Below, piece after piece: positions 1 through 60,253 of a DNA stretch of 60,253 nucleotides. The DNA comes from Hydrogenophaga sp. Its GTDB lineage: Bacteria; Pseudomonadota; Gammaproteobacteria; Burkholderiales; Burkholderiaceae_C. Position numbers and translations under genes: made by a program. The stretch spans positions 1 to 60,253 of the forward strand of contig JAIFMP010000089.1 in the NCBI GenBank assembly GCA_020048405.1. The letters run 5' to 3'. Under the pieces are notes generated by a model. It had not been told where the DNA came from. It did no database searches and saw only the letters and a program-made list of their open reading frames with translations. Every line of letters starts with the position of its first letter. Position 1 is the first letter of the stretch.

Positions 1-896
1 TACAGCGCGAAATCAGACAGGCCAGCGTAACCGTTGCCGGCGAACAGGTTCTTGCCATCTTTCCAGACCGACTGGTGAACGTGCATGCCTGAGCCGTTGT
101 CACCCGCATAAGGTTTGGGCATGAAGGTGGCCGTTTTGCCGTAGGCATTGGCCACGTTGTGGATGACGTACTTCTGGAGCAACGTCCAGTCGGCACGCTC
201 GACCAGGGTCGAGAACTTGGTACCGATTTCGCACTGGCCTGCACCGGCCACTTCGTGGTGGTGCACTTCAACCGGAATGCCCACCGATTCAAGCACCAGG
301 CACATTTCGCTGCGCATGTCATGCGTGCTGTCCACAGGCGGCACGGGGAAGTAGCCACCCTTGACGCGTGGACGGTGACCGCGATTGCCACCCTCAAGCT
401 TTGTACCGCTGTTCCAGGGGCCTTCGTATTCGTCGATGGCGTAGAAAGTGTTGTTGGGTTCGGTACTCCAACGCACTTCGTCAAACAGGAAGAACTCGGG
501 CTCAGGGCCGAAATAAGCTGTGTCGCCCAAGCCGGTGGACTTCAGGTACATCTCGGCACGCTTGGCAATGGAACGTGGATCACGCTCGTAAGCTTTGCCG
601 TCTGTGGGCTCGATCACGTCGCAGATCAGCACCAGCGTGGGTTCTTCGTAAAACGGGTCAATAACGGCGCTACCGGCATCGGGCATCAGCAACATGTCGG
701 ATGCTTCAATGCCTTTCCAGCCGGCAATGGAAGAACCGTCAAAGGCCTGGCCTTCTTCAAATTTGCTTTCGTCAAACTGGGACACGGGCGCTGTGATGTG
801 CTGCCACTTGCCACGGGTATCGGTAAAACGGAAGTCAACAAATTTGACTTCGTTGTCTTTCACCATTTGCATCACGTCTGCGACGGTTTTGGCCAT
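1..896 (-). CDS. glnA: Type I glutamine synthetase, N-terminal part (runs off the window start)
   Basis: Reverse strand reads [33 protein letters not shown]...[12 protein letters not shown]...[10 protein letters not shown]...[13 protein letters not shown]...[10 protein letters not shown]. Confidence 0.97.
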
Positions 897-947
897 CAAA
901 AATCTCCTAGGGGATGATTACAGGTTAGGAATCGGTCAGACGATGGA

Positions 948-965
948 TAGCAGTTTTCATGCCAA
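948..965 (-). promoter_or_regulatory. Putative sigma54 (-24/-12) promoter of glnA
   Basis: Reverse strand TTGGCATGAAAACTGCTA has the GG-N10-GC spacing and lies ~52 nt upstream of the glnA ATG. Confidence 0.6.
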
Positions 966-1079
966 TCCACCCGTCCATTGGGCGAAGCTGAGCAGCTCAC
1001 ACCCTGCCATTGTGCACATTTGCGCGGGGCACCCCAAGCCGCGAAGAGCCCAGACTCTCGGCACCAGCAGGAACAACGA

Positions 1080-1096
1080 TGCATGTTTTTGGTGCA
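1080..1096 (-). promoter_or_regulatory. Putative NtrC-type enhancer site upstream of glnA
   Basis: TGCATGTTTTTGGTGCA, a 17-bp dyad close to TGCACC-N5-GGTGCA, ~120 bp upstream of the sigma54-like element. Confidence 0.5.
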
Positions 1097-1122
1097 TTTT
1101 TTGCGCGGCATGAGTGCATTAT

Positions 1123-1950
1123 TTATCGCACCATTTCAGGGCCAAGCTTTGCCTCCGCCTGGTGCAGGCCCAGCAGCAGTGTTTGGTAAGCAGCCTCCAC
1201 CGCTGCTGCTGCTCCTTTGACGCCCAGTTCTATGTGTTTTCCGTGCTCAGGGTGGTCCACGCTGGGCAGGCTGAAAACCTTGACCCCAGCGTGGTCGCGC
1301 TCGACACGCTCCATCAAGGGCGTGAGCGCAGCTTCCATGGCACCATAAACGATCACTGAGCGCTCAACCCATGCACCAGGGGCAAACCACTCGGCATATT
1401 CGCTGTCCAGCACCTCAGCCACCATCGGCCAAGCCATGACAGGAAAACCAGGCACAAAGTACACACGCGCACCACCGGGTCCGGTGCAAGCGAACCCCGG
1501 AATTTTGTTGTACGGGTTGTGGATCAGACTGGCGGTTTGGGGGAACACACCCATGTTGAGACGGTGTACGTTGTCAGGGTGGTCGGCGTCAAAAGGTTGG
1601 CCTTGCTGCTGAGCAATGTCGCGCATGCGTTCGGTGATCAACTCTCGGGCATGTGGATGCAACGCCAGTTCTTGCCCCAAAGCCGCCGCCGCGCACTGGC
1701 GGGTGTGATCATCCGGTGTGGCACCAATACCGCCAAACGAAAACACCACATCGGTGGAGGCGAACAAATCCTGAAGCTGTTGGGTGATACGCGCCGGGTC
1801 ATCCCCCAGCACATGGGCATACGCCAAGCTGAGGCCGCGTTCCTGAAGCATGGCGATGAGTTGAGGCAGGTGCTTGTCGCTGCGGCGCCCTGAGAGGATC
1901 TCGTCACCGATGATCAACGCACCGAAAACTGGAGGGGTGTGGGAAGCCAT
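1123..1950 (-). CDS. Competence/damage-inducible protein A-like, molybdopterin-binding domain protein (CinA N-terminal family)
   Basis: MASHTPPVFGALIIGDEILSGRRSDKHLPQLIAML...VFSFGGIGATPDDHTRQCAAAALG. Confidence 0.85.
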   Translation of the reverse strand: MASHTPPVFGALIIGDEILSGRRSDKHLPQLIAMLQERGLSLAYAHVLGDDPARITQQLQDLFASTDVVFSFGGIGATPDDHTRQCAAAALGQELALHPHARELITERMRDIAQQQGQPFDADHPDNVHRLNMGVFPQTASLIHNPYNKIPGFACTGPGGARVYFVPGFPVMAWPMVAEVLDSEYAEWFAPGAWVERSVIVYGAMEAALTPLMERVERDHAGVKVFSLPSVDHPEHGKHIELGVKGAAAAVEAAYQTLLLGLHQAEAKLGPEMVR

Positions 1951-1961
1951 TGGACAGACAT

Positions 1962-2870
1962 TCATGGAAGGCGGGGAGGAGACACATCGGGCGGCAGCAA
2001 CACGGCCTCGACAACCTGTGTGGCTTGTGTGGCTTGTGGGGCTGAATGGGGCACGGAGACATGGTTTGCGGTTGATGTCTGCGCCCGGTCTTTTTCCAGC
2101 GCAGCAAGCGCAAAGTGTGTGAACCACAAGGAAGAAAAGGCAAACACCAGCGTGTAAATCCAGATGGCGAGGGGCACAAGTACCGGGGCCATGGCGATGA
2201 ACATGGCACCTGATGCCCACAAAACGCTGGGTAATGCCCCGAGGTAACCCGACAAAATGCCCAGTACCAAAAACGGGTTCCGGTGTCGCGCAAACAACCG
2301 TTTGCGCTCCTCTGCGCTGGCATGGTCAGCCAAAGCGTCGTACGCAAACACCCGGTAAGTCAACCAGCCCCAAATCAATGGCGGCAGCACCATGATCAAA
2401 GGGGGGACCAACCACAAAGGCAGCGAAGCCAGCATGACCAGCATCGCCAGCACCGTGGAGGCCATTGACCAGAACACACTGCCCACCCACGACGCTCCGT
2501 GCTTGCGCTCCAATGCGGGAAAACGCCTTTCAGCCACCAACGAAACCATGGCGGGGGTCATCATGAGTGCGACGAGCAGCAGGGCCACCACCACAACCAG
2601 CGGGGTGGCCAGGGCCAACACGATCAAGGGACCGAGCACTCCCCGCAAGCTGCCTGCGCCCACAGAATCGAGCCAGCCGAGCGCTGTGGACACCAGTTCG
2701 TTGGTCTGCAGGCCATCAGCCACCCAGGCCACTGCAGCTTCCCAAAAAAAGTAACCCAACCCGAATGACAGCGCGACCATCAACAACAAAGGCAGAAAAG
2801 ACAGCGCTATCACCCGCGGGTGCAGGCAGTACATGGCAGCTCGCCAAAAGGCATCAATGATCAGACCCAT
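1962..2870 (-). CDS. EI24 domain-containing (CysZ-like) integral membrane protein
   Basis: 302-aa ORF, MGLIIDAFWRAAMYCLHPRVIALSFLPLLLM..., several TM stretches and an EI24-like SLPLWLVPPLIMVLPPLIWGWLTYRVFAYDAL motif. Confidence 0.75.
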   Translation of the reverse strand: MGLIIDAFWRAAMYCLHPRVIALSFLPLLLMVALSFGLGYFFWEAAVAWVADGLQTNELVSTALGWLDSVGAGSLRGVLGPLIVLALATPLVVVVALLLVALMMTPAMVSLVAERRFPALERKHGASWVGSVFWSMASTVLAMLVMLASLPLWLVPPLIMVLPPLIWGWLTYRVFAYDALADHASAEERKRLFARHRNPFLVLGILSGYLGALPSVLWASGAMFIAMAPVLVPLAIWIYTLVFAFSSLWFTHFALAALEKDRAQTSTANHVSVPHSAPQATQATQVVEAVLLPPDVSPPRLP

Positions 2871-2931
2871 GGATTCAGCATAGCGCTAATGCAAACTATG
2901 ACCAGGGAGCAGGGTTTGACGGTGTGCGACT

Positions 2932-3666
2932 TCAGGTCGCCGCAGCGGGTGTGTAAAGGGCCATGATTTCTTCGGGGGTCAACCAGCGCCATTGGCCGCT
3001 GGGCAGGTCGGCCCCCAGCTTGAGTCCCCCCATGGAAGCTCGATGCAATGCTTCCACCCGGTTGCCCACTGCTGCCAGCATCCGCTTGACCTGGTGGTAT
3101 TTGCCTTCGGTGAGGGTCAAGTGCAACACATGGCTGTCGACTGCAACCGCTGCAGCCGCTTTCACTGGTACGGGGCTGTCATCCAGCACCACGCCTTTCA
3201 GCAGTTTGGCCACCTGATCGGCGTCCAAGGAGTGCTTGGTGGTCACCTCGTAGAGTTTGGGCACATGGTGCCGGGGCGAGCTCATGCGGTGAATGAACTT
3301 GCCGTCATCACTGAGCAACAGCAAGCCGGTGGTGTCTTGGTCCAATCGGCCCACGGCCTGCACCCCTGCCGCTGCGCCACCACCCCGCATACGCAGCGGC
3401 GCTGGCAGCAATGTGTAAATGCTGGGATACATGCCAGGCTTTTGTGAGCACTCATATCCCGCTGGTTTGTGGAGCATCAGGTACGCGCGTTCTTGGAAGG
3501 GCCAGGTGACACCCTGAACGGCAAAAGACAGGCCCTGGGTCTCATATTCAGCGAGCGTGTCGGTACACACAGCACCACCTATCGACACCCAACCTTGCTG
3601 CACCAATCCGGCACACACGCGGCGCGTGCCAAAACCTTGGGAAAACAATATTTCTTGCAAATTCAT
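2932..3666 (-). CDS. rsuA: 16S rRNA pseudouridine synthase (RsuA family)
   Basis: MNLQEILFSQGFGTRRVCAGLVQQGWV (S4-like), YLMLHKPAGYECS, VGRLDQDTTGLLLLSDDG, GKYHQVKRMLAAVGN. Confidence 0.88.
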   Translation of the reverse strand: MNLQEILFSQGFGTRRVCAGLVQQGWVSIGGAVCTDTLAEYETQGLSFAVQGVTWPFQERAYLMLHKPAGYECSQKPGMYPSIYTLLPAPLRMRGGGAAAGVQAVGRLDQDTTGLLLLSDDGKFIHRMSSPRHHVPKLYEVTTKHSLDADQVAKLLKGVVLDDSPVPVKAAAAVAVDSHVLHLTLTEGKYHQVKRMLAAVGNRVEALHRASMGGLKLGADLPSGQWRWLTPEEIMALYTPAAAT

Positions 3667-3704
3667 GGTCAATGGAAACTGAGACACCACACTGGCGATG
3701 GCAC

Positions 3705-4310
3705 TCAGGAGGGCAGAACCATGGGTGCCTGGAGTCTCAGAAAGTGCTCACGGTAGTGCGCGAGTTCGTCAATCGACTCGTGCACATCTGCCAACGCGGT
3801 GTGCTTCTGCTTCTTCTTGAACTGCTTGTACACCTCGGGCCGCCAACGCCGGGACAGTTCTTTGAGAGTGCTCACATCGAGGCAACGGTAATGAAAATAC
3901 GCCTCAAGTTTGGGCATGTACTTGAGTAAAAACCGTCGGTCCTGATGAACCGTGTTGCCGCACAGGGGAGCAAGGTTTTTGGGCACGTACCGGGCCACAA
4001 ATTCGAGTAACTGCTTCTCAGCGGCCGCCTCGGTCAGGGTGCTGGCTTTGACCTTGTCGACCAGTCCACTCCGCCCATGGGTGCCTTTGTTCCAGGCATC
4101 CATGGCATCCAGCACACTGTCAGGTTGATGGATGACCAGGACTGGCCCTTCGATGCGCGGGGTGAGGTCTGGCCCTGTGACCACCACTGCCAGCTCCAAC
4201 AAAAATTCTTTGGCTGGATCAAGACCGCTCATTTCACAGTCGAGCCAGACCAAATTCAAATCGCTCTTGGGCAAGTGAGGGTGCGCAGCGGCAGAGGAAG
4301 GCGTTGTCAT
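3705..4310 (-). CDS. orn: Oligoribonuclease
   Basis: [27 protein letters not shown]...[10 protein letters not shown]...[18 protein letters not shown] (DEDDh exonuclease). Confidence 0.95.
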
Positions 4311-4375
4311 GATGTGGATTTTGACCTATCGCCCCGCGGCCCGGAATCCATCCGGTCAACCGGTAGACTCAGCAC

Positions 4376-5635
4376 ATGACCGATGCAGCAAATCTGTTTT
4401 CTTTTAGCTTTGCCCTGCTGATAGCTGCAGTAGTGCTCACAAAGTTTTGGCTGGTCTACAGACAAGCCAGGTGCGTCGCGGCCAACAAGGGGCGGGTACC
4501 TCCACCCTTCGCAAGCACCGTTGACCTTGCTGCTCACCAGAAAGCAGCTGATTACACCCAGGCCAAGTTGCGCCTGGACACTGTGGACACGGCGGTTCAC
4601 TTTGCGGTACTGCTGGGCTGGACCCTGCTGGGGGGGCTGAATGCTTTGAACCAAGGCATATCGGACTTGCCACTTTCCAACCTTGCCCTGCAACTGGTGG
4701 TTCTGGTGGCCTTCGTTGCCGTGGGGGCAGTGTTGGATCTGCCGCTGTCCTGGTATCGCACTTTCGTGCTGGAGCAGCGGTTTGGGTTCAATAACTCCAC
4801 GGTCGCTCAGTGGCTTGTGGACGGGCTGAAAGGCGCCGTTCTGGCGCTGATTCTGGGTGTACCCCTTGCCGCGGCAGTCCTTTGGGTGATGAGAAGCAGT
4901 GGGCCCCTTTGGTGGCTGTGGGCATGGATGGTTTACATGGGTTTCAGCCTCCTGCTGATGTGGGCGTTCCCCGCCTTCATTGCACCCATGTTCAACAGCT
5001 TCAAGCCATTGACCGATGCAACTCTGAAAGATCGCGTCAGCGCCCTGATGGTGCGGTGCGGTTTTCAACCCGCAGGCTTTTTTGTGATGGATGGCAGTCG
5101 GCGCAGCGCGCATGCCAATGCGTACTTCACGGGAATGGGTACACACAAGCGCGTGGTTTTTTACGACACATTGCTGGAGCAACTGAGCCCGGCTGAACTT
5201 GAAGCCGTTCTGGCACACGAGCTGGGCCACTTTCACCACCGGCATCTAATCAAACGACTGACAGCAATGTGCCTGGTGAGCCTGGGCGCTTTTGCCGCAT
5301 TGGGCTGGCTGGCTTCACGCACATGGTTCTATGAGGGCCTGGGCGTTCAACCCAGCATTCAAACGCCCAACGACGCCTTGGCCTTGATCTTGTTTATGTT
5401 AATCACGCCGCTGGTCTCATTCTTTGCCAGCCCGCTGATGGCCGCTGCTTCGCGGCGTGATGAATTCGAGGCTGACCACTTCGCGGCCCAAAACACCCAG
5501 GCGGCAGACCTCGCAAGTGCACTGCTCAAGCTTTACCACGGCAATGCCAGCACCCTCACGCCTGATCCTGCTTACGTGGCTTTTTTCCATTCACACCCAC
5601 CAGCCAGCAAGCGGCTGGCGCGATTGACCCCTTGA
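4376..5635 (+). CDS. M48 family metallopeptidase (Ste24/CAAX protease-like)
   Basis: 419-aa membrane protein with zinc motif LEAVLAHELGHFHHRH and a downstream RDEFEADHFAA. Confidence 0.92.
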   Translation: MTDAANLFSFSFALLIAAVVLTKFWLVYRQARCVAANKGRVPPPFASTVDLAAHQKAADYTQAKLRLDTVDTAVHFAVLLGWTLLGGLNALNQGISDLPLSNLALQLVVLVAFVAVGAVLDLPLSWYRTFVLEQRFGFNNSTVAQWLVDGLKGAVLALILGVPLAAAVLWVMRSSGPLWWLWAWMVYMGFSLLLMWAFPAFIAPMFNSFKPLTDATLKDRVSALMVRCGFQPAGFFVMDGSRRSAHANAYFTGMGTHKRVVFYDTLLEQLSPAELEAVLAHELGHFHHRHLIKRLTAMCLVSLGAFAALGWLASRTWFYEGLGVQPSIQTPNDALALILFMLITPLVSFFASPLMAAASRRDEFEADHFAAQNTQAADLASALLKLYHGNASTLTPDPAYVAFFHSHPPASKRLARLTP

Positions 5636-6597
5636 GCACCCATCCTCGCAAACACAGACAGAACACCGCCGCCCACCCACTGCAACAAGGGCTGGTGGTG
5701 GCCACCCACGGGAGGCACGTGATGGTGGAAAGCGAAGATGGCTCGCGACGCATCTGCCATCCCCGTGGAAAAAAGAGCCAAGCGGTCGTGGGTGACCGAG
5801 TGGAATGGCTGGCGAGTGAAGACGAAGGCACTATCGAGTCGGTATACGCCCGCCGCAACTTGTTTTACCGGCAAGATGAAATCCGGACCAAGTCTTTTGC
5901 TTCCAACCTCGATCAGGTGCTGATTCTGCTTGCAGCGGAACCTGAGTTTTCGGAACGGCAATTGGCTCGGGCGTTGATCTCAGCCGAAGCTGAAGGTATC
6001 AAGCCACTCATCGTGCTGAACAAAAGCGATCTGGGTGTCCTCTTTGACAACGCCTGGCGGCGCCTTAAACCCTACCGGGACATGGGCTACGACGTGTTGC
6101 CGCTGTGCATGAAGGCATCAGTTGCCCCATCCAGCGCTGAAGCCCTGGATGAACTGAATAGCCGTTTGCATGGAAAGGTGACGCTGGTGCTGGGTCCGTC
6201 AGGCGTGGGCAAAAGCACGCTGATCAACCACTGGGCACCCCATGCGCTGGCCTCAACGAATGAAATTTCCCGTGCGCTCAACTCGGGCAAACACACCACC
6301 ACCAGCACCAGTTGGTACTGGGTGGATCCAGGCAAATCCACGGCGCTGATCGACTCGCCAGGATTTCAGGAGTTTGGGCTGCACCACATAAACCCAACCC
6401 GGCTGCCAGACCTGATGCCCGACCTGCGCCAACATCTGGGCCACTGCAAGTTTTACAACTGCACCCACTTGCATGAGCCGGGTTGCGGCGTAATATTGCA
6501 CATAAATAATTCCGCTACTGCTTCATCTATAAACGAAGTTCGCTACAAAATATACACTGAGTTATTTGACGAACTGTCGCAAGTTCGCCATTGGTAA
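5632..6597 (+). CDS. rsgA: Small ribosomal subunit biogenesis GTPase RsgA
   Basis: VLGPSGVGKSTLINHW, ALIDSPGFQEFGL, CKFYNCTHLHEPGCGV; TTG start overlaps the TGA of the M48 gene (TTGA). Confidence 0.92.
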   Translation: MSTHPRKHRQNTAAHPLQQGLVVATHGRHVMVESEDGSRRICHPRGKKSQAVVGDRVEWLASEDEGTIESVYARRNLFYRQDEIRTKSFASNLDQVLILLAAEPEFSERQLARALISAEAEGIKPLIVLNKSDLGVLFDNAWRRLKPYRDMGYDVLPLCMKASVAPSSAEALDELNSRLHGKVTLVLGPSGVGKSTLINHWAPHALASTNEISRALNSGKHTTTSTSWYWVDPGKSTALIDSPGFQEFGLHHINPTRLPDLMPDLRQHLGHCKFYNCTHLHEPGCGVILHINNSATASSINEVRYKIYTELFDELSQVRHW

Positions 6598-6608
6598 CGA
6601 ACCGCCCA

Positions 6609-7589
6609 TCAGCCCACCAGATTGGCCAGGGTCAGCAGCGCCAAAAAAACCACCCATAGCACCACACTGCGCCAGACCAAGCCCACCAGACTGGTCAGAT
6701 GAGCCAGTTGCGGTTCGCGCCCCAAAGCATTGGCATCAGGGGAAGCCAATTCTGAAAGACCGTTACCTGCCACAAGAACGGAGTTTGCCGCCATGACCCG
6801 TCGCCCCAATCTGACGTTCAGGGCACCGGCGGTTGCAGCAAGCACGATGCCCTGATTAGGGTCGCTGAACAAGCCAGCGTCCTGCCTCCAACTGGCCACG
6901 GCCTCCTCGAAGTTGCCCACCACGGCAAAGGCCAGAGCCGTTGCCCTGGCTGGCAGGTAATCCACCCAAACCCAAATCCTAGAGGCCACACGTCGAACAC
7001 TGTCGCTGGTAGAAACAGGGTCGCGTCTGGACACGGTGGGGTCACAGCTTTGATCAAGGTAGTGGGCCAGGCGAAACAGCACGGCACCAGCCGGTCCCAA
7101 ACCCACGATCCAACACAACACGAAGCAAACCAACACGCCCAAAACATGCTGATGGACGGCCAGAACCGAATGTTCGATGACATGCCGTAACAACTCCGAT
7201 TCGGGCTGACGCTCCATGGGAATGCGCTTCCACAGGGCAAGCACCCGCCGGGCCTCGGCCTCGTCACCACGCTCCAACGCGTTGCGTATCTCTGAAAAAT
7301 GGTGGCTGAACTGTCGAAACCCCAGAGCGAGGTACAGAACTGCTACATCCCACACAAACGTCAGGACCACGCTGTAGACCCAGAGGGCCATGTGGACGGC
7401 GGCCACCGCCACCACCGGCAATGCCACGCCCACCAACCACACCAAGACGCCGTGTTGCGACTGCCCTGCATCGAAACTCCGCTTGACCCAACGAATCCAA
7501 GCCCGCAATCCAACGTGAACCACGTTCTGGTGGTTCATAGGACGCGCCTGGTCAAGCAGCAGGGCCAGCAGGACGGCAAAAAAGCTCAT
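6609..7589 (-). CDS. CobD/CbiB family membrane protein
   Basis: MSFFAVLLALLLDQARPMNHQNVVHVGLRAWIRWVKRSFDAGQSQHGVLVWL...WVDYLPARATALAFAVVGNFEEA. Confidence 0.8.
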   Translation of the reverse strand: MSFFAVLLALLLDQARPMNHQNVVHVGLRAWIRWVKRSFDAGQSQHGVLVWLVGVALPVVAVAAVHMALWVYSVVLTFVWDVAVLYLALGFRQFSHHFSEIRNALERGDEAEARRVLALWKRIPMERQPESELLRHVIEHSVLAVHQHVLGVLVCFVLCWIVGLGPAGAVLFRLAHYLDQSCDPTVSRRDPVSTSDSVRRVASRIWVWVDYLPARATALAFAVVGNFEEAVASWRQDAGLFSDPNQGIVLAATAGALNVRLGRRVMAANSVLVAGNGLSELASPDANALGREPQLAHLTSLVGLVWRSVVLWVVFLALLTLANLVG

Positions 7590-7648
7590 GGCTGAATGAT
7601 AGCGGGCGCATCTTCTGGAGAGCCGCTTTGCCAGTCGAAAAACACCGC

Positions 7649-8308
7649 TCAGGCCGAGAGGAAATGGTAAAAATTGCGCAAGATGCTTGCGGTCACACCC
7701 CAAATGTAGAACTCACTGCCACCTTGGCGATACGGCATCGCGTACCAATGCCTCATTACACCGTCGTGCTCCAACCGCTGTTGCACATGCTTGGAGGGGT
7801 CAAGCAAAAACGACAACGGAACTTCAAAAATCTGGTCAACCTCGCCCGGATTGGGCTGTAACTGCATCCTCTGCGGGACAAGGCCAACCACCGGTGTGAC
7901 CGAGAAACCCGTACCGGTGAAAAACGGCGGAAGCGCGCCAAGCACGTCAACGCACGACGGATGCAAGCCGATCTCCTCCTGCGCTTCACGCAGTGCGGCA
8001 TCGACCGCGCTCGCATCCTGCCGATCAATTTTTCCGCCCGGAAAAGCAATCTGCCCAGCGTGAACGGGCAAATGCGCGCTGCGCACCGTGAGCAAAACGG
8101 TTGGTTCCGGCCTGATGACGATCGCAATCAGCACGGCGGCAGGAATGGTGGCGGACTTCACCCACTCCCTCTCACGCAGCGACTCGGGCACCCACACCGG
8201 AGGGGTCAGAAAGCGCTGGCGCATGCTCTCCAGGCCCCAGGTCGCTGGGGAGAGCGCAGGCAAATTCAGTTGCGCAGGGACGACTTCTGCCTGGCGCGGG
8301 TCGAACAT
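7649..8308 (-). CDS. NUDIX hydrolase, CoA pyrophosphatase type
   Basis: MFDPRQAEVVPAQ...GQIAFPGGKIDRQDASAVDAALREAQEEIGL Nudix box. Confidence 0.9.
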   Translation of the reverse strand: MFDPRQAEVVPAQLNLPALSPATWGLESMRQRFLTPPVWVPESLREREWVKSATIPAAVLIAIVIRPEPTVLLTVRSAHLPVHAGQIAFPGGKIDRQDASAVDAALREAQEEIGLHPSCVDVLGALPPFFTGTGFSVTPVVGLVPQRMQLQPNPGEVDQIFEVPLSFLLDPSKHVQQRLEHDGVMRHWYAMPYRQGGSEFYIWGVTASILRNFYHFLSA

Positions 8309-8340
8309 AGAGCAGTGAAAACGGTTGGGGTGTCTGAAAC

Positions 8341-8369
8341 AAAAAAGCCGCTTTGAAAGCGGCTTTTTT
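8341..8369 (-). terminator. Rho-independent terminator after rplS
   Basis: AAAAAAGCCGCTTTGAAAGCGGCTTTTTT perfect hairpin with T run. Confidence 0.85.
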
Positions 8370-8382
8370 GATGCTGGGGAAA

Positions 8383-8739
8383 TCAAGCGCCCAGTTTTTC
8401 CTTGATTCGAGCAGATTTACCGCTGCGATCACGCAGGTAGTACAACTTGGCGCGGCGCACATCACCGCGTCGCTTGACTTCGATTTTCGCAATCAAAGGG
8501 CTGTACAGAGGGAAAGTACGCTCCACGCCTTCTCCATTGGAGATTTTCCGAACGATGAAGCTGCTGTTCAAGCCACGGTTACGGCGGGCGATGACCACGC
8601 CTTCATAGGCCTGCATACGCTTGCGAGTACCTTCAATCACGTTGACGCTGACGATCACGGTATCGCCGGGCGCAAACGGAGGAATTTCTTTGTTCAAACG
8701 AGCAATTTCTTCTTGCTCTAGGGTCTGGATAAGGTTCAT
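8383..8739 (-). CDS. rplS: 50S ribosomal protein L19
   Basis: [67 protein letters not shown]. Confidence 0.97.
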
Positions 8740-8849
8740 GGTTTCCAATAATCGATCTTGCACACGCTACACAAGGGGCCCGTACAGAGCATTGAAAGAA
8801 CAATGTCGTCTGATAGGCGGCTGAGCAGAGGATCAGTCAGCCCAACATT

Positions 8850-10175
8850 CTAAACCGAAATGGCACCCGCTCGATCAGAGCGCTCCGCTTGAAGGTAGGA
8901 ATTCAAATCTTCACCAGCCTTGCGCCCCAGGGCCATGCAAGCAGTCAAAAGGTAGCCCCCGGTAGGGGCATCCCAATCCAGCATTTCTCCGGCACAAAAC
9001 ACACCAGGCAAAGCCTTCAGCATGCCTTGTGAGCCAATCGCATCCCAGGCCACGCCACCGGCGGAACTGATGGCCTCATCCAGAGGCCGGGTCGCGCCCA
9101 GGACCAAGGGCAACGCTTTGATGGCGGCGGACAGAGAAGCCGGGTCTGTCAGCACCGATGCATCAAGCATCTCGTACAGCAGTCCCATCTTGATGCCATC
9201 GAGACCCAGACGGCTTTTTAAGTGGGTGCTCAATGAACGGGAACCGCGCGGTTTGCTGACCTCATGCAAAACACGCTCTGCGGAACGGTCTGGCAACAAA
9301 TCAAGCAATGCATGTGCAACGCCACCTTCAATAAGGTTCAAGCGCAAGATCGATGATGCTGCGTAAATCAAACTCCCCTCTACGCCTGTGTCGGTGACCA
9401 CAAATTCACCTTTGCGTCTGAAACACGCTTCATTTTGAGTTGCCTCTGACACCGGGGGAACCGACAGTACGACAGATTTAATGGGCGTTCCAGCGAACCG
9501 GCTGCGGAAATGCTCACTCCATGGCCGCTGGAGGTCAAAGCCACAATTGCTAGGCAGCAATGAGATCACATCAACTCCCAATTGACGAAGCATTGGAACC
9601 CAAGCCCCGTCCGATCCCAGTCGCGCCCAACTCCCCCCGCCCAGAGCAAGAACAACACCATCGAATTGAAATGCCTTCCGGCCCTGAGGTGTGTCAAAAA
9701 TCCAGGACTCCGAATCCAAACCAACCCATCGGTGGCGGAGATAAAACTGAACCGGTGGTCTGTCCCCGGTTTCCTGCAATCGCCTCAACCAGGCTCTCAG
9801 CAGTGGTGACGCTTTCATGCCCACAGGAAACACCCTGTTGGAAGAGCCCACGAACGTTTTCTGTCCAAGCCCATCGGCCCAACAACGCACCGCTTCGTTG
9901 TCGAAGGCGCTCAAAGCGGCATGCAACGCATCGGTCGCCACCGAGTACCGCTCAATGAAGCCGGGCATCGCCTCGGAGTGGGTCAAATTCAGCCCACCCC
10001 TTCCTGCTAGCAAAAACTTGCGCCCGACTGACGGCATGCCTTCAAACAGATGAACCCGATGTCCGTAAGCTGACAAAACCTCAGCCGCCATCAGACCCGC
10101 CGGGCCCCCGCCGACCACGGCCAGGGAAAAAGGACTCGAAGTTTTCGCCGACTGTCCGGCTTCTGGTTCAGGCAT
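8850..10175 (-). CDS. NAD(P)/FAD-dependent oxidoreductase, HI0933/BaiN-like flavoprotein
   Basis: [52 protein letters not shown] ... [25 protein letters not shown]. Confidence 0.87.
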
Positions 10176-10281
10176 GGCTTCCTTCAAAATGGTAGGGGAG
10201 CAGGAACGCAAAAGCGGTTTCTGTCACAATTCAGTTGACTTTAACCGTGCCCCGCGCACCTCAACCCATACAGGATTTGAA

Positions 10282-10614
10282 ATGGCCAGTGACTTGATCA
10301 AACACGTGTCAGACGCAAGCTTTGAGGCAGACGTTTTGCAATCAAGCTCGCCCGTGTTGGTCGATTTTTGGGCTGAATGGTGTGGCCCCTGCAAAATGAT
10401 TGCACCCATTCTGGACGAGGTCGCTTCGACTTACACGGGCAAACTCTCTGTGGCGAAAATGAACGTCGATGAAAACCGGGCCGTGCCGGCCCAATTCGGT
10501 ATCAGAGGAATTCCCACGCTGATGGTCTTCAAAGATGGCCAGCTGGCAGCCACGAAGGTTGGTGCCATGAGCAAGGCGCAACTCACAGCCTTCATAGACC
10601 AACAGATTGCCTGA
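10282..10614 (+). CDS. trxA: Thioredoxin 1
   Basis: [46 protein letters not shown]. Confidence 0.97.
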
Positions 10615-10828
10615 ATTTTTCGCAACCCCGGGGTGAAAGCCCCCCCGGGGGCCACAAACAAACAGCGTTTGTGCGCTCGGTCACTCTCAAACCAACCGGT
10701 GAACCGTGTAATAATAAACAGCGGCCAGCCAAGCTGACAGCCCGCCCAGCGACAGATAGTCGCACACCAGATGCTTGTGTTCACAGGCACTCTCCACCTA
10801 CACCGATCAGCTCCGCACAGGGGTCTAC

Positions 10829-12091
10829 ATGCATCTTTCCGAACTCAAAGCTCTCCACGTTTCCGAAGTGTTCAAGCAAGCCGAGGCCCTTGAAATTGAA
10901 AACACTGGGCGCATGCGCAAACAAGAACTGATGTTTGCCATCATCAAGAAACGCGCAAGGGCAGGTGAGCAGGTCTTTGCTGATGGCGTGCTCGAAGTGC
11001 TGCCCGACGGTTTCGGTTTTCTGCGGGCACCAGATACCAGCTACACCGCTTCGACCGACGACATCTACATCTCCCCCAGCCAGATACGCCGCTTCAATCT
11101 GCACACCGGCGACATGATTGAAGGAGAAGTTCGCACCCCTAAAGACGGCGAGCGTTACTTCGCCTTGACCAAACTCGACAAAATCAACGGACTGCCGCCC
11201 GAGGACAACAAACACAAAATCATGTTTGAAAACCTCACGCCGCTGTTCCCAAAAGAGCAGATGCGTCTGGAGCGGGACATCAAGGGTGAAGAAAACATCA
11301 CCGGACGCGTGATCGACATCATCGCGCCCATTGGACGCGGCCAGCGGGCGCTGATCGTGGCGCAACCCAAGTCTGGCAAAACAGTGATGATGCAGCACAT
11401 CGCCCACGCGATCACTGCCAACTACCCTGATGTGGAGTTGATGGTGCTGCTGGTGGACGAGCGCCCTGAGGAGGTCACTGAAATGCAGCGCACCGTGCGC
11501 GGTGAAGTCATCGCGTCAACGTTTGACGAGCCTGCCGCCCGCCATGTGCACGTGGCTGAAATGGTGATCGAGCGAGCCAAACGGTTGGTCGAACTCAAAA
11601 AGGATGTGGTGATCCTGTTGGACTCCATCACACGATTGGCACGTGCCTACAACAACGTGCTGCCCTCATCGGGCAAGGTGCTCACCGGCGGCGTGGACGC
11701 CAACGCACTTCAGCGCCCCAAGCGGTTCTTCGGTGCAGCACGGAAAATTGAAGAAGGCGGGTCGCTCACCATCATTGCCACAGCCTTGGTTGACACAGGC
11801 AGCCGCATGGATGAAGTGATTTTTGAAGAGTTCAAGGGCACAGGCAACTGCGAAATCCATCTGGAGCGACGCCTGTATGAAAAGCGCGTATTTCCCGCCA
11901 TACAGATCAACCGCAGCGGCACGCGCCGCGAGGAACTTTTGCTTGCGCCGGAGATATTGCAAAAGACCCGCATCCTGCGTCAATTCATGTACAACATGGA
12001 CGAGATCGAATCGATGGAGTTGATGCTGAAGAACATGAAGGCGACAAAAAACAACCATGAGTTCTTCGACATGATGCGTCGCGGTGGCTGA
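10829..12091 (+). CDS. rho: Transcription termination factor Rho
   Basis: [19 protein letters not shown]...[24 protein letters not shown]...[15 protein letters not shown]. Confidence 0.98.
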
Positions 12092-12245
12092 CTCCCAGCG
12101 AGGCGCTGTCGATTTCATGGGATAATCGAAAGCTTTCCCCGATCAATACGGGTTAGGGAAAAATCTTCAGGGACATGCTCCCATTTCTGTGACAAGTGCC
12201 ATCGAAACAGGTGTGCGGCTGTCGCAACTGACCAAAGGATATGAA

Positions 12246-12512
12246 ATGAAAGACGGAATTCACCCCAACTACCGCGACGTTTGCTTCGTGGACCTGTCCA
12301 ACGGCTTCAAGTTCGTGACTCGCTCATGTGCCAATGCCAAAGAAACCATCAAGATGGAAGACGGCCGCGAGCTGCCATTGTTCAAACTGGACACTTCCAG
12401 CGAGTCACACCCCTTCTATACGGGCACACAGAAAAGCGTTGACACGATGGGTGGCCGCGTGGAGAAATTCCGCAACCGTTTCGCTCGTGGCGCCGCTGCT
12501 GCCAGCAAGTAA
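12246..12512 (+). CDS. rpmE: 50S ribosomal protein L31 (type B-like)
   Basis: [35 protein letters not shown]...[26 protein letters not shown]. Confidence 0.95.
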
Positions 12513-12558
12513 TTCAACGCAGCTCGTCGGCCACAGGCCGGAAAACACCCCAAAAAAA

Positions 12559-12589
12559 CAGCCGAAACGCCTTCGGCTGTTTTTTTTTG
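12559..12589 (+). terminator. Rho-independent terminator after rpmE
   Basis: ACAGCCGAAACGCCTTCGGCTGTTTTTTTTT. Confidence 0.85.
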
Positions 12590-12591
12590 CC

Positions 12592-14340
12592 ATGAGCCAG
12601 CCCCAAGCCACACCCGCCATCGCCACCCAAGCCGCCGTGCGCCGATTGCCACGTTGGGCATTGCTGCTCCTGTGCTTTGCGTACGTTATTCCCGGCTTTG
12701 TCGCGCGCACGCCATGGAAGAACGCCGATGTTGCAGCGTTTGGCGTGATGTCTGATTTGGCAGCAGGGCGTACCGATTGGCTCAGCCCTGTCGTTCTCGG
12801 GCAAGCACCGGACACCCCGGGACTGCTGCCGTATTGGTTGGGGGCATGGGCCATTCAGTTGCTGCCATCGCACCCTGAATATGCTGTCAGGGTGCCGTTT
12901 ATATTGGCCATCGCCGTGGCAATGTTTCTCGTTTGGCACGCGGTTTTTCGCTTTGCGTTGCAGCCCAGTGCCCAACCCGTCGCCTTTGCGTTCGGTGGTG
13001 AAGCCCGACCCGTCGATTACGCCCGAAGCCTGGCAGATGGAGGTTTGCTGGCCCTTCTGGCCTGTCTCGGGTTGGCTCAGCTTGCGCATGAAACGACACC
13101 TGCCGTCATCCAATTGCTGGCAGTGGCGGGGATGCTGCGTGCCATGGCCAGTTTTGCCACTTCGGGGGTGTTCAGTGCTGAGCCTGCGGTGACCTGGCTG
13201 CTGGGGTGGCTGATGTTGGCGTGGTCGGGAGCGCCAGACGTTGCATTGCTCGTCTGTGGCCTCCCCGCGCTGTTGCACTGGAAATCGCGTCACATCACAC
13301 CCGTCCAGACGGTGCGGCAACGGGACTTTCACCCGTTGGCATTGGGGATATGGGCAGCTGGATTTGCAGGCATTGCGGTCAGTGCGTGGTTCTGGGTGTC
13401 CCGCGCCACGCCTCTGTTCGGCAATGTGCAGTTGGACGGAGAGCAGGTGGCCACACTGGGCAAGCTGCTGTTCTGGTTTAGTTGGCCCGTTTGGCCCCTT
13501 GCTCTTTGGACATTGTGGCGATGGCGACGACACCTGTCCGCACCACACCTGCTGGGCCCGTTGTGCCTGTCTTTGGCCCTGATCTCGTCCATAACCTGGG
13601 CCCCATCCGCAGATCGTGCGCTGTTGCTTGCCCTACCGCCTTTGGCAGTGCTGGCTGCTTTTGCACTGCCTACGTTGAAACGTTCGTTTGCAGCGCTGGT
13701 GGATTGGTTTTCAGTGCTGTTCTTCTCGCTATGTTCGGTGACAGTGTGGGTGGTCTGGGTCGCCATGCTCACGGGTTTTCCCGCCAAACCAGCCGCCAAC
13801 GTTGCCAGACTCGCACCAGGATTTGCCATGGAGTTCTCGATGCCGGCTTTCAGCGCTGCGGCCTTGGCCACAGCTGCCTGGGTGCTGGTCGTGCGGTGGC
13901 GGCTGAGCAGGCATCCAACGGTGATCTGGAAAAGCCTCGTCTTGGCAGCTACCGGTAGCACGCTGTGCTGGCTGTTGCTGATGTCGTTGTGGATGCCGCT
14001 ACTGGACTTTGCACGCAGCTATGCCCCTATATCGCGCCGCATCGCCACGCTGGTTCCTGCTGGCGGAAGTTGCACCGAGGTATTTGGTTTGAGTCAGGCA
14101 CAGATCGCAGGGCTCAGGCACCACGGAAAACTCGACCTTAGGCTTGCGCCCAGCAGCGAACTCTGCGGCTCGCTTGTGGTTGCACAGCAGGCGGCAAGCC
14201 AGATGTCTGAAACGCTGGACATCACCCAATGGGCTTTCAAAGCCAAACTCAGCCGTCTGACAGACAACAAGGAAAGCCTGCTGCTGTACGTGCGGGTGGG
14301 CTACAAGCCCGAGGCTGTTCAGCGCGGCGCTGGCGATTAA
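12592..14340 (+). CDS. Polytopic membrane protein, glycosyltransferase family 39/ArnT-like
   Basis: 583-codon ORF, MSQPQATPAIAT...YVIPGFVARTPWKNADVAAFGVMSDLAAGRTDWLSPVVLG, many TM segments. Confidence 0.65.
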   Translation: MSQPQATPAIATQAAVRRLPRWALLLLCFAYVIPGFVARTPWKNADVAAFGVMSDLAAGRTDWLSPVVLGQAPDTPGLLPYWLGAWAIQLLPSHPEYAVRVPFILAIAVAMFLVWHAVFRFALQPSAQPVAFAFGGEARPVDYARSLADGGLLALLACLGLAQLAHETTPAVIQLLAVAGMLRAMASFATSGVFSAEPAVTWLLGWLMLAWSGAPDVALLVCGLPALLHWKSRHITPVQTVRQRDFHPLALGIWAAGFAGIAVSAWFWVSRATPLFGNVQLDGEQVATLGKLLFWFSWPVWPLALWTLWRWRRHLSAPHLLGPLCLSLALISSITWAPSADRALLLALPPLAVLAAFALPTLKRSFAALVDWFSVLFFSLCSVTVWVVWVAMLTGFPAKPAANVARLAPGFAMEFSMPAFSAAALATAAWVLVVRWRLSRHPTVIWKSLVLAATGSTLCWLLLMSLWMPLLDFARSYAPISRRIATLVPAGGSCTEVFGLSQAQIAGLRHHGKLDLRLAPSSELCGSLVVAQQAASQMSETLDITQWAFKAKLSRLTDNKESLLLYVRVGYKPEAVQRGAGD

Positions 14341-15656
14341 TCGATCGACAAGGCAGCGATGCGATCGGAAGGGAAATGCAAGGTAAAAGTAGACCCTTCT
14401 CCCAACCGGCTTTCAATGCGAATGTACCCCCCGTGGCGCTGAGCAACGTGCTTCACGATGGCAAGGCCCAGGCCAGTTCCGCCTGTGTCTCTGGACCGGC
14501 TTCTGTCCACCCGGTAGAAGCGCTCCGTCAGCCGGGGCATGTGCTCAGGTGCGATCCCTGGGCCGCTGTCGGACACCCACACTTCGGCGTCGCCACTCTC
14601 CAGTAACCGCAGCCCGGCGGAAATGGAGCCACCGGGAGGGGTGTACCGCACCGCGTTGTTCAGTAAATTGCTGAGCGCGCTGGTCAACTCGGTCTCGTTA
14701 CCGGCAAGGTCAAAGTCCATAGATGTGTCCACCGAGAAAAGGTGGCCGGCCTCTGACATCATTTTCGAGAGGTTTTGGGCGTCTTGCAGGCAACTGCGCA
14801 GCCACTCGCTGGCCTGTACCGAGGCCTGACGGCTGGGAACCGGACTGCCTTCCAGCTTGGAGAGCATGAGCAAATCGCTCACCAGCGTTTGCATGCGGTC
14901 AGCCTGTGTGGCCATCAACGCCAGATACTGCGAACGCTCTTGCGCGTTCAGTTCGAGGGTTTGCAGCGTCTCCACAAAACCACTGAGCACCGTCAAAGGC
15001 GTCCGAATTTCGTGGGAGACATTGGCCACAAAGTCGCGACGCATGGCCTCGGCCTGCTGCACTGCCGTCACATCACGCGACAGCATCAGTCGCCGTTTTT
15101 TGCCGTATGGGTGAATCCGAATGGCCACCACCACCGGCTTGGAGGGTGTTGACAACGGGCCCGGAATGGCCACTTCGTGCTGAAACTCGGCGGCACTGAG
15201 GTATGACGAGAACTGCGGATCCCGTATCAGGTTGGTCACATGCTGCATCAGATCACGCTGTGGATCGATACCCAGCTGCTCTGCGGCAGTCTGATTGCTC
15301 CACTCGATGCGCCCCTGACTGTCGAGCAACATCACCCCGTTGGGTGACGCCTGGATGGCCGACAGAAACTCATCAAGGCGGGCTTGGCTGTCACGCGCCT
15401 TGCCTGCCAGGTTTTTCTGAATCTTCCTGAACTTGTCGACCAGTGCGCCCCACACATGTGGAAGCACTGGCTCGTTGCCCCAGTCTTCGGCTGCCAGCCA
15501 CGCCCGCACCTTGGACAGACGTGAATCATCCAGGCCCAGCCACAAAACGGCCCCGCCCAACGTGCCAGAAAAGATCCACAGCGACGAGTCCGCGTACCAA
15601 CCGTACAGCGAACCCAGCCCCATCAATGCAAGCAATTCAACATGGCGAACCGTCAT
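14337..15656 (-). CDS. phoR: Phosphate regulon sensor histidine kinase PhoR
   Basis: DFVANVSHEIRTPLTVLSGFVETL (H box), NLLNNAVRYTPPGG, GTGLGLAIVKHVAQRHGG; overlaps phoB by ATGA. Confidence 0.93.
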   Translation of the reverse strand: MTVRHVELLALMGLGSLYGWYADSSLWIFSGTLGGAVLWLGLDDSRLSKVRAWLAAEDWGNEPVLPHVWGALVDKFRKIQKNLAGKARDSQARLDEFLSAIQASPNGVMLLDSQGRIEWSNQTAAEQLGIDPQRDLMQHVTNLIRDPQFSSYLSAAEFQHEVAIPGPLSTPSKPVVVAIRIHPYGKKRRLMLSRDVTAVQQAEAMRRDFVANVSHEIRTPLTVLSGFVETLQTLELNAQERSQYLALMATQADRMQTLVSDLLMLSKLEGSPVPSRQASVQASEWLRSCLQDAQNLSKMMSEAGHLFSVDTSMDFDLAGNETELTSALSNLLNNAVRYTPPGGSISAGLRLLESGDAEVWVSDSGPGIAPEHMPRLTERFYRVDRSRSRDTGGTGLGLAIVKHVAQRHGGYIRIESRLGEGSTFTLHFPSDRIAALSID

Positions 15657-16384
15657 GGAGCAGGATTGTCTGCCGAAACAGTGGCTGCGGACTTAAAACC
15701 CAATGCAGTCAGCCGATAGCCTGCACCACGCACTGTTTCGATCATCGCCCCAGCAACGCCGAGCGCCTCGCGCAAACGCTTGATGTGCACATCGACAGTG
15801 CGTTCTTCAATGAACACGTGGTCCCCCCAGACACGATCCAGCAAGGCACCCCTGGCGTGCACCCGCTCGGCATTTTTCATGAGGTGATGCAACAGCTTGA
15901 ATTCAGTGGGCCCGACTTTGAGCTCATGGCCGCGAAAGTTCACGCGGTAGGTGGCCGTGTCCAACACCAGATCGCCCACTGATACCGTGTCGTCCGTCGC
16001 ATCGGGTGTGCGCCTGCGCAGCACGGCCCGGATCCGCGCCAACAGTTCCTTGGTGGAAAACGGTTTGGTGATGTAGTCGTCAGCCCCGGCATCCAGCCCC
16101 TGCACCTTGTCGGACTCATCACTGCGCGCCGTGAGCATCAGGATCGGTATGGCCTTCGTGCGCTCGTGTTGTCGCCAACTGCGGGCGAGCGACACACCAC
16201 TTTCACCGGGCAACATCCAGTCCAGCAGGATGATGTCGGGCAATTCAGCATCCACCTCGCGCCGCGCCGCTTCGGCGTCAAACACCAGCGTGGGCGCAAA
16301 ACCGTTGTGGCGCAGGTTGACTGCAATCAGTTCTGCAATGGCGGCTTCGTCCTCCACCACCAGAATGCGGGGTGCCTTCCTCAT
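15653..16384 (-). CDS. phoB: Phosphate regulon response regulator PhoB
   Basis: ILVVEDEAAIAELIAVNLRHNGF...DIILLDWMLPGESGVSLAR...C-terminal winged helix EERTVDVHIKRLREAL. Confidence 0.95.
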   Translation of the reverse strand: MRKAPRILVVEDEAAIAELIAVNLRHNGFAPTLVFDAEAARREVDAELPDIILLDWMLPGESGVSLARSWRQHERTKAIPILMLTARSDESDKVQGLDAGADDYITKPFSTKELLARIRAVLRRRTPDATDDTVSVGDLVLDTATYRVNFRGHELKVGPTEFKLLHHLMKNAERVHARGALLDRVWGDHVFIEERTVDVHIKRLREALGVAGAMIETVRGAGYRLTALGFKSAATVSADNPAP

Positions 16385-17082
16385 TGGGCAACGGCACCTG
16401 ACTGGTTGTCCGCACCATGACGAACATCGGTGCCTTCAGCCACATAAATGGTGCTTTCGGCAATGTTCTTCGCATGGTCGCCCACCCGTTCGATGGCCTT
16501 GGCCAGAAACAGCAGGTTCAAGCTCGGAGAAATGGCCCGGGGGTCTTCCATGATGTAAGTGATGAGCTTTCGCAAGAAGCCGTCGTACTCACGGTCGATG
16601 TCATCGTCGGCCTTGATGATGGCCCGCGCCACATCGGTGTCGAGGCGCGCAAACGCATCGAGTGACCGGCGCAACAACGCCGTTGCAAGCTCAGACGCCA
16701 TGCGCAACTCTGAACACGGCAGTGACCGCCCTGCCCCGCTGTCGATGATGAGCTTGACCATGCGCGCAATGCGCGCCACTTCGTCACCGGCACGCTCCAG
16801 GTTGGCGGTGATTTTGCTCATGGCCAGCAGCATGCGCAGATCGCGCGCTGTGGGTTGCCGCCGCCCGATGGTGGACGACACGTCGTGGTCAATTTCCACT
16901 TCAAGCGCGTTGACGACGCGCTCACGCTCCACCACCTGGTCGGCTGCCTCCACACTGAACTCGTTCAGTGCATAGATGGCGTTGCGCAGTTGCGACTCCA
17001 CCAGGCCGCCCATCTCCATGACCTTGGCGGAAATGCTGTTCAGCTCGTTGTCGAACTGACTGGATATGTGTTTGTCACCCAT
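16381..17082 (-). CDS. phoU: Phosphate signaling complex protein PhoU
   Basis: MGDKHISSQFDNELNSISAKVMEMGGLVESQLRNAI...RVGDHAKNIAESTIYVAEGTDVRH. Confidence 0.95.
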   Translation of the reverse strand: MGDKHISSQFDNELNSISAKVMEMGGLVESQLRNAIYALNEFSVEAADQVVERERVVNALEVEIDHDVSSTIGRRQPTARDLRMLLAMSKITANLERAGDEVARIARMVKLIIDSGAGRSLPCSELRMASELATALLRRSLDAFARLDTDVARAIIKADDDIDREYDGFLRKLITYIMEDPRAISPSLNLLFLAKAIERVGDHAKNIAESTIYVAEGTDVRHGADNQSGAVAQ

Positions 17083-17084
17083 GA

Positions 17085-17837
17085 TCAACCAAACCTTCCT
17101 GTGATGTAGTCTTCTGTTTCAGTGCGTTTGGGCTTGAAGAAAACTTCTTCTGTATTGCCGATTTCCATCAACTCACCCAGGTACATGTACGCTGTGAAAT
17201 CGCTGCAACGCGCAGCCTGCTGCATGTTGTGTGTGACGATCGCAATGGTGTAGTCGTTCTTCAGCTCATGCACCAGTTCTTCCACTTTGGCGGTGGAGAT
17301 TGGGTCCAGCGCCGATGTGGGCTCGTCCAGCAACAACACCGAGGGCTTCACTGCAACGCTGCGCGCAATGCACAGCCGCTGCTGCTGACCACCCGAAAGG
17401 CTCAGGCCGTTTTGGCCGAGCTTGTCTTTCACCTCGTTCCACAGCGCAGCCTTGGCGAGGGCCCACTCGACCCGGTCGTACATGTCGCTCTTGCTGAGGT
17501 TCTCGTACAACTTCACGCCGAACGCGATGTTGTCGTAAATGGTCATGGGAAAAGGCGTGGGCTTCTGGAACACCATGCCGATGCGGGCACGCAGCAGGTT
17601 CAAGTCCTGTTTCGGGTCCAGAATGTTCTGTCCATAAAAGTTGATTTCACCCTCGGCGCGCTGACCGGGGTACAGGCTGTACATGCGGTTGAGCGTGCGC
17701 AACAGGGTTGATTTGCCGCAGCCCGACGGGCCGATGAACGCAGTCACTTTCCGCTCGGGAATGTCCATGTTGACATTAAAGAAGTTGAGGTTGCGAACTT
17801 CGATGGCGTTTGGCGTTTGAGTCGAGGTGTCAGGCAT
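17085..17837 (-). CDS. pstB: Phosphate ABC transporter ATP-binding protein
   Basis: [19 protein letters not shown]...[36 protein letters not shown]. Confidence 0.97.
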
Positions 17838-17876
17838 GCTGATGGTCCTGTAAAAGATTAAAGCGTTAAGTGGGCA

Positions 17877-18708
17877 TCAGCCCGCAGACCGGTCACGGAA
17901 GAACACCCGCGCAACGATGTTGAGCACCAGCACCGCAAGGGTGATCAGCAGCGCTCCGCCCCAGGCCAGGCGTACCCAGTTGTCGTAGGGACTCATGGCA
18001 AACTGGAAAATCACCACGGGCAAGTTGGACAGAGGGGCCGACATGTTGGTGCTGAAAAACTGATTGTTCAGTGCCGTGAACAGCAGCGGCGCTGTTTCAC
18101 CGCTGATGCGGGCGATGGCCAGCAGCAACCCGGTCACCACGCCGCTTTTTGCAGCCCTCAGCGTGACCATGGAAGCCACCTTCCAACGGGGTGCCCCCAG
18201 GGCAAACGCTGCTTCGCGCAGGCTGCCTGGCACAAGCCGCAACATGTTCTCAGTCGTGCGGACCACCACCGGAATGGCGATCAGCGCCGGAGAAATGGCC
18301 CATCGGTGCCACGACGATCGCGTACACAAACAGACCCAACACGATGGACGGCGCAGACAGCATGATGTCGGTCACAAACCGGGTGAGTTCTGCCGTTTTG
18401 CTTTCATCGCCGTATTCGGCCAGGTACACACCGGCAAACACACCGATGGGAGTGGACACCAGTACGGCAAAGGCCAGCATCATCAGGCTGCCCACGATGG
18501 CGTTGGCAAGACCACCGCCTTCGGAACCGGGGGCAGGTGTCGACTGGGTGAACATGTTCCAGTCCAGCGCAGTGAAGCCGTTGTAAAACAACACGCCCAA
18601 GATCCAAAGCAAGACAAACAGTCCGAGCCCCATGGCTCCCATGGACAGTGTCAGACCGATGGTGTTGGCACGCTGGCGGCTGTTGTAGAGAGATTTATTG
18701 AATTCCAT
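17877..18708 (-). pseudogene. pstA: Phosphate ABC transporter permease PstA; reading frame broken near 18285-18292 (possible assembly artefact)
   Basis: N-terminal ORF 18250..18708 (MEFNKSLYNSRQRANTIGL...[10 protein letters not shown]) and C-terminal ORF 17877..18329 ([33 protein letters not shown]) are both PstA in different frames; a short segment seems missing at the join. Confidence 0.88.
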
Positions 18709-18723
18709 TTTGTGTATCTTTCG

Positions 18724-18768
18724 TGATAGCTATAAAGCCACGCCCATCAAGCGCCTTTGGCCTTTTCA
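18724..18768 (+). repeat. Dispersed short repeat, copy 1; supplies the pstC C-terminus and stop
   Basis: TGATAGCTATAAAGCCACGCCCATCAAGCGCCTTTGGCCTTTTCAG; shares TGATAGCT...CATCAAGCGC...GGCC with the other copies. Confidence 0.6.
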
Positions 18769-19745
18769 GCCCTCATCAGCATGATCTTGGCGGCAGCCAG
18801 CACCACGAAAGTGATGACAAACAGCAGGAAGGCCAGCGCAAACAGCGTGGACACATGGAAATCCGCCGCTTCGCCAAACTCATTGGCAAGCGTCGAAGCG
18901 ATGGACGTACCAGGCGAGAACAGCGAAGTGGGCAACCGGTTGGCATTGCCGATCACAAACGTGACGGCCATCGTTTCGCCCAACGCACGGCCCAGGCCGA
19001 GCATGACGCCACCGACCACCCCTTTTTGGGTGTACGGCAGCACGACCTTGCGCACCACCTCCCACGTGGTGCACCCCAGTCCGTATGCCGATTCGCGCAG
19101 GATGGGTGGCACGATTTCAAACACATCCCTCATGACTGCTGCAACAAATGGCAATACCATGAAAGCCAGCACAATGCCCGCGGCCAGGATGCCGATGCCG
19201 TTGGTCGCCCCACCGAACAGGGGGCCAATCAAGGGCATTTGCCCGAGGGTGGACTGGATGGCTGGCTGCCCGTACTCGGCGAACAGCGGAGCAAAAATGA
19301 AAAGACCGAACATGCCGTAAATGATGGAGGGTACGGCGGCCAACAGTTCAATGGCGGTACCCAACGGGCGACGCAGCGCCACAGGACAGTTCTCGGTCAG
19401 AAACAGCGCAATGCCAAATGCCAGCGGCACAGCAATCAGGAGGGCGATGCCAGCACTGGCCAGCGTGCCGAAAATGGCAATGGCCGCACCGAACTCCTCG
19501 TTCACGATGTCCCACTCCACGCGCCAGATGAACTGCACGCCAAACTTGTGGAAGCTGGGCCAGGCATTGATCAGCAGGGAAATGATGATGCCCACCAGTG
19601 CGGCCAGCACGATCAGAGAGAACGACTGGGTGATGCGGTGAAACAGCACGTCTTGAAACCGCTGTTTGCTGGCAATGGCCGCCATGTTCGGGTTGTTCAG
19701 TTGTACTTCTGCAGGCTGCACATTCATGGTGGTCACCACACTCAT
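18747..19745 (-). CDS. pstC: Phosphate ABC transporter permease PstC
   Basis: [19 protein letters not shown]...[27 protein letters not shown]...[18 protein letters not shown]. Confidence 0.95.
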
Positions 19746-19783
19746 AAAAACTCCTCACCAGGGGCACAGGCACCCCCACCAAA

Positions 19784-19820
19784 CAAAAACCTGCCAGAGC
19801 AACAGACGTGCGCTGGCAGG
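19784..19820 (-). terminator. Hairpin/attenuator between pstS and pstC
   Basis: Reverse strand CCTGCCAGCGCACGTCTGTTGCTCTGGCAGG followed by TTTTTG. Confidence 0.65.
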
Positions 19821-19840
19821 CAGGTCAGCTTACCGCTGAA

Positions 19841-20869
19841 TCACTTGTTGTTGATTTGGGACCAGACTTTGGAGCGGATCTGGTCGGTCAGGCTGTCGGG
19901 CAATGGCACGTAGTCCAGGTCGGAAGCCAGCTTCTTGCCGTTCTTGAAAGACCAGTCAAAGAACTTCAACACTTCAGCGGACTCAGCCTTGTTGGTGGGT
20001 TGCTTGTACATCAGGATGAAAGAGGCTGTGCTGATGGGCCAGCTGGTGTCGCCCTTGGCGTTGACCATCGACACGCCCATGCCAGGCACGCTGAACCAGT
20101 CGGCACCAGCAGCAGCAGCAGCAAATGTCACGTCGTCGGGCTTGACATACTTGCCGTTGGCGTTTTGCAGCTGCATGAAGGGCATGTTGTTTTTCTTGAC
20201 GTAGGCGTATTCAACGTAACCCACGGCACCCTTCACACGGTTCACGTTGGCGGCCACGCCTTCGTTGCCCTTGCCACCCACCGACGATGCGGCAGGCCAC
20301 TTGACAGCGGCGCCCTTGCCCACTTTGCTGGCCCACTCGGGGCTGATGGCAGCCAGGTAGTCGGTGAAGTTGAACGTTGTACCTGAGCCGTCAGCGCGGT
20401 GCACCACGGTCACGGCCGTATCAGGCAGCGCCACGCCAGGGTTCAACGCGGCCAGTTTGGCATCGTTCCACTTGGTGATGTTGCCCAGGAACAGGTCAGC
20501 CAGCACGGGGCCGGTGATTTTCAGATCGCCAGGCTTGATGCCGTCGAGGTTGAACACAGGGACCGTGCCACCGATGATGGCTGGGAACTGCACCATGCCA
20601 TCCTTGTCCAGGTCTGCACCGCCCACAGGGGCGTCGGAAGCACCAAATGCCACGGTTTTTGCGCGGATTTGCTTCAAACCGCCAGAAGAACCGATGGACT
20701 GGTAGTTCAGACCTGTACCTGTGGCTGCTTTGTAAGCCTCAGCCCACTTGGCGTAGACGGGGAACGGGAAGGTAGCACCAGCACCGGTGATGTCGGCTGC
20801 GATGGCCGAAGTGCCGAAGGCCAGAGCGGCGACAGAAGCAGCCACGGATTTCAGGAACAGACGTTTCAT
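19841..20869 (-). CDS. pstS: Phosphate ABC transporter substrate-binding protein
   Basis: MKRLFLKSVAASVAALAFGTSAIAADITGAGATFPFPVYAKWAEAY...GSSGGLKQI...RADGSGTTFNFTDYL. Confidence 0.97.
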   Translation of the reverse strand: MKRLFLKSVAASVAALAFGTSAIAADITGAGATFPFPVYAKWAEAYKAATGTGLNYQSIGSSGGLKQIRAKTVAFGASDAPVGGADLDKDGMVQFPAIIGGTVPVFNLDGIKPGDLKITGPVLADLFLGNITKWNDAKLAALNPGVALPDTAVTVVHRADGSGTTFNFTDYLAAISPEWASKVGKGAAVKWPAASSVGGKGNEGVAANVNRVKGAVGYVEYAYVKKNNMPFMQLQNANGKYVKPDDVTFAAAAAGADWFSVPGMGVSMVNAKGDTSWPISTASFILMYKQPTNKAESAEVLKFFDWSFKNGKKLASDLDYVPLPDSLTDQIRSKVWSQINNK

Positions 20870-20920
20870 GGAAAAAACCTTTCGGGTTGGTTGAGCAAGA
20901 TGCCGCGACTCTAGGAAGCT

Positions 20921-20944
20921 TTTGTGACATACATGTGACACAAA
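20921..20944 (-). promoter_or_regulatory. Pho box upstream of pstS
   Basis: Reverse strand TTTGTGTCACATGTATGTCACAAA: two TGTCAC half-sites 11 nt apart. Confidence 0.75.
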
Positions 20945-21038
20945 CTGCATCCACACCACTTTCCAACACCCGGGCCCTGCCTGCCCAAAGCACGAAAAAC
21001 TCGGTGCTATGCTCGCGGCCAACTGGCACACAACCCCC

Positions 21039-22491
21039 ATGCAAAACGGAACATTACTCGCCGCAGTCGACCTGGGCTCCAACAGTTTCAGGCTCGAAAT
21101 CGGACGCTACGACCACGGTCACATTCAACGTGTGGAGTACCTGAAGGAAGGCGTGCGACAAGGCGGCGGCCTGGGCGAAGACCGCAACCTGTCCGACGTG
21201 GCCATGCAACGTGGCTGGGACTGCCTGGCCCGCTTTGCCGAGCGCATCAAGGGGTTTCAGCGCACGCAGGTGCGTGCCGTTGCCACCCAAACCCTGCGCG
21301 AGGCCCGCAACCGCGACGTATTCATCCAGAAGGCGCAGCTGATCCTGGGCTTTCCCATCGAAGTGATTTCCGGTCTGGAAGAAGCTCGGCTGATCTACCA
21401 GGGCGTGTCACGCCTGTTGCCTCAGTCTGATGAACGCAGGCTGGTGGTGGACATCGGCGGACGGTCGACCGAAATCATCATGGGCCAAGGCTTTCAGGCC
21501 AAAGCCATGGACTCGTTCCGGCTGGGCAGCGTGGCTTGGTCGGAACGTGTTTGCCCCTGCCGCGTTCAGAACCGCCGAGATTGCCGCGCAAGCGGTGCTG
21601 GATGAAGCCTTGGACATGTTTCCCCGCGACCAATGGGACGTGGCTTACGGATCGTCTGGCACCGTGGGAGCGATTGCCGATGTGCTGGCGGCCAACGGCC
21701 GCGACGGCAACACCATCAGCCGCGAGAGCCTGGACTGGCTGCAAGAGAAGCTGATCCGGGCCCAAACCGTCGACAACCTCCGCCTGGAAGGCCTCAAGGA
21801 CGACCGCAAACTGGTCATCGGCGGTGGCATCAGCGTGCTGCGGGCAGTGTTCGACCTGTTCAGCATCGACCACATGCAGGCTGCACAGGGAGCACTGCGC
21901 AACGGGGCGCTGTATGACCTGATTGACCGGGGCTCCGACGTGTCAGACGTGCGCGAACGCACGGTGCAGTGGCTGTGCGACCGCTTTTCAGTGGATGTAC
22001 CACAGGCCAAACGCGTGGGCCTGGTGGCAAATCACCTCTTTCGCCAGATTGCGCAGCCCAACGAGCAGAAAGAACGCCATTCCAAAAAGCTGGAGTGGGC
22101 CGCGAAACTGCACGAACTGGGCGTACACATCTCGCACGACGACGCACACCACCACGGTGCTTACGTGCTGGAGCATGTGGATGCGCCTGGCTTCTCCATG
22201 GTCGAGCTGCAGCGACTGAGTTTGCTGGTGCTGGGGCGCAAGCTGGAGGCCTACCTCGACGACGAACTGCTGGTCAAACAACTGATGTGCCTGCGCCTCG
22301 CCGTCTTGTTGTGCCACGCCCGCCGGGATCCGGCACACCAGGCCATCACGCTCCAGTTCAAGCCCAGGCAGTTCAAGCTCGTGGCCGATGTGGGCTGGGC
22401 GACGGCGCACCCACAATCGGCCTGGCTGATACAGGAAGAGGCGCTGGCCTGGCAAAAGGTCGGCTGGCGGCTGACCTTCGCGTTCAACTGA
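21039..22491 (+). pseudogene. ppx: Exopolyphosphatase (Ppx/GppA family); reading frame broken near 21540-21552 (possible assembly artefact)
   Basis: ORF 21009..21605 (AAVDLGSNSFRLEIGRY...VVDIGGRSTEIIMGQG...FRLGSVAWS) continues in another frame in 21430..22491 (NVFAPAAFRTAEIAAQAVLDEALDMFP...ASSGTVGAI-like YGSSGTVGAIADVL). Confidence 0.9.
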
Positions 22492-22530
22492 CAAGCTGAC
22501 TGCTCCCCGCAACAGGTTTTATCGGCGTGT

Positions 22531-24759
22531 TCAGCCTTTGCGGCCGTAGCGCGCCATCAGGGTGCCCTGTGCCGAAGCCATGGGCAGAGCCCGGCCTTTG
22601 GCGGTGTGTTCGGCCACAGCGGGGGCGTAGTGCCCGTCGGGCATCAAATTCCAGGCATCGCGGGTGTCTGCCAGATAGAGGGTCTGACACTCGTCAATCA
22701 CCCGCTGCTTCAGGTGCGAATCTGTCACGGGCCAAGCCAGTTCCACACGGCGCAGCATGTTGCGGTTCATCCAGTCCGCGCTGGACAGCCACAGTTGGTC
22801 GTCATCTCCGATTTGGAAGTGGAACACCCGTGAGTGCTCCAGCAAACGCCCGATGACGGAACGCACGCGGATGTTGTCGGTCACGCCTTTCACCCCGGCA
22901 GGCAATATGCAGGCACCCCGCACCACGATATCAACGTGCACCCCGCATTGCGACGCGTGGGCCAGCCCGCGTGCCAAAGCTTCATCGGTGAGCGCGTTCA
23001 TTTTCAGAAAAATACGCGCCGGTTTGCCCGCCTGTGCCGCATGACATGCCTGCTCCATATGCTCCAGCATGGCTTTGTGCAGGTGGAAAGGTGCCACCAG
23101 CAGCTTGTGCAGCTTGGGCAGGCGGTTCTGGCTGGCCAGGTGCAAAAACACCTGTTCCACATCTTGTGTCAGCAGCGGGTCGGCGGTGAGGTAACTCAAA
23201 TCGGTGTACAGCTTGGCAGTGCCGGGGTTGTAGTTACCTGTGGACAAATGCGCGTAACGCACCAGCCTGTTGTCCTCGCGACGGGTCACCAACATCATCT
23301 TGGCATGCGTTTTCAGCCCGACCACGCCGTACACCACCTGTGCACCCACCGATTCAAGCCGCTCGGCGTAATTGATGTTTGCCTCTTCGTCGAAACGGGC
23401 CTTGAGCTCAACCACCGCAGTCACTTCTTTGCCACGGCGCACGGCTTCGCGCAGCAACTCCATCAGCTCAGAGCGGGACCCCGTGCGGTAGATGGTTTGC
23501 TTGATGGCCAACACATTGGGGTCGTCCACCGCCTCGCGCAGGAAAGCCAGCACCGATTCAAAGGTTTCGTAGGGCTGGTGCACCAGCACATCGCCCTGCT
23601 GCAGGCGGTCAAAAAACGACTGCCCCACACTGAGCTGCGTGGGCCAACCCGCCAAGTACCGCTCAAAACGCATCGTCGGCGCATCCACCAGGTCGATGAG
23701 CTGGGTCAGCCGCACCAAGTTGACGGGACCATGCACGCGGTACAAAGCCTCCGACGGCAACCCAAACTGCTGCAACAAGAAATCCGACAGAAATCCGGAG
23801 CAACCCGCCGAGACCTCCAGCCTCACGGCCTGGCCGTAGTGGCGCTGCTGCAAACCTTTGCGCAACGCAGTGCGCAGGTTTTTGACTTCTTCTTCGTCCA
23901 CCGCCAGGTCGGAGTGGCGTGTGACGCGGAACTGTGAAAACTCTGTCACCTGCCGCCCAGGGAACAAGTCCACCAGGTGCCCGCGGATCAGGCTGGAGAT
24001 CGACACAAAATGTTGCTGCTTGGAGCCTTTCGCCGCAGGCATGGCCAAGTACCTGGGCAAAAACCGCGGCACCTTGACGATGGCAATTTCATTTTCGCGG
24101 CCAAAGGCGTCACGCCCGGCCAACCGCACAATGAAGTTGAGTGACTTGTTGGCCACCTGCGGAAACGGGTGGGCAGGGTCCAGCCCCACCGGAACCAGCA
24201 GGGGCTGCACCTCACGCACAAAGTGGTCCCTCACCCAGGCGCGTTGACGCACGTTGCGTTCGCCGTGGGCCAGCGTTTTGATGCCGCGCTTTTCAAGAGT
24301 CGGCAGCAGGTCCTGGTTGTATATCTGGTACTGCTCGGCCACCAACGCGTGCACACGCTCAGACAGGGCAGCAAAACTCAGGTCGGTGTAGGCACCTTTT
24401 TTGTCGTTGCTGAGTTGGGCCGTCATGTGCGCAGCGGCACGCACCTCGAAAAATTCGTCCAGGTTGGACGAGACGATGCACAGGTAACGCAACCGCTCCA
24501 GCAGAGGGACCTCTGGCCTGCGCGCCCAGCTCAGCACCCGTTCGTTGAACGACAGAATGCTTTGGTCACGGTCCAGCAAATGGAGCCTGGCAGCCGGTGG
24601 CAAGACGGCCTGCAAAGGCTTTTTGTCCTTGACAACGCTGTTGGCGGGGCTGAGCCGCAAACCAGCGGGTACCCGGCGGGACTTTTTGGCAGCGACCTTG
24701 GCCTCTGTGTCGGCCGCAGGGCTGGAAGCAGGTTCGGGCAAAGATGAGGGCAAGATCAT
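22531..24759 (-). CDS. ppk: Polyphosphate kinase 1
   Basis: LLDRDQSILSFNERVLSWA...YRTGSRSELMELLREAVRRGKEVTAVVELKARFDEEANINYAERLESVGAQVVYGV...RYAHLSTGNYNPGTAKLYTDLSYLT. Confidence 0.96.
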   Translation of the reverse strand: MILPSSLPEPASSPAADTEAKVAAKKSRRVPAGLRLSPANSVVKDKKPLQAVLPPAARLHLLDRDQSILSFNERVLSWARRPEVPLLERLRYLCIVSSNLDEFFEVRAAAHMTAQLSNDKKGAYTDLSFAALSERVHALVAEQYQIYNQDLLPTLEKRGIKTLAHGERNVRQRAWVRDHFVREVQPLLVPVGLDPAHPFPQVANKSLNFIVRLAGRDAFGRENEIAIVKVPRFLPRYLAMPAAKGSKQQHFVSISSLIRGHLVDLFPGRQVTEFSQFRVTRHSDLAVDEEEVKNLRTALRKGLQQRHYGQAVRLEVSAGCSGFLSDFLLQQFGLPSEALYRVHGPVNLVRLTQLIDLVDAPTMRFERYLAGWPTQLSVGQSFFDRLQQGDVLVHQPYETFESVLAFLREAVDDPNVLAIKQTIYRTGSRSELMELLREAVRRGKEVTAVVELKARFDEEANINYAERLESVGAQVVYGVVGLKTHAKMMLVTRREDNRLVRYAHLSTGNYNPGTAKLYTDLSYLTADPLLTQDVEQVFLHLASQNRLPKLHKLLVAPFHLHKAMLEHMEQACHAAQAGKPARIFLKMNALTDEALARGLAHASQCGVHVDIVVRGACILPAGVKGVTDNIRVRSVIGRLLEHSRVFHFQIGDDDQLWLSSADWMNRNMLRRVELAWPVTDSHLKQRVIDECQTLYLADTRDAWNLMPDGHYAPAVAEHTAKGRALPMASAQGTLMARYGRKG

Positions 24760-24822
24760 GGGGCTATGGCCAGAATGTGACGCTTTCATGATAGCCACCC
24801 GCCCCCTGGGTTATTTGGCAGT

Positions 24823-24844
24823 TTTGTGACGGATCGGTGACAAC
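24823..24844 (-). promoter_or_regulatory. Putative Pho box 1 upstream of ppk
   Basis: Reverse strand GTTGTCACCGATCCGTCACAAA. Confidence 0.6.
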
Positions 24845-24855
24845 AGCTTTCCTGC

Positions 24856-24877
24856 CTGTGCAGATTTATGACAAAAA
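24856..24877 (-). promoter_or_regulatory. Putative Pho box 2 upstream of ppk
   Basis: Reverse strand TTTTTGTCATAAATCTGCACAG, close to CTGTCATAAATCTGTCAC. Confidence 0.6.
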
Positions 24878-24925
24878 TTCGCATCTAGCGCTTTTCTGTA
24901 TTGTATTTCAAGCTTCTTTATTTGA
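24872..24925 (-). repeat. Dispersed short repeat, copy 2, inside the 3' end of the glycosyltransferase ORF
   Basis: Reverse strand TCAAATAAAGAAGCTTGAAATACAATACAGAAAAGCGCTAGATGCGAATTTTTG; matches the ygiQ copy (GAAGCTGAGAAACCAATACAGGAAAGCGCTGGAGGCC). Confidence 0.65.
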
Positions 24926-25979
24926 ACCAGATGTCGCACAAACTGTTGTGCCGATTGCACCCAGTTGAAGTCGAGGGCACGCAGCCGGGCATGGTGGCGC
25001 GGTATGGCAAGTGCGCGCAGCACGGCCTCACGCAAATTGGGGGCCACCGCGCCACCCTGCCCTTTGGCCAGGATGTCCATGGGGCCGTGTTCGGGGTGCG
25101 CGGCCACTGGGGTGCCACACGACATAGCCTCCAGCATCACCTGGCCAAACGTTTCCAGGCGACTGGGAAACACCAGCACGTCGGCGCTGGCGTACAGCGC
25201 TGCCAGGTCCTGCGGGGGCAAATGCCCTACCCAATGCACCTCAGGATGACTGGCCTGCAGGTGGGCAAGCTGCGGGCCCACACCACACACGACCTTGCTG
25301 CCAGGCAGGTCAAGATCCAGGAAGGCGGGCAGGTTTTTTTCGGTAGCCACACGGCCCACACACAGCAGCACGGGTCTTGGCAAAGGCCCCAAGGCAGGGC
25401 ATGGCCGCGCCTGTGGCTCAAAGCAAAACTGCCGCGTGTCAACCCCCGGGGTCCACGCGCGCACACGGCGAAAGCCCTTGGCCTCCAGAGCATGTGGCCC
25501 ACACTCTGGCTGGCCACCAGCACCCCCTGCGAAGACGCATGGAACCAGCGCAGCACCGCGTAGCCCAAACGGCGTGGCAGCCGATGCCGGGCGTGCAAGA
25601 TGTCGGGAAACTTGGTGTGAAACGCCGTGGTGAACGGCAACTTGCGCCGCAGACAATAGCGCCGGGCAGCCCAGCCCAATGGACCTTCGGTGGCCAAGTG
25701 GATGGCGTCGGGGCGTGAAGCGGCCAACAACTCCGCCAGTTCCCGATGCGGCCAAAAAGCCATCCCCACACCCGGCGAGCCCGGCACCGTCATCTGGCGC
25801 TGAAACCGCCACGCGTGGACGACATCCACCTCATGGCCCTCAGCGGCCAGGGCACGGACCAGTGCTTGGAGTGTGCTGACCACACCATTTGCCTGGGGCG
25901 TCCAGGCATCGGTCACCAAAGCGATCTTCATGTACGCCTCCAGTCTTGTTTTGACTTGGGCGTGCTGCGCCCAACTGGG

Positions 25980-26855
25980 TCATGCGCCCAGAAAATGCTT
26001 GCGGTAGCGGGGTGGCAGATCGGCGATGCGCATGATCATGGGCAGATCGGCTGCGTTGAAGTCGGGGTCCCAGGCCGGTGCGCCCAAAATTTTGGCTCCC
26101 AGGCGCAAATAGCCTTTGATGAGTGCGGGGGGCTCAACATCCAGCGTGGTGTCCAGCCTGTCGACCGGCAGAGGCAGGCGCGGGCGAACATGGAACTCCA
26201 CGGATGCCATGTGCAGGTCTTTCAACTTGTGCCAAATGCTGGCCGCCGCGTGGCCCCCACCCACCATGCCGTGCGGGCCTGGGTGCTGCATCGGAATGCT
26301 GGCGCACCCAATCATGGTGTCGAGACGGTTGCGCACCATGAAATCGGCCAGCGCCCCCCACAGCGCCATGATCACGCCCCCGTGTCGGTGCTCTGCGTGC
26401 ACGCAACTGCGCCCCAGCTCCACCATGCTTTCGCGCAAAAACCGCAGTCGGGTGAGGTCAAATTCGGTGTCGCTGTAAAAACTCCCCACCCGCTTGGCTT
26501 GGGCGGGTGTCAAGACACGGTAGGTGCCCACCACCATGCCTGAGGCCACGTCGCGCACAAGCAGGTGTTCACAGTAGTCGTCAAACAAATCGATGTCATG
26601 TCCCTCCAGGGTGCGCGGCAGGCGAGCACCCATTTCACCGGCAAACACGGTGTGGCGCAGGCGCTGTGCCTCCCGCACTTCGTCCTGGTGGCGCGCCCAG
26701 GTGACCGACAGGCCCCCTGCCGCCGGGGCCACTGACAGGGCGCTTGGCACGGGTGCGACCTGACCGATGGGAGCAATGGGCGCAATAGATCGCAGCAAAC
26801 CACGGGGCAAGGCAATGGGCGACAGGTCCATGGTGGGGGTAGGCAGTTCTTTCAT
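25980..26855 (-). CDS. GNAT-fold N-acyltransferase, OlsB-like (ornithine lipid biosynthesis family)
   Basis: EVREAQRLRHTVFAGEMGARLPRTLEGHDIDLFDDYCEHLLVRDVASGMVVGTYRVLTP...MVELGRSCVHAEHRHGGVIMALWGALADF. Confidence 0.8.
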   Translation of the reverse strand: MKELPTPTMDLSPIALPRGLLRSIAPIAPIGQVAPVPSALSVAPAAGGLSVTWARHQDEVREAQRLRHTVFAGEMGARLPRTLEGHDIDLFDDYCEHLLVRDVASGMVVGTYRVLTPAQAKRVGSFYSDTEFDLTRLRFLRESMVELGRSCVHAEHRHGGVIMALWGALADFMVRNRLDTMIGCASIPMQHPGPHGMVGGGHAAASIWHKLKDLHMASVEFHVRPRLPLPVDRLDTTLDVEPPALIKGYLRLGAKILGAPAWDPDFNAADLPMIMRIADLPPRYRKHFLGA

Positions 26856-26936
26856 GCGAAACTTTCGTTCTGTTTTGTGTGTCGCCTATCTTTAAAAACA
26901 CCTGTGTCAGGCGAACGACTTTTGTGTGAAATTTCC

Positions 26937-27827
26937 ATGACAAACCCTGCTACAGCCCCTCCATTGGCCGCGCACCGTCCCCTGAACGGTGTCCGGGTGC
27001 TGAGCCTTGCACTCAACCTGCCTGGGCCAGCCGCCCTGATGCGGCTGGCCCGGCTGGGCGCCCACTGCACCAAACTGGAGCCCCCCAGCGGTGACCCCAT
27101 GGCACGGTACAGCCCGCCCGCCTACGCAGCCATGCACGAGGGTCTGGCCGTGCAAACTGCGGACCTGAAGCAGCCCGACGGACAGCAAACGGTCCACTCT
27201 CTGCTGGCCCAAACCGATGTGTTGCTGACATCTTTCCGGCCCTCGGCACTGAACAAGCTGGGGCTGAGCTGGAGAACTTTGTCTGCCGCACACCCAATGC
27301 TGTCGGTGGTAACCATCGTGGGTGCCCCTGCGGCGCGGGCAGAAGAAGCCGGTCACGACCTGACCTACATGGCCGAGGCCGCACTGGTACCTGACCTCCG
27401 CTTGCCGCCCACCCTGTACGCCGACATGGCCGGGGCCCTGGCCGCCAGCGAGGCCGTGTTGCAAGCGGTACTGGCCCGGCACGTCCAAGGTCATGGCACT
27501 GCACTGGAGGTCGCCTTGAGCGATGCAGCAGCGTGGCTGGCATTGCCGCGCCAATGGGGCCTGACGCTGCCCAACGGCGATGTGGGCGGGGCACACGCGG
27601 GCTACAAGGTATACGCCTGCGCAGATGGTCGGGTGGCGGTGGCAGCTCTGGAGCCACACTTTGCCAAAGCACTGTGCCATGTGGCAGGCCTGACAGCAGA
27701 CGCAGCCCAACAGATGCAATCGCCTGACACACACAGACAGTTGGCCGCTTGGATGGCATGCCACACGCGGCAGGCACTGGATGCACTGGCCGTTGCACAC
27801 GACATCCCGCTGCTGACCATGGCGTGA
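26937..27827 (+). CDS. CaiB/BaiF family CoA transferase (short, ~296 aa)
   Basis: PLNGVRVLSLALNLPGPAALMRLARLGAHCTKLEPPSGDPMARYSP...DVLLTSFRPSALNKLGLSW. Confidence 0.82.
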   Translation: MTNPATAPPLAAHRPLNGVRVLSLALNLPGPAALMRLARLGAHCTKLEPPSGDPMARYSPPAYAAMHEGLAVQTADLKQPDGQQTVHSLLAQTDVLLTSFRPSALNKLGLSWRTLSAAHPMLSVVTIVGAPAARAEEAGHDLTYMAEAALVPDLRLPPTLYADMAGALAASEAVLQAVLARHVQGHGTALEVALSDAAAWLALPRQWGLTLPNGDVGGAHAGYKVYACADGRVAVAALEPHFAKALCHVAGLTADAAQQMQSPDTHRQLAAWMACHTRQALDALAVAHDIPLLTMA

Positions 27828-27923
27828 AAAAGTGCACACTCTTGGCGTAGAACACACCACAATGTGCGTCCAAGATGTCTGGCAGACGGTATCCTGCCGC
27901 ACCAAACAAACGAGGGAACCCGA

Positions 27924-28346
27924 ATGACTTTTTTGCTGATTTGGCTGGCCTTTGCCGCCGCGCTGGGCATGCTGGCCAAACAACGGGGCCGGGGCTTCAT
28001 GTCGTGGTTGCTGATTGGCACTTTGCTGTCACCACTGCTGGGTTTTGTACTGCTGATGATGAGCAAAGACCTGGCCCTGTCAGAGGCCTTGGACACCATC
28101 ACACACGACATGGACATGACCCACGTGAAGTGCCCCAAATGCACTGAATATGTGATGCCCGAAGCCACCGTGTGCCCCTACTGCCGCAACCCACTCCAGC
28201 CAAACCCAGAATACGTGAAGCAGCGTATGGCCGACAAACTTTCTGAAGAAGCTGAAATACAGCGCGGTCGTCAATTCAACTTCATCATTGCCACAGGTGT
28301 GGCCGTGGCCATCGCCATCGTGGCGTGGCTTTCTACATTCCTGTGA
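27924..28346 (+). CDS. Membrane protein with zinc-ribbon-like motif
   Basis: MTFLLIWLAFAAALGMLAKQRGRGFMSWLLIGTLLSPLLGFVLL...CPKCTEYVMPEATVCPYCRNPL...IIATGVAVAIAIVAWLSTFL. Confidence 0.7.
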   Translation: MTFLLIWLAFAAALGMLAKQRGRGFMSWLLIGTLLSPLLGFVLLMMSKDLALSEALDTITHDMDMTHVKCPKCTEYVMPEATVCPYCRNPLQPNPEYVKQRMADKLSEEAEIQRGRQFNFIIATGVAVAIAIVAWLSTFL

Positions 28347-28380
28347 CCCATCTCTGACACGTCGCTGGGCGCTGAGCAGC

Positions 28381-28407
28381 AAAAAAGGGGCCTCGCGCCC
28401 CTTTTTT
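28381..28407. terminator. Bidirectional rho-independent terminator
   Basis: AAAAAAGGGGCCTCGCGCCCCTTTTTT between convergent genes. Confidence 0.85.
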
Positions 28408-28425
28408 CATGCCATCCACACAGGC

Positions 28426-30905
28426 TCAATGGGTTTTGCGGGTGGTGCGCCCGCCATTGGGCTTGACGGGCTTCAGGTTCGGGCTGCGAGGGGGCAGGCC
28501 GGTGTGCTGCGTCAGCACCTGACCCTTCACGGGTTGCTTGCCCTTCAAACCCACCACCACCCCCTTGCCGGGTGACGGCTTGGCCGCCGATGAGGCAGTG
28601 CCCGTGCCGGGAGTGCTGTTTTTCTTGCGCGCACTTTGGTAGCCGCCATCGGTCAGCGGCTGGAAGGTGGGAATGAGGTGGTGTTTGCCGTTGCCAATCA
28701 GGTCGGCGCGGCCCATGGTTTTCAGCGCCTCGCGCAGCAGCGGCCAGTTGTTGGGGTCGTGGTAGCGCAAAAACGCCTTGTGAAGTCGGCGGCGTTTGTC
28801 GCCACGCACGATGTCCACCGTTTCGTCGTCGCTCTCGGCCTGGCGGCGCACCTTGCGCAATGGGTTGCGCCCCGAGTGGTACATGGCCGTGGCCGTGGCC
28901 ATGGGGCTGGGGTAGAAGGTTTGCACCTGGTCGGCACGGAAACCGTTTTTTTTCAGCCACAGGGCCAGGTTCATCATGTCTTCGTCGCGTGTGCCGGGGT
29001 GGGCTGCGATGAAGTACGGAATGAGAAACTGCTTTTTGCCCGCTTCTTCGCTGAACTTTTCAAACATCTGTTTGAACTTGTCGTAGCTGCCAATGCCGGG
29101 CTTCATCATTTTGGACAGCGGCCCGCCTTCGGTGTGCTCAGGCGCAATCTTCAGGTAGCCACCCACGTGGTGCGTCACCAGTTCTTTCACGTACTCAGGG
29201 CTTTGCACCGCCAGGTCGTAGCGCAGGCCGGAGCCGATCAATATCTTCTTGATGCCCTTCAACCCCCTCGCCCGCCGGTACATCTTGATGAGGGCGGAGT
29301 GGTCGGTGTTGAGGTTGGAGCAGATACCCGGGTACACGCAGCTGGGTTTGCGGCAGGCGACTTCAATCTCCGGGCTTTTGCAACCGATGCGGTACATGTT
29401 GGCCGTGGGGCCACCCAGGTCTGAAATGACGCCGGTGAAGCCCTTCACCTTGTCACGGATGTCTTCCACCTCTTGAATGACAGAGTCTTCCGAACGGCTC
29501 TGGATGATGCGGCCCTCGTGTTCGGTGATGCTGCAAAACGTGCAGCCCCCAAAACACCCACGCATGATGTTCACACTGAACCGAATCATTTCCCAGGCCG
29601 GGATTTTGGTGGCGCCGTCGTGGCTGCCGTTCTCGTCGGCATAAGCAGGGTGTGGGCTGCGGGCGTAAGGCAGCCCAAACACCAGATCCATCTCGGCCGT
29701 GGTGAGTGGGATGGGGGGCGGGGTGATCCACACGTCGCGCGCCGTGGTGCCCTCGCCGTGGGCCTGCACCAGGGCACGGGCGTTGCCGGGGTTGGTTTCC
29801 AGGTGCAGCACGCGGTTGGCGTGGGCGTAGAGCACAGGGTCGCTCTTCACCTGCTCGTAGCTGGGCAGGCGGATGACCGAGCGGTCGCGTGGCGGCACCC
29901 ACAGCGCGCCGTGCCCGCCTTTGCCCGTGCCCGCCACCCGAGTGGGCAGGGCCGGGTTTTGCATGAAGGCCAGCGGCTTGACATTGCCTTGCAACGCCGG
30001 GCCTTCATTCTTCAAGCTTTTTTGGCCTCCAGCGCTTTCCTGTATTGGTTTCTCAGCTTCACTATCAGCACTGCCACCCATACCGGGTTTGACACAGGTG
30101 GTGTCGTTTTCCTTGGCCAGGTCGGCCGTGGTCAGGTAGGGGTTGACATGGGCCTCCACGCGGCCGGGCGAGTCCACGCTGGTGGAGTCGATCTCAAACC
30201 AACGGTCATCGCCCGTGGGGGTTTCACGGCGGAAAAACGCGGTGCCCCGCACATCGGTGATCTGCGTCACCGGCTCGCGAGCGGCCAGGCGGTGGGCAAT
30301 TTCCACAATCGCGCGCTCGGCGTTGCCGTACAGCAGCAGGTCGCATTTGGCGTCGACCACGATGCTGCGGCGCACTTTGTCGCTCCAGTAGTCGTAGTGG
30401 GCAATGCGGCGAAGGCTGCCTTCAATGCCGCCCAGAATGATGGGCACCTCGGGGAAAGCCTCACGGCAGCGCTGGCTGTACACAATGGCCGCACGGTCGG
30501 GACGCTTGCCACCCACATCGCCGGGGGTGTAGGCGTCGTCGCTGCGGATTTTGCGGTCCGCCGTGTAGCGGTTGATCATGCTGTCCATGTTCCCGGCGGT
30601 CACGCCCCAGAACAGGTTGGGCTTGGGTCAGCGCTTTGCCAGTCGGGCTGGGCAATGATGCCCACCCTGAACCCCTGATTTTCCAGCATGCGGCCAATCA
30701 CGGCCATGCCAAAGCTGGGGTGGTCCACATAGGCATCGCCCGTTACCAGCACGATGTCGCAGCTGTCCCAACCCAGTTTGTCCATTTCGGCCCGGCTCAT
30801 GGGCAGAAACGGTGCGGTGCCAAAGCGGGCAGCCCAGTACTTGCGGTAGCTGTTCAGCGGCTTGGCGGCGCGGGGGAAAAGGGAGACATCGACGGGGGCG
30901 TTCAT
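28426..30905 (-). pseudogene. ygiQ: YgiQ family radical SAM protein; reading frame broken near 30624-30630 (possible assembly artefact)
   Basis: [66 protein letters not shown]...DWQSADP (ORF 30600..30971) then [27 protein letters not shown]...[17 protein letters not shown] (ORF 28426..30603). Confidence 0.92.
30010..30068 (-). repeat. Dispersed short repeat, copy 3, inside the ygiQ coding region
   Basis: Reverse strand TGATAGTGAAGCTGAGAAACCAATACAGGAAAGCGCTGGAGGCCAAAAAAGCTTGAAG. Confidence 0.7.
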
Positions 30906-30984
30906 CCCTCGAAGTGTACGTTTTTGGCCTTGTCCCCAGACGTTCAAGGCCATGTACAAAGACTCTTTCACGGCCGCTCGTACG

Positions 30985-31024
30985 AAAAAAAAGCGCCGTG
31001 GAGAACCCTCCCAGGCGCTTTAAA
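30985..31024 (-). terminator. Rho-independent terminator after ppa
   Basis: Reverse strand AAAGCGCCTGGGAGGGTTCTCCACGGCGCTTTTTTTT. Confidence 0.75.
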
Positions 31025-31072
31025 TCGGAGCAAACTTTCCTTTAGAGGAGAGCTCTGGACGCTAAAAAAGCA

Positions 31073-31587
31073 TCATTTTTGCGATGCAGCGTAAGCAGCC
31101 ATGCCATCGGTGATTTCTTTGTGGGCTTCGGGAATGCCGACCCAGCCATTGACCTTGACCCACTTGCCGGGCTCCAGGTCTTTGTAGTGTTCAAAGAAGT
31201 GGGCGATGTTCTTCAGCACCAGTTGATGTGGTCGTAGAACGGCAGGATTTTTTGGGTGGGCACGGCCAGGAGCTTGGCGTCTTCACCACCTTCGTCGGTC
31301 ATTTTGAACATGCCGATGGCGCGGCAAGGCACCACCACACCAGGAGGCAATGGGAACGGGGTCAGCACCAGCACGTCCACAGGGTCACCGTCGCCACTGA
31401 TGGTCTGCGGGATGTAGCCGTAGTTGCAGGGGTAGTGCATGGCCGTGCCCATGAAACGGTCCACAAACAACGCGCCAGACTCTTTGTCCACCTCGTACTT
31501 CACAGGGTCGGAGTTGGCAGAGATTTCGATGATGACGTTGAAAGCTTCTGGTGCCTTGGAGCCGGGGGTGACGTTGTTCAATGACAT
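31073..31587 (-). pseudogene. ppa: Inorganic pyrophosphatase; reading frame broken near 31218-31228 (possible assembly artefact)
   Basis: [62 protein letters not shown]...[17 protein letters not shown]; downstream in another frame [49 protein letters not shown]. Confidence 0.92.
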
Positions 31588-31710
31588 GGCTTGAATGATG
31601 TTGAGGATGAAAAACCGGACAGCCGGAGGATCAGCCTCCGATTGACGCCGATTTTACTGATGGCACCCTTACTGCCTGAGGCCCATGACCCGCACCAACC
31701 GAACGATAAG

Positions 31711-32865
31711 ATGCGGCCCATGCCCCAGATGCACTGCTTCCCGCCGGCCCCAGCGGCCACACCATGCCGCACACTGCATGCGGCCTGCCGCTGGGCTGCG
31801 GGGTTTGTGCTGGCTTGTACGGTACTGGCCGGGGCCATTCAGCCAGCCGCCGCAGCGACTGAGGCCGGCACCTCCAAGCCACTGCAGTTGCGCATCGTGG
31901 GTGGTCTGGCCGGTCTGACGCAGTACACCCAGTTTGAAGAGCCTTTTTGGACGCAGGAGCTGCCGCGCCTGACCCAGGGTCAATTGCGTGCCGACATCGT
32001 GCCGTTCAACAAGGCCGGACTGCGTACCCATGAAGCGCTGCGGCTGATACAGCTCGGGGTGGTGCCGTTTGGCACGGTGCTGCTGTCGGGTGTGCTCACC
32101 ACCGACCCGGAACTCGCTGCGCTCGACCTGGCTGGGCTCAACCCGGACATGGCAAGCCTGCGTCGCTCCATGGCTGCATTCCGGCCCCACCTGGAACAGA
32201 CCATGCGTGAACGCCATGGCATCGAGGTGCTGGCCATCTACACCTACCCGCCGCAAATCACTTTTTGCACCAAACCGTTCAAGGGGCTGTCTGACCTGTC
32301 TGGCCGACGGGTACGCATCAGCAACCCCACGCAGGCCGACCTGCTGCGCCCCTTCGGCGTGATCCCGCTGCAGGTGGAGTTCTCCGAGCTGATGGCCAAT
32401 GTGCGCAATGGCAACGTCGATTGCGCCATCACCGGCGGTATGACGGGCAACACCATCGGTCTGCACACCCTGACCAGCCACCTGCACACCAGTGCCACCA
32501 CGTGGGGGATTTCGGTTTTTGGAGCCAACAAGGCCGCATGGAACGCCCTGCCCGCCTCGGCGCGCGACACACTCCGCACCGCACTGCGCAGCCTGGAAGC
32601 CGCTGTTTGGGAGGACGCCGAACAACAAATGCGGGCGGGCGTGGCCTGCAACACCGGCCAAGCTGGTTGCCTGACAGGAAAACCTGGGCAAATGACCGAA
32701 GTCGCCACCAGCACCGCTGACGAGCAAAAACTCCGTGAAGCGTTCCGCACCAGCGTGCTGCCCGCATGGCTGCAGCGCTGTGGCGACACCTGTGCTCCCG
32801 TCTGGAACCGGCTGATGGCCCCGGCCACCGGCCTGCGCGCCACACCTTTGCCACGCAAGCCCTGA
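31711..32865 (+). CDS. Orphan TRAP-type (DctP-like) periplasmic substrate-binding protein
   Basis: MRPMPQMH... signal peptide; PLQLRIVGGLAGLTQYTQFEEPFWTQELPRLTQGQLRADIVPFNKAGLRTHEALRLIQLGVVPFG...KGLSDLSGRRVRISNPTQADLL... Confidence 0.72.
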   Translation: MRPMPQMHCFPPAPAATPCRTLHAACRWAAGFVLACTVLAGAIQPAAAATEAGTSKPLQLRIVGGLAGLTQYTQFEEPFWTQELPRLTQGQLRADIVPFNKAGLRTHEALRLIQLGVVPFGTVLLSGVLTTDPELAALDLAGLNPDMASLRRSMAAFRPHLEQTMRERHGIEVLAIYTYPPQITFCTKPFKGLSDLSGRRVRISNPTQADLLRPFGVIPLQVEFSELMANVRNGNVDCAITGGMTGNTIGLHTLTSHLHTSATTWGISVFGANKAAWNALPASARDTLRTALRSLEAAVWEDAEQQMRAGVACNTGQAGCLTGKPGQMTEVATSTADEQKLREAFRTSVLPAWLQRCGDTCAPVWNRLMAPATGLRATPLPRKP

Positions 32866-32869
32866 ACAC

Positions 32870-35800
32870 GTGACCGCCATCCCCGCACCGGTCCCCTTGC
32901 GCCGCATGGTCGCCATCTTTGGCGTGATGGTGGGCGTGTTTGCCGTGTTGCTGATATGGGCTGCGCTGAGCCAGATCCGCCGCAGCGAACAGTTGGCCCT
33001 GCAATCGGGGCGCGACCAGGTGGAGCGCGTCGTGAGCGCCGCAGAAAGCACGATCAACCGCACCTTGGTGGGCGTGGACATGCTGCTGGCCGAGACCACT
33101 GACTGGGTGCGCGAACTCCCGGGCAACCCAGACGACCAGCGCAGCACTGCACCAGTCCTGGCAGTGCAGCGCCTGCTCAAAGCCGCGCTGAACCAAAACC
33201 TGATGCTGCGCGACGTGGCCGTGGTGGACGAAAACGGGCAAGTGCTGTTCAGCGCCAAACCCGCCACCGCCCGCCTCGGTTTGCAGTTGCCAGTAGGTTT
33301 CCTGGAGCGTCTGCTGGCGCAGCCCTACCCATCGCTGGAAGTGAGCGGGCCGCAGTCCAATAGCGCGGGGCCAGACCGTTCGCTGTTTTTTGCGCGCTCG
33401 GTGCTGCTGGCCAACCAGCACAAGGCGGTGGCTGTGGCAGAGGTCCACTTGCCGCTGGTGGCCAGTCTGATGGACCCCGGTGACCCGCTGGGTCAGATGT
33501 GGGTGACGCTGGAGCGAGACAACGGCCAGTTGCTGGCCAGCCACCCCGCGCTGGACGCCCTCATTGGCCAGATGTTGGCGCCGCCCCTGAACCCGGCTGC
33601 GGCCAACGGCCAGGCCCACGCAGAGTCGGGGCGACTCAGCAGCGAAGCATCCGTTTTGGCCGTGAGGCCCACCCTGTACGCCGGGCTGCTCATTTCAGCA
33701 GGCATGCCCCGCAGCGCCGTGTTGGCAGATGCCCGGCAGGAGCGCCAAGTGGTGTTGGCAGTGACCGGTGGGCTTCTGGTGCTCGTGTTTTTTACGGCCG
33801 GGCTGCTATGGGTGTACGTGTCGCGCTTGTCGATGGCGCGCACGCAAGTGGCACAGGCCAATGCGAAGCTTCAGCAGGCCAACGGGGACTTGGCGCAGTC
33901 ACTCTCCCTCATCAAGGCCACGCTGGAGTCCACCGCCGATGCGGTTTTGGTGGTGGGTACCGATGGGCAAGTGAAACACTACAACCGCCAGTTTCTGCAC
34001 GCTGTGGGCCTGAACGAAGCACAGATGGCGGCCCATACGCCGAACACCATGCGCGATGCCGTGGCGGGTCACATGGCAGACCCCGACCATTTCCTGCGCA
34101 GCACGCACGAGGCTGACCAAAACCCGCTGCAGGAAACCCGCGACCAGATTGAGCTGAAGGACGGCCGGGTGATGGTGCGCCATTCGCTGCCCCAATTGCT
34201 GGACGGGCAACCGGTGGGGCGCGTGTGGAGCTTTCAGGATGTGACTCACTTCAAGCGCGCCGAGGAATCGCTGCGAGCGCAGCAAGACGCACTCAACCTT
34301 GCCCACAGCGACCTGGCCGCCACGCTGGAAGCCATTCCCGACCTGCTGTTTGAACTCGATGAAGAGGGCCATTACCTCGACTACCGCGCAGGTCAGCAAA
34401 ACCTGCTGGCGGTGCCCCCCAAACAACTGCTGGGGCGAAAGGTGTCAGAGGTCATGCCGACTGCCGCCGCGCAAGAGGTGATGGCTGCACTGGCAGAAGC
34501 CAGGGCACAGGGCCACTCCTACGGGAGGCAGGTGGCGCTGGATCTGCCACAGGGCAAAACCTGGTTTGAGCTGTCGGTGGCGCGCAAAAAGGGCCTGGCC
34601 AACGGGCAGGCGCGTTTCATACTGATCTCGCGCGATATCAGCATGCGCAAGCAGCACGAACACCTGATCTGGAACCAAGCCAACTACGACTCGCTCACCG
34701 GCCTGCCGAACCGCCGCATGTTCCGCGACCACCTGGAAGACCGCCTGGCCTTGGCTGGGGCTCGTGGAGAAGAGCTGGCAATGATGTTCCTCGACCTCGA
34801 TCGGTTCAAAGAAATCAATGACACCCACGGCCATGACATGGGTGACCACCTGCTGCAAACCGCTGCACAGCGCCTGCGTGCCTGTGTGCGCGAGTCAGAC
34901 ATGGTGGCCCGCATGGGTGGCGACGAATTCACACTGCTGATCGCCGGCAATGGTGTGGCTGAGCGCGCCGGTACCCTGTGCGAGGCTTTGCTCCAACGCA
35001 TGGCCGAGCCGTTTCACCTGGGGCTGGAGCTGGACTACGTCTCGGCCAGCATCGGCATCACGCTGTTCCCCGACGACGCTCAGGATGCCGAGACCCTGAT
35101 CAAACAAGCCGACCAGGCCATGTACGCCGCCAAACGCCTGGGCCGCAACCGGTTTGAACGCTTCACCTCGGCCATGCAGGAGGCCACCCTGGTGCGTTCA
35201 CGCATTGCCCGCGACCTGCGTTCCGCCTTGAGCGGAGAACAGTTTTGGCTGGCCTACCAACCCGTGGTTGACCTGCGCACGGGAATGGTCCGCAAAGCCG
35301 AGGCGCTGATCCGATGGCAACACCCCACACAGGGTGAGGTGGGCCCCGCCACCTTCATACCCATTGCAGAAGAGTCAGGCAGCATCCACGAGATAGGCCA
35401 GTGGGTGTTCGAGACCGCTGCCGCGCAGGTGGCCCAGTGGCGGCGCAGTTTGCACCCTGAGTTTCAAATCGGTATCAACACCTCGCCCCTGCAGTACCAG
35501 CGCCAGGGACTGCAACCCGGCACACTGACTGCGCACTTGGCCACGCTGGGACTGGACGGCCACAGCCTGGTGCTGGAAATCACCGAGGGCCTGCTGATGG
35601 ACGCGTCGGCCGGCACGCGCCAGCAATTGAGCGCCCTGCACGCCGCAGGTTTCGAGATATCGTTGGACGACTTTGGCACCGGCTACTCGGCGCTGTCGTA
35701 CCTGCACCAGTTCGACCTGGATTACCTGAAAATCGACCAGTCTTTTGTGCGCGGGCTGCACGCCAACAGCAAAGACCTGGCACTTTGCAAAGCCACCATC

Positions 35801-35977
35801 GTGATGGCGCACGAGCTGGGCCTGAAGGTGGTGGCGGAGGGCATTGAAACGGAAGAACAGCGTGACCTGCTGGCCCAGGCGGGTTGCGATTTTGGTCAGG
35901 GCTACCTGTTTTCACGCCCCGTGTCAGCTGGCGACTTCGAAGCGCTGATGGCCAAATGGCCTGCCAATGGATTCTGA
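32870..35977 (+). CDS. Membrane-anchored sensor with periplasmic domain, PAS domains, GGDEF and EAL (bifunctional diguanylate cyclase/phosphodiesterase)
   Basis: N-terminal TM, LVFFTAGLLWVYVSRLSM second TM, ARMGGDEFTLLIAGN (GGDEF intact), RKAEALIRWQHP (EAL intact), DDFGTGYSALSYLHQFDLDYLKIDQSFV; GTG start. Confidence 0.93.
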   Translation: MTAIPAPVPLRRMVAIFGVMVGVFAVLLIWAALSQIRRSEQLALQSGRDQVERVVSAAESTINRTLVGVDMLLAETTDWVRELPGNPDDQRSTAPVLAVQRLLKAALNQNLMLRDVAVVDENGQVLFSAKPATARLGLQLPVGFLERLLAQPYPSLEVSGPQSNSAGPDRSLFFARSVLLANQHKAVAVAEVHLPLVASLMDPGDPLGQMWVTLERDNGQLLASHPALDALIGQMLAPPLNPAAANGQAHAESGRLSSEASVLAVRPTLYAGLLISAGMPRSAVLADARQERQVVLAVTGGLLVLVFFTAGLLWVYVSRLSMARTQVAQANAKLQQANGDLAQSLSLIKATLESTADAVLVVGTDGQVKHYNRQFLHAVGLNEAQMAAHTPNTMRDAVAGHMADPDHFLRSTHEADQNPLQETRDQIELKDGRVMVRHSLPQLLDGQPVGRVWSFQDVTHFKRAEESLRAQQDALNLAHSDLAATLEAIPDLLFELDEEGHYLDYRAGQQNLLAVPPKQLLGRKVSEVMPTAAAQEVMAALAEARAQGHSYGRQVALDLPQGKTWFELSVARKKGLANGQARFILISRDISMRKQHEHLIWNQANYDSLTGLPNRRMFRDHLEDRLALAGARGEELAMMFLDLDRFKEINDTHGHDMGDHLLQTAAQRLRACVRESDMVARMGGDEFTLLIAGNGVAERAGTLCEALLQRMAEPFHLGLELDYVSASIGITLFPDDAQDAETLIKQADQAMYAAKRLGRNRFERFTSAMQEATLVRSRIARDLRSALSGEQFWLAYQPVVDLRTGMVRKAEALIRWQHPTQGEVGPATFIPIAEESGSIHEIGQWVFETAAAQVAQWRRSLHPEFQIGINTSPLQYQRQGLQPGTLTAHLATLGLDGHSLVLEITEGLLMDASAGTRQQLSALHAAGFEISLDDFGTGYSALSYLHQFDLDYLKIDQSFVRGLHANSKDLALCKATIVMAHELGLKVVAEGIETEEQRDLLAQAGCDFGQGYLFSRPVSAGDFEALMAKWPANGF

Positions 35978-36022
35978 TTTCGCAGCTGAAAAGTCAATAC
36001 CATCAAGCGCCAAGAGCATTTT
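35975..36022 (+). repeat. Dispersed short repeat, copy 4, starting at the stop codon of the GGDEF-EAL gene
   Basis: TGATTTCGCAGCTGAAAAGTCAATACCATCAAGCGCCAAGAGCATTTTT. Confidence 0.65.
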
Positions 36023-36047
36023 TCTTTCATTTTTTACGGCAAACACC

Positions 36048-36502
36048 ATGAACGCACTGCAACAACTCCAAACCCTGAACATCACCCTGCCCCCGGTGGC
36101 CATTCCCGCCGCTGCCTATCAGGCAAGCTGGTGTTTCTGAGTGGCCACATCGCCAAGCAAGACGGCAAACCCTGGGTGGGCCAACTGGGCCGCGACATGA
36201 GCACCGACCACGCCAAGCTGGCCGCCCGCGCCGTGGCCATTGACCTGATGGGCACCTTGGCTGCGGCCTGTGCCGCGGCCGGCACCGACCTGAACGGCGT
36301 GAAACGCATCGTGAAAGTGATGAGCCTGGTCAACTCCACCGCCGACTACACCGAGCAGCACCTCGTCACCAACGGCTGCAGTGAGTTGCTGGGTGAAGTG
36401 TTTGGAGCTGAAGTGGGCGCACATGCCCGCAGCGCGTTCGGTGTGGCCCAGTTGCCAATGGGTGCCTGTGTGGAAATCGAGCTGATCGCCGAACTGGCCT
36501 GA
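36048..36502 (+). pseudogene. RidA/YjgF family protein; reading frame broken near 36118-36124 (possible assembly artefact)
   Basis: MNALQQLQTLNITLPPVAIPAAAYQ then out of frame GKLVFLSGHIAKQDGKPWVGQLGRDMSTDHAKLAARAVAIDLMGTLAAA. Confidence 0.85.
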
Positions 36503-36508
36503 GCTCCC

Positions 36509-38509
36509 TCACGCGTTGGCAGCCGCCAGCACCTCGCTCACCTCGGTCAGGCCCTGCAGGGCCTTTTCAATGCCGTCCTGGCGCAAGGTCAACATGCCGT
36601 GAGCCAGCGCCGATTGGCGCAACTCGCCCGCAGATGCCCGCTTGCGGATCAAGGCGCGCGCATCGTCTTTGCTGAGCATCAGCTCGTGCACACCCAGCCG
36701 CCCCTTGAACCCCGAACCCGCGCAATGTTCGCACCCCTGGTGACGGTACAGGTTGACGCCACCCTCCCCGTTGCCGTGCGCCAGTTTCCATTGCGCCACC
36801 TGGGCTTCAACCATCGCCTGCTGACCCGTGTCCTGACCAGGCGCATCCAGCCCCAGATACACCGCAGCCAGGTGAGCCAGCTGGTCTGGCTGGGCAGCGG
36901 CAGGTTGGCGGCAGTGCGTACAAAGGCGGCGCACCAGCCGCTGGGCCAGGATGGCCAGCAGCGAATCCGAAAAATTGAAGGGGTCCAGCCCGATTTCCAG
37001 CAACCGGGTGATGCTTTCGGGTGCCGAGTTGGTGTGCAGCGTGGACAGCACCAGATGGCCAGTCAGCGAGGCCTCGACCGCAATGCGGGCGGTTTCTTCG
37101 TCACGCATCTCGCCAATCATGATCACGTCGGGATCGGCCCGCAAAAAAGTGCGCATGGCTGCGGCAAAGGTCCAGCCGATGCGCGGGTTCACCTGAACCT
37201 GCCGGAGGCCGGGCTGAGTGATTTCAATGGGGTCTTCCGCTGTCCAGATTTTCCGCTGGCGGGTGTTGATGTCGCTAAGCACCGAATGAAGCGTGGTGGT
37301 CTTGCCCGATCCGGTAGGACCACAAATCAGCACCAGTCCGTAAGGACGGTGGACCGCTTCTCGCAGGGCGTCCAGGTTGGCAGGCAACAGGCCAATGCCA
37401 TCCAGCGGCAGGGGCTTGCCTGATGCCAGCAGTCGCAGCACCACATCTTCATGTCCTTGCGAGGTGGGCACGGTGACCATGCGCAACTCCACCGGGGAGC
37501 CTCCAAATCGGGCGAAGTCAATTTTTCCGTCCTGCGGGCGGCGGTGCTCCGAAATGTCCAGACTGGCCATGATTTTCAGACGCCCCACCAACGCAAACCG
37601 GAACCGCGCTTCCAGCTCCAGATAGGGGCGCAACTCGCCGTCGATGCGCAAGCGAATGCACACGTGGCTGGGGGCTTCATCGGCTTCGATGTGGATATCC
37701 GAGGCACGCTGCGAAATAGCCTCTTCAATCATGGAGTTGATCAGTCGCACCAGCACCGAATCGGACTCACCGACCACATCGGCGCGGGGCACATCCGGTG
37801 TGCCCACCACCTGTCGCAAGTCGGTCAGCAACTCTTGGGCATTCTGCCGAACGGTACCGTTGACCGCCGCGCGCTCGGCCGGCGTCATGCTGAAGCTGCG
37901 TTCGGTGTAGCCGGTATAGGCCCGGTCCTGGGCGGCCTGCAGCGTACCTGGCGCGGCCATCAGGGGCAGGATGCTTTTTTGTGTGATGAAGCGCAGCTCG
38001 TCCATCTGCCGCTTGTCCCACTGTGTGGCAAACAGCACCACCAGCGTGTCGTCTCGGAGCATCAGCGGCAGCAGCACCTCGCGCTGCGCCAATTTGCGGG
38101 GCACCAGCGACAGCGCAGCGGCGTCGGCAGGCAGCAAGTGCGGGTCCACCACCACCGTGCCCAGCCAGTGCGTCAGTACCGAGTTGAGTTGTGCTTCGCT
38201 CAGCAACCCCTCTTCCACCAACATGCGCCCCAGGGGCTTGCGCTCTTCACCCGCCGGGGTCTGCTGCTGGCGCAGCAACATGGCGCGCAAGGTGACTTTG
38301 TCCACCAAGCCACTGTGCAGCACAGCCTGCCCCAGGTGGCGCACCGCCGGCTGGGATGGTTGCGGCTGGTGAATGGCATCCCACAGCTCCTGCGCCGTGC
38401 AGGGCTGACTGAAGCCCGGCATCAGCCCATCCGCCGCAAGTGTCGAGGTGGAAGAAGAACCCGCGCGGGAAGTCCGCAAGGAAGGAAAGTCGTCGGCCAT
38501 GAAGTGCAT
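36509..38509 (-). CDS. GspE/PulE/PilB family secretion ATPase
   Basis: GPTGSGKTTTLHSVLSDINTRQRKIWTAEDPIE (Walker A), RADPDVIMIGEMRDEETARIAVEASLTGHLVLSTLHTN, CTHCRQ...CEHCAGSG zinc motif. Confidence 0.9.
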   Translation of the reverse strand: MHFMADDFPSLRTSRAGSSSTSTLAADGLMPGFSQPCTAQELWDAIHQPQPSQPAVRHLGQAVLHSGLVDKVTLRAMLLRQQQTPAGEERKPLGRMLVEEGLLSEAQLNSVLTHWLGTVVVDPHLLPADAAALSLVPRKLAQREVLLPLMLRDDTLVVLFATQWDKRQMDELRFITQKSILPLMAAPGTLQAAQDRAYTGYTERSFSMTPAERAAVNGTVRQNAQELLTDLRQVVGTPDVPRADVVGESDSVLVRLINSMIEEAISQRASDIHIEADEAPSHVCIRLRIDGELRPYLELEARFRFALVGRLKIMASLDISEHRRPQDGKIDFARFGGSPVELRMVTVPTSQGHEDVVLRLLASGKPLPLDGIGLLPANLDALREAVHRPYGLVLICGPTGSGKTTTLHSVLSDINTRQRKIWTAEDPIEITQPGLRQVQVNPRIGWTFAAAMRTFLRADPDVIMIGEMRDEETARIAVEASLTGHLVLSTLHTNSAPESITRLLEIGLDPFNFSDSLLAILAQRLVRRLCTHCRQPAAAQPDQLAHLAAVYLGLDAPGQDTGQQAMVEAQVAQWKLAHGNGEGGVNLYRHQGCEHCAGSGFKGRLGVHELMLSKDDARALIRKRASAGELRQSALAHGMLTLRQDGIEKALQGLTEVSEVLAAANA

Positions 38510-38533
38510 GCCCGCCAGTATGCGCGGATTGCG

Positions 38534-40966
38534 TCACACCACCCGCGTCACCTGGTTGGGCTTGAACCCCAGATCAGCTGCCTTGCCCTTGCGCCCACGC
38601 GGGGCACGGGCGTTGTTCAGGCTGCGGATTTCCAGTGTTTCATCGCGCTCCTTGCCGCCTCGGCCCACGCCCTCTATGCGCACACTGCGTGTGTAGGCCG
38701 CTGCACCTGCCAGGCTGTCTTTGTCTTCCAATGACAGCAGCATCAACCCGCGCCCACCCTTGGGGCTTTGGCGCAACTCGCTGAACTCAAATGTGAGGAT
38801 GCGCCCGCCTGTGGAGGCACAGCACACATGGGTGGCTGGTTCCACACCCGTGTTCTGCACCACCGAAGGCACGCAGGCGGTTTCACCCTCACCCAGCGTG
38901 AGGAAGGCCTTGCCACTTTTGTTGCGCGACAGCATGTTGTCCACTGTGGCCCAAAAACCGTAGCCGCCTGAACTGGCCAGCAGCAGCGTGGCCTGCAAGC
39001 CCCCAGCAAAGTAGTGCAGGGGCTGGGTGCCTGCTTCCAGTTCGATCAGGGTGGTGATGGGCTGGCCGTCGCCCCGCGCACCGGGCAGGCTGGCCACGGG
39101 CACGCTGTACACGCGGCCATTGCTGCCGAACACGATCAGCGTGTCCACCGTGCGGCACTCAAAGGTGCCGTACAGCCCATCGCCGGCCTTGAAGGCAAAG
39201 CTGCCCGCCTCGTGGCCATGGCCGGTGCGGGCCCGCACCCAACCCTTGGACGACACCACCACCGTGACCGGTTCGTCTACCACGCGGATTTCAACCACCG
39301 CCTTTTTCTCGGCCTGAATCAAGGTGCGGCGCGCGTCTGCAAAGGTTTTGGCGTCGGCCTCGATCTCGCGCACCATCAGGCGACGCAGGCTGCCTGGGTT
39401 GCCCAGGATGTCCTCGAGCTTGCCCTGCTCTTCCCGCAGGCCCAACAGCTCCTGCTCGATCTTGATGGCCTCCAGCCGGGCCAACTGGCGAAGGCGGATT
39501 TCCAGGATGTCTTCGGCCTGCCGGTCAGACAGGTTGAAGCGCTCGATCAACGCCGCCTTGGGCTCATCGCTCTGGCGGATGATGGCAATCACTTCGTCGA
39601 TGTTCAGCAGAACAATCTGCCGCCCTTCCAGAATGTGGATGCGGTCCAGCACCTTGGTCAGCCGGTGCTGCGAGCGGCGGGTGATGGTGCCCTGGCGGAA
39701 CTCGATCCATTCCGTCAGCATTTGCCGCAACGACTTTTGTGTGGGCCGCCCGTCCAAGCCAACCATCGTCAGGTTGATGGGCGCGGTGGTTTCCAGGCTG
39801 GTGTGGGCCAGCAGGCTGGTGATGAGTTCCTGCTGCTCGGTGCGGCTGCTTTTGGGCTCCAACACCAGGCGCACGGGTGCGTCTTTGCTGGACTCGTCGC
39901 GCACCACGTCCAGCACCGCCAGGATGCTGGCCTTGAGCTGCGTTTGCTCTTGCGTGAGCGCCTTTTTACCAGCCTTGACCTTGGGGTTGGTCAGCTCTTC
40001 CAGTTCTTCCAGCACGCGCTGGGTGCTGACGCCTGGGGGCAGCTCTGTCGCCACCAGTTGCCACTGGCCACGGGCCAGGTCTTCGATTTTCCAGCGGGCG
40101 CGCACCTTCAGGCTGCCCCGGCCGGTGCGGTAGGCGTCGGCAATGTCGGTGGTGCTGCTGATGATCTGGCCACCACCGGGGTAATCCGGGCCGGGCAGGA
40201 TGGCCAACAACTCGTCGGCGGTGAGCGCCGGGTTTTTGATGAGGGCCACGCAGGCGTCGGCCACTTCGCGCAGGTTGTGGCTGGGGATTTCGGTGGCCAG
40301 GCCCACAGCGATGCCACTGGCCCCGTTGAGCAACGCAAACGGCAGGCGCGCAGGCAACTGGCGGGGCTCTTCGGTGGAACCGTCGTAGTTGGGCACAAAG
40401 TCCACCGTGCCTTCGTCCAGCGTGGTGATTTTGGCCAGCCGCGCCTCGGTGTAACGCATGGCGGCAGCACCGTCGCCGTCGCGGCTGCCGAAGTTGCCCT
40501 GCCCGTCGATCAGCGGGTAGCGCTGGGCAAAGTCCTGTGCCATGCGCACCAGTGCGTCATAGGCAGCCTGGTCGCCGTGGGGGTGGAAACGACCCAGTAC
40601 GTCGCCCACCACGCGGGCGCATTTCACCGGCTTGGCGCCGCTGTTGCCGTTGGCCCCGCCAAAGCCCAGGCCCATGCGCGCCATGCTGTACAGAATGCGG
40701 CGCTGCACGGGCTTTTGGCCGTCGCACACGTCGGGCAATGCACGGCCCTTGACCACACTGAGTGCGTATTCCAGATAGGCGCGCTGGGCGTAGCTGGCCA
40801 GGCTGTCGTCGTCACCGGGTTGCAGCTCGGGTGGCGGTGGGGCGGCAGGCGGCGGCGGAACGAGACACTCGGTGGTCTCGGCAGCAGCAGCCAAGGCGTC
40901 ATCTGACAGACCGGGCAGTTCCGGTTCGGCAGCGTTGTCGGGGTCGATCAGTGGGATGTCATTCAT
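38534..40966 (-). CDS. parC: DNA topoisomerase IV subunit A
   Basis: [38 protein letters not shown]...[59 protein letters not shown]. Confidence 0.96.
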
Positions 40967-40975
40967 GGGGGTTGT

Positions 40976-41776
40976 TCAGAACACGGTGCGTGTTTTCTGG
41001 AGCGCTTTGGGGGGCAGCAGCGATTCGTACAGCCCCATCACGGTTTGGACGTAGCGGCGGGTCTCGGGAATGTCGGGCACCTGGCGGCCAGCGCGCCTGA
41101 CAGCGCCCGCACCGGCGTTGTAAGCGGCCACCACGAGGTCGAGCCGCCCGGGGAATTGGGTCTGCAGGCGTGCCAGCAGGCGTGCACCAGTGTGGATGTT
41201 GGTGCGCGGGTCCATCAACTGCATGGCAGCAGGGCGTTCTGGCGTGTCGCGCACGCCATGCTCCTGGGCGGTGGTGGGCAGTATCTGCATCAGGCCCAAT
41301 GCACCACGGGGGCTGACCGCTTGGGCATCGAAGCCCGACTCAGCCGCGATCACGGCCTGCAGCAGCTCGGGTGCCAGTCCGTGCGCATCAGACGCTTCGC
41401 GTATGTGATGGCGTACGGCTTTGTAGGCCGGTGACACATCAAAAAAAGCGAGCACTTTGGGATGCGTCACCACGGCACCTGTGTCGGGGGGTGCCGTACC
41501 CATCAAGGCGGGCGTCTCCCAGCCCGACTGGTCCAAGCGCAACAGCGGCGGTGCATCTGGCACCGAGCGCCGTCGGGTGGTGGCCTGGCGCTCGCCCAGG
41601 TAAAACAGTTCATAACGCTCGTCGAGCTTTTCAGCCGCAAAGTGCCCCACGCCGCGCTCATCGACGTAGCCCCACACCTGCGCCCGGGCTGCCAAGGGCA
41701 CAGCCAGCAGTGCCGCCAGCAGCCAAGGCCACAGGCCACGGCCCAACAACGCCAGCAAAGAAGGCTGCAGACTCAA
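40976..41776 (-). CDS. Lytic transglycosylase (SLT domain)
   Basis: Signal peptide; GLAPELLQAVIAAESGFDAQAVSPRGALGLMQILPTTAQ...LVVAAYNAGAGAV. Confidence 0.88.
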   Translation of the reverse strand: MSLQPSLLALLGRGLWPWLLAALLAVPLAARAQVWGYVDERGVGHFAAEKLDERYELFYLGERQATTRRRSVPDAPPLLRLDQSGWETPALMGTAPPDTGAVVTHPKVLAFFDVSPAYKAVRHHIREASDAHGLAPELLQAVIAAESGFDAQAVSPRGALGLMQILPTTAQEHGVRDTPERPAAMQLMDPRTNIHTGARLLARLQTQFPGRLDLVVAAYNAGAGAVRRAGRQVPDIPETRRYVQTVMGLYESLLPPKALQKTRTVF

Positions 41777-43732
41777 ACGTCCACCTCGACCGAATCTCCA
41801 CGCAACTCCATCAGCTCGCGTCGGGCGGCGGCTTCGCCTTTGCCCATGAGTTTGGTGATGTGGCCTTCGGTGGCCGCAAAGTCAAAGGCACCCAGTTGCA
41901 CGGGCAACAGACGGCGGGTGTCGGGGTTGAGCGTGGTGTCCCACAGCTGTTCGGCGTTCATCTCGCCCAGGCCTTTGAAGCGGCTGATGGTCCAGCCGCC
42001 TTCTTTCACGCCCTCTTTGCGCAGCTTGTCGAGGGTGGCGTTCAGCTCACCTTCGTCCAGAGCATAGGCCTTGGTGGCGGGCTTTTTGCCCCGCGCAGGC
42101 GCGTCGATGCGGTAGAGCGGCGGGCGCGCCACAAACACGTGCCCTGTTTCGATCAACTTGGGGAAGTGGCGGAAAAACAGCGTCAGCAGCAGCACCTGGA
42201 TGTGCGAGCCGTCCACATCGGCATCGCTCAAGATGCAGACCTTGCCGTAGCGCAGGCCGCTCAGGTCGGGCTGGTCGTTCGGGCCGTGGGGGTCCACACC
42301 GATGGCCACCGAAATGTCGTGGATTTCGGTGTTGGCAAACAGGCGGTCACGTGTTCAGCACCTTGCCGCGCAGGGGCAACACGGCCTGGTTTTCTTTGTC
42401 GCGGCCCATTTTGGCGCTGCCCCCGGCAGAGTCGCCCTCCACCAGAAACACCTCGTTGTGCGCAATGTCGCGGCTTTCACAGTCGGTGAGTTTGCCGGGC
42501 AACACGGCCACGCCCGAGCCCTTGCGCTTTTCCACCTTCTGGCCGGCCTTCTGGCGGGTTTGGGCGGCCTTGATGGCCAGCTCGGCCAGCTTTTTGCCGT
42601 ATTCCACGTGTTGGTTGAGCCACAACTCCAGCGTGGGTTTGACGAAGCTGGACACCAGGCGCACGGCATCGCGAGAGTTGAGCCGCTCTTTGATCTGGCC
42701 TTGGAACTGCGGGTCCAGCACCTTGGCGCTCAGAACGTAGCTGGCGCGGGCAAACACGTCTTCAGGCAACAGCTTCACGCCCTTGGGGGCGAGTGCGTGC
42801 AGCTCGATGAAGCCTTTGACCGCCTGGAACAGCCCGTCGCGCAAACCACTTTCGTGAGTGCCACCGGCAGGGGTTGGAATGAGGTTGACGTAGCTCTCGC
42901 GCACGGGCGAGCCGTCTTCGGTGAACGCCACGCACCAGCCTGCGCCCTCGCCCTCGGCAAAACTGTCGTGCCCACTGTCGGCGGTGCCCTCACCTTCAAA
43001 CAGCGGAATGACAGGCTCGCCATGCAGGGTTTGCTGCAGGTAGTCGCGCAGACCGCCTTTGTATTGCCAGGTCTGCGTCTCTCGGGTTTTGTCGTTCACC
43101 AGTGTCACGCTCACACCGGGCATCAGCACAGCCTTGCTGCGCAGCAGGTGGGTGAGTTCACTGAGCGGCAACTGGGCCGATTCAAAGTACTTCGCATCCG
43201 GCCACACGCGCACGGTCGTGCCCTGCTTGCGGTCACCTTCACCCTTTGGGGCAACGGTCAGGGGCTCCACCACGTCACCACCGGCAAACACCAGGCGGGC
43301 CACCTGGCCTTCGCGGTAACTGGTGACTTCCATGCGGGTGGCCAGCGCGTTGGTCACGCTCACCCCCACGCCGTGCAAACCGCCCGAAAAGCTGTAAGCC
43401 CCGCCCTTGCCTTTATCGAACTTTCCACCCGCATGCAGGCGGGTGAACACCAGTTCGATGACCGGTGCTTTTTCTTCAGGGTGAAGCCCGAACGGAATGC
43501 CTCGGCCGTCGTCGTCCACACCCACCGAACCGTCGTCATGCAGGGTGACTTTGATCTTTTTGCCAAACCCGGCCAACGCCTCGTCGGCAGCGTTGTCCAG
43601 CACCTCCTGGATGACGTGCAGGGGGTTGTCGGTACGGGTATACATGCCCGGGCGTTGCTTGACGGGCTCCAGGCCCTTCAACACACGGATGGACTGTTCG
43701 GAATACTCAGATGCGTTTGCTTGCGTTGCCAT
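41773..43732 (-). pseudogene. parE: DNA topoisomerase IV subunit B; reading frame broken near 42347-42356 (possible assembly artefact)
   Basis: MATQANASEYSEQSIRVLKGLEPVKQRPGMYTRTDNPLHVIQEVLDNAADEAL...EGDSAGGSAKMGRDKENQAVLPLRGKVLNT* then out of frame RDRLFANTEIHDISVAIGVDPHGPNDQPDLSGLRYGKVCILSDADVDGSHIQVLLLTLFFRHFP. Confidence 0.94.
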
Positions 43733-43834
43733 GCGCCGGATTGTATGCGGCGGCCAATAAAAAGCTGTATGAAACAACAGACACCCAAACACAGGCGACG
43801 CAGTGCCATGGCCCTTTTCGTTACATTCACGCAC

Positions 43835-45061
43835 ATGAACACCGCACCCGCCCGCCAAACCCTGCCCATGTGGCAATTGCTGCTGTGTGGCGCAGCCATC
43901 GTCACACTGTCGATGGGTGTGCGCCACGGGTTTGGCCTGTGGCTGCAACCGATCACACACGCCCAGGGCTGGAGCCGAGAATCGTTTTCGCTGGCGCTGG
44001 CGGTGCAAAACCTGTCGTGGGGGGTGTTTGGCATTTTTGCGGGCATGGTGGCCGACCGCTTTGGCGCGTTTCGGGTGCTGGTGCTGGGTGCCGTGCTGTA
44101 TGCCTTGGGCCTGGCAGGCATGGCGTTGTCGCCCACGCCTTTCACATTTCTGATGACCACCGGTGTGTTGATCGGGGCGGCACAGGCGGGCACCACCTAC
44201 GCCGTCATTTACGGCGTGATTGGCCGCAACATCCCAGCCGAGCGTCGATCGTGGGCCATGGGCGTGGCAGCGGCCGCAGGCTCGTTCGGCCAGTTCCTCA
44301 TGGTGCCGGTGGAGGGCTGGCTGATTGCCAGCCTGGGCTGGCAAACCGCCCTGCTGGCGCTCGCAGCCGCCGTGCTTCTGGTGGCCCCGCTGGCTTGGGG
44401 CCTGCGCGAGCCCGCAGCGCTGACACCCGGCGGCGTGAAGCGCGAACAAACCATCTCGCAGGCACTGCGCGAGGCATTTAAATACCCCAGTTTTCAGTTG
44501 CTGATGGCGGGCTACTTTGTGTGTGGCTTCCAGGTGGTGTTCATTGGGGTGCACATGCCCAGCTACCTGAAGGACAACGGCCTGTCGCCCCAGGTGGCCA
44601 GCTACGCGCTGGCATTGATTGGCTTGTTCAACGTATTCGGTACCTATGCAGCGGGTGCGCTGGGGCAAAAGCTCGCCAAGAAAAAGATTCTGGCGGGCAT
44701 TTACCTGCTGCGCTCGGTGGCCATAAGCGTGTTTCTGCTGGCCCCGCTGACACCAGCCAGCGTGTACGTGTTTGCCAGCGTGATGGGGGTGCTGTGGCTG
44801 TCCACCGTGCCGCCCACCAATGCGGTGGTGGCTCAGATTTTTGGCGTGCAGCACTTTTCCATGCTGGGCGGTTTTGTGTTTTTCAGCCACCAGATCGGCA
44901 GCTTTATGGGCGTGTGGCTGGGTGGTGTGTTGTATGACCGCACTGGCAGCTATGACGTCGTGTGGCAGATTTCCATTGCGCTGGGGGTGTTTGCCGCGCT
45001 CATCAACCTGCCGGTGAAAGAAACGGCCATTGATCGGCGCCCTACCACCGCGACAGCCTGA
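43835..45061 (+). CDS. MFS transporter
   Basis: MNTAPARQTLPMWQLLLCGAAIVTLSMGVRHGFGLWLQPITHAQGWSRESFSLALAVQNLSWGVFGIFAGMVADRFG... Confidence 0.9.
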   Translation: MNTAPARQTLPMWQLLLCGAAIVTLSMGVRHGFGLWLQPITHAQGWSRESFSLALAVQNLSWGVFGIFAGMVADRFGAFRVLVLGAVLYALGLAGMALSPTPFTFLMTTGVLIGAAQAGTTYAVIYGVIGRNIPAERRSWAMGVAAAAGSFGQFLMVPVEGWLIASLGWQTALLALAAAVLLVAPLAWGLREPAALTPGGVKREQTISQALREAFKYPSFQLLMAGYFVCGFQVVFIGVHMPSYLKDNGLSPQVASYALALIGLFNVFGTYAAGALGQKLAKKKILAGIYLLRSVAISVFLLAPLTPASVYVFASVMGVLWLSTVPPTNAVVAQIFGVQHFSMLGGFVFFSHQIGSFMGVWLGGVLYDRTGSYDVVWQISIALGVFAALINLPVKETAIDRRPTTATA

Positions 45062-45066
45062 CCCCT

Positions 45067-45231
45067 ATGCCCCACCCGCTCACAAATCAACCACCCGATG
45101 CCCCCCTGCCCCGTTGGGTGAGATGGGGTTTGGGCGTGGCGGCGGTCACAGCCACGCTGGGCGTTTTTGCGCTGTACCAACGGCCAGACTTTCTCCTGAC
45201 CCTGGCCGACCAGCTGTGGGCCTGTTTTTAA
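45067..45231 (+). CDS. 54-aa single-TM protein following the MFS gene
   Basis: MPHPLTNQPPDAPLPRWVRWGLGVAAVTATLGVFALYQRPDFLLTLADQLWACF*, 5 nt after the MFS stop. Confidence 0.5.
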   Translation: MPHPLTNQPPDAPLPRWVRWGLGVAAVTATLGVFALYQRPDFLLTLADQLWACF

Positions 45232-45234
45232 CAT

Positions 45235-45290
45235 TTAATGCTTTTTATGCCTATAAGGCTTATCAGAATTGATTAGACAGCTATATATTT
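45235..45290 (-). repeat. Dispersed short repeat, copy 5 (degenerate)
   Basis: Reverse strand TATATAGCTGTCTAATCAATTCTGATAAGCCTTATAGGCATAAAAAGC. Confidence 0.45.
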
Positions 45291-45884
45291 ATGCATACAT
45301 CGACGCCACCTTCCGACTGGGTGCAACGCTGGGTTCATCTGCTGCGGCCCAAGGGCACTGTATTGGACGTAGCCTGCGGCGGTGGTCGCCATGCCCATTG
45401 GTTGGCGGGACAGGGCTTTCAGGTCAGCGGGGTTGACCGCGACCCACTGGCACTCGCTACGGCCCAAGCCTGTTGGCCCGAGCATGCAGAACCCGCCACG
45501 CAACTGCTGGTGGCAGACCTTGAAAACCTGCCGTGGCCACTACCTGGCCTGACCTTCGATGCCCTGGTGGTGACCAACTACCTTTGGCGACCACTGTGGC
45601 CCACGCTTCTGGCCGCCCTTGCACCAGGCGGTGTCTACATTCATGAAACGTTTGCGCAGGGCAATGAAACCGTGGGCAGACCCAGCCGCCCCGACTTCCT
45701 GCTGCAACCCGGCGAGCTGCTGACAGCATGCGCAGGCTTGCGTGTGGTGGCATTCGAGGATGGGTTTTGCACCGCCCCTGACCGGTTTATACAGCGCATC
45801 GTGGCCGTGCGTGATGCAACGCCCGTTGGTGCCTCGCCCGTCCGATACCCATTGATACCCCCGGTGCCCCATGGCGCTGGCTAG
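45291..45884 (+). CDS. Class I SAM-dependent methyltransferase
   Basis: [36 protein letters not shown]. Confidence 0.85.
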
Positions 45885-45915
45885 AATGACCCGATTTGCG
45901 TTGGCACACACCCCT

Positions 45916-46799
45916 ATGAACCCCATCACCGGCAGCATCGTGGCATTGGTCACGCCCATGCACGAAGACGGCAGCGTGGACTACCCCACCCTGCGCAAGC
46001 TCATCGACTGGCACATCACCGAAGGCACCGACTGCATCGGTGTGGTGGGCACCACCGGTGAATCACCCACGGTCAACGTGGAAGAGCATTGCGAAATCAT
46101 CCGCGTGTCGGTAGAGCAGGCCAAAACCCATGGCGACAAGCGCGTACCCATCATGGCCGGGTGCGGGGCCAATTCCACCGCTGAAGCCATCGAACTCGCC
46201 AAGTTCGCCCGCAGCGTGGGCGCAGACTGCCAGCTGCAGGTGGTGCCCTACTACAACAAACCCACGCAAGAAGGCCAGTACCAGCATTTCAAGGCCATTG
46301 CAGAAGCCACCGGCGACCTGCCTGTGGTGCTGTACAACGTGCCCGGCCGCAGCGTGGCCGACATGGCGCACGCCACCGTGCTGCGCCTGGCCCAGGTGCC
46401 CGGCATCGTCGGCATCAAGGAAGCCACCGGCAACATCGAGCGCGCCCAGTGGCTCATCAAAGAAGCCCCCGAGGGCTTTGCGATTTACTCTGGCGACGAC
46501 GCCACCTCGGTGGCTTTGATGCTGTGTGGTGGCCAGGGCAACATCAGCGTTTCAGCCAACATCGCGCCTCACCTGATGCACGAGATGTGCATGGCAGCGG
46601 TGGCAGGCGACGCAGCCAAAGCCATGGCCATCCAGCTCCAACTGCTGCCCATCCACAAGCACCTGTTCGTCGAGGCCAACCCCATCCCCGTGAAGTGGGC
46701 CATGGCACGCATGGGCCTGTGCGGCCCCACACTGCGCCTCCCCATGACACCGCACCCATCGTCGAAGCAGCCCTGAAAACCGTCGGCCTGCTGGGCTGA
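45916..46799 (+). CDS. dapA: 4-hydroxy-tetrahydrodipicolinate synthase; C-terminal frame break near 46745-46753
   Basis: [53 protein letters not shown]...[21 protein letters not shown]; tail [16 protein letters not shown] lies in another frame. Confidence 0.94.
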
Positions 46800-46831
46800 A
46801 CGCGAAACGCACCTGCCACCCACGTCAACAC

Positions 46832-47950
46832 ATGAACAACATTCACGCACCCGCATCGAGCCCCACTTCACGCGGCATGGCACTTCCCGCTCTGCTGGCC
46901 TGCGCCGTAGGGCTTGCAGGCTGCTCTGTGCTGCAAGAAGACAAGGTGGACTACAAAAGCGCAAAACGCGTCAGCACTCTTGAAGTCCCTCCTGACCTGA
47001 CGCAACTGAGCGCAGAAAACCGTTACGCCAGCCCCAACTCGGTGGTCACTGCCAGCGGCTACCAGGCTGCCGCCCCCACCAGCGCCAGCAAAGTCACGGC
47101 CACGAATGAAGTTGGCGACGTGCGCATAGAGCGCGCAGGCAGCCAGCGCTGGCTGGTCATCAAACGCCCCGCCGACAAACTGTGGGAGCCGCTGCGCGGC
47201 TTCTGGCAGGAAAGCGGTTTTGTTCTGACGCTCGACCAGGAGAATCTGGGTCTGATGGAAACCGATTGGGCTGAAAACCGCGCCAAACTTCCGCAAGACT
47301 TCATCCGGAGCACCATTGGCAAGGTGTTTGAAGGGATGTACGACACAGGGGAGCGCGACAAATTCCGAACCCGGGTAGAGCGTGTTGGTGCGAACGAAAC
47401 CGAGGTGTACATCAGCCACCGGGGCATGCAAGAGGTTTACAGCACCAGCTCGAAAGACCAAACCGTGTGGCAGCCACGCGCTGCCGACCCCGAGCTGGAA
47501 GCCGAGTTTTTGCGCCGCATGATGCTCAAGCTCGGCGTGAGCGCCGAGCAAGCGTCAGCGCAATTGGCCGCCAGTGCACCGCCCCCGAAGGCACGTCTGA
47601 TCAGCGCCAATGGCGCAACCGTTGTGGAACTGGATGAAAACTTCGACCGCGCCTGGCGCCGTGTCGGCCTCGCACTCGACCGCACCGGCTTCACGGTAGA
47701 AGACCGTGACCGCGCGCGCGGTTTGTACTTTGTGCGCTACGTGGCCACTGAGACCGAGAACAAAGACACTGGCTTTTTTGCCAACCTGTTCAGGTCCTCG
47801 AAGAAAGATGCTGCGCCTGTCAAGTACCGTGTGCTGCTGCAGTCCACAGCCGCGCTCACCACACTGCAGATGCAAAACAGTGAAGGGCAACCCGACAACT
47901 CGACAGTGGCCCAAAGCGTCCTGAAGATACTGGCCAGCGACCTGCAGTGA
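46832..47950 (+). CDS. bamC: Outer membrane assembly lipoprotein BamC
   Basis: Lipobox LLACAVGLAGC; DYKSAKRVSTLEVPPDLTQLSAENRYA...; duplicated BamC-like domains. Confidence 0.88.
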   Translation: MNNIHAPASSPTSRGMALPALLACAVGLAGCSVLQEDKVDYKSAKRVSTLEVPPDLTQLSAENRYASPNSVVTASGYQAAAPTSASKVTATNEVGDVRIERAGSQRWLVIKRPADKLWEPLRGFWQESGFVLTLDQENLGLMETDWAENRAKLPQDFIRSTIGKVFEGMYDTGERDKFRTRVERVGANETEVYISHRGMQEVYSTSSKDQTVWQPRAADPELEAEFLRRMMLKLGVSAEQASAQLAASAPPPKARLISANGATVVELDENFDRAWRRVGLALDRTGFTVEDRDRARGLYFVRYVATETENKDTGFFANLFRSSKKDAAPVKYRVLLQSTAALTTLQMQNSEGQPDNSTVAQSVLKILASDLQ

Positions 47951-47994
47951 CCCCGCCACCAGCCTTCCGACCGGGGGAAGGCTGTACCGACAAC

Positions 47995-48022
47995 AAAAAA
48001 GCCGCTGTGAAGCGGCTTTTTT
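47995..48022 (+). terminator. Rho-independent terminator after bamC
   Basis: AAAAAAGCCGCTGTGAAGCGGCTTTTTT; a second hairpin AGCCTTCC...GGAAGGCT lies just upstream (47961..47983). Confidence 0.85.
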
Positions 48023-48045
48023 GTGGCTGAAAAGCGCTCAGTGGA

Positions 48046-48297
48046 TCACTGCTTCTTTTCTTCAGGCTTTTGCTCTGCGGCAGGTGCTGCCACAGGAGCG
48101 GCTGCGGCGGGGGTTGCATCGGCAGCGGGAGCTGCAGGAGCCGCGGCTGGAGCTGCAGCAGGTGCTGGCTCTGCTGCGGCAGGTGCAGGAGCAGGAGCGG
48201 CAGCAGGGGCTGGAGCAGGTGCTTCTTCTTTTTTGCCGCAAGCGGTCAGGGCAGCAGCAGCGGCCAACAGGCCGACGATCAACAGATTCTTGTTCAT
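48046..48297 (-). CDS. Ala/Pro-rich low-complexity lipoprotein
   Basis: MNKNLLIVGLLAAAAALTACGKKEEAPAPAPAAAPAPAPAAAEPAPAAAPAAAPAAPAADATPAAAAPVAAPAAEQKPEEKKQ; lipobox LTAC. Confidence 0.65.
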   Translation of the reverse strand: MNKNLLIVGLLAAAAALTACGKKEEAPAPAPAAAPAPAPAAAEPAPAAAPAAAPAAPAADATPAAAAPVAAPAAEQKPEEKKQ

Positions 48298-48491
48298 GGT
48301 GTGTCCAAAAGGTGAGGAGTTTGACAATCGAAGCGACCGAACCAAGCAGGTTGATACGGCGCAGGGATCAGGCGAAGCAGATCGGTGGCTAGTGTATTTC
48401 AAATTTTGTCAAGCGCAGAAACCCTCACCCTGAATACGCCCACATTTGATGCGAAATGTTTCCAAAAAGGTGCGCTCGCTGGACGCATGGC

Positions 48492-49019
48492 TCATAAACC
48501 GAGTGAACTGGCCGGAAATGACGGGGATGCCTTGGCCCACCACTCCTGCAGGTTTTGCTGCATCTGGACACGAGACCGTGGTTCGCTGCTGCACAGCACC
48601 ACACTGCGAACGGTGTCGATCCGGCTCCAGCAGATGTCGGGCATCCACATACCCGACGGAAAATCGTCGGCAGATGCACTCGCGCAGGCTCGGGCTTCTA
48701 TGCAATGGTCCCACCGCACCCGCCACGTCACAAACCGCGCGTGACGTTCCCGCATGCCTTCGTAGTTGCGGGCCAGCAGGCGCAACCGGCGCCCTTGCCC
48801 AGCCCATCGGTCGAGTGCCTCAGCCACCGCACGTTCACCCAAGGGCCAATCGGAAAAATCGTCATCGCACCACCACCATTCGCGCCAGGCCTGCACATCG
48901 GCCACAGCGATGGATTGCCGCACCAGGTTGGCAAAGGCCTCGCGCCCTTCATGGCGACCCAATGTGAGCGCAGGCAGCGCAGGTTCAGACGGAACTGGCT
49001 CAGAGGCGTTGTCTGTCAA
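48492..49019 (-). CDS. Conserved-looking hypothetical protein (TTG start)
   Basis: Reverse strand GAGAGGAGAAGCGAATTG places a strong Shine-Dalgarno before TTG; TDNASEPVPSEPALPALTLGRHEGREAFANLVRQSIAVADVQAWREWWWCDDDFSDWPLGERAVAEALDRW... Confidence 0.6.
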   Translation of the reverse strand: MTDNASEPVPSEPALPALTLGRHEGREAFANLVRQSIAVADVQAWREWWWCDDDFSDWPLGERAVAEALDRWAGQGRRLRLLARNYEGMRERHARFVTWRVRWDHCIEARACASASADDFPSGMWMPDICWSRIDTVRSVVLCSSEPRSRVQMQQNLQEWWAKASPSFPASSLGL

Positions 49020-49038
49020 TTCGCTTCTCCTCTCAGCT

Positions 49039-50250
49039 TCAAGCCGTGGTTTGCGCCACCACCCAGCCTGCGCTGTGCCACTCGGCCAGCAGGTCTCGGG
49101 CATCGGCACTGGCGCGCGCCAGGTCAGCGGCGCTCAACGCCCGCTGATCGGCCAGGCGGCGCATCAGCCGGGCATCTGCCCCGCCGGCACGGAAGCTGTC
49201 ACCGTTGATGAAGATGTGCTGCGTGTCGTACATCATGCGGGTGCGGCGGTCTAGGCGCAGCGGGCCACCGTCCCAGTCATGTACGGGTTCTTCAAACCAG
49301 ACCTTGGGCTTGGGTTCGGTCATCACCTCCCCCAGCGCACAAGCCAGCGAATCGCGGTCAGACAGCAGGCGTTCCAGGGCTTCGCTGGCAAACGCCTGCA
49401 AGGTGTCAGGTATGAGTGCCGGTGTGGCCGTGGCAGGCTGTGCGGCGTCCTTGTACAGCGTGGCGTCTTCAAAGGCATCGGTCATGCGCAGGGCCAGTTC
49501 GCCTGCCAGGCTGGCGCGCTGCGGCACCCTGAAGCCCACCGAGTAGGTCATGCAACCCTCGCCTTCGGCAATGCCGTCGTGCGCCCAACGCGGGGGCAGG
49601 TACAGCATGTCACCGGCTTCGAGCACATGCTCTTCCTCGGGCACAAAGTTGGTCAGGATTTTGAGCGGCACGTCGGCTTGGAGGCTCAGGTCTTTCTGGC
49701 GCCCGATGCGCCAGCGGCGCTTGCCTGCCGCCTGCAGCAGGAACACGTCGTAGCTGTCAAAGTGCGGGCCCACGCCCCCGCCCTCGCTGGCCCATGAAAT
49801 CATCAGGTCATCCAGCCGTGCGTCGGGCACGAAGCGAAAGCGGTTCATCAACTCGTGCAGCGCGTCGTTGTGCAAATCCACCCCCTGCACCAGCAGCGTC
49901 CAGCCCGGCTGGCCCAACGGCGGGAAGCTGGCCTTCTTGAAGGGGCCATGGCCCAGTGTCCAACCAGGACCGGCAGTTTTCTTTTTGCCTTTGACCGCAG
50001 GCTCACGCGTCTGCACGATCAGGCGCGACTCCACGTCTTCGCGCATGGACAACTCGACCAACTCGGGGCGTGTCAGCAAAGGCTTGAAACCGGGTACTGC
50101 CTGACGCACCAGCAAGGGCTTTTTCTGCCAGTGCTTTTTCATGAACTGCTGGGCAGACAGGCCACCCAACAGGGTGAGCGGCGCAGTCACATCGGGGTTG
50201 GCGGCAGAGGCGGCGGGCGGGGTTTGGGGGGCTTGTGTTCGGCGTGTCAT
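49039..50250 (-). CDS. roxA: JmjC/cupin-fold ribosomal oxygenase (RoxA/YcfD-like)
   Basis: LGGLSAQQFMKKHWQKKPLLVRQAVPGF...GVGPHFDSYDVFLLQAAGKRRWRIG...EAGDMLYLPPRWAHDGIAEGEGCMTYSVGFR. Confidence 0.87.
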   Translation of the reverse strand: MTRRTQAPQTPPAASAANPDVTAPLTLLGGLSAQQFMKKHWQKKPLLVRQAVPGFKPLLTRPELVELSMREDVESRLIVQTREPAVKGKKKTAGPGWTLGHGPFKKASFPPLGQPGWTLLVQGVDLHNDALHELMNRFRFVPDARLDDLMISWASEGGGVGPHFDSYDVFLLQAAGKRRWRIGRQKDLSLQADVPLKILTNFVPEEEHVLEAGDMLYLPPRWAHDGIAEGEGCMTYSVGFRVPQRASLAGELALRMTDAFEDATLYKDAAQPATATPALIPDTLQAFASEALERLLSDRDSLACALGEVMTEPKPKVWFEEPVHDWDGGPLRLDRRTRMMYDTQHIFINGDSFRAGGADARLMRRLADQRALSAADLARASADARDLLAEWHSAGWVVAQTTA

Positions 50251-50264
50251 GGGACAATTGTCCG

Positions 50265-50840
50265 ATGAAAATCACCGAGCAATGCGTCGCCGCCCTGACC
50301 TGGACGCTGAAAGACACCCTGGGCGAAACACTGGACCAATTGGACGAACCCGTGGAATTTCTGGTGGGTGGGGACGACCTGCTGGCCAAACTGGAAGAAG
50401 CACTGATGGGCAAAGCCGCTGGCGACCGCGTGCTGTTGCAACTGGAGCCCGAAGACGCGTTTGGCGACTTCAATGACCAGTTGATGTTTCTGGAGCCGCG
50501 CAACCTGTTCCCGGCCGAACTGGAAGAAGGCATGGCCTTTGAGGGCCTGCCACCCGGCGGCAACCCCGATGCGCCCACCGACCTGCTGTACTTTGTCAGC
50601 GAGATTTACCCCGAACACGTGGTGATGGACGCCAACCACCCACTGGCCGGCATTGCCCTGCGCCTGGACCTCAAGGTGCACGCCGTGCGCGAGGCCACGC
50701 TGGACGAAATCGGCAAAGGCACGATGGGCACCGGCTTTTTCAAGCTGCACCTGCCCACCGACACGCCCGCTTCAGGCCACGATCACGACCACAGCCATGA
50801 CCATGGTCACGATCACGGCCCAAGGCAGTTATTGCATTGA
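50265..50840 (+). CDS. slyD: FKBP-type peptidyl-prolyl isomerase, SlyD-like with His-rich tail
   Basis: MKITEQCVAALTWTLKDTLGETLDQLDEPVEFLVGGDDLLAKLEEALMGKAAGDRVLLQLEPEDAFG...GHDHDHSHDHGHDHGPRQLLH. Confidence 0.88.
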   Translation: MKITEQCVAALTWTLKDTLGETLDQLDEPVEFLVGGDDLLAKLEEALMGKAAGDRVLLQLEPEDAFGDFNDQLMFLEPRNLFPAELEEGMAFEGLPPGGNPDAPTDLLYFVSEIYPEHVVMDANHPLAGIALRLDLKVHAVREATLDEIGKGTMGTGFFKLHLPTDTPASGHDHDHSHDHGHDHGPRQLLH

Positions 50841-50891
50841 ATAAGGCCCTACCGCTTGATGGTATTGAACAGTTCACTACACTTTCAATCA
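50838..50891 (-). repeat. Dispersed short repeat, copy 6, starting at the dut stop codon and ending at the slyD stop codon
   Basis: Reverse strand TGATTGAAAGTGTAGTGAACTGTTCAATACCATCAAGCGGTAGGGCCTTATTCA. Confidence 0.65.
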
Positions 50892-51335
50892 CGCTACGCC
50901 GGTTGAACCGTAACCGCCAGCACCACGCTGCGTGGGCGCAAAGTCATCCACCAGGGTGAAGCTGGCCTGCACCACCGGCACGATCACCAGTTGGGCCAGA
51001 CGCTCCATGGGTTGCAGTGTGTACGGCACCTCGCTGCGGTTCCAGGCGCTGACCATCAACTGCCCCTGGTAGTCGCTGTCAATCAGCCCCACCAAGTTCC
51101 CCAGCACGATGCCGTGTTTGTGGCCCAGCCCGGAGCGCGGCAGGATCATGGCCGCGTAGCCAGGGTCTTTCAGGTACATGGCCATGCCGGTGGGCACCAG
51201 TTGCCACGCATTGGGCGCCAGCGTCAGCGGCTCGGCCAAGCAGGCCCGCAGGTCCAGTCCGGCGCTGCCGGGGGTGGCGTAGGCAGGCATCGCGTCGCGA
51301 ATGCGGCCGTCCAGGATTTTGAGTTCGATGTTCAT
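50889..51335 (-). CDS. dut: Deoxyuridine 5'-triphosphate nucleotidohydrolase
   Basis: [33 protein letters not shown]...[28 protein letters not shown]...[11 protein letters not shown]. Confidence 0.96.
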
Positions 51336-51353
51336 GGCGGCGAATTGTGCCCA

Positions 51354-51388
51354 TAAAAAAAGCCCCCGGGCCTTCGGCGCAGGGGCTC
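51354..51388 (-). terminator. Rho-independent terminator after dctM
   Basis: Reverse strand AGCCCCTGCGCCGAAGGCCCGGGGGCTTTTTTT. Confidence 0.7.
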
Positions 51389-51416
51389 TCTGAGGTGCGG
51401 CGCACAGGCGCGCCGA

Positions 51417-53195
51417 TCACTCTTTCTTGGTCGCTTCTTCCAGCGCCTTCAGCGGGTCGACCTCTTCCTCGGCATCAGGCTTCTGGCCCAAAGCATCGGC
51501 ATCGGCGGCGGCATCGCCTTCAGCATCCGTCTCACCCGCACCGGTGTCGGCGCTGTTCAGCATTTCATTGACGGCGGCCTCATCCACCACAGCGGCTTTT
51601 TCAATGCTGCCCGTGACGATCGTGGGAAAGAACACCACCACGGCCACCATGATCAGCTGCAAGATGATGAAGGCAATGGAGCCTTTGTAGATTTGCGCCG
51701 TGGTCACCGCAGGAATGCGGGCCTTGGTCACCACGTCGGTGTAGTCGCTGCGGGCGGCCACGCTGCGCAGGTAGAACAACGCAAAACCGAACGGCGGGGT
51801 CAGGAACGAGGTTTGCAGGTTCATCGCCAAAATGATGCCGAACCAGATCAGGTCAATGCCCAGTTTTTCAGCCACGGGGGCCAGCAGGGGCACCACGATG
51901 AACGCGATTTCAAAGAAATCGATGAACATGCCCAGCACAAACACCAGGGCGTTGACCACCAGCAGGAAGCCCATCTGGCCACCCGGCACTTTGTCAAACA
52001 GGTGCTCCACCCAAATGTGACCGTCAGCCGCGTTGAACGTGAAGCTGAACACCGTCGAGCCGATCAGGATGAACAGCACAAACACGGCCAGCTTGGTGGT
52101 GTTTTCCATGGCCTGCAGCAGCAGCTTGAAGTCCAGGCGCTTGCGTGAAGCGGCCATGATCAAGGCACCCAATGCGCCCATGGCACCGCCCTCGGTGGGG
52201 GTTGCCACACCCAGGAAAATGGTACCCAGCACCAGGAAAATCAGCACCAGCGGCGGGATCAGCACGAACGTGACTTGCTCTGCAAGGCGCGACAGCAAAC
52301 CGATCTTCATCACCCGGTTGATGATGGCAAGGGCCAGCGCCAGGAATGATGCCACGGTGATGGAGAGGATGACCACCTCATCGCCGCCTGGGGGCATTTC
52401 ACGGCCGATCCAGGGGTTGATGATGCTTTCGTGGACTTGCGACCAAGCGTAACCTGCAACACCACAGATGGCCAGGAGCATACCCAGCGAGCGGTGACCA
52501 CTGGAGCCACTGGTTTCGGTGTAGATGCGCGCTTCCTGCGGCAACGCTGGCACCCAGTCGGGCTTGACGATGGCCACACCGGCAATGAAGAGCAGGTACA
52601 AACCCACCAGCATCAGACCGGGAATCAGGCCACCGGCATACATGTCACCCACGGAGCGACCCAGTTGGTCAGCCAACACGATCAGCACCAGCGAAGGCGG
52701 AATGGCCTGTGCCAGCGTGCCCGAGGCGGTGATGGTGCCTGTGGCAATGGTGCGGTTGTAGCCATAACGCAGCATGATGGGCAGCGAAATCAAACCCATG
52801 GAAATGACGGCAGCAGCCACCACACCCGTGGTGGCAGCCAGCAACGCGCCCACCAGAATCACCGCCACAGCCAGGCCACCGCGCACGGGGCCAAACACCT
52901 GGGCAACGGTTTCCAGCAGGTCTTCAGCCATTCGGCTGCGCTCCAGGATGATGCCCATGAGCGTGAAGAACGGAATGGCCAACAGCGTGTCGTTCTGCAT
53001 GATGCCGAACACCCGCAGTGGCAAAGCCTGGAACAGGTTTTGTGGGAACAGGCCGAGTTCCATGCCCATCAGGCCAAAGAACAGGCCCGTGGCTGCCAGC
53101 GAGAACGCGACGGGGAAGCCACTGAGCAAGAAGCCCAGCAGGCCGCAGAACATCAGCGGCACAAAGTTGGAAGTCATCAATTCGATCATGGTCAT
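51417..53195 (-). CDS. dctM: TRAP transporter large permease
   Basis: MIELMTSNFVPLMFCGLLGFLLSGFPVAFSLAATGLFFGL...RGGLAVAVILVGALLAATTGVVAAAVISMGLISLPIML...; acidic ~60-aa C-terminal tail. Confidence 0.93.
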   Translation of the reverse strand: MTMIELMTSNFVPLMFCGLLGFLLSGFPVAFSLAATGLFFGLMGMELGLFPQNLFQALPLRVFGIMQNDTLLAIPFFTLMGIILERSRMAEDLLETVAQVFGPVRGGLAVAVILVGALLAATTGVVAAAVISMGLISLPIMLRYGYNRTIATGTITASGTLAQAIPPSLVLIVLADQLGRSVGDMYAGGLIPGLMLVGLYLLFIAGVAIVKPDWVPALPQEARIYTETSGSSGHRSLGMLLAICGVAGYAWSQVHESIINPWIGREMPPGGDEVVILSITVASFLALALAIINRVMKIGLLSRLAEQVTFVLIPPLVLIFLVLGTIFLGVATPTEGGAMGALGALIMAASRKRLDFKLLLQAMENTTKLAVFVLFILIGSTVFSFTFNAADGHIWVEHLFDKVPGGQMGFLLVVNALVFVLGMFIDFFEIAFIVVPLLAPVAEKLGIDLIWFGIILAMNLQTSFLTPPFGFALFYLRSVAARSDYTDVVTKARIPAVTTAQIYKGSIAFIILQLIMVAVVVFFPTIVTGSIEKAAVVDEAAVNEMLNSADTGAGETDAEGDAAADADALGQKPDAEEEVDPLKALEEATKKE

Positions 53196-53812
53196 TTCAC
53201 CTTGGCAGCGTTGGCGGCAAGGGCGGCAACACGGGCAGCCTCTTGTTCAGCCAGTTCCATGGCCAGCTTTTCTTCGTCGCTGGGGCCGTCATGCGCCAAC
53301 ACATCAGGGCCATTGCCCGTGAGAAAGGCGATTCGCTTGATCAGTTCGGACACCGCTTGCACAGCCAGAACCACAAAGCCGAGAGGGATGAGGCCGTACA
53401 CCGGCCACCGGATCAGGCCACCTGCATTGGACGACATCTCGCCCGATACCCAAGCGTTGTGAAACACCGGCCAGCCCAGCGTGACCATCATGTAGCAGAG
53501 CGGAAACACAAACACGAGGATGCCAAAAATGTCCACCCAATTGCGACCGCGCGCACTGAACTTGCTGCTGATGAAGTCGATGCGCACGTGCGCGTTCTTC
53601 ATGAATGCATAGCCGGAGCCCAGCAGAAAGACAGCAGCAAACAGGTACCACTGGATTTCCAGCAACCCGTTGGAACTGATGTTGAACACTTTGCGGACGA
53701 TGGCATTGCCCGCGCTGATGAGCGTGGTGGCCAGAATCATCCACATGGCGAGCTTGCCAATCAGTGCACTGAAGGCATCAATGGCGCGCGATAGCGAAAG
53801 AAGGGGGGACAT
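53192..53812 (-). CDS. dctQ: TRAP transporter small permease
   Basis: MSPLLSLSRAIDAFSALIGKLAMWMILATTLISAGNAIVRKVFNISSNGLLEIQWYLFAAVFLLGSGYAFMKNAHVRID. Confidence 0.92.
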   Translation of the reverse strand: MSPLLSLSRAIDAFSALIGKLAMWMILATTLISAGNAIVRKVFNISSNGLLEIQWYLFAAVFLLGSGYAFMKNAHVRIDFISSKFSARGRNWVDIFGILVFVFPLCYMMVTLGWPVFHNAWVSGEMSSNAGGLIRWPVYGLIPLGFVVLAVQAVSELIKRIAFLTGNGPDVLAHDGPSDEEKLAMELAEQEAARVAALAANAAKVK

Positions 53813-53834
53813 GAATTGCTCCAGGAAATCGAAT

Positions 53835-53862
53835 AAAAAACCCCGCGGGTGCGGGGTTTTTT
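53835..53862 (-). terminator. Rho-independent terminator between dctP and dctQ
   Basis: AAAAAACCCCGCGGGTGCGGGGTTTTTT. Confidence 0.75.
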
Positions 53863-53878
53863 GCTGCAAACGCAGGGC

Positions 53879-54934
53879 TTACAGCTTGGCGCTCTGCATG
53901 TAGCGATCGAACGTGGCTTCGGTGAAGCGGAACCACAGGTTCGAGTCTTTGCGGAAAGCAGAGTAGCTGTCGTAGGCGTTCAACTCGCTGTACAGCGCCA
54001 TCGAATGCTTGAAGGCCTCGTCCATGACAACCTTGGGGAACGGCAGGATCTTGACCTTGGCAGCAGCCAAACGCTTCAACGCGGCAGGGTTGCGTGCGTC
54101 GTAACGGGCCTGCATGGTGGTGTGAGCCAGGGCAGACGCGCACTCCACGATGGCTTTGTTCTCTGCAGACAGGGCGTTGAACGCGGTGGTGTTGCAGTAC
54201 AGCGTGAGCTGTGCGCCGCCTTCCCACCAGCCTGGGTAGTAGTAATGCTTGGCCACTTTGCCAAAGCCGAGCTTCTCGTCGTCGTATGGCCCCACCCATT
54301 CGGTGGCGTCGATGGTGCCTTTTTCCAGCGCCTGGTAGATCTCGCCGCCAGGGATGTTCTGGGGCACGCCGCCCATGCGGGTCAGCACCTTGCCTGCGAA
54401 GCCACCAATGCGCATTTTCATGCCCTTGATGTCGGCCAGGGTTTTGATTTCTTTGCGGTACCAGCCGCCCATTTGGGCGCCCGTGTTGCCCATGGGGAAG
54501 TTGTGGATGTTGTACGCAGCGTAGAACTCACGGAACAGCTTCATGCCGTCGCCTTCGTACTGCCATGCGGTCAGCTGGCGGCTGTTCAGGCCAAACGGAA
54601 TGGCTGTGTCCATCGCAAAGGTGTCGTCTTTGCCGAAGAAGTAGTAAGGCGCTGTGTGCGCGCATTCCACGGTGCCTTGTTGAACGGCGTCGACCACGCC
54701 GAAAGGTGGCACCAATTCACCACCGGGGTGAACGCTGACTTCGAACTTGCCGCCAGACATGCGCTTGACTGCATCGGCAAACACGTCTGCCGCACCGAAG
54801 ATGGTGTCCAGCGCCTTGGGGAAGCTGGAGGCGAGGCGCCAGCGAACAGCGGCTTGTGCATGCACTGCGGGTGCAGCACCTGCGGCCAGCACACCGGCAA
54901 TGCCAGCGTTTTTAATGAGGGAACGACGATCCAT
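53879..54934 (-). CDS. dctP: TRAP transporter substrate-binding protein
   Basis: MDRRSLIKNAGIAGVLAAGAAPAVHAQAAVRWRLASSFPKALDTIFGAADVFADAVKRMSGGKFEVSVHPGGELVPPFGVVDAVQQGTVECAHTAPYYFFGK. Confidence 0.94.
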   Translation of the reverse strand: MDRRSLIKNAGIAGVLAAGAAPAVHAQAAVRWRLASSFPKALDTIFGAADVFADAVKRMSGGKFEVSVHPGGELVPPFGVVDAVQQGTVECAHTAPYYFFGKDDTFAMDTAIPFGLNSRQLTAWQYEGDGMKLFREFYAAYNIHNFPMGNTGAQMGGWYRKEIKTLADIKGMKMRIGGFAGKVLTRMGGVPQNIPGGEIYQALEKGTIDATEWVGPYDDEKLGFGKVAKHYYYPGWWEGGAQLTLYCNTTAFNALSAENKAIVECASALAHTTMQARYDARNPAALKRLAAAKVKILPFPKVVMDEAFKHSMALYSELNAYDSYSAFRKDSNLWFRFTEATFDRYMQSAKL

Positions 54935-55047
54935 AGCGTTTGACTCCGTGGTTGGATTTATCACATCCAGGCAACCACTGTCACGGCGCCCGGAGACTTC
55001 ACAGTCCGAGCGCGATTGTAGGAACCGCACTCACCTGGCTCCCGGGG

Positions 55048-55064
55048 GTTTTCCCTTGGAAAAC
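55048..55064. promoter_or_regulatory. Perfect palindrome upstream of dctPQM (possible operator)
   Basis: GTTTTCC-CTT-GGAAAAC, 7-bp arms, ~115 nt upstream of the dctP ATG. Confidence 0.35.
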
Positions 55065-55132
55065 GTGTGTGAATACCCCCCTTTCAGCTTGTTGCAAGCT
55101 TGGGGGCAGTTACTTTGTGGTCGGAAGTGAAA

Positions 55133-56967
55133 TTATTTCAATCCGGCCTGCCACCGCAGCACCGAAGCCTGAATGCCAGGCGCATCCAGACCTTGCTGTG
55201 CCAGCAGGGCGACGGGGTCGCCGTGGTCGATGAACACATCGGGCAGGCCCAGGGTCAGCACAGGCACTGTGATGCCCAGTGTTTGCAATGCCTCCAGAAC
55301 AGCAGAGCCTGCGCCGCCGGGCAGGCAGCCTTCTTCGACGGTGACCAGTGCCGTGTGGGTGCGGGCCAGTTCACGCAGCAAGTTGACATCGAGCGGTTTG
55401 GCCCAGCGCATGTTGGCCACGGTGGCGTTCAAGGCCTCGGCGGCCACCAGCGCCGGCGCCAGCAGGGTGCCAAACACCAGCAACGCCACGCCCTGCCCCT
55501 GCCGACGGACCTCGCCCACACCGTAAGGCAATGGGTCCAGGTGGCTGGGCACCGGCACGCCCGTACCACTGCCGCGCGGGTAGCGCACAGCCACCGGGTG
55601 GTTTTGTTGGAAGGCGGTGGTCAGCAAGGCACGGCACTCGGCCTCATCTGCCGGGCAGGCCACCGCCAAGTTCGGAATGCAACGCAGGTAGGCAATGTCA
55701 TAGGCCCCGGCATGGGTGGCGCCGTCTGCCCCCACCAGGCCCGCACGGTCGAGCGCAAACACCACGGGCAGGTTTTGCAGCGCCACGTCGTGAATGAGCT
55801 GGTCGTAGCCGCGCTGCAAAAAGGTGGAATAGATGGCCACCACGGGCTTCAGACCTTCGCAGGCCATGCCTGCGGCAAACGTCACAGCGTGTTGCTCGGC
55901 AATGCCCACATCGTGGTACCGGCCAGGAAAACGGCGCTCAAACTCGACCAGGCCGGAGCCTTCACGCATGGCGGGCGTGATGCCCACCAGCCGCTCGTCC
56001 TGGGCGGCCATGTCGCACAACCACTGCCCAAACACCTGCGTGAAAGTGGGTTTGGCCGGTGCGGTGCTTTTGACCAGCCCCACGGCCGGGTCGAACTTGC
56101 CCGGGCCGTGGTAGGCCACGGGGTCGGCCTCGGCCAGCTTGTAGCCCTGGCCCTTTTTGGTGACCACATGCAGGAACTGAGGGCCTTTCAGGTGCTTGAT
56201 ATTTTCCAGCGTGGGAATGAGACTGTCCAGGTCGTGGCCGTCGATGGGGCCCACATAGTTGAAGCCGAATTTTTCAAACAGCGTGGCGGGCACCACCATG
56301 CCCTTGGCGTGTTCTTCCAGCCGCTTGGCCAACTCGAACAACGGCGGTGCGTTCTTCAGCACCTGTTTGCCCACCTGTTTGGCTGCCGCGTAAAACTGCC
56401 CGCTCATCAACTGCGCCAGGTAGCGGTTGAGCGCGCCCACCGGAGGCGAAATGGACATGTCGTTGTCGTTCAGGACCACCAGCAGCGGCACGTCTTGCAC
56501 GCCGGCGTTGTTGAGTGCCTCGAAGGCCATGCCGGCCGTCATGGCACCGTCGCCAATGACCGCGATGCTGTGGCGGTGCTCGCCTTTTTGCCTGGCTGCC
56601 ACGGCCATGCCCAGTGCCGCCGAGATGGAGGTGGACGAGTGTGCCGTGCCGAAGGTGTCGTATTCGCTTTCGTCGCGCTTGGGGAAGCCGCTGATGCCAC
56701 CGAACTGACGCAGACTGCCCATGCGGTCGCGGCGACCGGTCAGGATTTTGTGCGGGTAGGTCTGGTGCCCCACATCCCACACGATGCGGTCATAGGGTGT
56801 GTTGAACACGTAGTGCAAGGCGATGGTGAGTTCGACCGTTCCCAGGTTGGAACTGAGGTGGCCCCCGGTGCGGGAGACGCTGTCAAGCACGCCAGCGCAG
56901 GCAACTGCCCACGGGCGAGGTTGCGCATGTCGGCGGGCTGTTCGATGCGGTTCAGGAGTGAGTTCAT
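55133..56967 (-). pseudogene. dxs: 1-deoxy-D-xylulose-5-phosphate synthase; reading frame broken near 56886-56893 (possible assembly artefact)
   Basis: [26 protein letters not shown] (ORF 56740..56997) then [54 protein letters not shown] (ORF 55133..56890). Confidence 0.95.
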
Positions 56968-57021
56968 GGGTTCCAGCCGTGCTTGGCGCTCGGTCAATAG
57001 GGGTCAGCGGGTGCCGGGGGG

Positions 57022-57903
57022 TCAGTGGCGTCGGCCACCCACCAGATCGGCCAGGGCATGAAGCGGGGCCACATGGGGCAACTGGCTGTTCAGCAACGCT
57101 GCCTGGGCGTGTGAAAGCAGTTCGTTGGCGTAAGTTTGCGCGCGGTCCAGCCCCATCAGGCTGACAAAGGTGGGTTTGTCGGCATCGGCATCTTTGCCGG
57201 CGGTTTTGCCGAGTGTGGCGGTGTCAGACACCACATCGAGCACGTCGTCCACCACCTGGAATGCCAGGCCAAGGCAACGACCATAGTCAGCCAGGTGCGG
57301 CAAGGCTGTGGCGGGCACTTGCCCGCAGGCGGCCCCCATCATGACGCTGGCTTGCAGCAGGGCACCGGTTTTCAGGCGGTGCATGTGCTCCAACTCAGGC
57401 TGGGTCAGTGCCAGTCCCACGCTCGCCAAGTCAATGGCCTGCCCACCGGCCATACCTCCACCGCCGGCAGCCAAGGCCAGGCTGCGGCACAGGTGTGCGG
57501 CCAAGGCGTCGGGCACGCTGCCGTCACCGGGCACCAGGAGCTCAAAGGCCAGGGCTTGCAAGGCATCCCCTGCCAGCAGGGCCTGGGCTTGACCGAATTG
57601 CACGTGCACGGTGGGTTTGCCGCGGCGCAGCACGTCGTTGTCCATGCACGGCATGTCGTCGTGCACCAGTGTGCTGCGCGCAGCGCAGCGCCGCCAGTCA
57701 CAGCCGTTGGGCCGGCCGACTCGCTGGCGGCCAGCACAAGCAAGGGGCGCAAGCGCTTGCCACCGTCCAGCACGGCGTAGCGCATGGCCTGACCCAGACC
57801 GGCCGGGGCGCTGGGGCACACCCAGTCAGACAAGGCCTGTTCAACAGATGAAAGGTGTCTGGCCATCCAGGGGGCCAGATCGAATTCGGCAACAGCGTTC
57901 ATC
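57022..57903 (-). pseudogene. ispA: Polyprenyl (farnesyl) diphosphate synthase; reading frame broken near 57668-57684 (possible assembly artefact)
   Basis: [61 protein letters not shown]...GGAALRAA then out of frame LVHDDMPCMDNDVLRRGKPTVHVQFGQAQALLAGDALQALAFELL. Confidence 0.94.
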
Positions 57904-58153
57904 AGTCGGCCGCCCAGGGCTTGAGCTCGCCGGACTCCAGCACCTTGATCTGCTGCTCGACGGCCTGCAGGCGCTCCCTGCAATGGGCTAGCAGTTGGGC
58001 ACCACGCTGATACTGCGCCAGCAACTGGTCAAGCGGGAGCTGACCGGTGTCCAGCCGGCTGACAAGTTGCTCCAGCTCCTGTATGGCCAGTTCGTAGGTG
58101 GCAGGCAAAGGCAGCGGAGCAGCGGACGGGTCAGGTGTTCGGGTTTTGGACAT
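57902..58153 (-). CDS. xseB: Exodeoxyribonuclease VII small subunit
   Basis: [55 protein letters not shown]. Confidence 0.93.
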
Positions 58154-58355
58154 GGGCTGTGCGGAATGTGACAGTTGATTTTACCGGGCCGCCCTTTTCC
58201 CCGTGCCGGGTACACTACGCCCCCCTTTTTAAACCTCACGGGGTTACACCAAGGCCAACACGTCACCTTCCCGCGCCAAACCGACAGTCGCCAGCGATTT
58301 TCGTGATGCGCTTACCCTGCCCCTTCATAGGGGGAGTCTTTAGGTCAGGACCTTC

Positions 58356-59449
58356 ATGTCTGATTTGAGTCTTCAACTGCAGCAGGCCACAAGCCAACTT
58401 CCAGTTTCCAGATTGGCGAGCATCTTTCAGCAGGGGCCCCGCTATGTGGGGCACACCAACGCCATTCCCAATGTCGGCGATTACTACGCCCTGCCTCAGG
58501 AGGGCGAAGGCCGTGCCCTGGTGCGCACGGCCACCGGGGTGGAACTGGTGTCCAACGTCTGCCGCCACCGGCAGGCAGTGATGCTCAAGGGTCGGGGCAA
58601 CCTGGGCCACACCCAAGCGGGCAGTGCCGCAGGCAACATCGTGTGCCCCCTGCACCGGTGGACTTACAGCGGCGGCTCAGGCATGGGCAAGCTGGGGGAG
58701 CTGATTGGCGCCCCGCACTTTGCCCAAGACCCCTGTCTGAACCTAAAGAAATACCCATTGCGCGAGTGGAACGGCATGCTGTTTGAAGACAACGGCCGAG
58801 ACATCGAGGCCGACCTGGCTCACATGGGCCCCCGTGCCGCGCTCAACTTCGAGGGCATGGTGTTGGACCATGTCGAGCTGCACACCTGCCACTACAACTG
58901 GAAAACCTTCATTGAGGTGTACCTGGAGGACTACCACGTGGGCCCCTTCCACCCCGGGCTGGGCAGACCTGGGAATTCAAGCCCGAGTACTCGGTGCAGA
59001 CCGTGGGAGCGCAAAACCTGTTGGGCAAGGCCGGCAGCCCGGTTTACCAGCACTGGCACGAGCAGCTGATGGCCTACCGCGAAGGCAAAGCCCCGGATCA
59101 CGGCGCCATCTGGCTCACCTACTACCCCCACATCATGGTGGAGTGGTACCCCCATGTGCTGACCGTGTCCACGCTCTACCCCGTCAGCGCCCATGAAACG
59201 CTGAACATGGTGGAGTTCTATTACCCCGAAGACATCGCCGCCTTCGAGCGCGGATTCGTGGATGCGCAACGCGCCGCCTACATGGAAACCTGCATCGAAG
59301 ACGACGAAATCGGTGAACGCATGGACGCGGGACGCAAAGCCCTGCTGGCCCGTGGCGACAACGAGGTGGGGCCCTACCAAAGCCCGATGGAAGACGGCAT
59401 GCAGCACTTCCACGAGTGGTACCGCCAGCGCATGGGAAGCCCCATTTGA
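58356..59449 (+). pseudogene. Rieske [2Fe-2S] aromatic ring-hydroxylating-type oxygenase subunit; reading frame broken near 58963-58972 (possible assembly artefact)
   Basis: VCRHRQAVMLKGRGN...NIVCPLHRWTYSG Rieske motif; FIEVYLEDYHVGPFHPGLG then out of frame TWEFKPEYSVQTVGAQNLLGKAGSPVYQHWHEQLMAYREGK. Confidence 0.88.
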
Positions 59450-59500
59450 TATAGCTGAAAGTGCTTGACCATCAAGCGCTGGAGGCCAAAAAGACCATCA
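59447..59500 (+). repeat. Dispersed short repeat, copy 7, starting at the Rieske gene stop codon and filling the intergenic gap
   Basis: TGATATAGCTGAAAGTGCTTGACCATCAAGCGCTGGAGGCCAAAAAGACCATCA; near-perfect hairpin AGTGCTTGA-CCA-TCAAGCGCT. Confidence 0.7.
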
Positions 59501-60253
59501 ATGCAAGCCCTGTGGATGCTGCTGGCCTCGCTGCTGTTTGCCACCATGGGGGTGTGCATCAAGTTCGCGTCGGTGGTGTTCTACCGCGGGCTGATTGGGC
59601 TGCTGTTCATGGCTGGCGTCATGCGGTTGCGCCGCGTGTCGCTGGCCACCCCTGTGCCAGCGATGCACCTGTGGCGCAGCGTGGTGGGCACCACGGCGCT
59701 GACCACCTGGTTCTATTCCATCGCCGCCCTGCCCCTGGCCACGGCCATGACGCTGAACTACATGAGCAGCGTGTGGATTGCCGCCTTTCTGGTGGGCGGC
59801 GCCCTGCTGATGCAGCGCCAGGGTGAGGCATTGAAGGGCCAGGGCCCGCTGGTGCTGTCGGTGCTGGCCGGGTTTGGCGGCGTGGCCCTGATGCTGCGGC
59901 CCACGGTTGCCAGCGACCAGTTGCTGGGCGGACTGGTGGGCATGTTGTCGGGCGTGTTTTCGGCGCTGGCCTATTTGCAGGTGTCGGCGCTGTCGAAGGC
60001 CGGGGAGCCTGAAAGCCGCACCGTTTTCTACTTTTCCGCCGGGGCCACCCTGGTGGGTGCCGTGGGGCTTGCCATCAGTGGCACCAGCGCCTGGGTATGG
60101 CCGCAGGCGCTGTGGATGCTGCCCATTGGCCTGCTGGCGGTGCTGGGCCAGTTGTGCATGACACGGGCCTATGCCAGCGGCGCCACCCTGCTGGTGGCCA
60201 ACCTGCAGTACACAGGCATTGTGTTTGCGGGCATCTACAGCATCGTCATCTTC
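59501..60253 (+). CDS. EamA/DMT family transporter, 5' part (runs off the window end)
   Basis: MQALWMLLASLLFATMGVCIKFASVVFYRGLIGLLFMAG...LPLATAMTLNYMSSVWIAAFLVG; TM periodicity. Confidence 0.85.
   Translation, partial: MQALWMLLASLLFATMGVCIKFASVVFYRGLIGLLFMAGVMRLRRVSLATPVPAMHLWRSVVGTTALTTWFYSIAALPLATAMTLNYMSSVWIAAFLVGGALLMQRQGEALKGQGPLVLSVLAGFGGVALMLRPTVASDQLLGGLVGMLSGVFSALAYLQVSALSKAGEPESRTVFYFSAGATLVGAVGLAISGTSAWVWPQALWMLPIGLLAVLGQLCMTRAYASGATLLVANLQYTGIVFAGIYSIVIF

Follow-up and report, generated by a model that had tools for sequence, protein, structure and literature searches.

A dispersed 62-bp motif of Hydrogenophaga and other Comamonadaceae is a candidate DNA-uptake sequence

RESULTS

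The locus analyzed here ("the window") is a 60,253-nucleotide stretch of the genome of Hydrogenophaga sp. (G000). Copies of a dispersed repeat lie within or beside several of its genes, including a YgiQ-type radical SAM gene, a GGDEF/EAL gene, a glycosyltransferase gene, and a dUTPase gene (Table 1). Seven copies had been predicted from the sequence alone; all seven strings were exact in position and strand, and we identified two further copies. A profile seeded with copies nearly all from outside the window (that at 59447 excepted) recovered the copies at 30058, 35983, 50880, and 18725 at 18 to 25 bits and the copy at 24914 at 9.2 bits. The copy at 45285 scored 2.8 bits with this profile and 50.8 bits with a full-width ungapped matrix that had not been trained on it. 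Window copies were compared with those of four congeners, G118, G121, G125, and G126. The copy in the YgiQ-type gene is in frame and falls in a hypervariable linker. The TGA that leads the copies at 35975, 50891 (minus strand), and 59447 serves the preceding gene as its stop codon and lies outside the repeat.

Table 1. Motif copies in the window. Coordinates of the two additional copies are approximate.
Feature	Position	Strand	Location	Score	Congeners
Motif copy, additional	6493..6554	-	3′ end of gene 5632-6597	Matrix 26.3, outside training set	Same site and orientation in G125 (41.6) and G126 (24.9)
Motif copy	18718..18779	+		Profile 18.0 bits (outside seed); matrix 29.1	Kept in G125, G121
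Motif copy	24863..24924	-	Reads into C-terminal codons of glycosyltransferase gene	Matrix 54.3	Kept in G125, G126
Motif copy	30007..30068	-	Within YgiQ-type radical SAM gene 28426-30588 (-)	Matrix 50.3	Kept in 4/4
Motif copy, additional	31019..31080	+		Matrix 28.0, outside training set	Same site in G118, G126, G121 at 40-46
Motif copy	35974..36035	+	Directly 3′ of stop codon of GGDEF/EAL gene 32870-35977	Matrix 55.1	Kept in 4/4
Motif copy, most diverged by profile HMM	45231..45292	-		Matrix 50.8, untrained on copy	Kept in G125, G118, G121
Motif copy	50827..50888	-	Between convergent genes, after dUTPase stop codon	Matrix 49.5	Kept in 4/4
Motif copy	59443..59504	+	Directly 3′ of stop codon of gene 58994-59449	Matrix 53.6	Kept in G125, G118

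The column profile of the aligned copies defined a nonpalindromic motif of approximately 62 bp with sharp edges. It is wider than the 45 to 55 bp proposed initially, so the alignments reach far past the short AAGCGC core. From 5′ to 3′, the motif consists of an AT-rich flank, ATAGC, CAATACCATC, AAGCG, GGC, and two A/T tracts. TAGC and AAGCG, which are approximately two helical turns apart, are the conserved blocks; ATCAA is not conserved. The first A/T tract (positions +14 to +18) can be TTTT or AAAA, and the second occupies positions +24 to +30; the W content of the copies is 95 to 100% at +15 to +18 and 72 to 89% at +24 to +28. The total information is approximately 42 bits, with invariant columns adjoining saturated ones, and mutual information was detected between neighboring columns only. 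RNAalifold found no consensus pairs and no covarying stem in the motif alignment; hence, the hairpin previously noted in the best copy is not a property of the family. Copies folded barely better than shuffled sequence (mean z score, -0.5; z < -2 in 8 of 69 copies), and a scan of Rfam at gathering thresholds gave no matches. On the basis of these folding, Rfam, and mutual-information results, we rejected an RNA element.

The pattern TCAAGCGCTNGAGGC, allowing up to 2 mismatches, occurred 212 times in the genome, compared with 12 times for the reversed pattern. With the 62-column matrix, we found 101 sites in 757 kb of G000, or about 1 per 7.5 kb; 96 matches scored at least 20 bits, compared with none in 30 column-permuted controls. 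We conclude that the dispersed repeat is real and has hundreds of copies per genome. The original prediction had looked for tens to hundreds of copies with covarying stems; the number was borne out, and the stems were not.

Context was analyzed in the 757-kb sample, which was partly picked from contigs with matches and in which genes were called with a simple home-made gene caller. Spacing in this sample was overly even (CV, 0.65, versus 0.94 in simulations; P < 1/3,000), and 7 intervals were shorter than 2 kb, versus 21.7 expected. Matches were split between the strands (55 plus, 51 minus), which rules out a KOPS-like polar replication motif, and some copies form head-to-head pairs. Between codirectional genes, 17 sites had the same orientation as the genes and 28 the opposite; inside genes, the numbers were 19 and 22. 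Although the sample is 89% coding, 61 sites were intergenic, 2 of them between divergent genes, and 42 of the 106 matches were inside genes. The median distance to a stop codon was 16 bp. We conclude that the motif is enriched between genes, as anticipated, and not at divergent promoters.

The proximity to stop codons and the avoidance of divergent regions would suit an element of transcript 3′ ends, either a terminator or a processing or stability signal, as would the T tracts in copies and one copy that adjoins an intrinsic terminator in G118 and G121. Such a role is nonetheless highly improbable, given that copies point both with and against transcription, that in-gene matches are sense and antisense alike, that AAAA can replace the TTTT tract, and that folding is so close to that of shuffled sequence.

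Copies inside genes bear on how the motif arises. The copy in ubiA (56 bits) lies in a native transmembrane stretch that can be aligned gap free to most other genera, where scores at this position fall as low as -40. The copy in PolA is likewise gap free relative to most other genera of the family, several of which have no motif there; that in MnmE is gap free relative to PDB 9hip, and that in ValS coincides with a gap of at most 1 to 2 residues relative to homologues. Judged by these alignments, in-gene copies in several genes (UbiA, PolA, MnmE, and ValS) arose by substitution, not insertion. Homologues of SrkA, a UNG-like gene, and AroE have gaps of 15, 11, and 5 residues at the motif; for some copies, those in SrkA and the UNG-like gene, an origin by substitution is less certain. 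Orthologous sites in congeners kept the motif in 26 of 31 cases, always in the same orientation (26/26); the intergenic flanks of such sites were unalignable in more distant congeners.

The repeat had been interpreted as a REP-like nonautonomous family, possibly associated with a RAYT (TnpA-REP) transposase. Like REP/BIME sequences, the motif is short, dispersed, and intergenic, and G000 carries one Y1/RAYT gene, with a motif copy 11 bp after it. However, when we profiled RAYT over 121 genomes, it was present in 103 of 106 good Comamonadaceae genomes, versus 31 of 106 for the motif, and it adjoined the motif in 3 of the 15 motif-bearing genomes for which the RAYT locus was fetched. Hence, RAYT was found but is linked to neither the distribution nor the neighborhood of the motif. 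The lack of a hairpin or palindrome, the lack of this link, and the gap-free in-gene copies argue strongly against a REP-like nonautonomous element. A REP/MITE-like element moved by RAYT or another transposase and now decaying, could account for the long consensus with its excess information and sharp ends, the enrichment between genes, the differences in length of SrkA and of the YgiQ linker, which resemble insertions, and the copy beside RAYT. We consider this unlikely. There is no consensus hairpin, RAYT does not match the motif, and the copies in UbiA, PolA, and MnmE already contradict insertion. Moreover, the spacing is too even, orientation is identical at every retained orthologous site, and invariant columns beside saturated ones are unlike uniform decay. 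The Beta-proteobacterial repeat element (BRE) is also dispersed in Comamonadaceae and mostly intergenic, with some in-gene copies, but it is 75 to 91 bp long, 69% GC, and often in tandem arrays (PMC3110155), whereas the motif is 62 bp, AT rich, and present as single copies; we therefore set BRE apart by its published description.

We detected the motif in 31 of 106 good Comamonadaceae genomes (~30% of genera) and in none of 97 genomes from other families of the same order. Motif-bearing genera include Acidovorax, Polaromonas, Rhodoferax, Simplicispira, Giesbergeria, and Extensimonas, consistent with the earlier remark that such strings are common in the family. An exact-pattern scan of IMG/VR gave no matches, a count without a scalable expectation. 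A literature search with motif sequence strings returned nothing relevant. A 2017 study lists GCTTAT(N)5AAGCG as a "potential novel motif" of Acidovorax ebreus with no function assigned (PMC5217627, Table 7); it has 114 copies, which lie near gene ends and are 94% intergenic, with 44 in convergent and 4 in divergent regions (PMC5217627). This pair exactly fits positions -11 to -6 and 0 to +4 of a motif variant. The pair listed for Polaromonas naphthalenivorans, ATAGCT(N)22CAAAAG (PMC5217627, Table 7), has ATAGCT in common with the motif, with a spacer of 22 versus 30 here. The A. ebreus pair very probably belongs to the same family as the 62-bp motif. The doubt as to whether the family had been formally described is thus partly settled: half of the motif is in print, as word pairs only, without the full motif or a function.

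ComEC is present in G000. ComP_DUS was not found in this 93% complete assembly but is present in the congener G118, and ComP_DUS-family pilins are encoded in most Comamonadaceae genomes. ComEC and ComP_DUS are both so widespread in Comamonadaceae, being nearly universal, that their phylogenetic profiles do not discriminate.

DISCUSSION

We propose, as somewhat the better bet, that naturally competent Comamonadaceae use the motif as a DNA-uptake sequence, with copies renewed by substitution in place. Even spacing, an origin by base changes, and retention of sites between species are likewise features of the uptake signals of Haemophilus. By analogy, its profile is that of the uptake sequences of Pasteurellaceae (USS) and Neisseriaceae (DUS): over-representation, no orientation bias, regular spacing, a preference for noncoding DNA with copies in genes, substitution origin, 3′ AT-rich segments, and accompanying competence machinery. 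The Pasteurellaceae USS has two AT-rich segments 3′ of an asymmetric core, no orientation bias, over-regular spacing, a noncoding preference with many in-gene copies, and an origin by substitution (PMC1626085), and the motif resembles it in all of these respects. The Apl-type USS core, ACAAGCGGT, shares CAAGCGGT with motif variants, a resemblance that may be coincidental. The motif differs from USS in its betaproteobacterial host, its extra conserved 5′ block (TAGC), its length, its ~7-fold-lower density, and its weaker consensus. With DUS, recognized by the receptor ComP, it shares betaproteobacterial hosts, the presence of ComP_DUS-family pilins, and head-to-head pairs, but it is unrelated to the CTG-core DUS and has A/T tracts.

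Several observations count against uptake. USS and DUS occur about once per kb, and known uptake sequences are 9 to 12 bp long plus tracts; the motif is much longer, and 101 sites in 757 kb are well short of that density. Its consensus is also weaker, with perfect matches not prevailing over single mismatches (for AGC(N)18AAGCG, an excess of ~63 exact and ~110 one-mismatch occurrences). In addition, nearly every genome of the family has competence genes, versus 31 of 106 genomes for the motif. The failure to find ComP_DUS in G000 and the residue gaps at the copies in SrkA, the UNG-like gene, and AroE also count against it.

A possible, less probable alternative is the binding site of an intracellular protein that acts on the chromosome as a whole (nucleoid associated or chromosome organizing, as for IHF), kept by selection at regular intervals. 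Substitution origin, even spacing, a nonpalindromic double-stranded motif, and orthologous conservation fit this equally well, and the ATCAA of the consensus resembles half of an IHF site. However, ATCAA is not conserved, whereas AAGCG and TAGC are; the mixed strands exclude a polar motif of the KOPS type; and ~14 bits would suffice to specify ~470 sites, so that ~42 bits is an excess without reason for an intracellular site.

Under the uptake model, for which we infer binding, uptake, receptor, and drive, the motif would be recognized on double-stranded DNA throughout the genome, and base substitution in place, not transposition, would create and renew its copies. Binding would fall to a receptor on the cell surface that belongs to the type IV pilus uptake machinery, perhaps a minor pilin like ComP or FimT; this receptor would read TAGC and AAGCG directly, about two helical turns apart, and the 3′ A/T tracts by shape or bending. 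Preferential uptake of related DNA, followed by recombination, would then return copies of the motif to the chromosome, a molecular drive. Verminephrobacter and some Acidovorax strains are naturally competent, with evidence of selective uptake, and Verminephrobacter competence operates through type IV pili (PMC4212676).

To our knowledge, no uptake sequence has been reported for Comamonadaceae. Sequence-specific DNA uptake has been stated for two families only, Neisseriaceae and Pasteurellaceae (PMC12616744). We give an even chance to the motif being a third, independently evolved family and the signal behind selective uptake in Verminephrobacter and Acidovorax. Such a putative family would exceed USS and DUS in length, have a looser consensus, and combine an Apl-USS-like core with a second block two helical turns upstream. 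If it exists, the evolution of uptake sequences, whether by receptor bias and drive or by selection for self DNA, could be examined in an independent replicate. Many genera in which the motif was gained or lost, and culturable, environmental, naturally competent relatives, offer comparative material. It would also account for an unexplained published motif and a long-noticed repeat of Comamonadaceae genomes. In UbiA and PolA, a DNA motif superimposed on the codons has remodeled the protein. Whether or not the uptake reading is correct, a 40-bit, evenly spaced, substitution-born motif demands a strong explanation. Our analysis suggests, and does not prove, that soil and water Comamonadaceae recognize their own DNA by this motif.

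Copy number and architecture of the repeat family

All seven strings quoted for a dispersed repeat in the original prediction lie exactly where it placed them in the window. A profile HMM seeded with copies from elsewhere in G000, the Hydrogenophaga genome carrying the window, and with window copy 59447 recovered five of the six remaining copies (18 to 25 bits, one at 9.2); copy 45285 was a weak match. The same profile gave 79 hits of at least 8 bits in 757 kb of G000, compared with at most 1 in reversed sequence, and TCAAGCGCTNGAGGC with up to two mismatches occurred 212 times in the 3.5-Mb genome (12 for a backwards control), so the proposed genome-scale excess is real.

Similarity extends beyond the AAGCGC core and stops abruptly at about -31 and +30 (69 copies aligned on AAGCG). 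An AT-rich flank is followed by (A/G)TAGC at -23 to -19 and by CAATACCATC; AAGCG occupies 0 to +4 and GGC +10 to +12, with TTTT or AAAA at +15 to +18 and a second AT-rich tract at +24 to +30. The motif is already known in part: GCTTAT(N)5AAGCG appears in a published list for A. ebreus (PMC5217627), where it was left unexplained and showed the same bias in gene context.

Trained on 69 of the copies, a matrix of 62 columns and about 42 bits gave 106 hits of at least 12 bits (101 unique sites) in the 757 kb; at 20 bits or more there were 96 hits, compared with 0 in 30 column-permuted controls. It brought the window total to nine copies, two of them new. Tandem 12- to 15-bp units resembling GCTGCAGGAG at window positions 48075-48218 are an alanine-rich coding repeat.

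Motif copies and transposase gene located in this analysis
Feature	Coordinates	Strand	Remarks
New motif copy	about 6493-6554	-	62-column matrix
New motif copy	31019-31080	+	62-column matrix
Motif copy outside the training set	45231-45292		copy 45285 of the seeded profile; matrix score, 50.8 bits
Single-copy Y1/RAYT-type transposase gene	L077:982-1719	-	G000 locus; motif copy 11 bp after stop codon

The motif is not a REP/RAYT element

A REP-like nonautonomous element had been suggested, with a hairpin in the best copy. Eight of the 69 copies do fold clearly below shuffles, but there is no family-wide hairpin: RNAalifold predicted no base pairs for the alignment, and mutual information was limited to adjacent columns. 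Alternatives at neighboring positions resemble short local reverse complements (TTTT/AAAA at +15 to +18, CTGG/CCAG at +5 to +8, and CAG/CTG around -4), and long-range covariation is absent alongside them. G000 has one Y1/RAYT gene. Relatives of it occur in 103 of 106 good Comamonadaceae genomes, the gene apparently being kept vertically, whereas the motif occurs in 31 of them. Of the 15 motif-bearing genomes for which the RAYT locus was retrieved, just 3 have a copy beside the gene, close to chance expectation at about one copy per ten genes. With no consensus pairing, no RAYT link, and some in-gene copies certainly substitution-born, we rejected the mobile-element reading.

In-gene copies and substitution

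A test used for Haemophilus uptake signal sequences (USS) looks for gaps in protein alignments where a copy lies within the gene (PMC1626085). The UbiA copy (56 bits) lies inside a transmembrane segment and is gap-free against most other genera; the identical position scores 48 to 56 in the congeners G125, G124, G118, and G121, 16 to 32 in a few other genera, and down to -40 in motif-free genera. The stretch around the PolA copy likewise aligns with most other genera of the family without a gap, and motif matches are graded among relatives; the T tract of the copy is encoded by codons such as GAT TTT TAT, where motif-free genera have GAC TTC TAT. Against solved homologues, the MnmE copy is gap-free and the ValS copy nearly so. 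The acyl-CoA dehydrogenase copy has a gap of a few residues, and copies in variable loops have larger ones (AroE, 5; UNG-like, 11; SrkA, 15 residues). The window YgiQ copy lies in a hypervariable linker with gaps, and motif-like peptides also occur there in other genera. In the G016 YgiQ orthologue (L125), one in-frame TGA falls within the match, possibly beyond the true gene end. Judged from these alignments, at least some copies certainly arose by substitution, and a minority may have been inserted.

Conservation, spacing, and orientation

Syntenic DNA from four congeners covers 31 orthologous sites, of which 26 keep the motif, all 26 in the same orientation; the intergenic flanks are unalignable in the more distant congeners. 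Spacing is far more even than under a null model that draws gene boundaries and coding positions at random (coefficient of variation [CV], 0.65 versus 0.94; p < 1/3000), with 7 intervals under 2 kb compared with 21.7 expected. Overall the copies divide evenly between the strands (55/51), as do those inside genes (19 in the same direction as the gene, 22 opposite); between codirectional genes the balance is less exact (17/28). Intergenic sites, with a stop codon at a median of 16 bp, lie between codirectional (45), convergent (16), or divergent (2) genes. Strand balance and gene layout argue against a strand-specific RNA signal, and the mixed strands against a polar replication motif. At orthologues of window copy 50840 in G118 and G121 (L173-L175, L179), the motif lies immediately next to the T run of a strong intrinsic terminator.

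Distribution and a possible role in DNA uptake

The 106 genomes were drawn across genera of the family, and the 31 carriers often reach the scoring cap; outside the family, 97 Burkholderiales genomes all lacked the motif. One exact long variant is carried by Acidovorax, Rhodoferax, Polaromonas, Giesbergeria, Simplicispira, Extensimonas, and further relatives. When 84,980 species genomes were scanned for the exact long pattern, about half of the hits fell in one lake assembly, ErkenSummer_bin-6677 (L188-L248), an unusually motif-rich or strong-consensus genome.

Like the uptake sequences of Pasteurellaceae and Neisseriaceae (USS and DUS), the motif is long, asymmetric, substitution-born, evenly spaced, and strand-neutral, and has a fixed core with A/T tracts 3′ of it (PMC1626085). 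The Apl-type USS core ACAAGCGGT and motif variants have CAAGCGGT in common, perhaps by chance. However, the motif occurs at about one-seventh of the density seen in USS/DUS genomes, and perfect cores are not in excess over singly mismatched ones; hence, we do not file the motif as a USS/DUS member. Its main rival role, as a site recognized by an intracellular, chromosome-wide binding protein, seems rather unlikely to us.

ComEC was found in G000. The Pfam family PF16732 (ComP_DUS) takes its name from the Neisseria DUS receptor; such pilins match 102 of 106 family genomes, often in several copies, and were not found in the incomplete G000 assembly. Passages of one report (PMC4212676) describe experiments in which Verminephrobacter eiseniae and some Acidovorax species were naturally competent, Verminephrobacter through type IV pili. 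There, A. temperans took up conspecific DNA only, and Verminephrobacter transformation fell only about ten-fold when salmon DNA was present in 1500-fold excess; those passages name no uptake sequence in their account of selective uptake. Discrimination at DNA binding is known only in Neisseriaceae and Pasteurellaceae, according to a 2025 paper (PMC12616744). Given the USS/DUS-like features, the competence genes of the family, and the selective uptake reported in relatives, we lean toward a DNA-uptake motif, which would most likely work as USS and DUS do.
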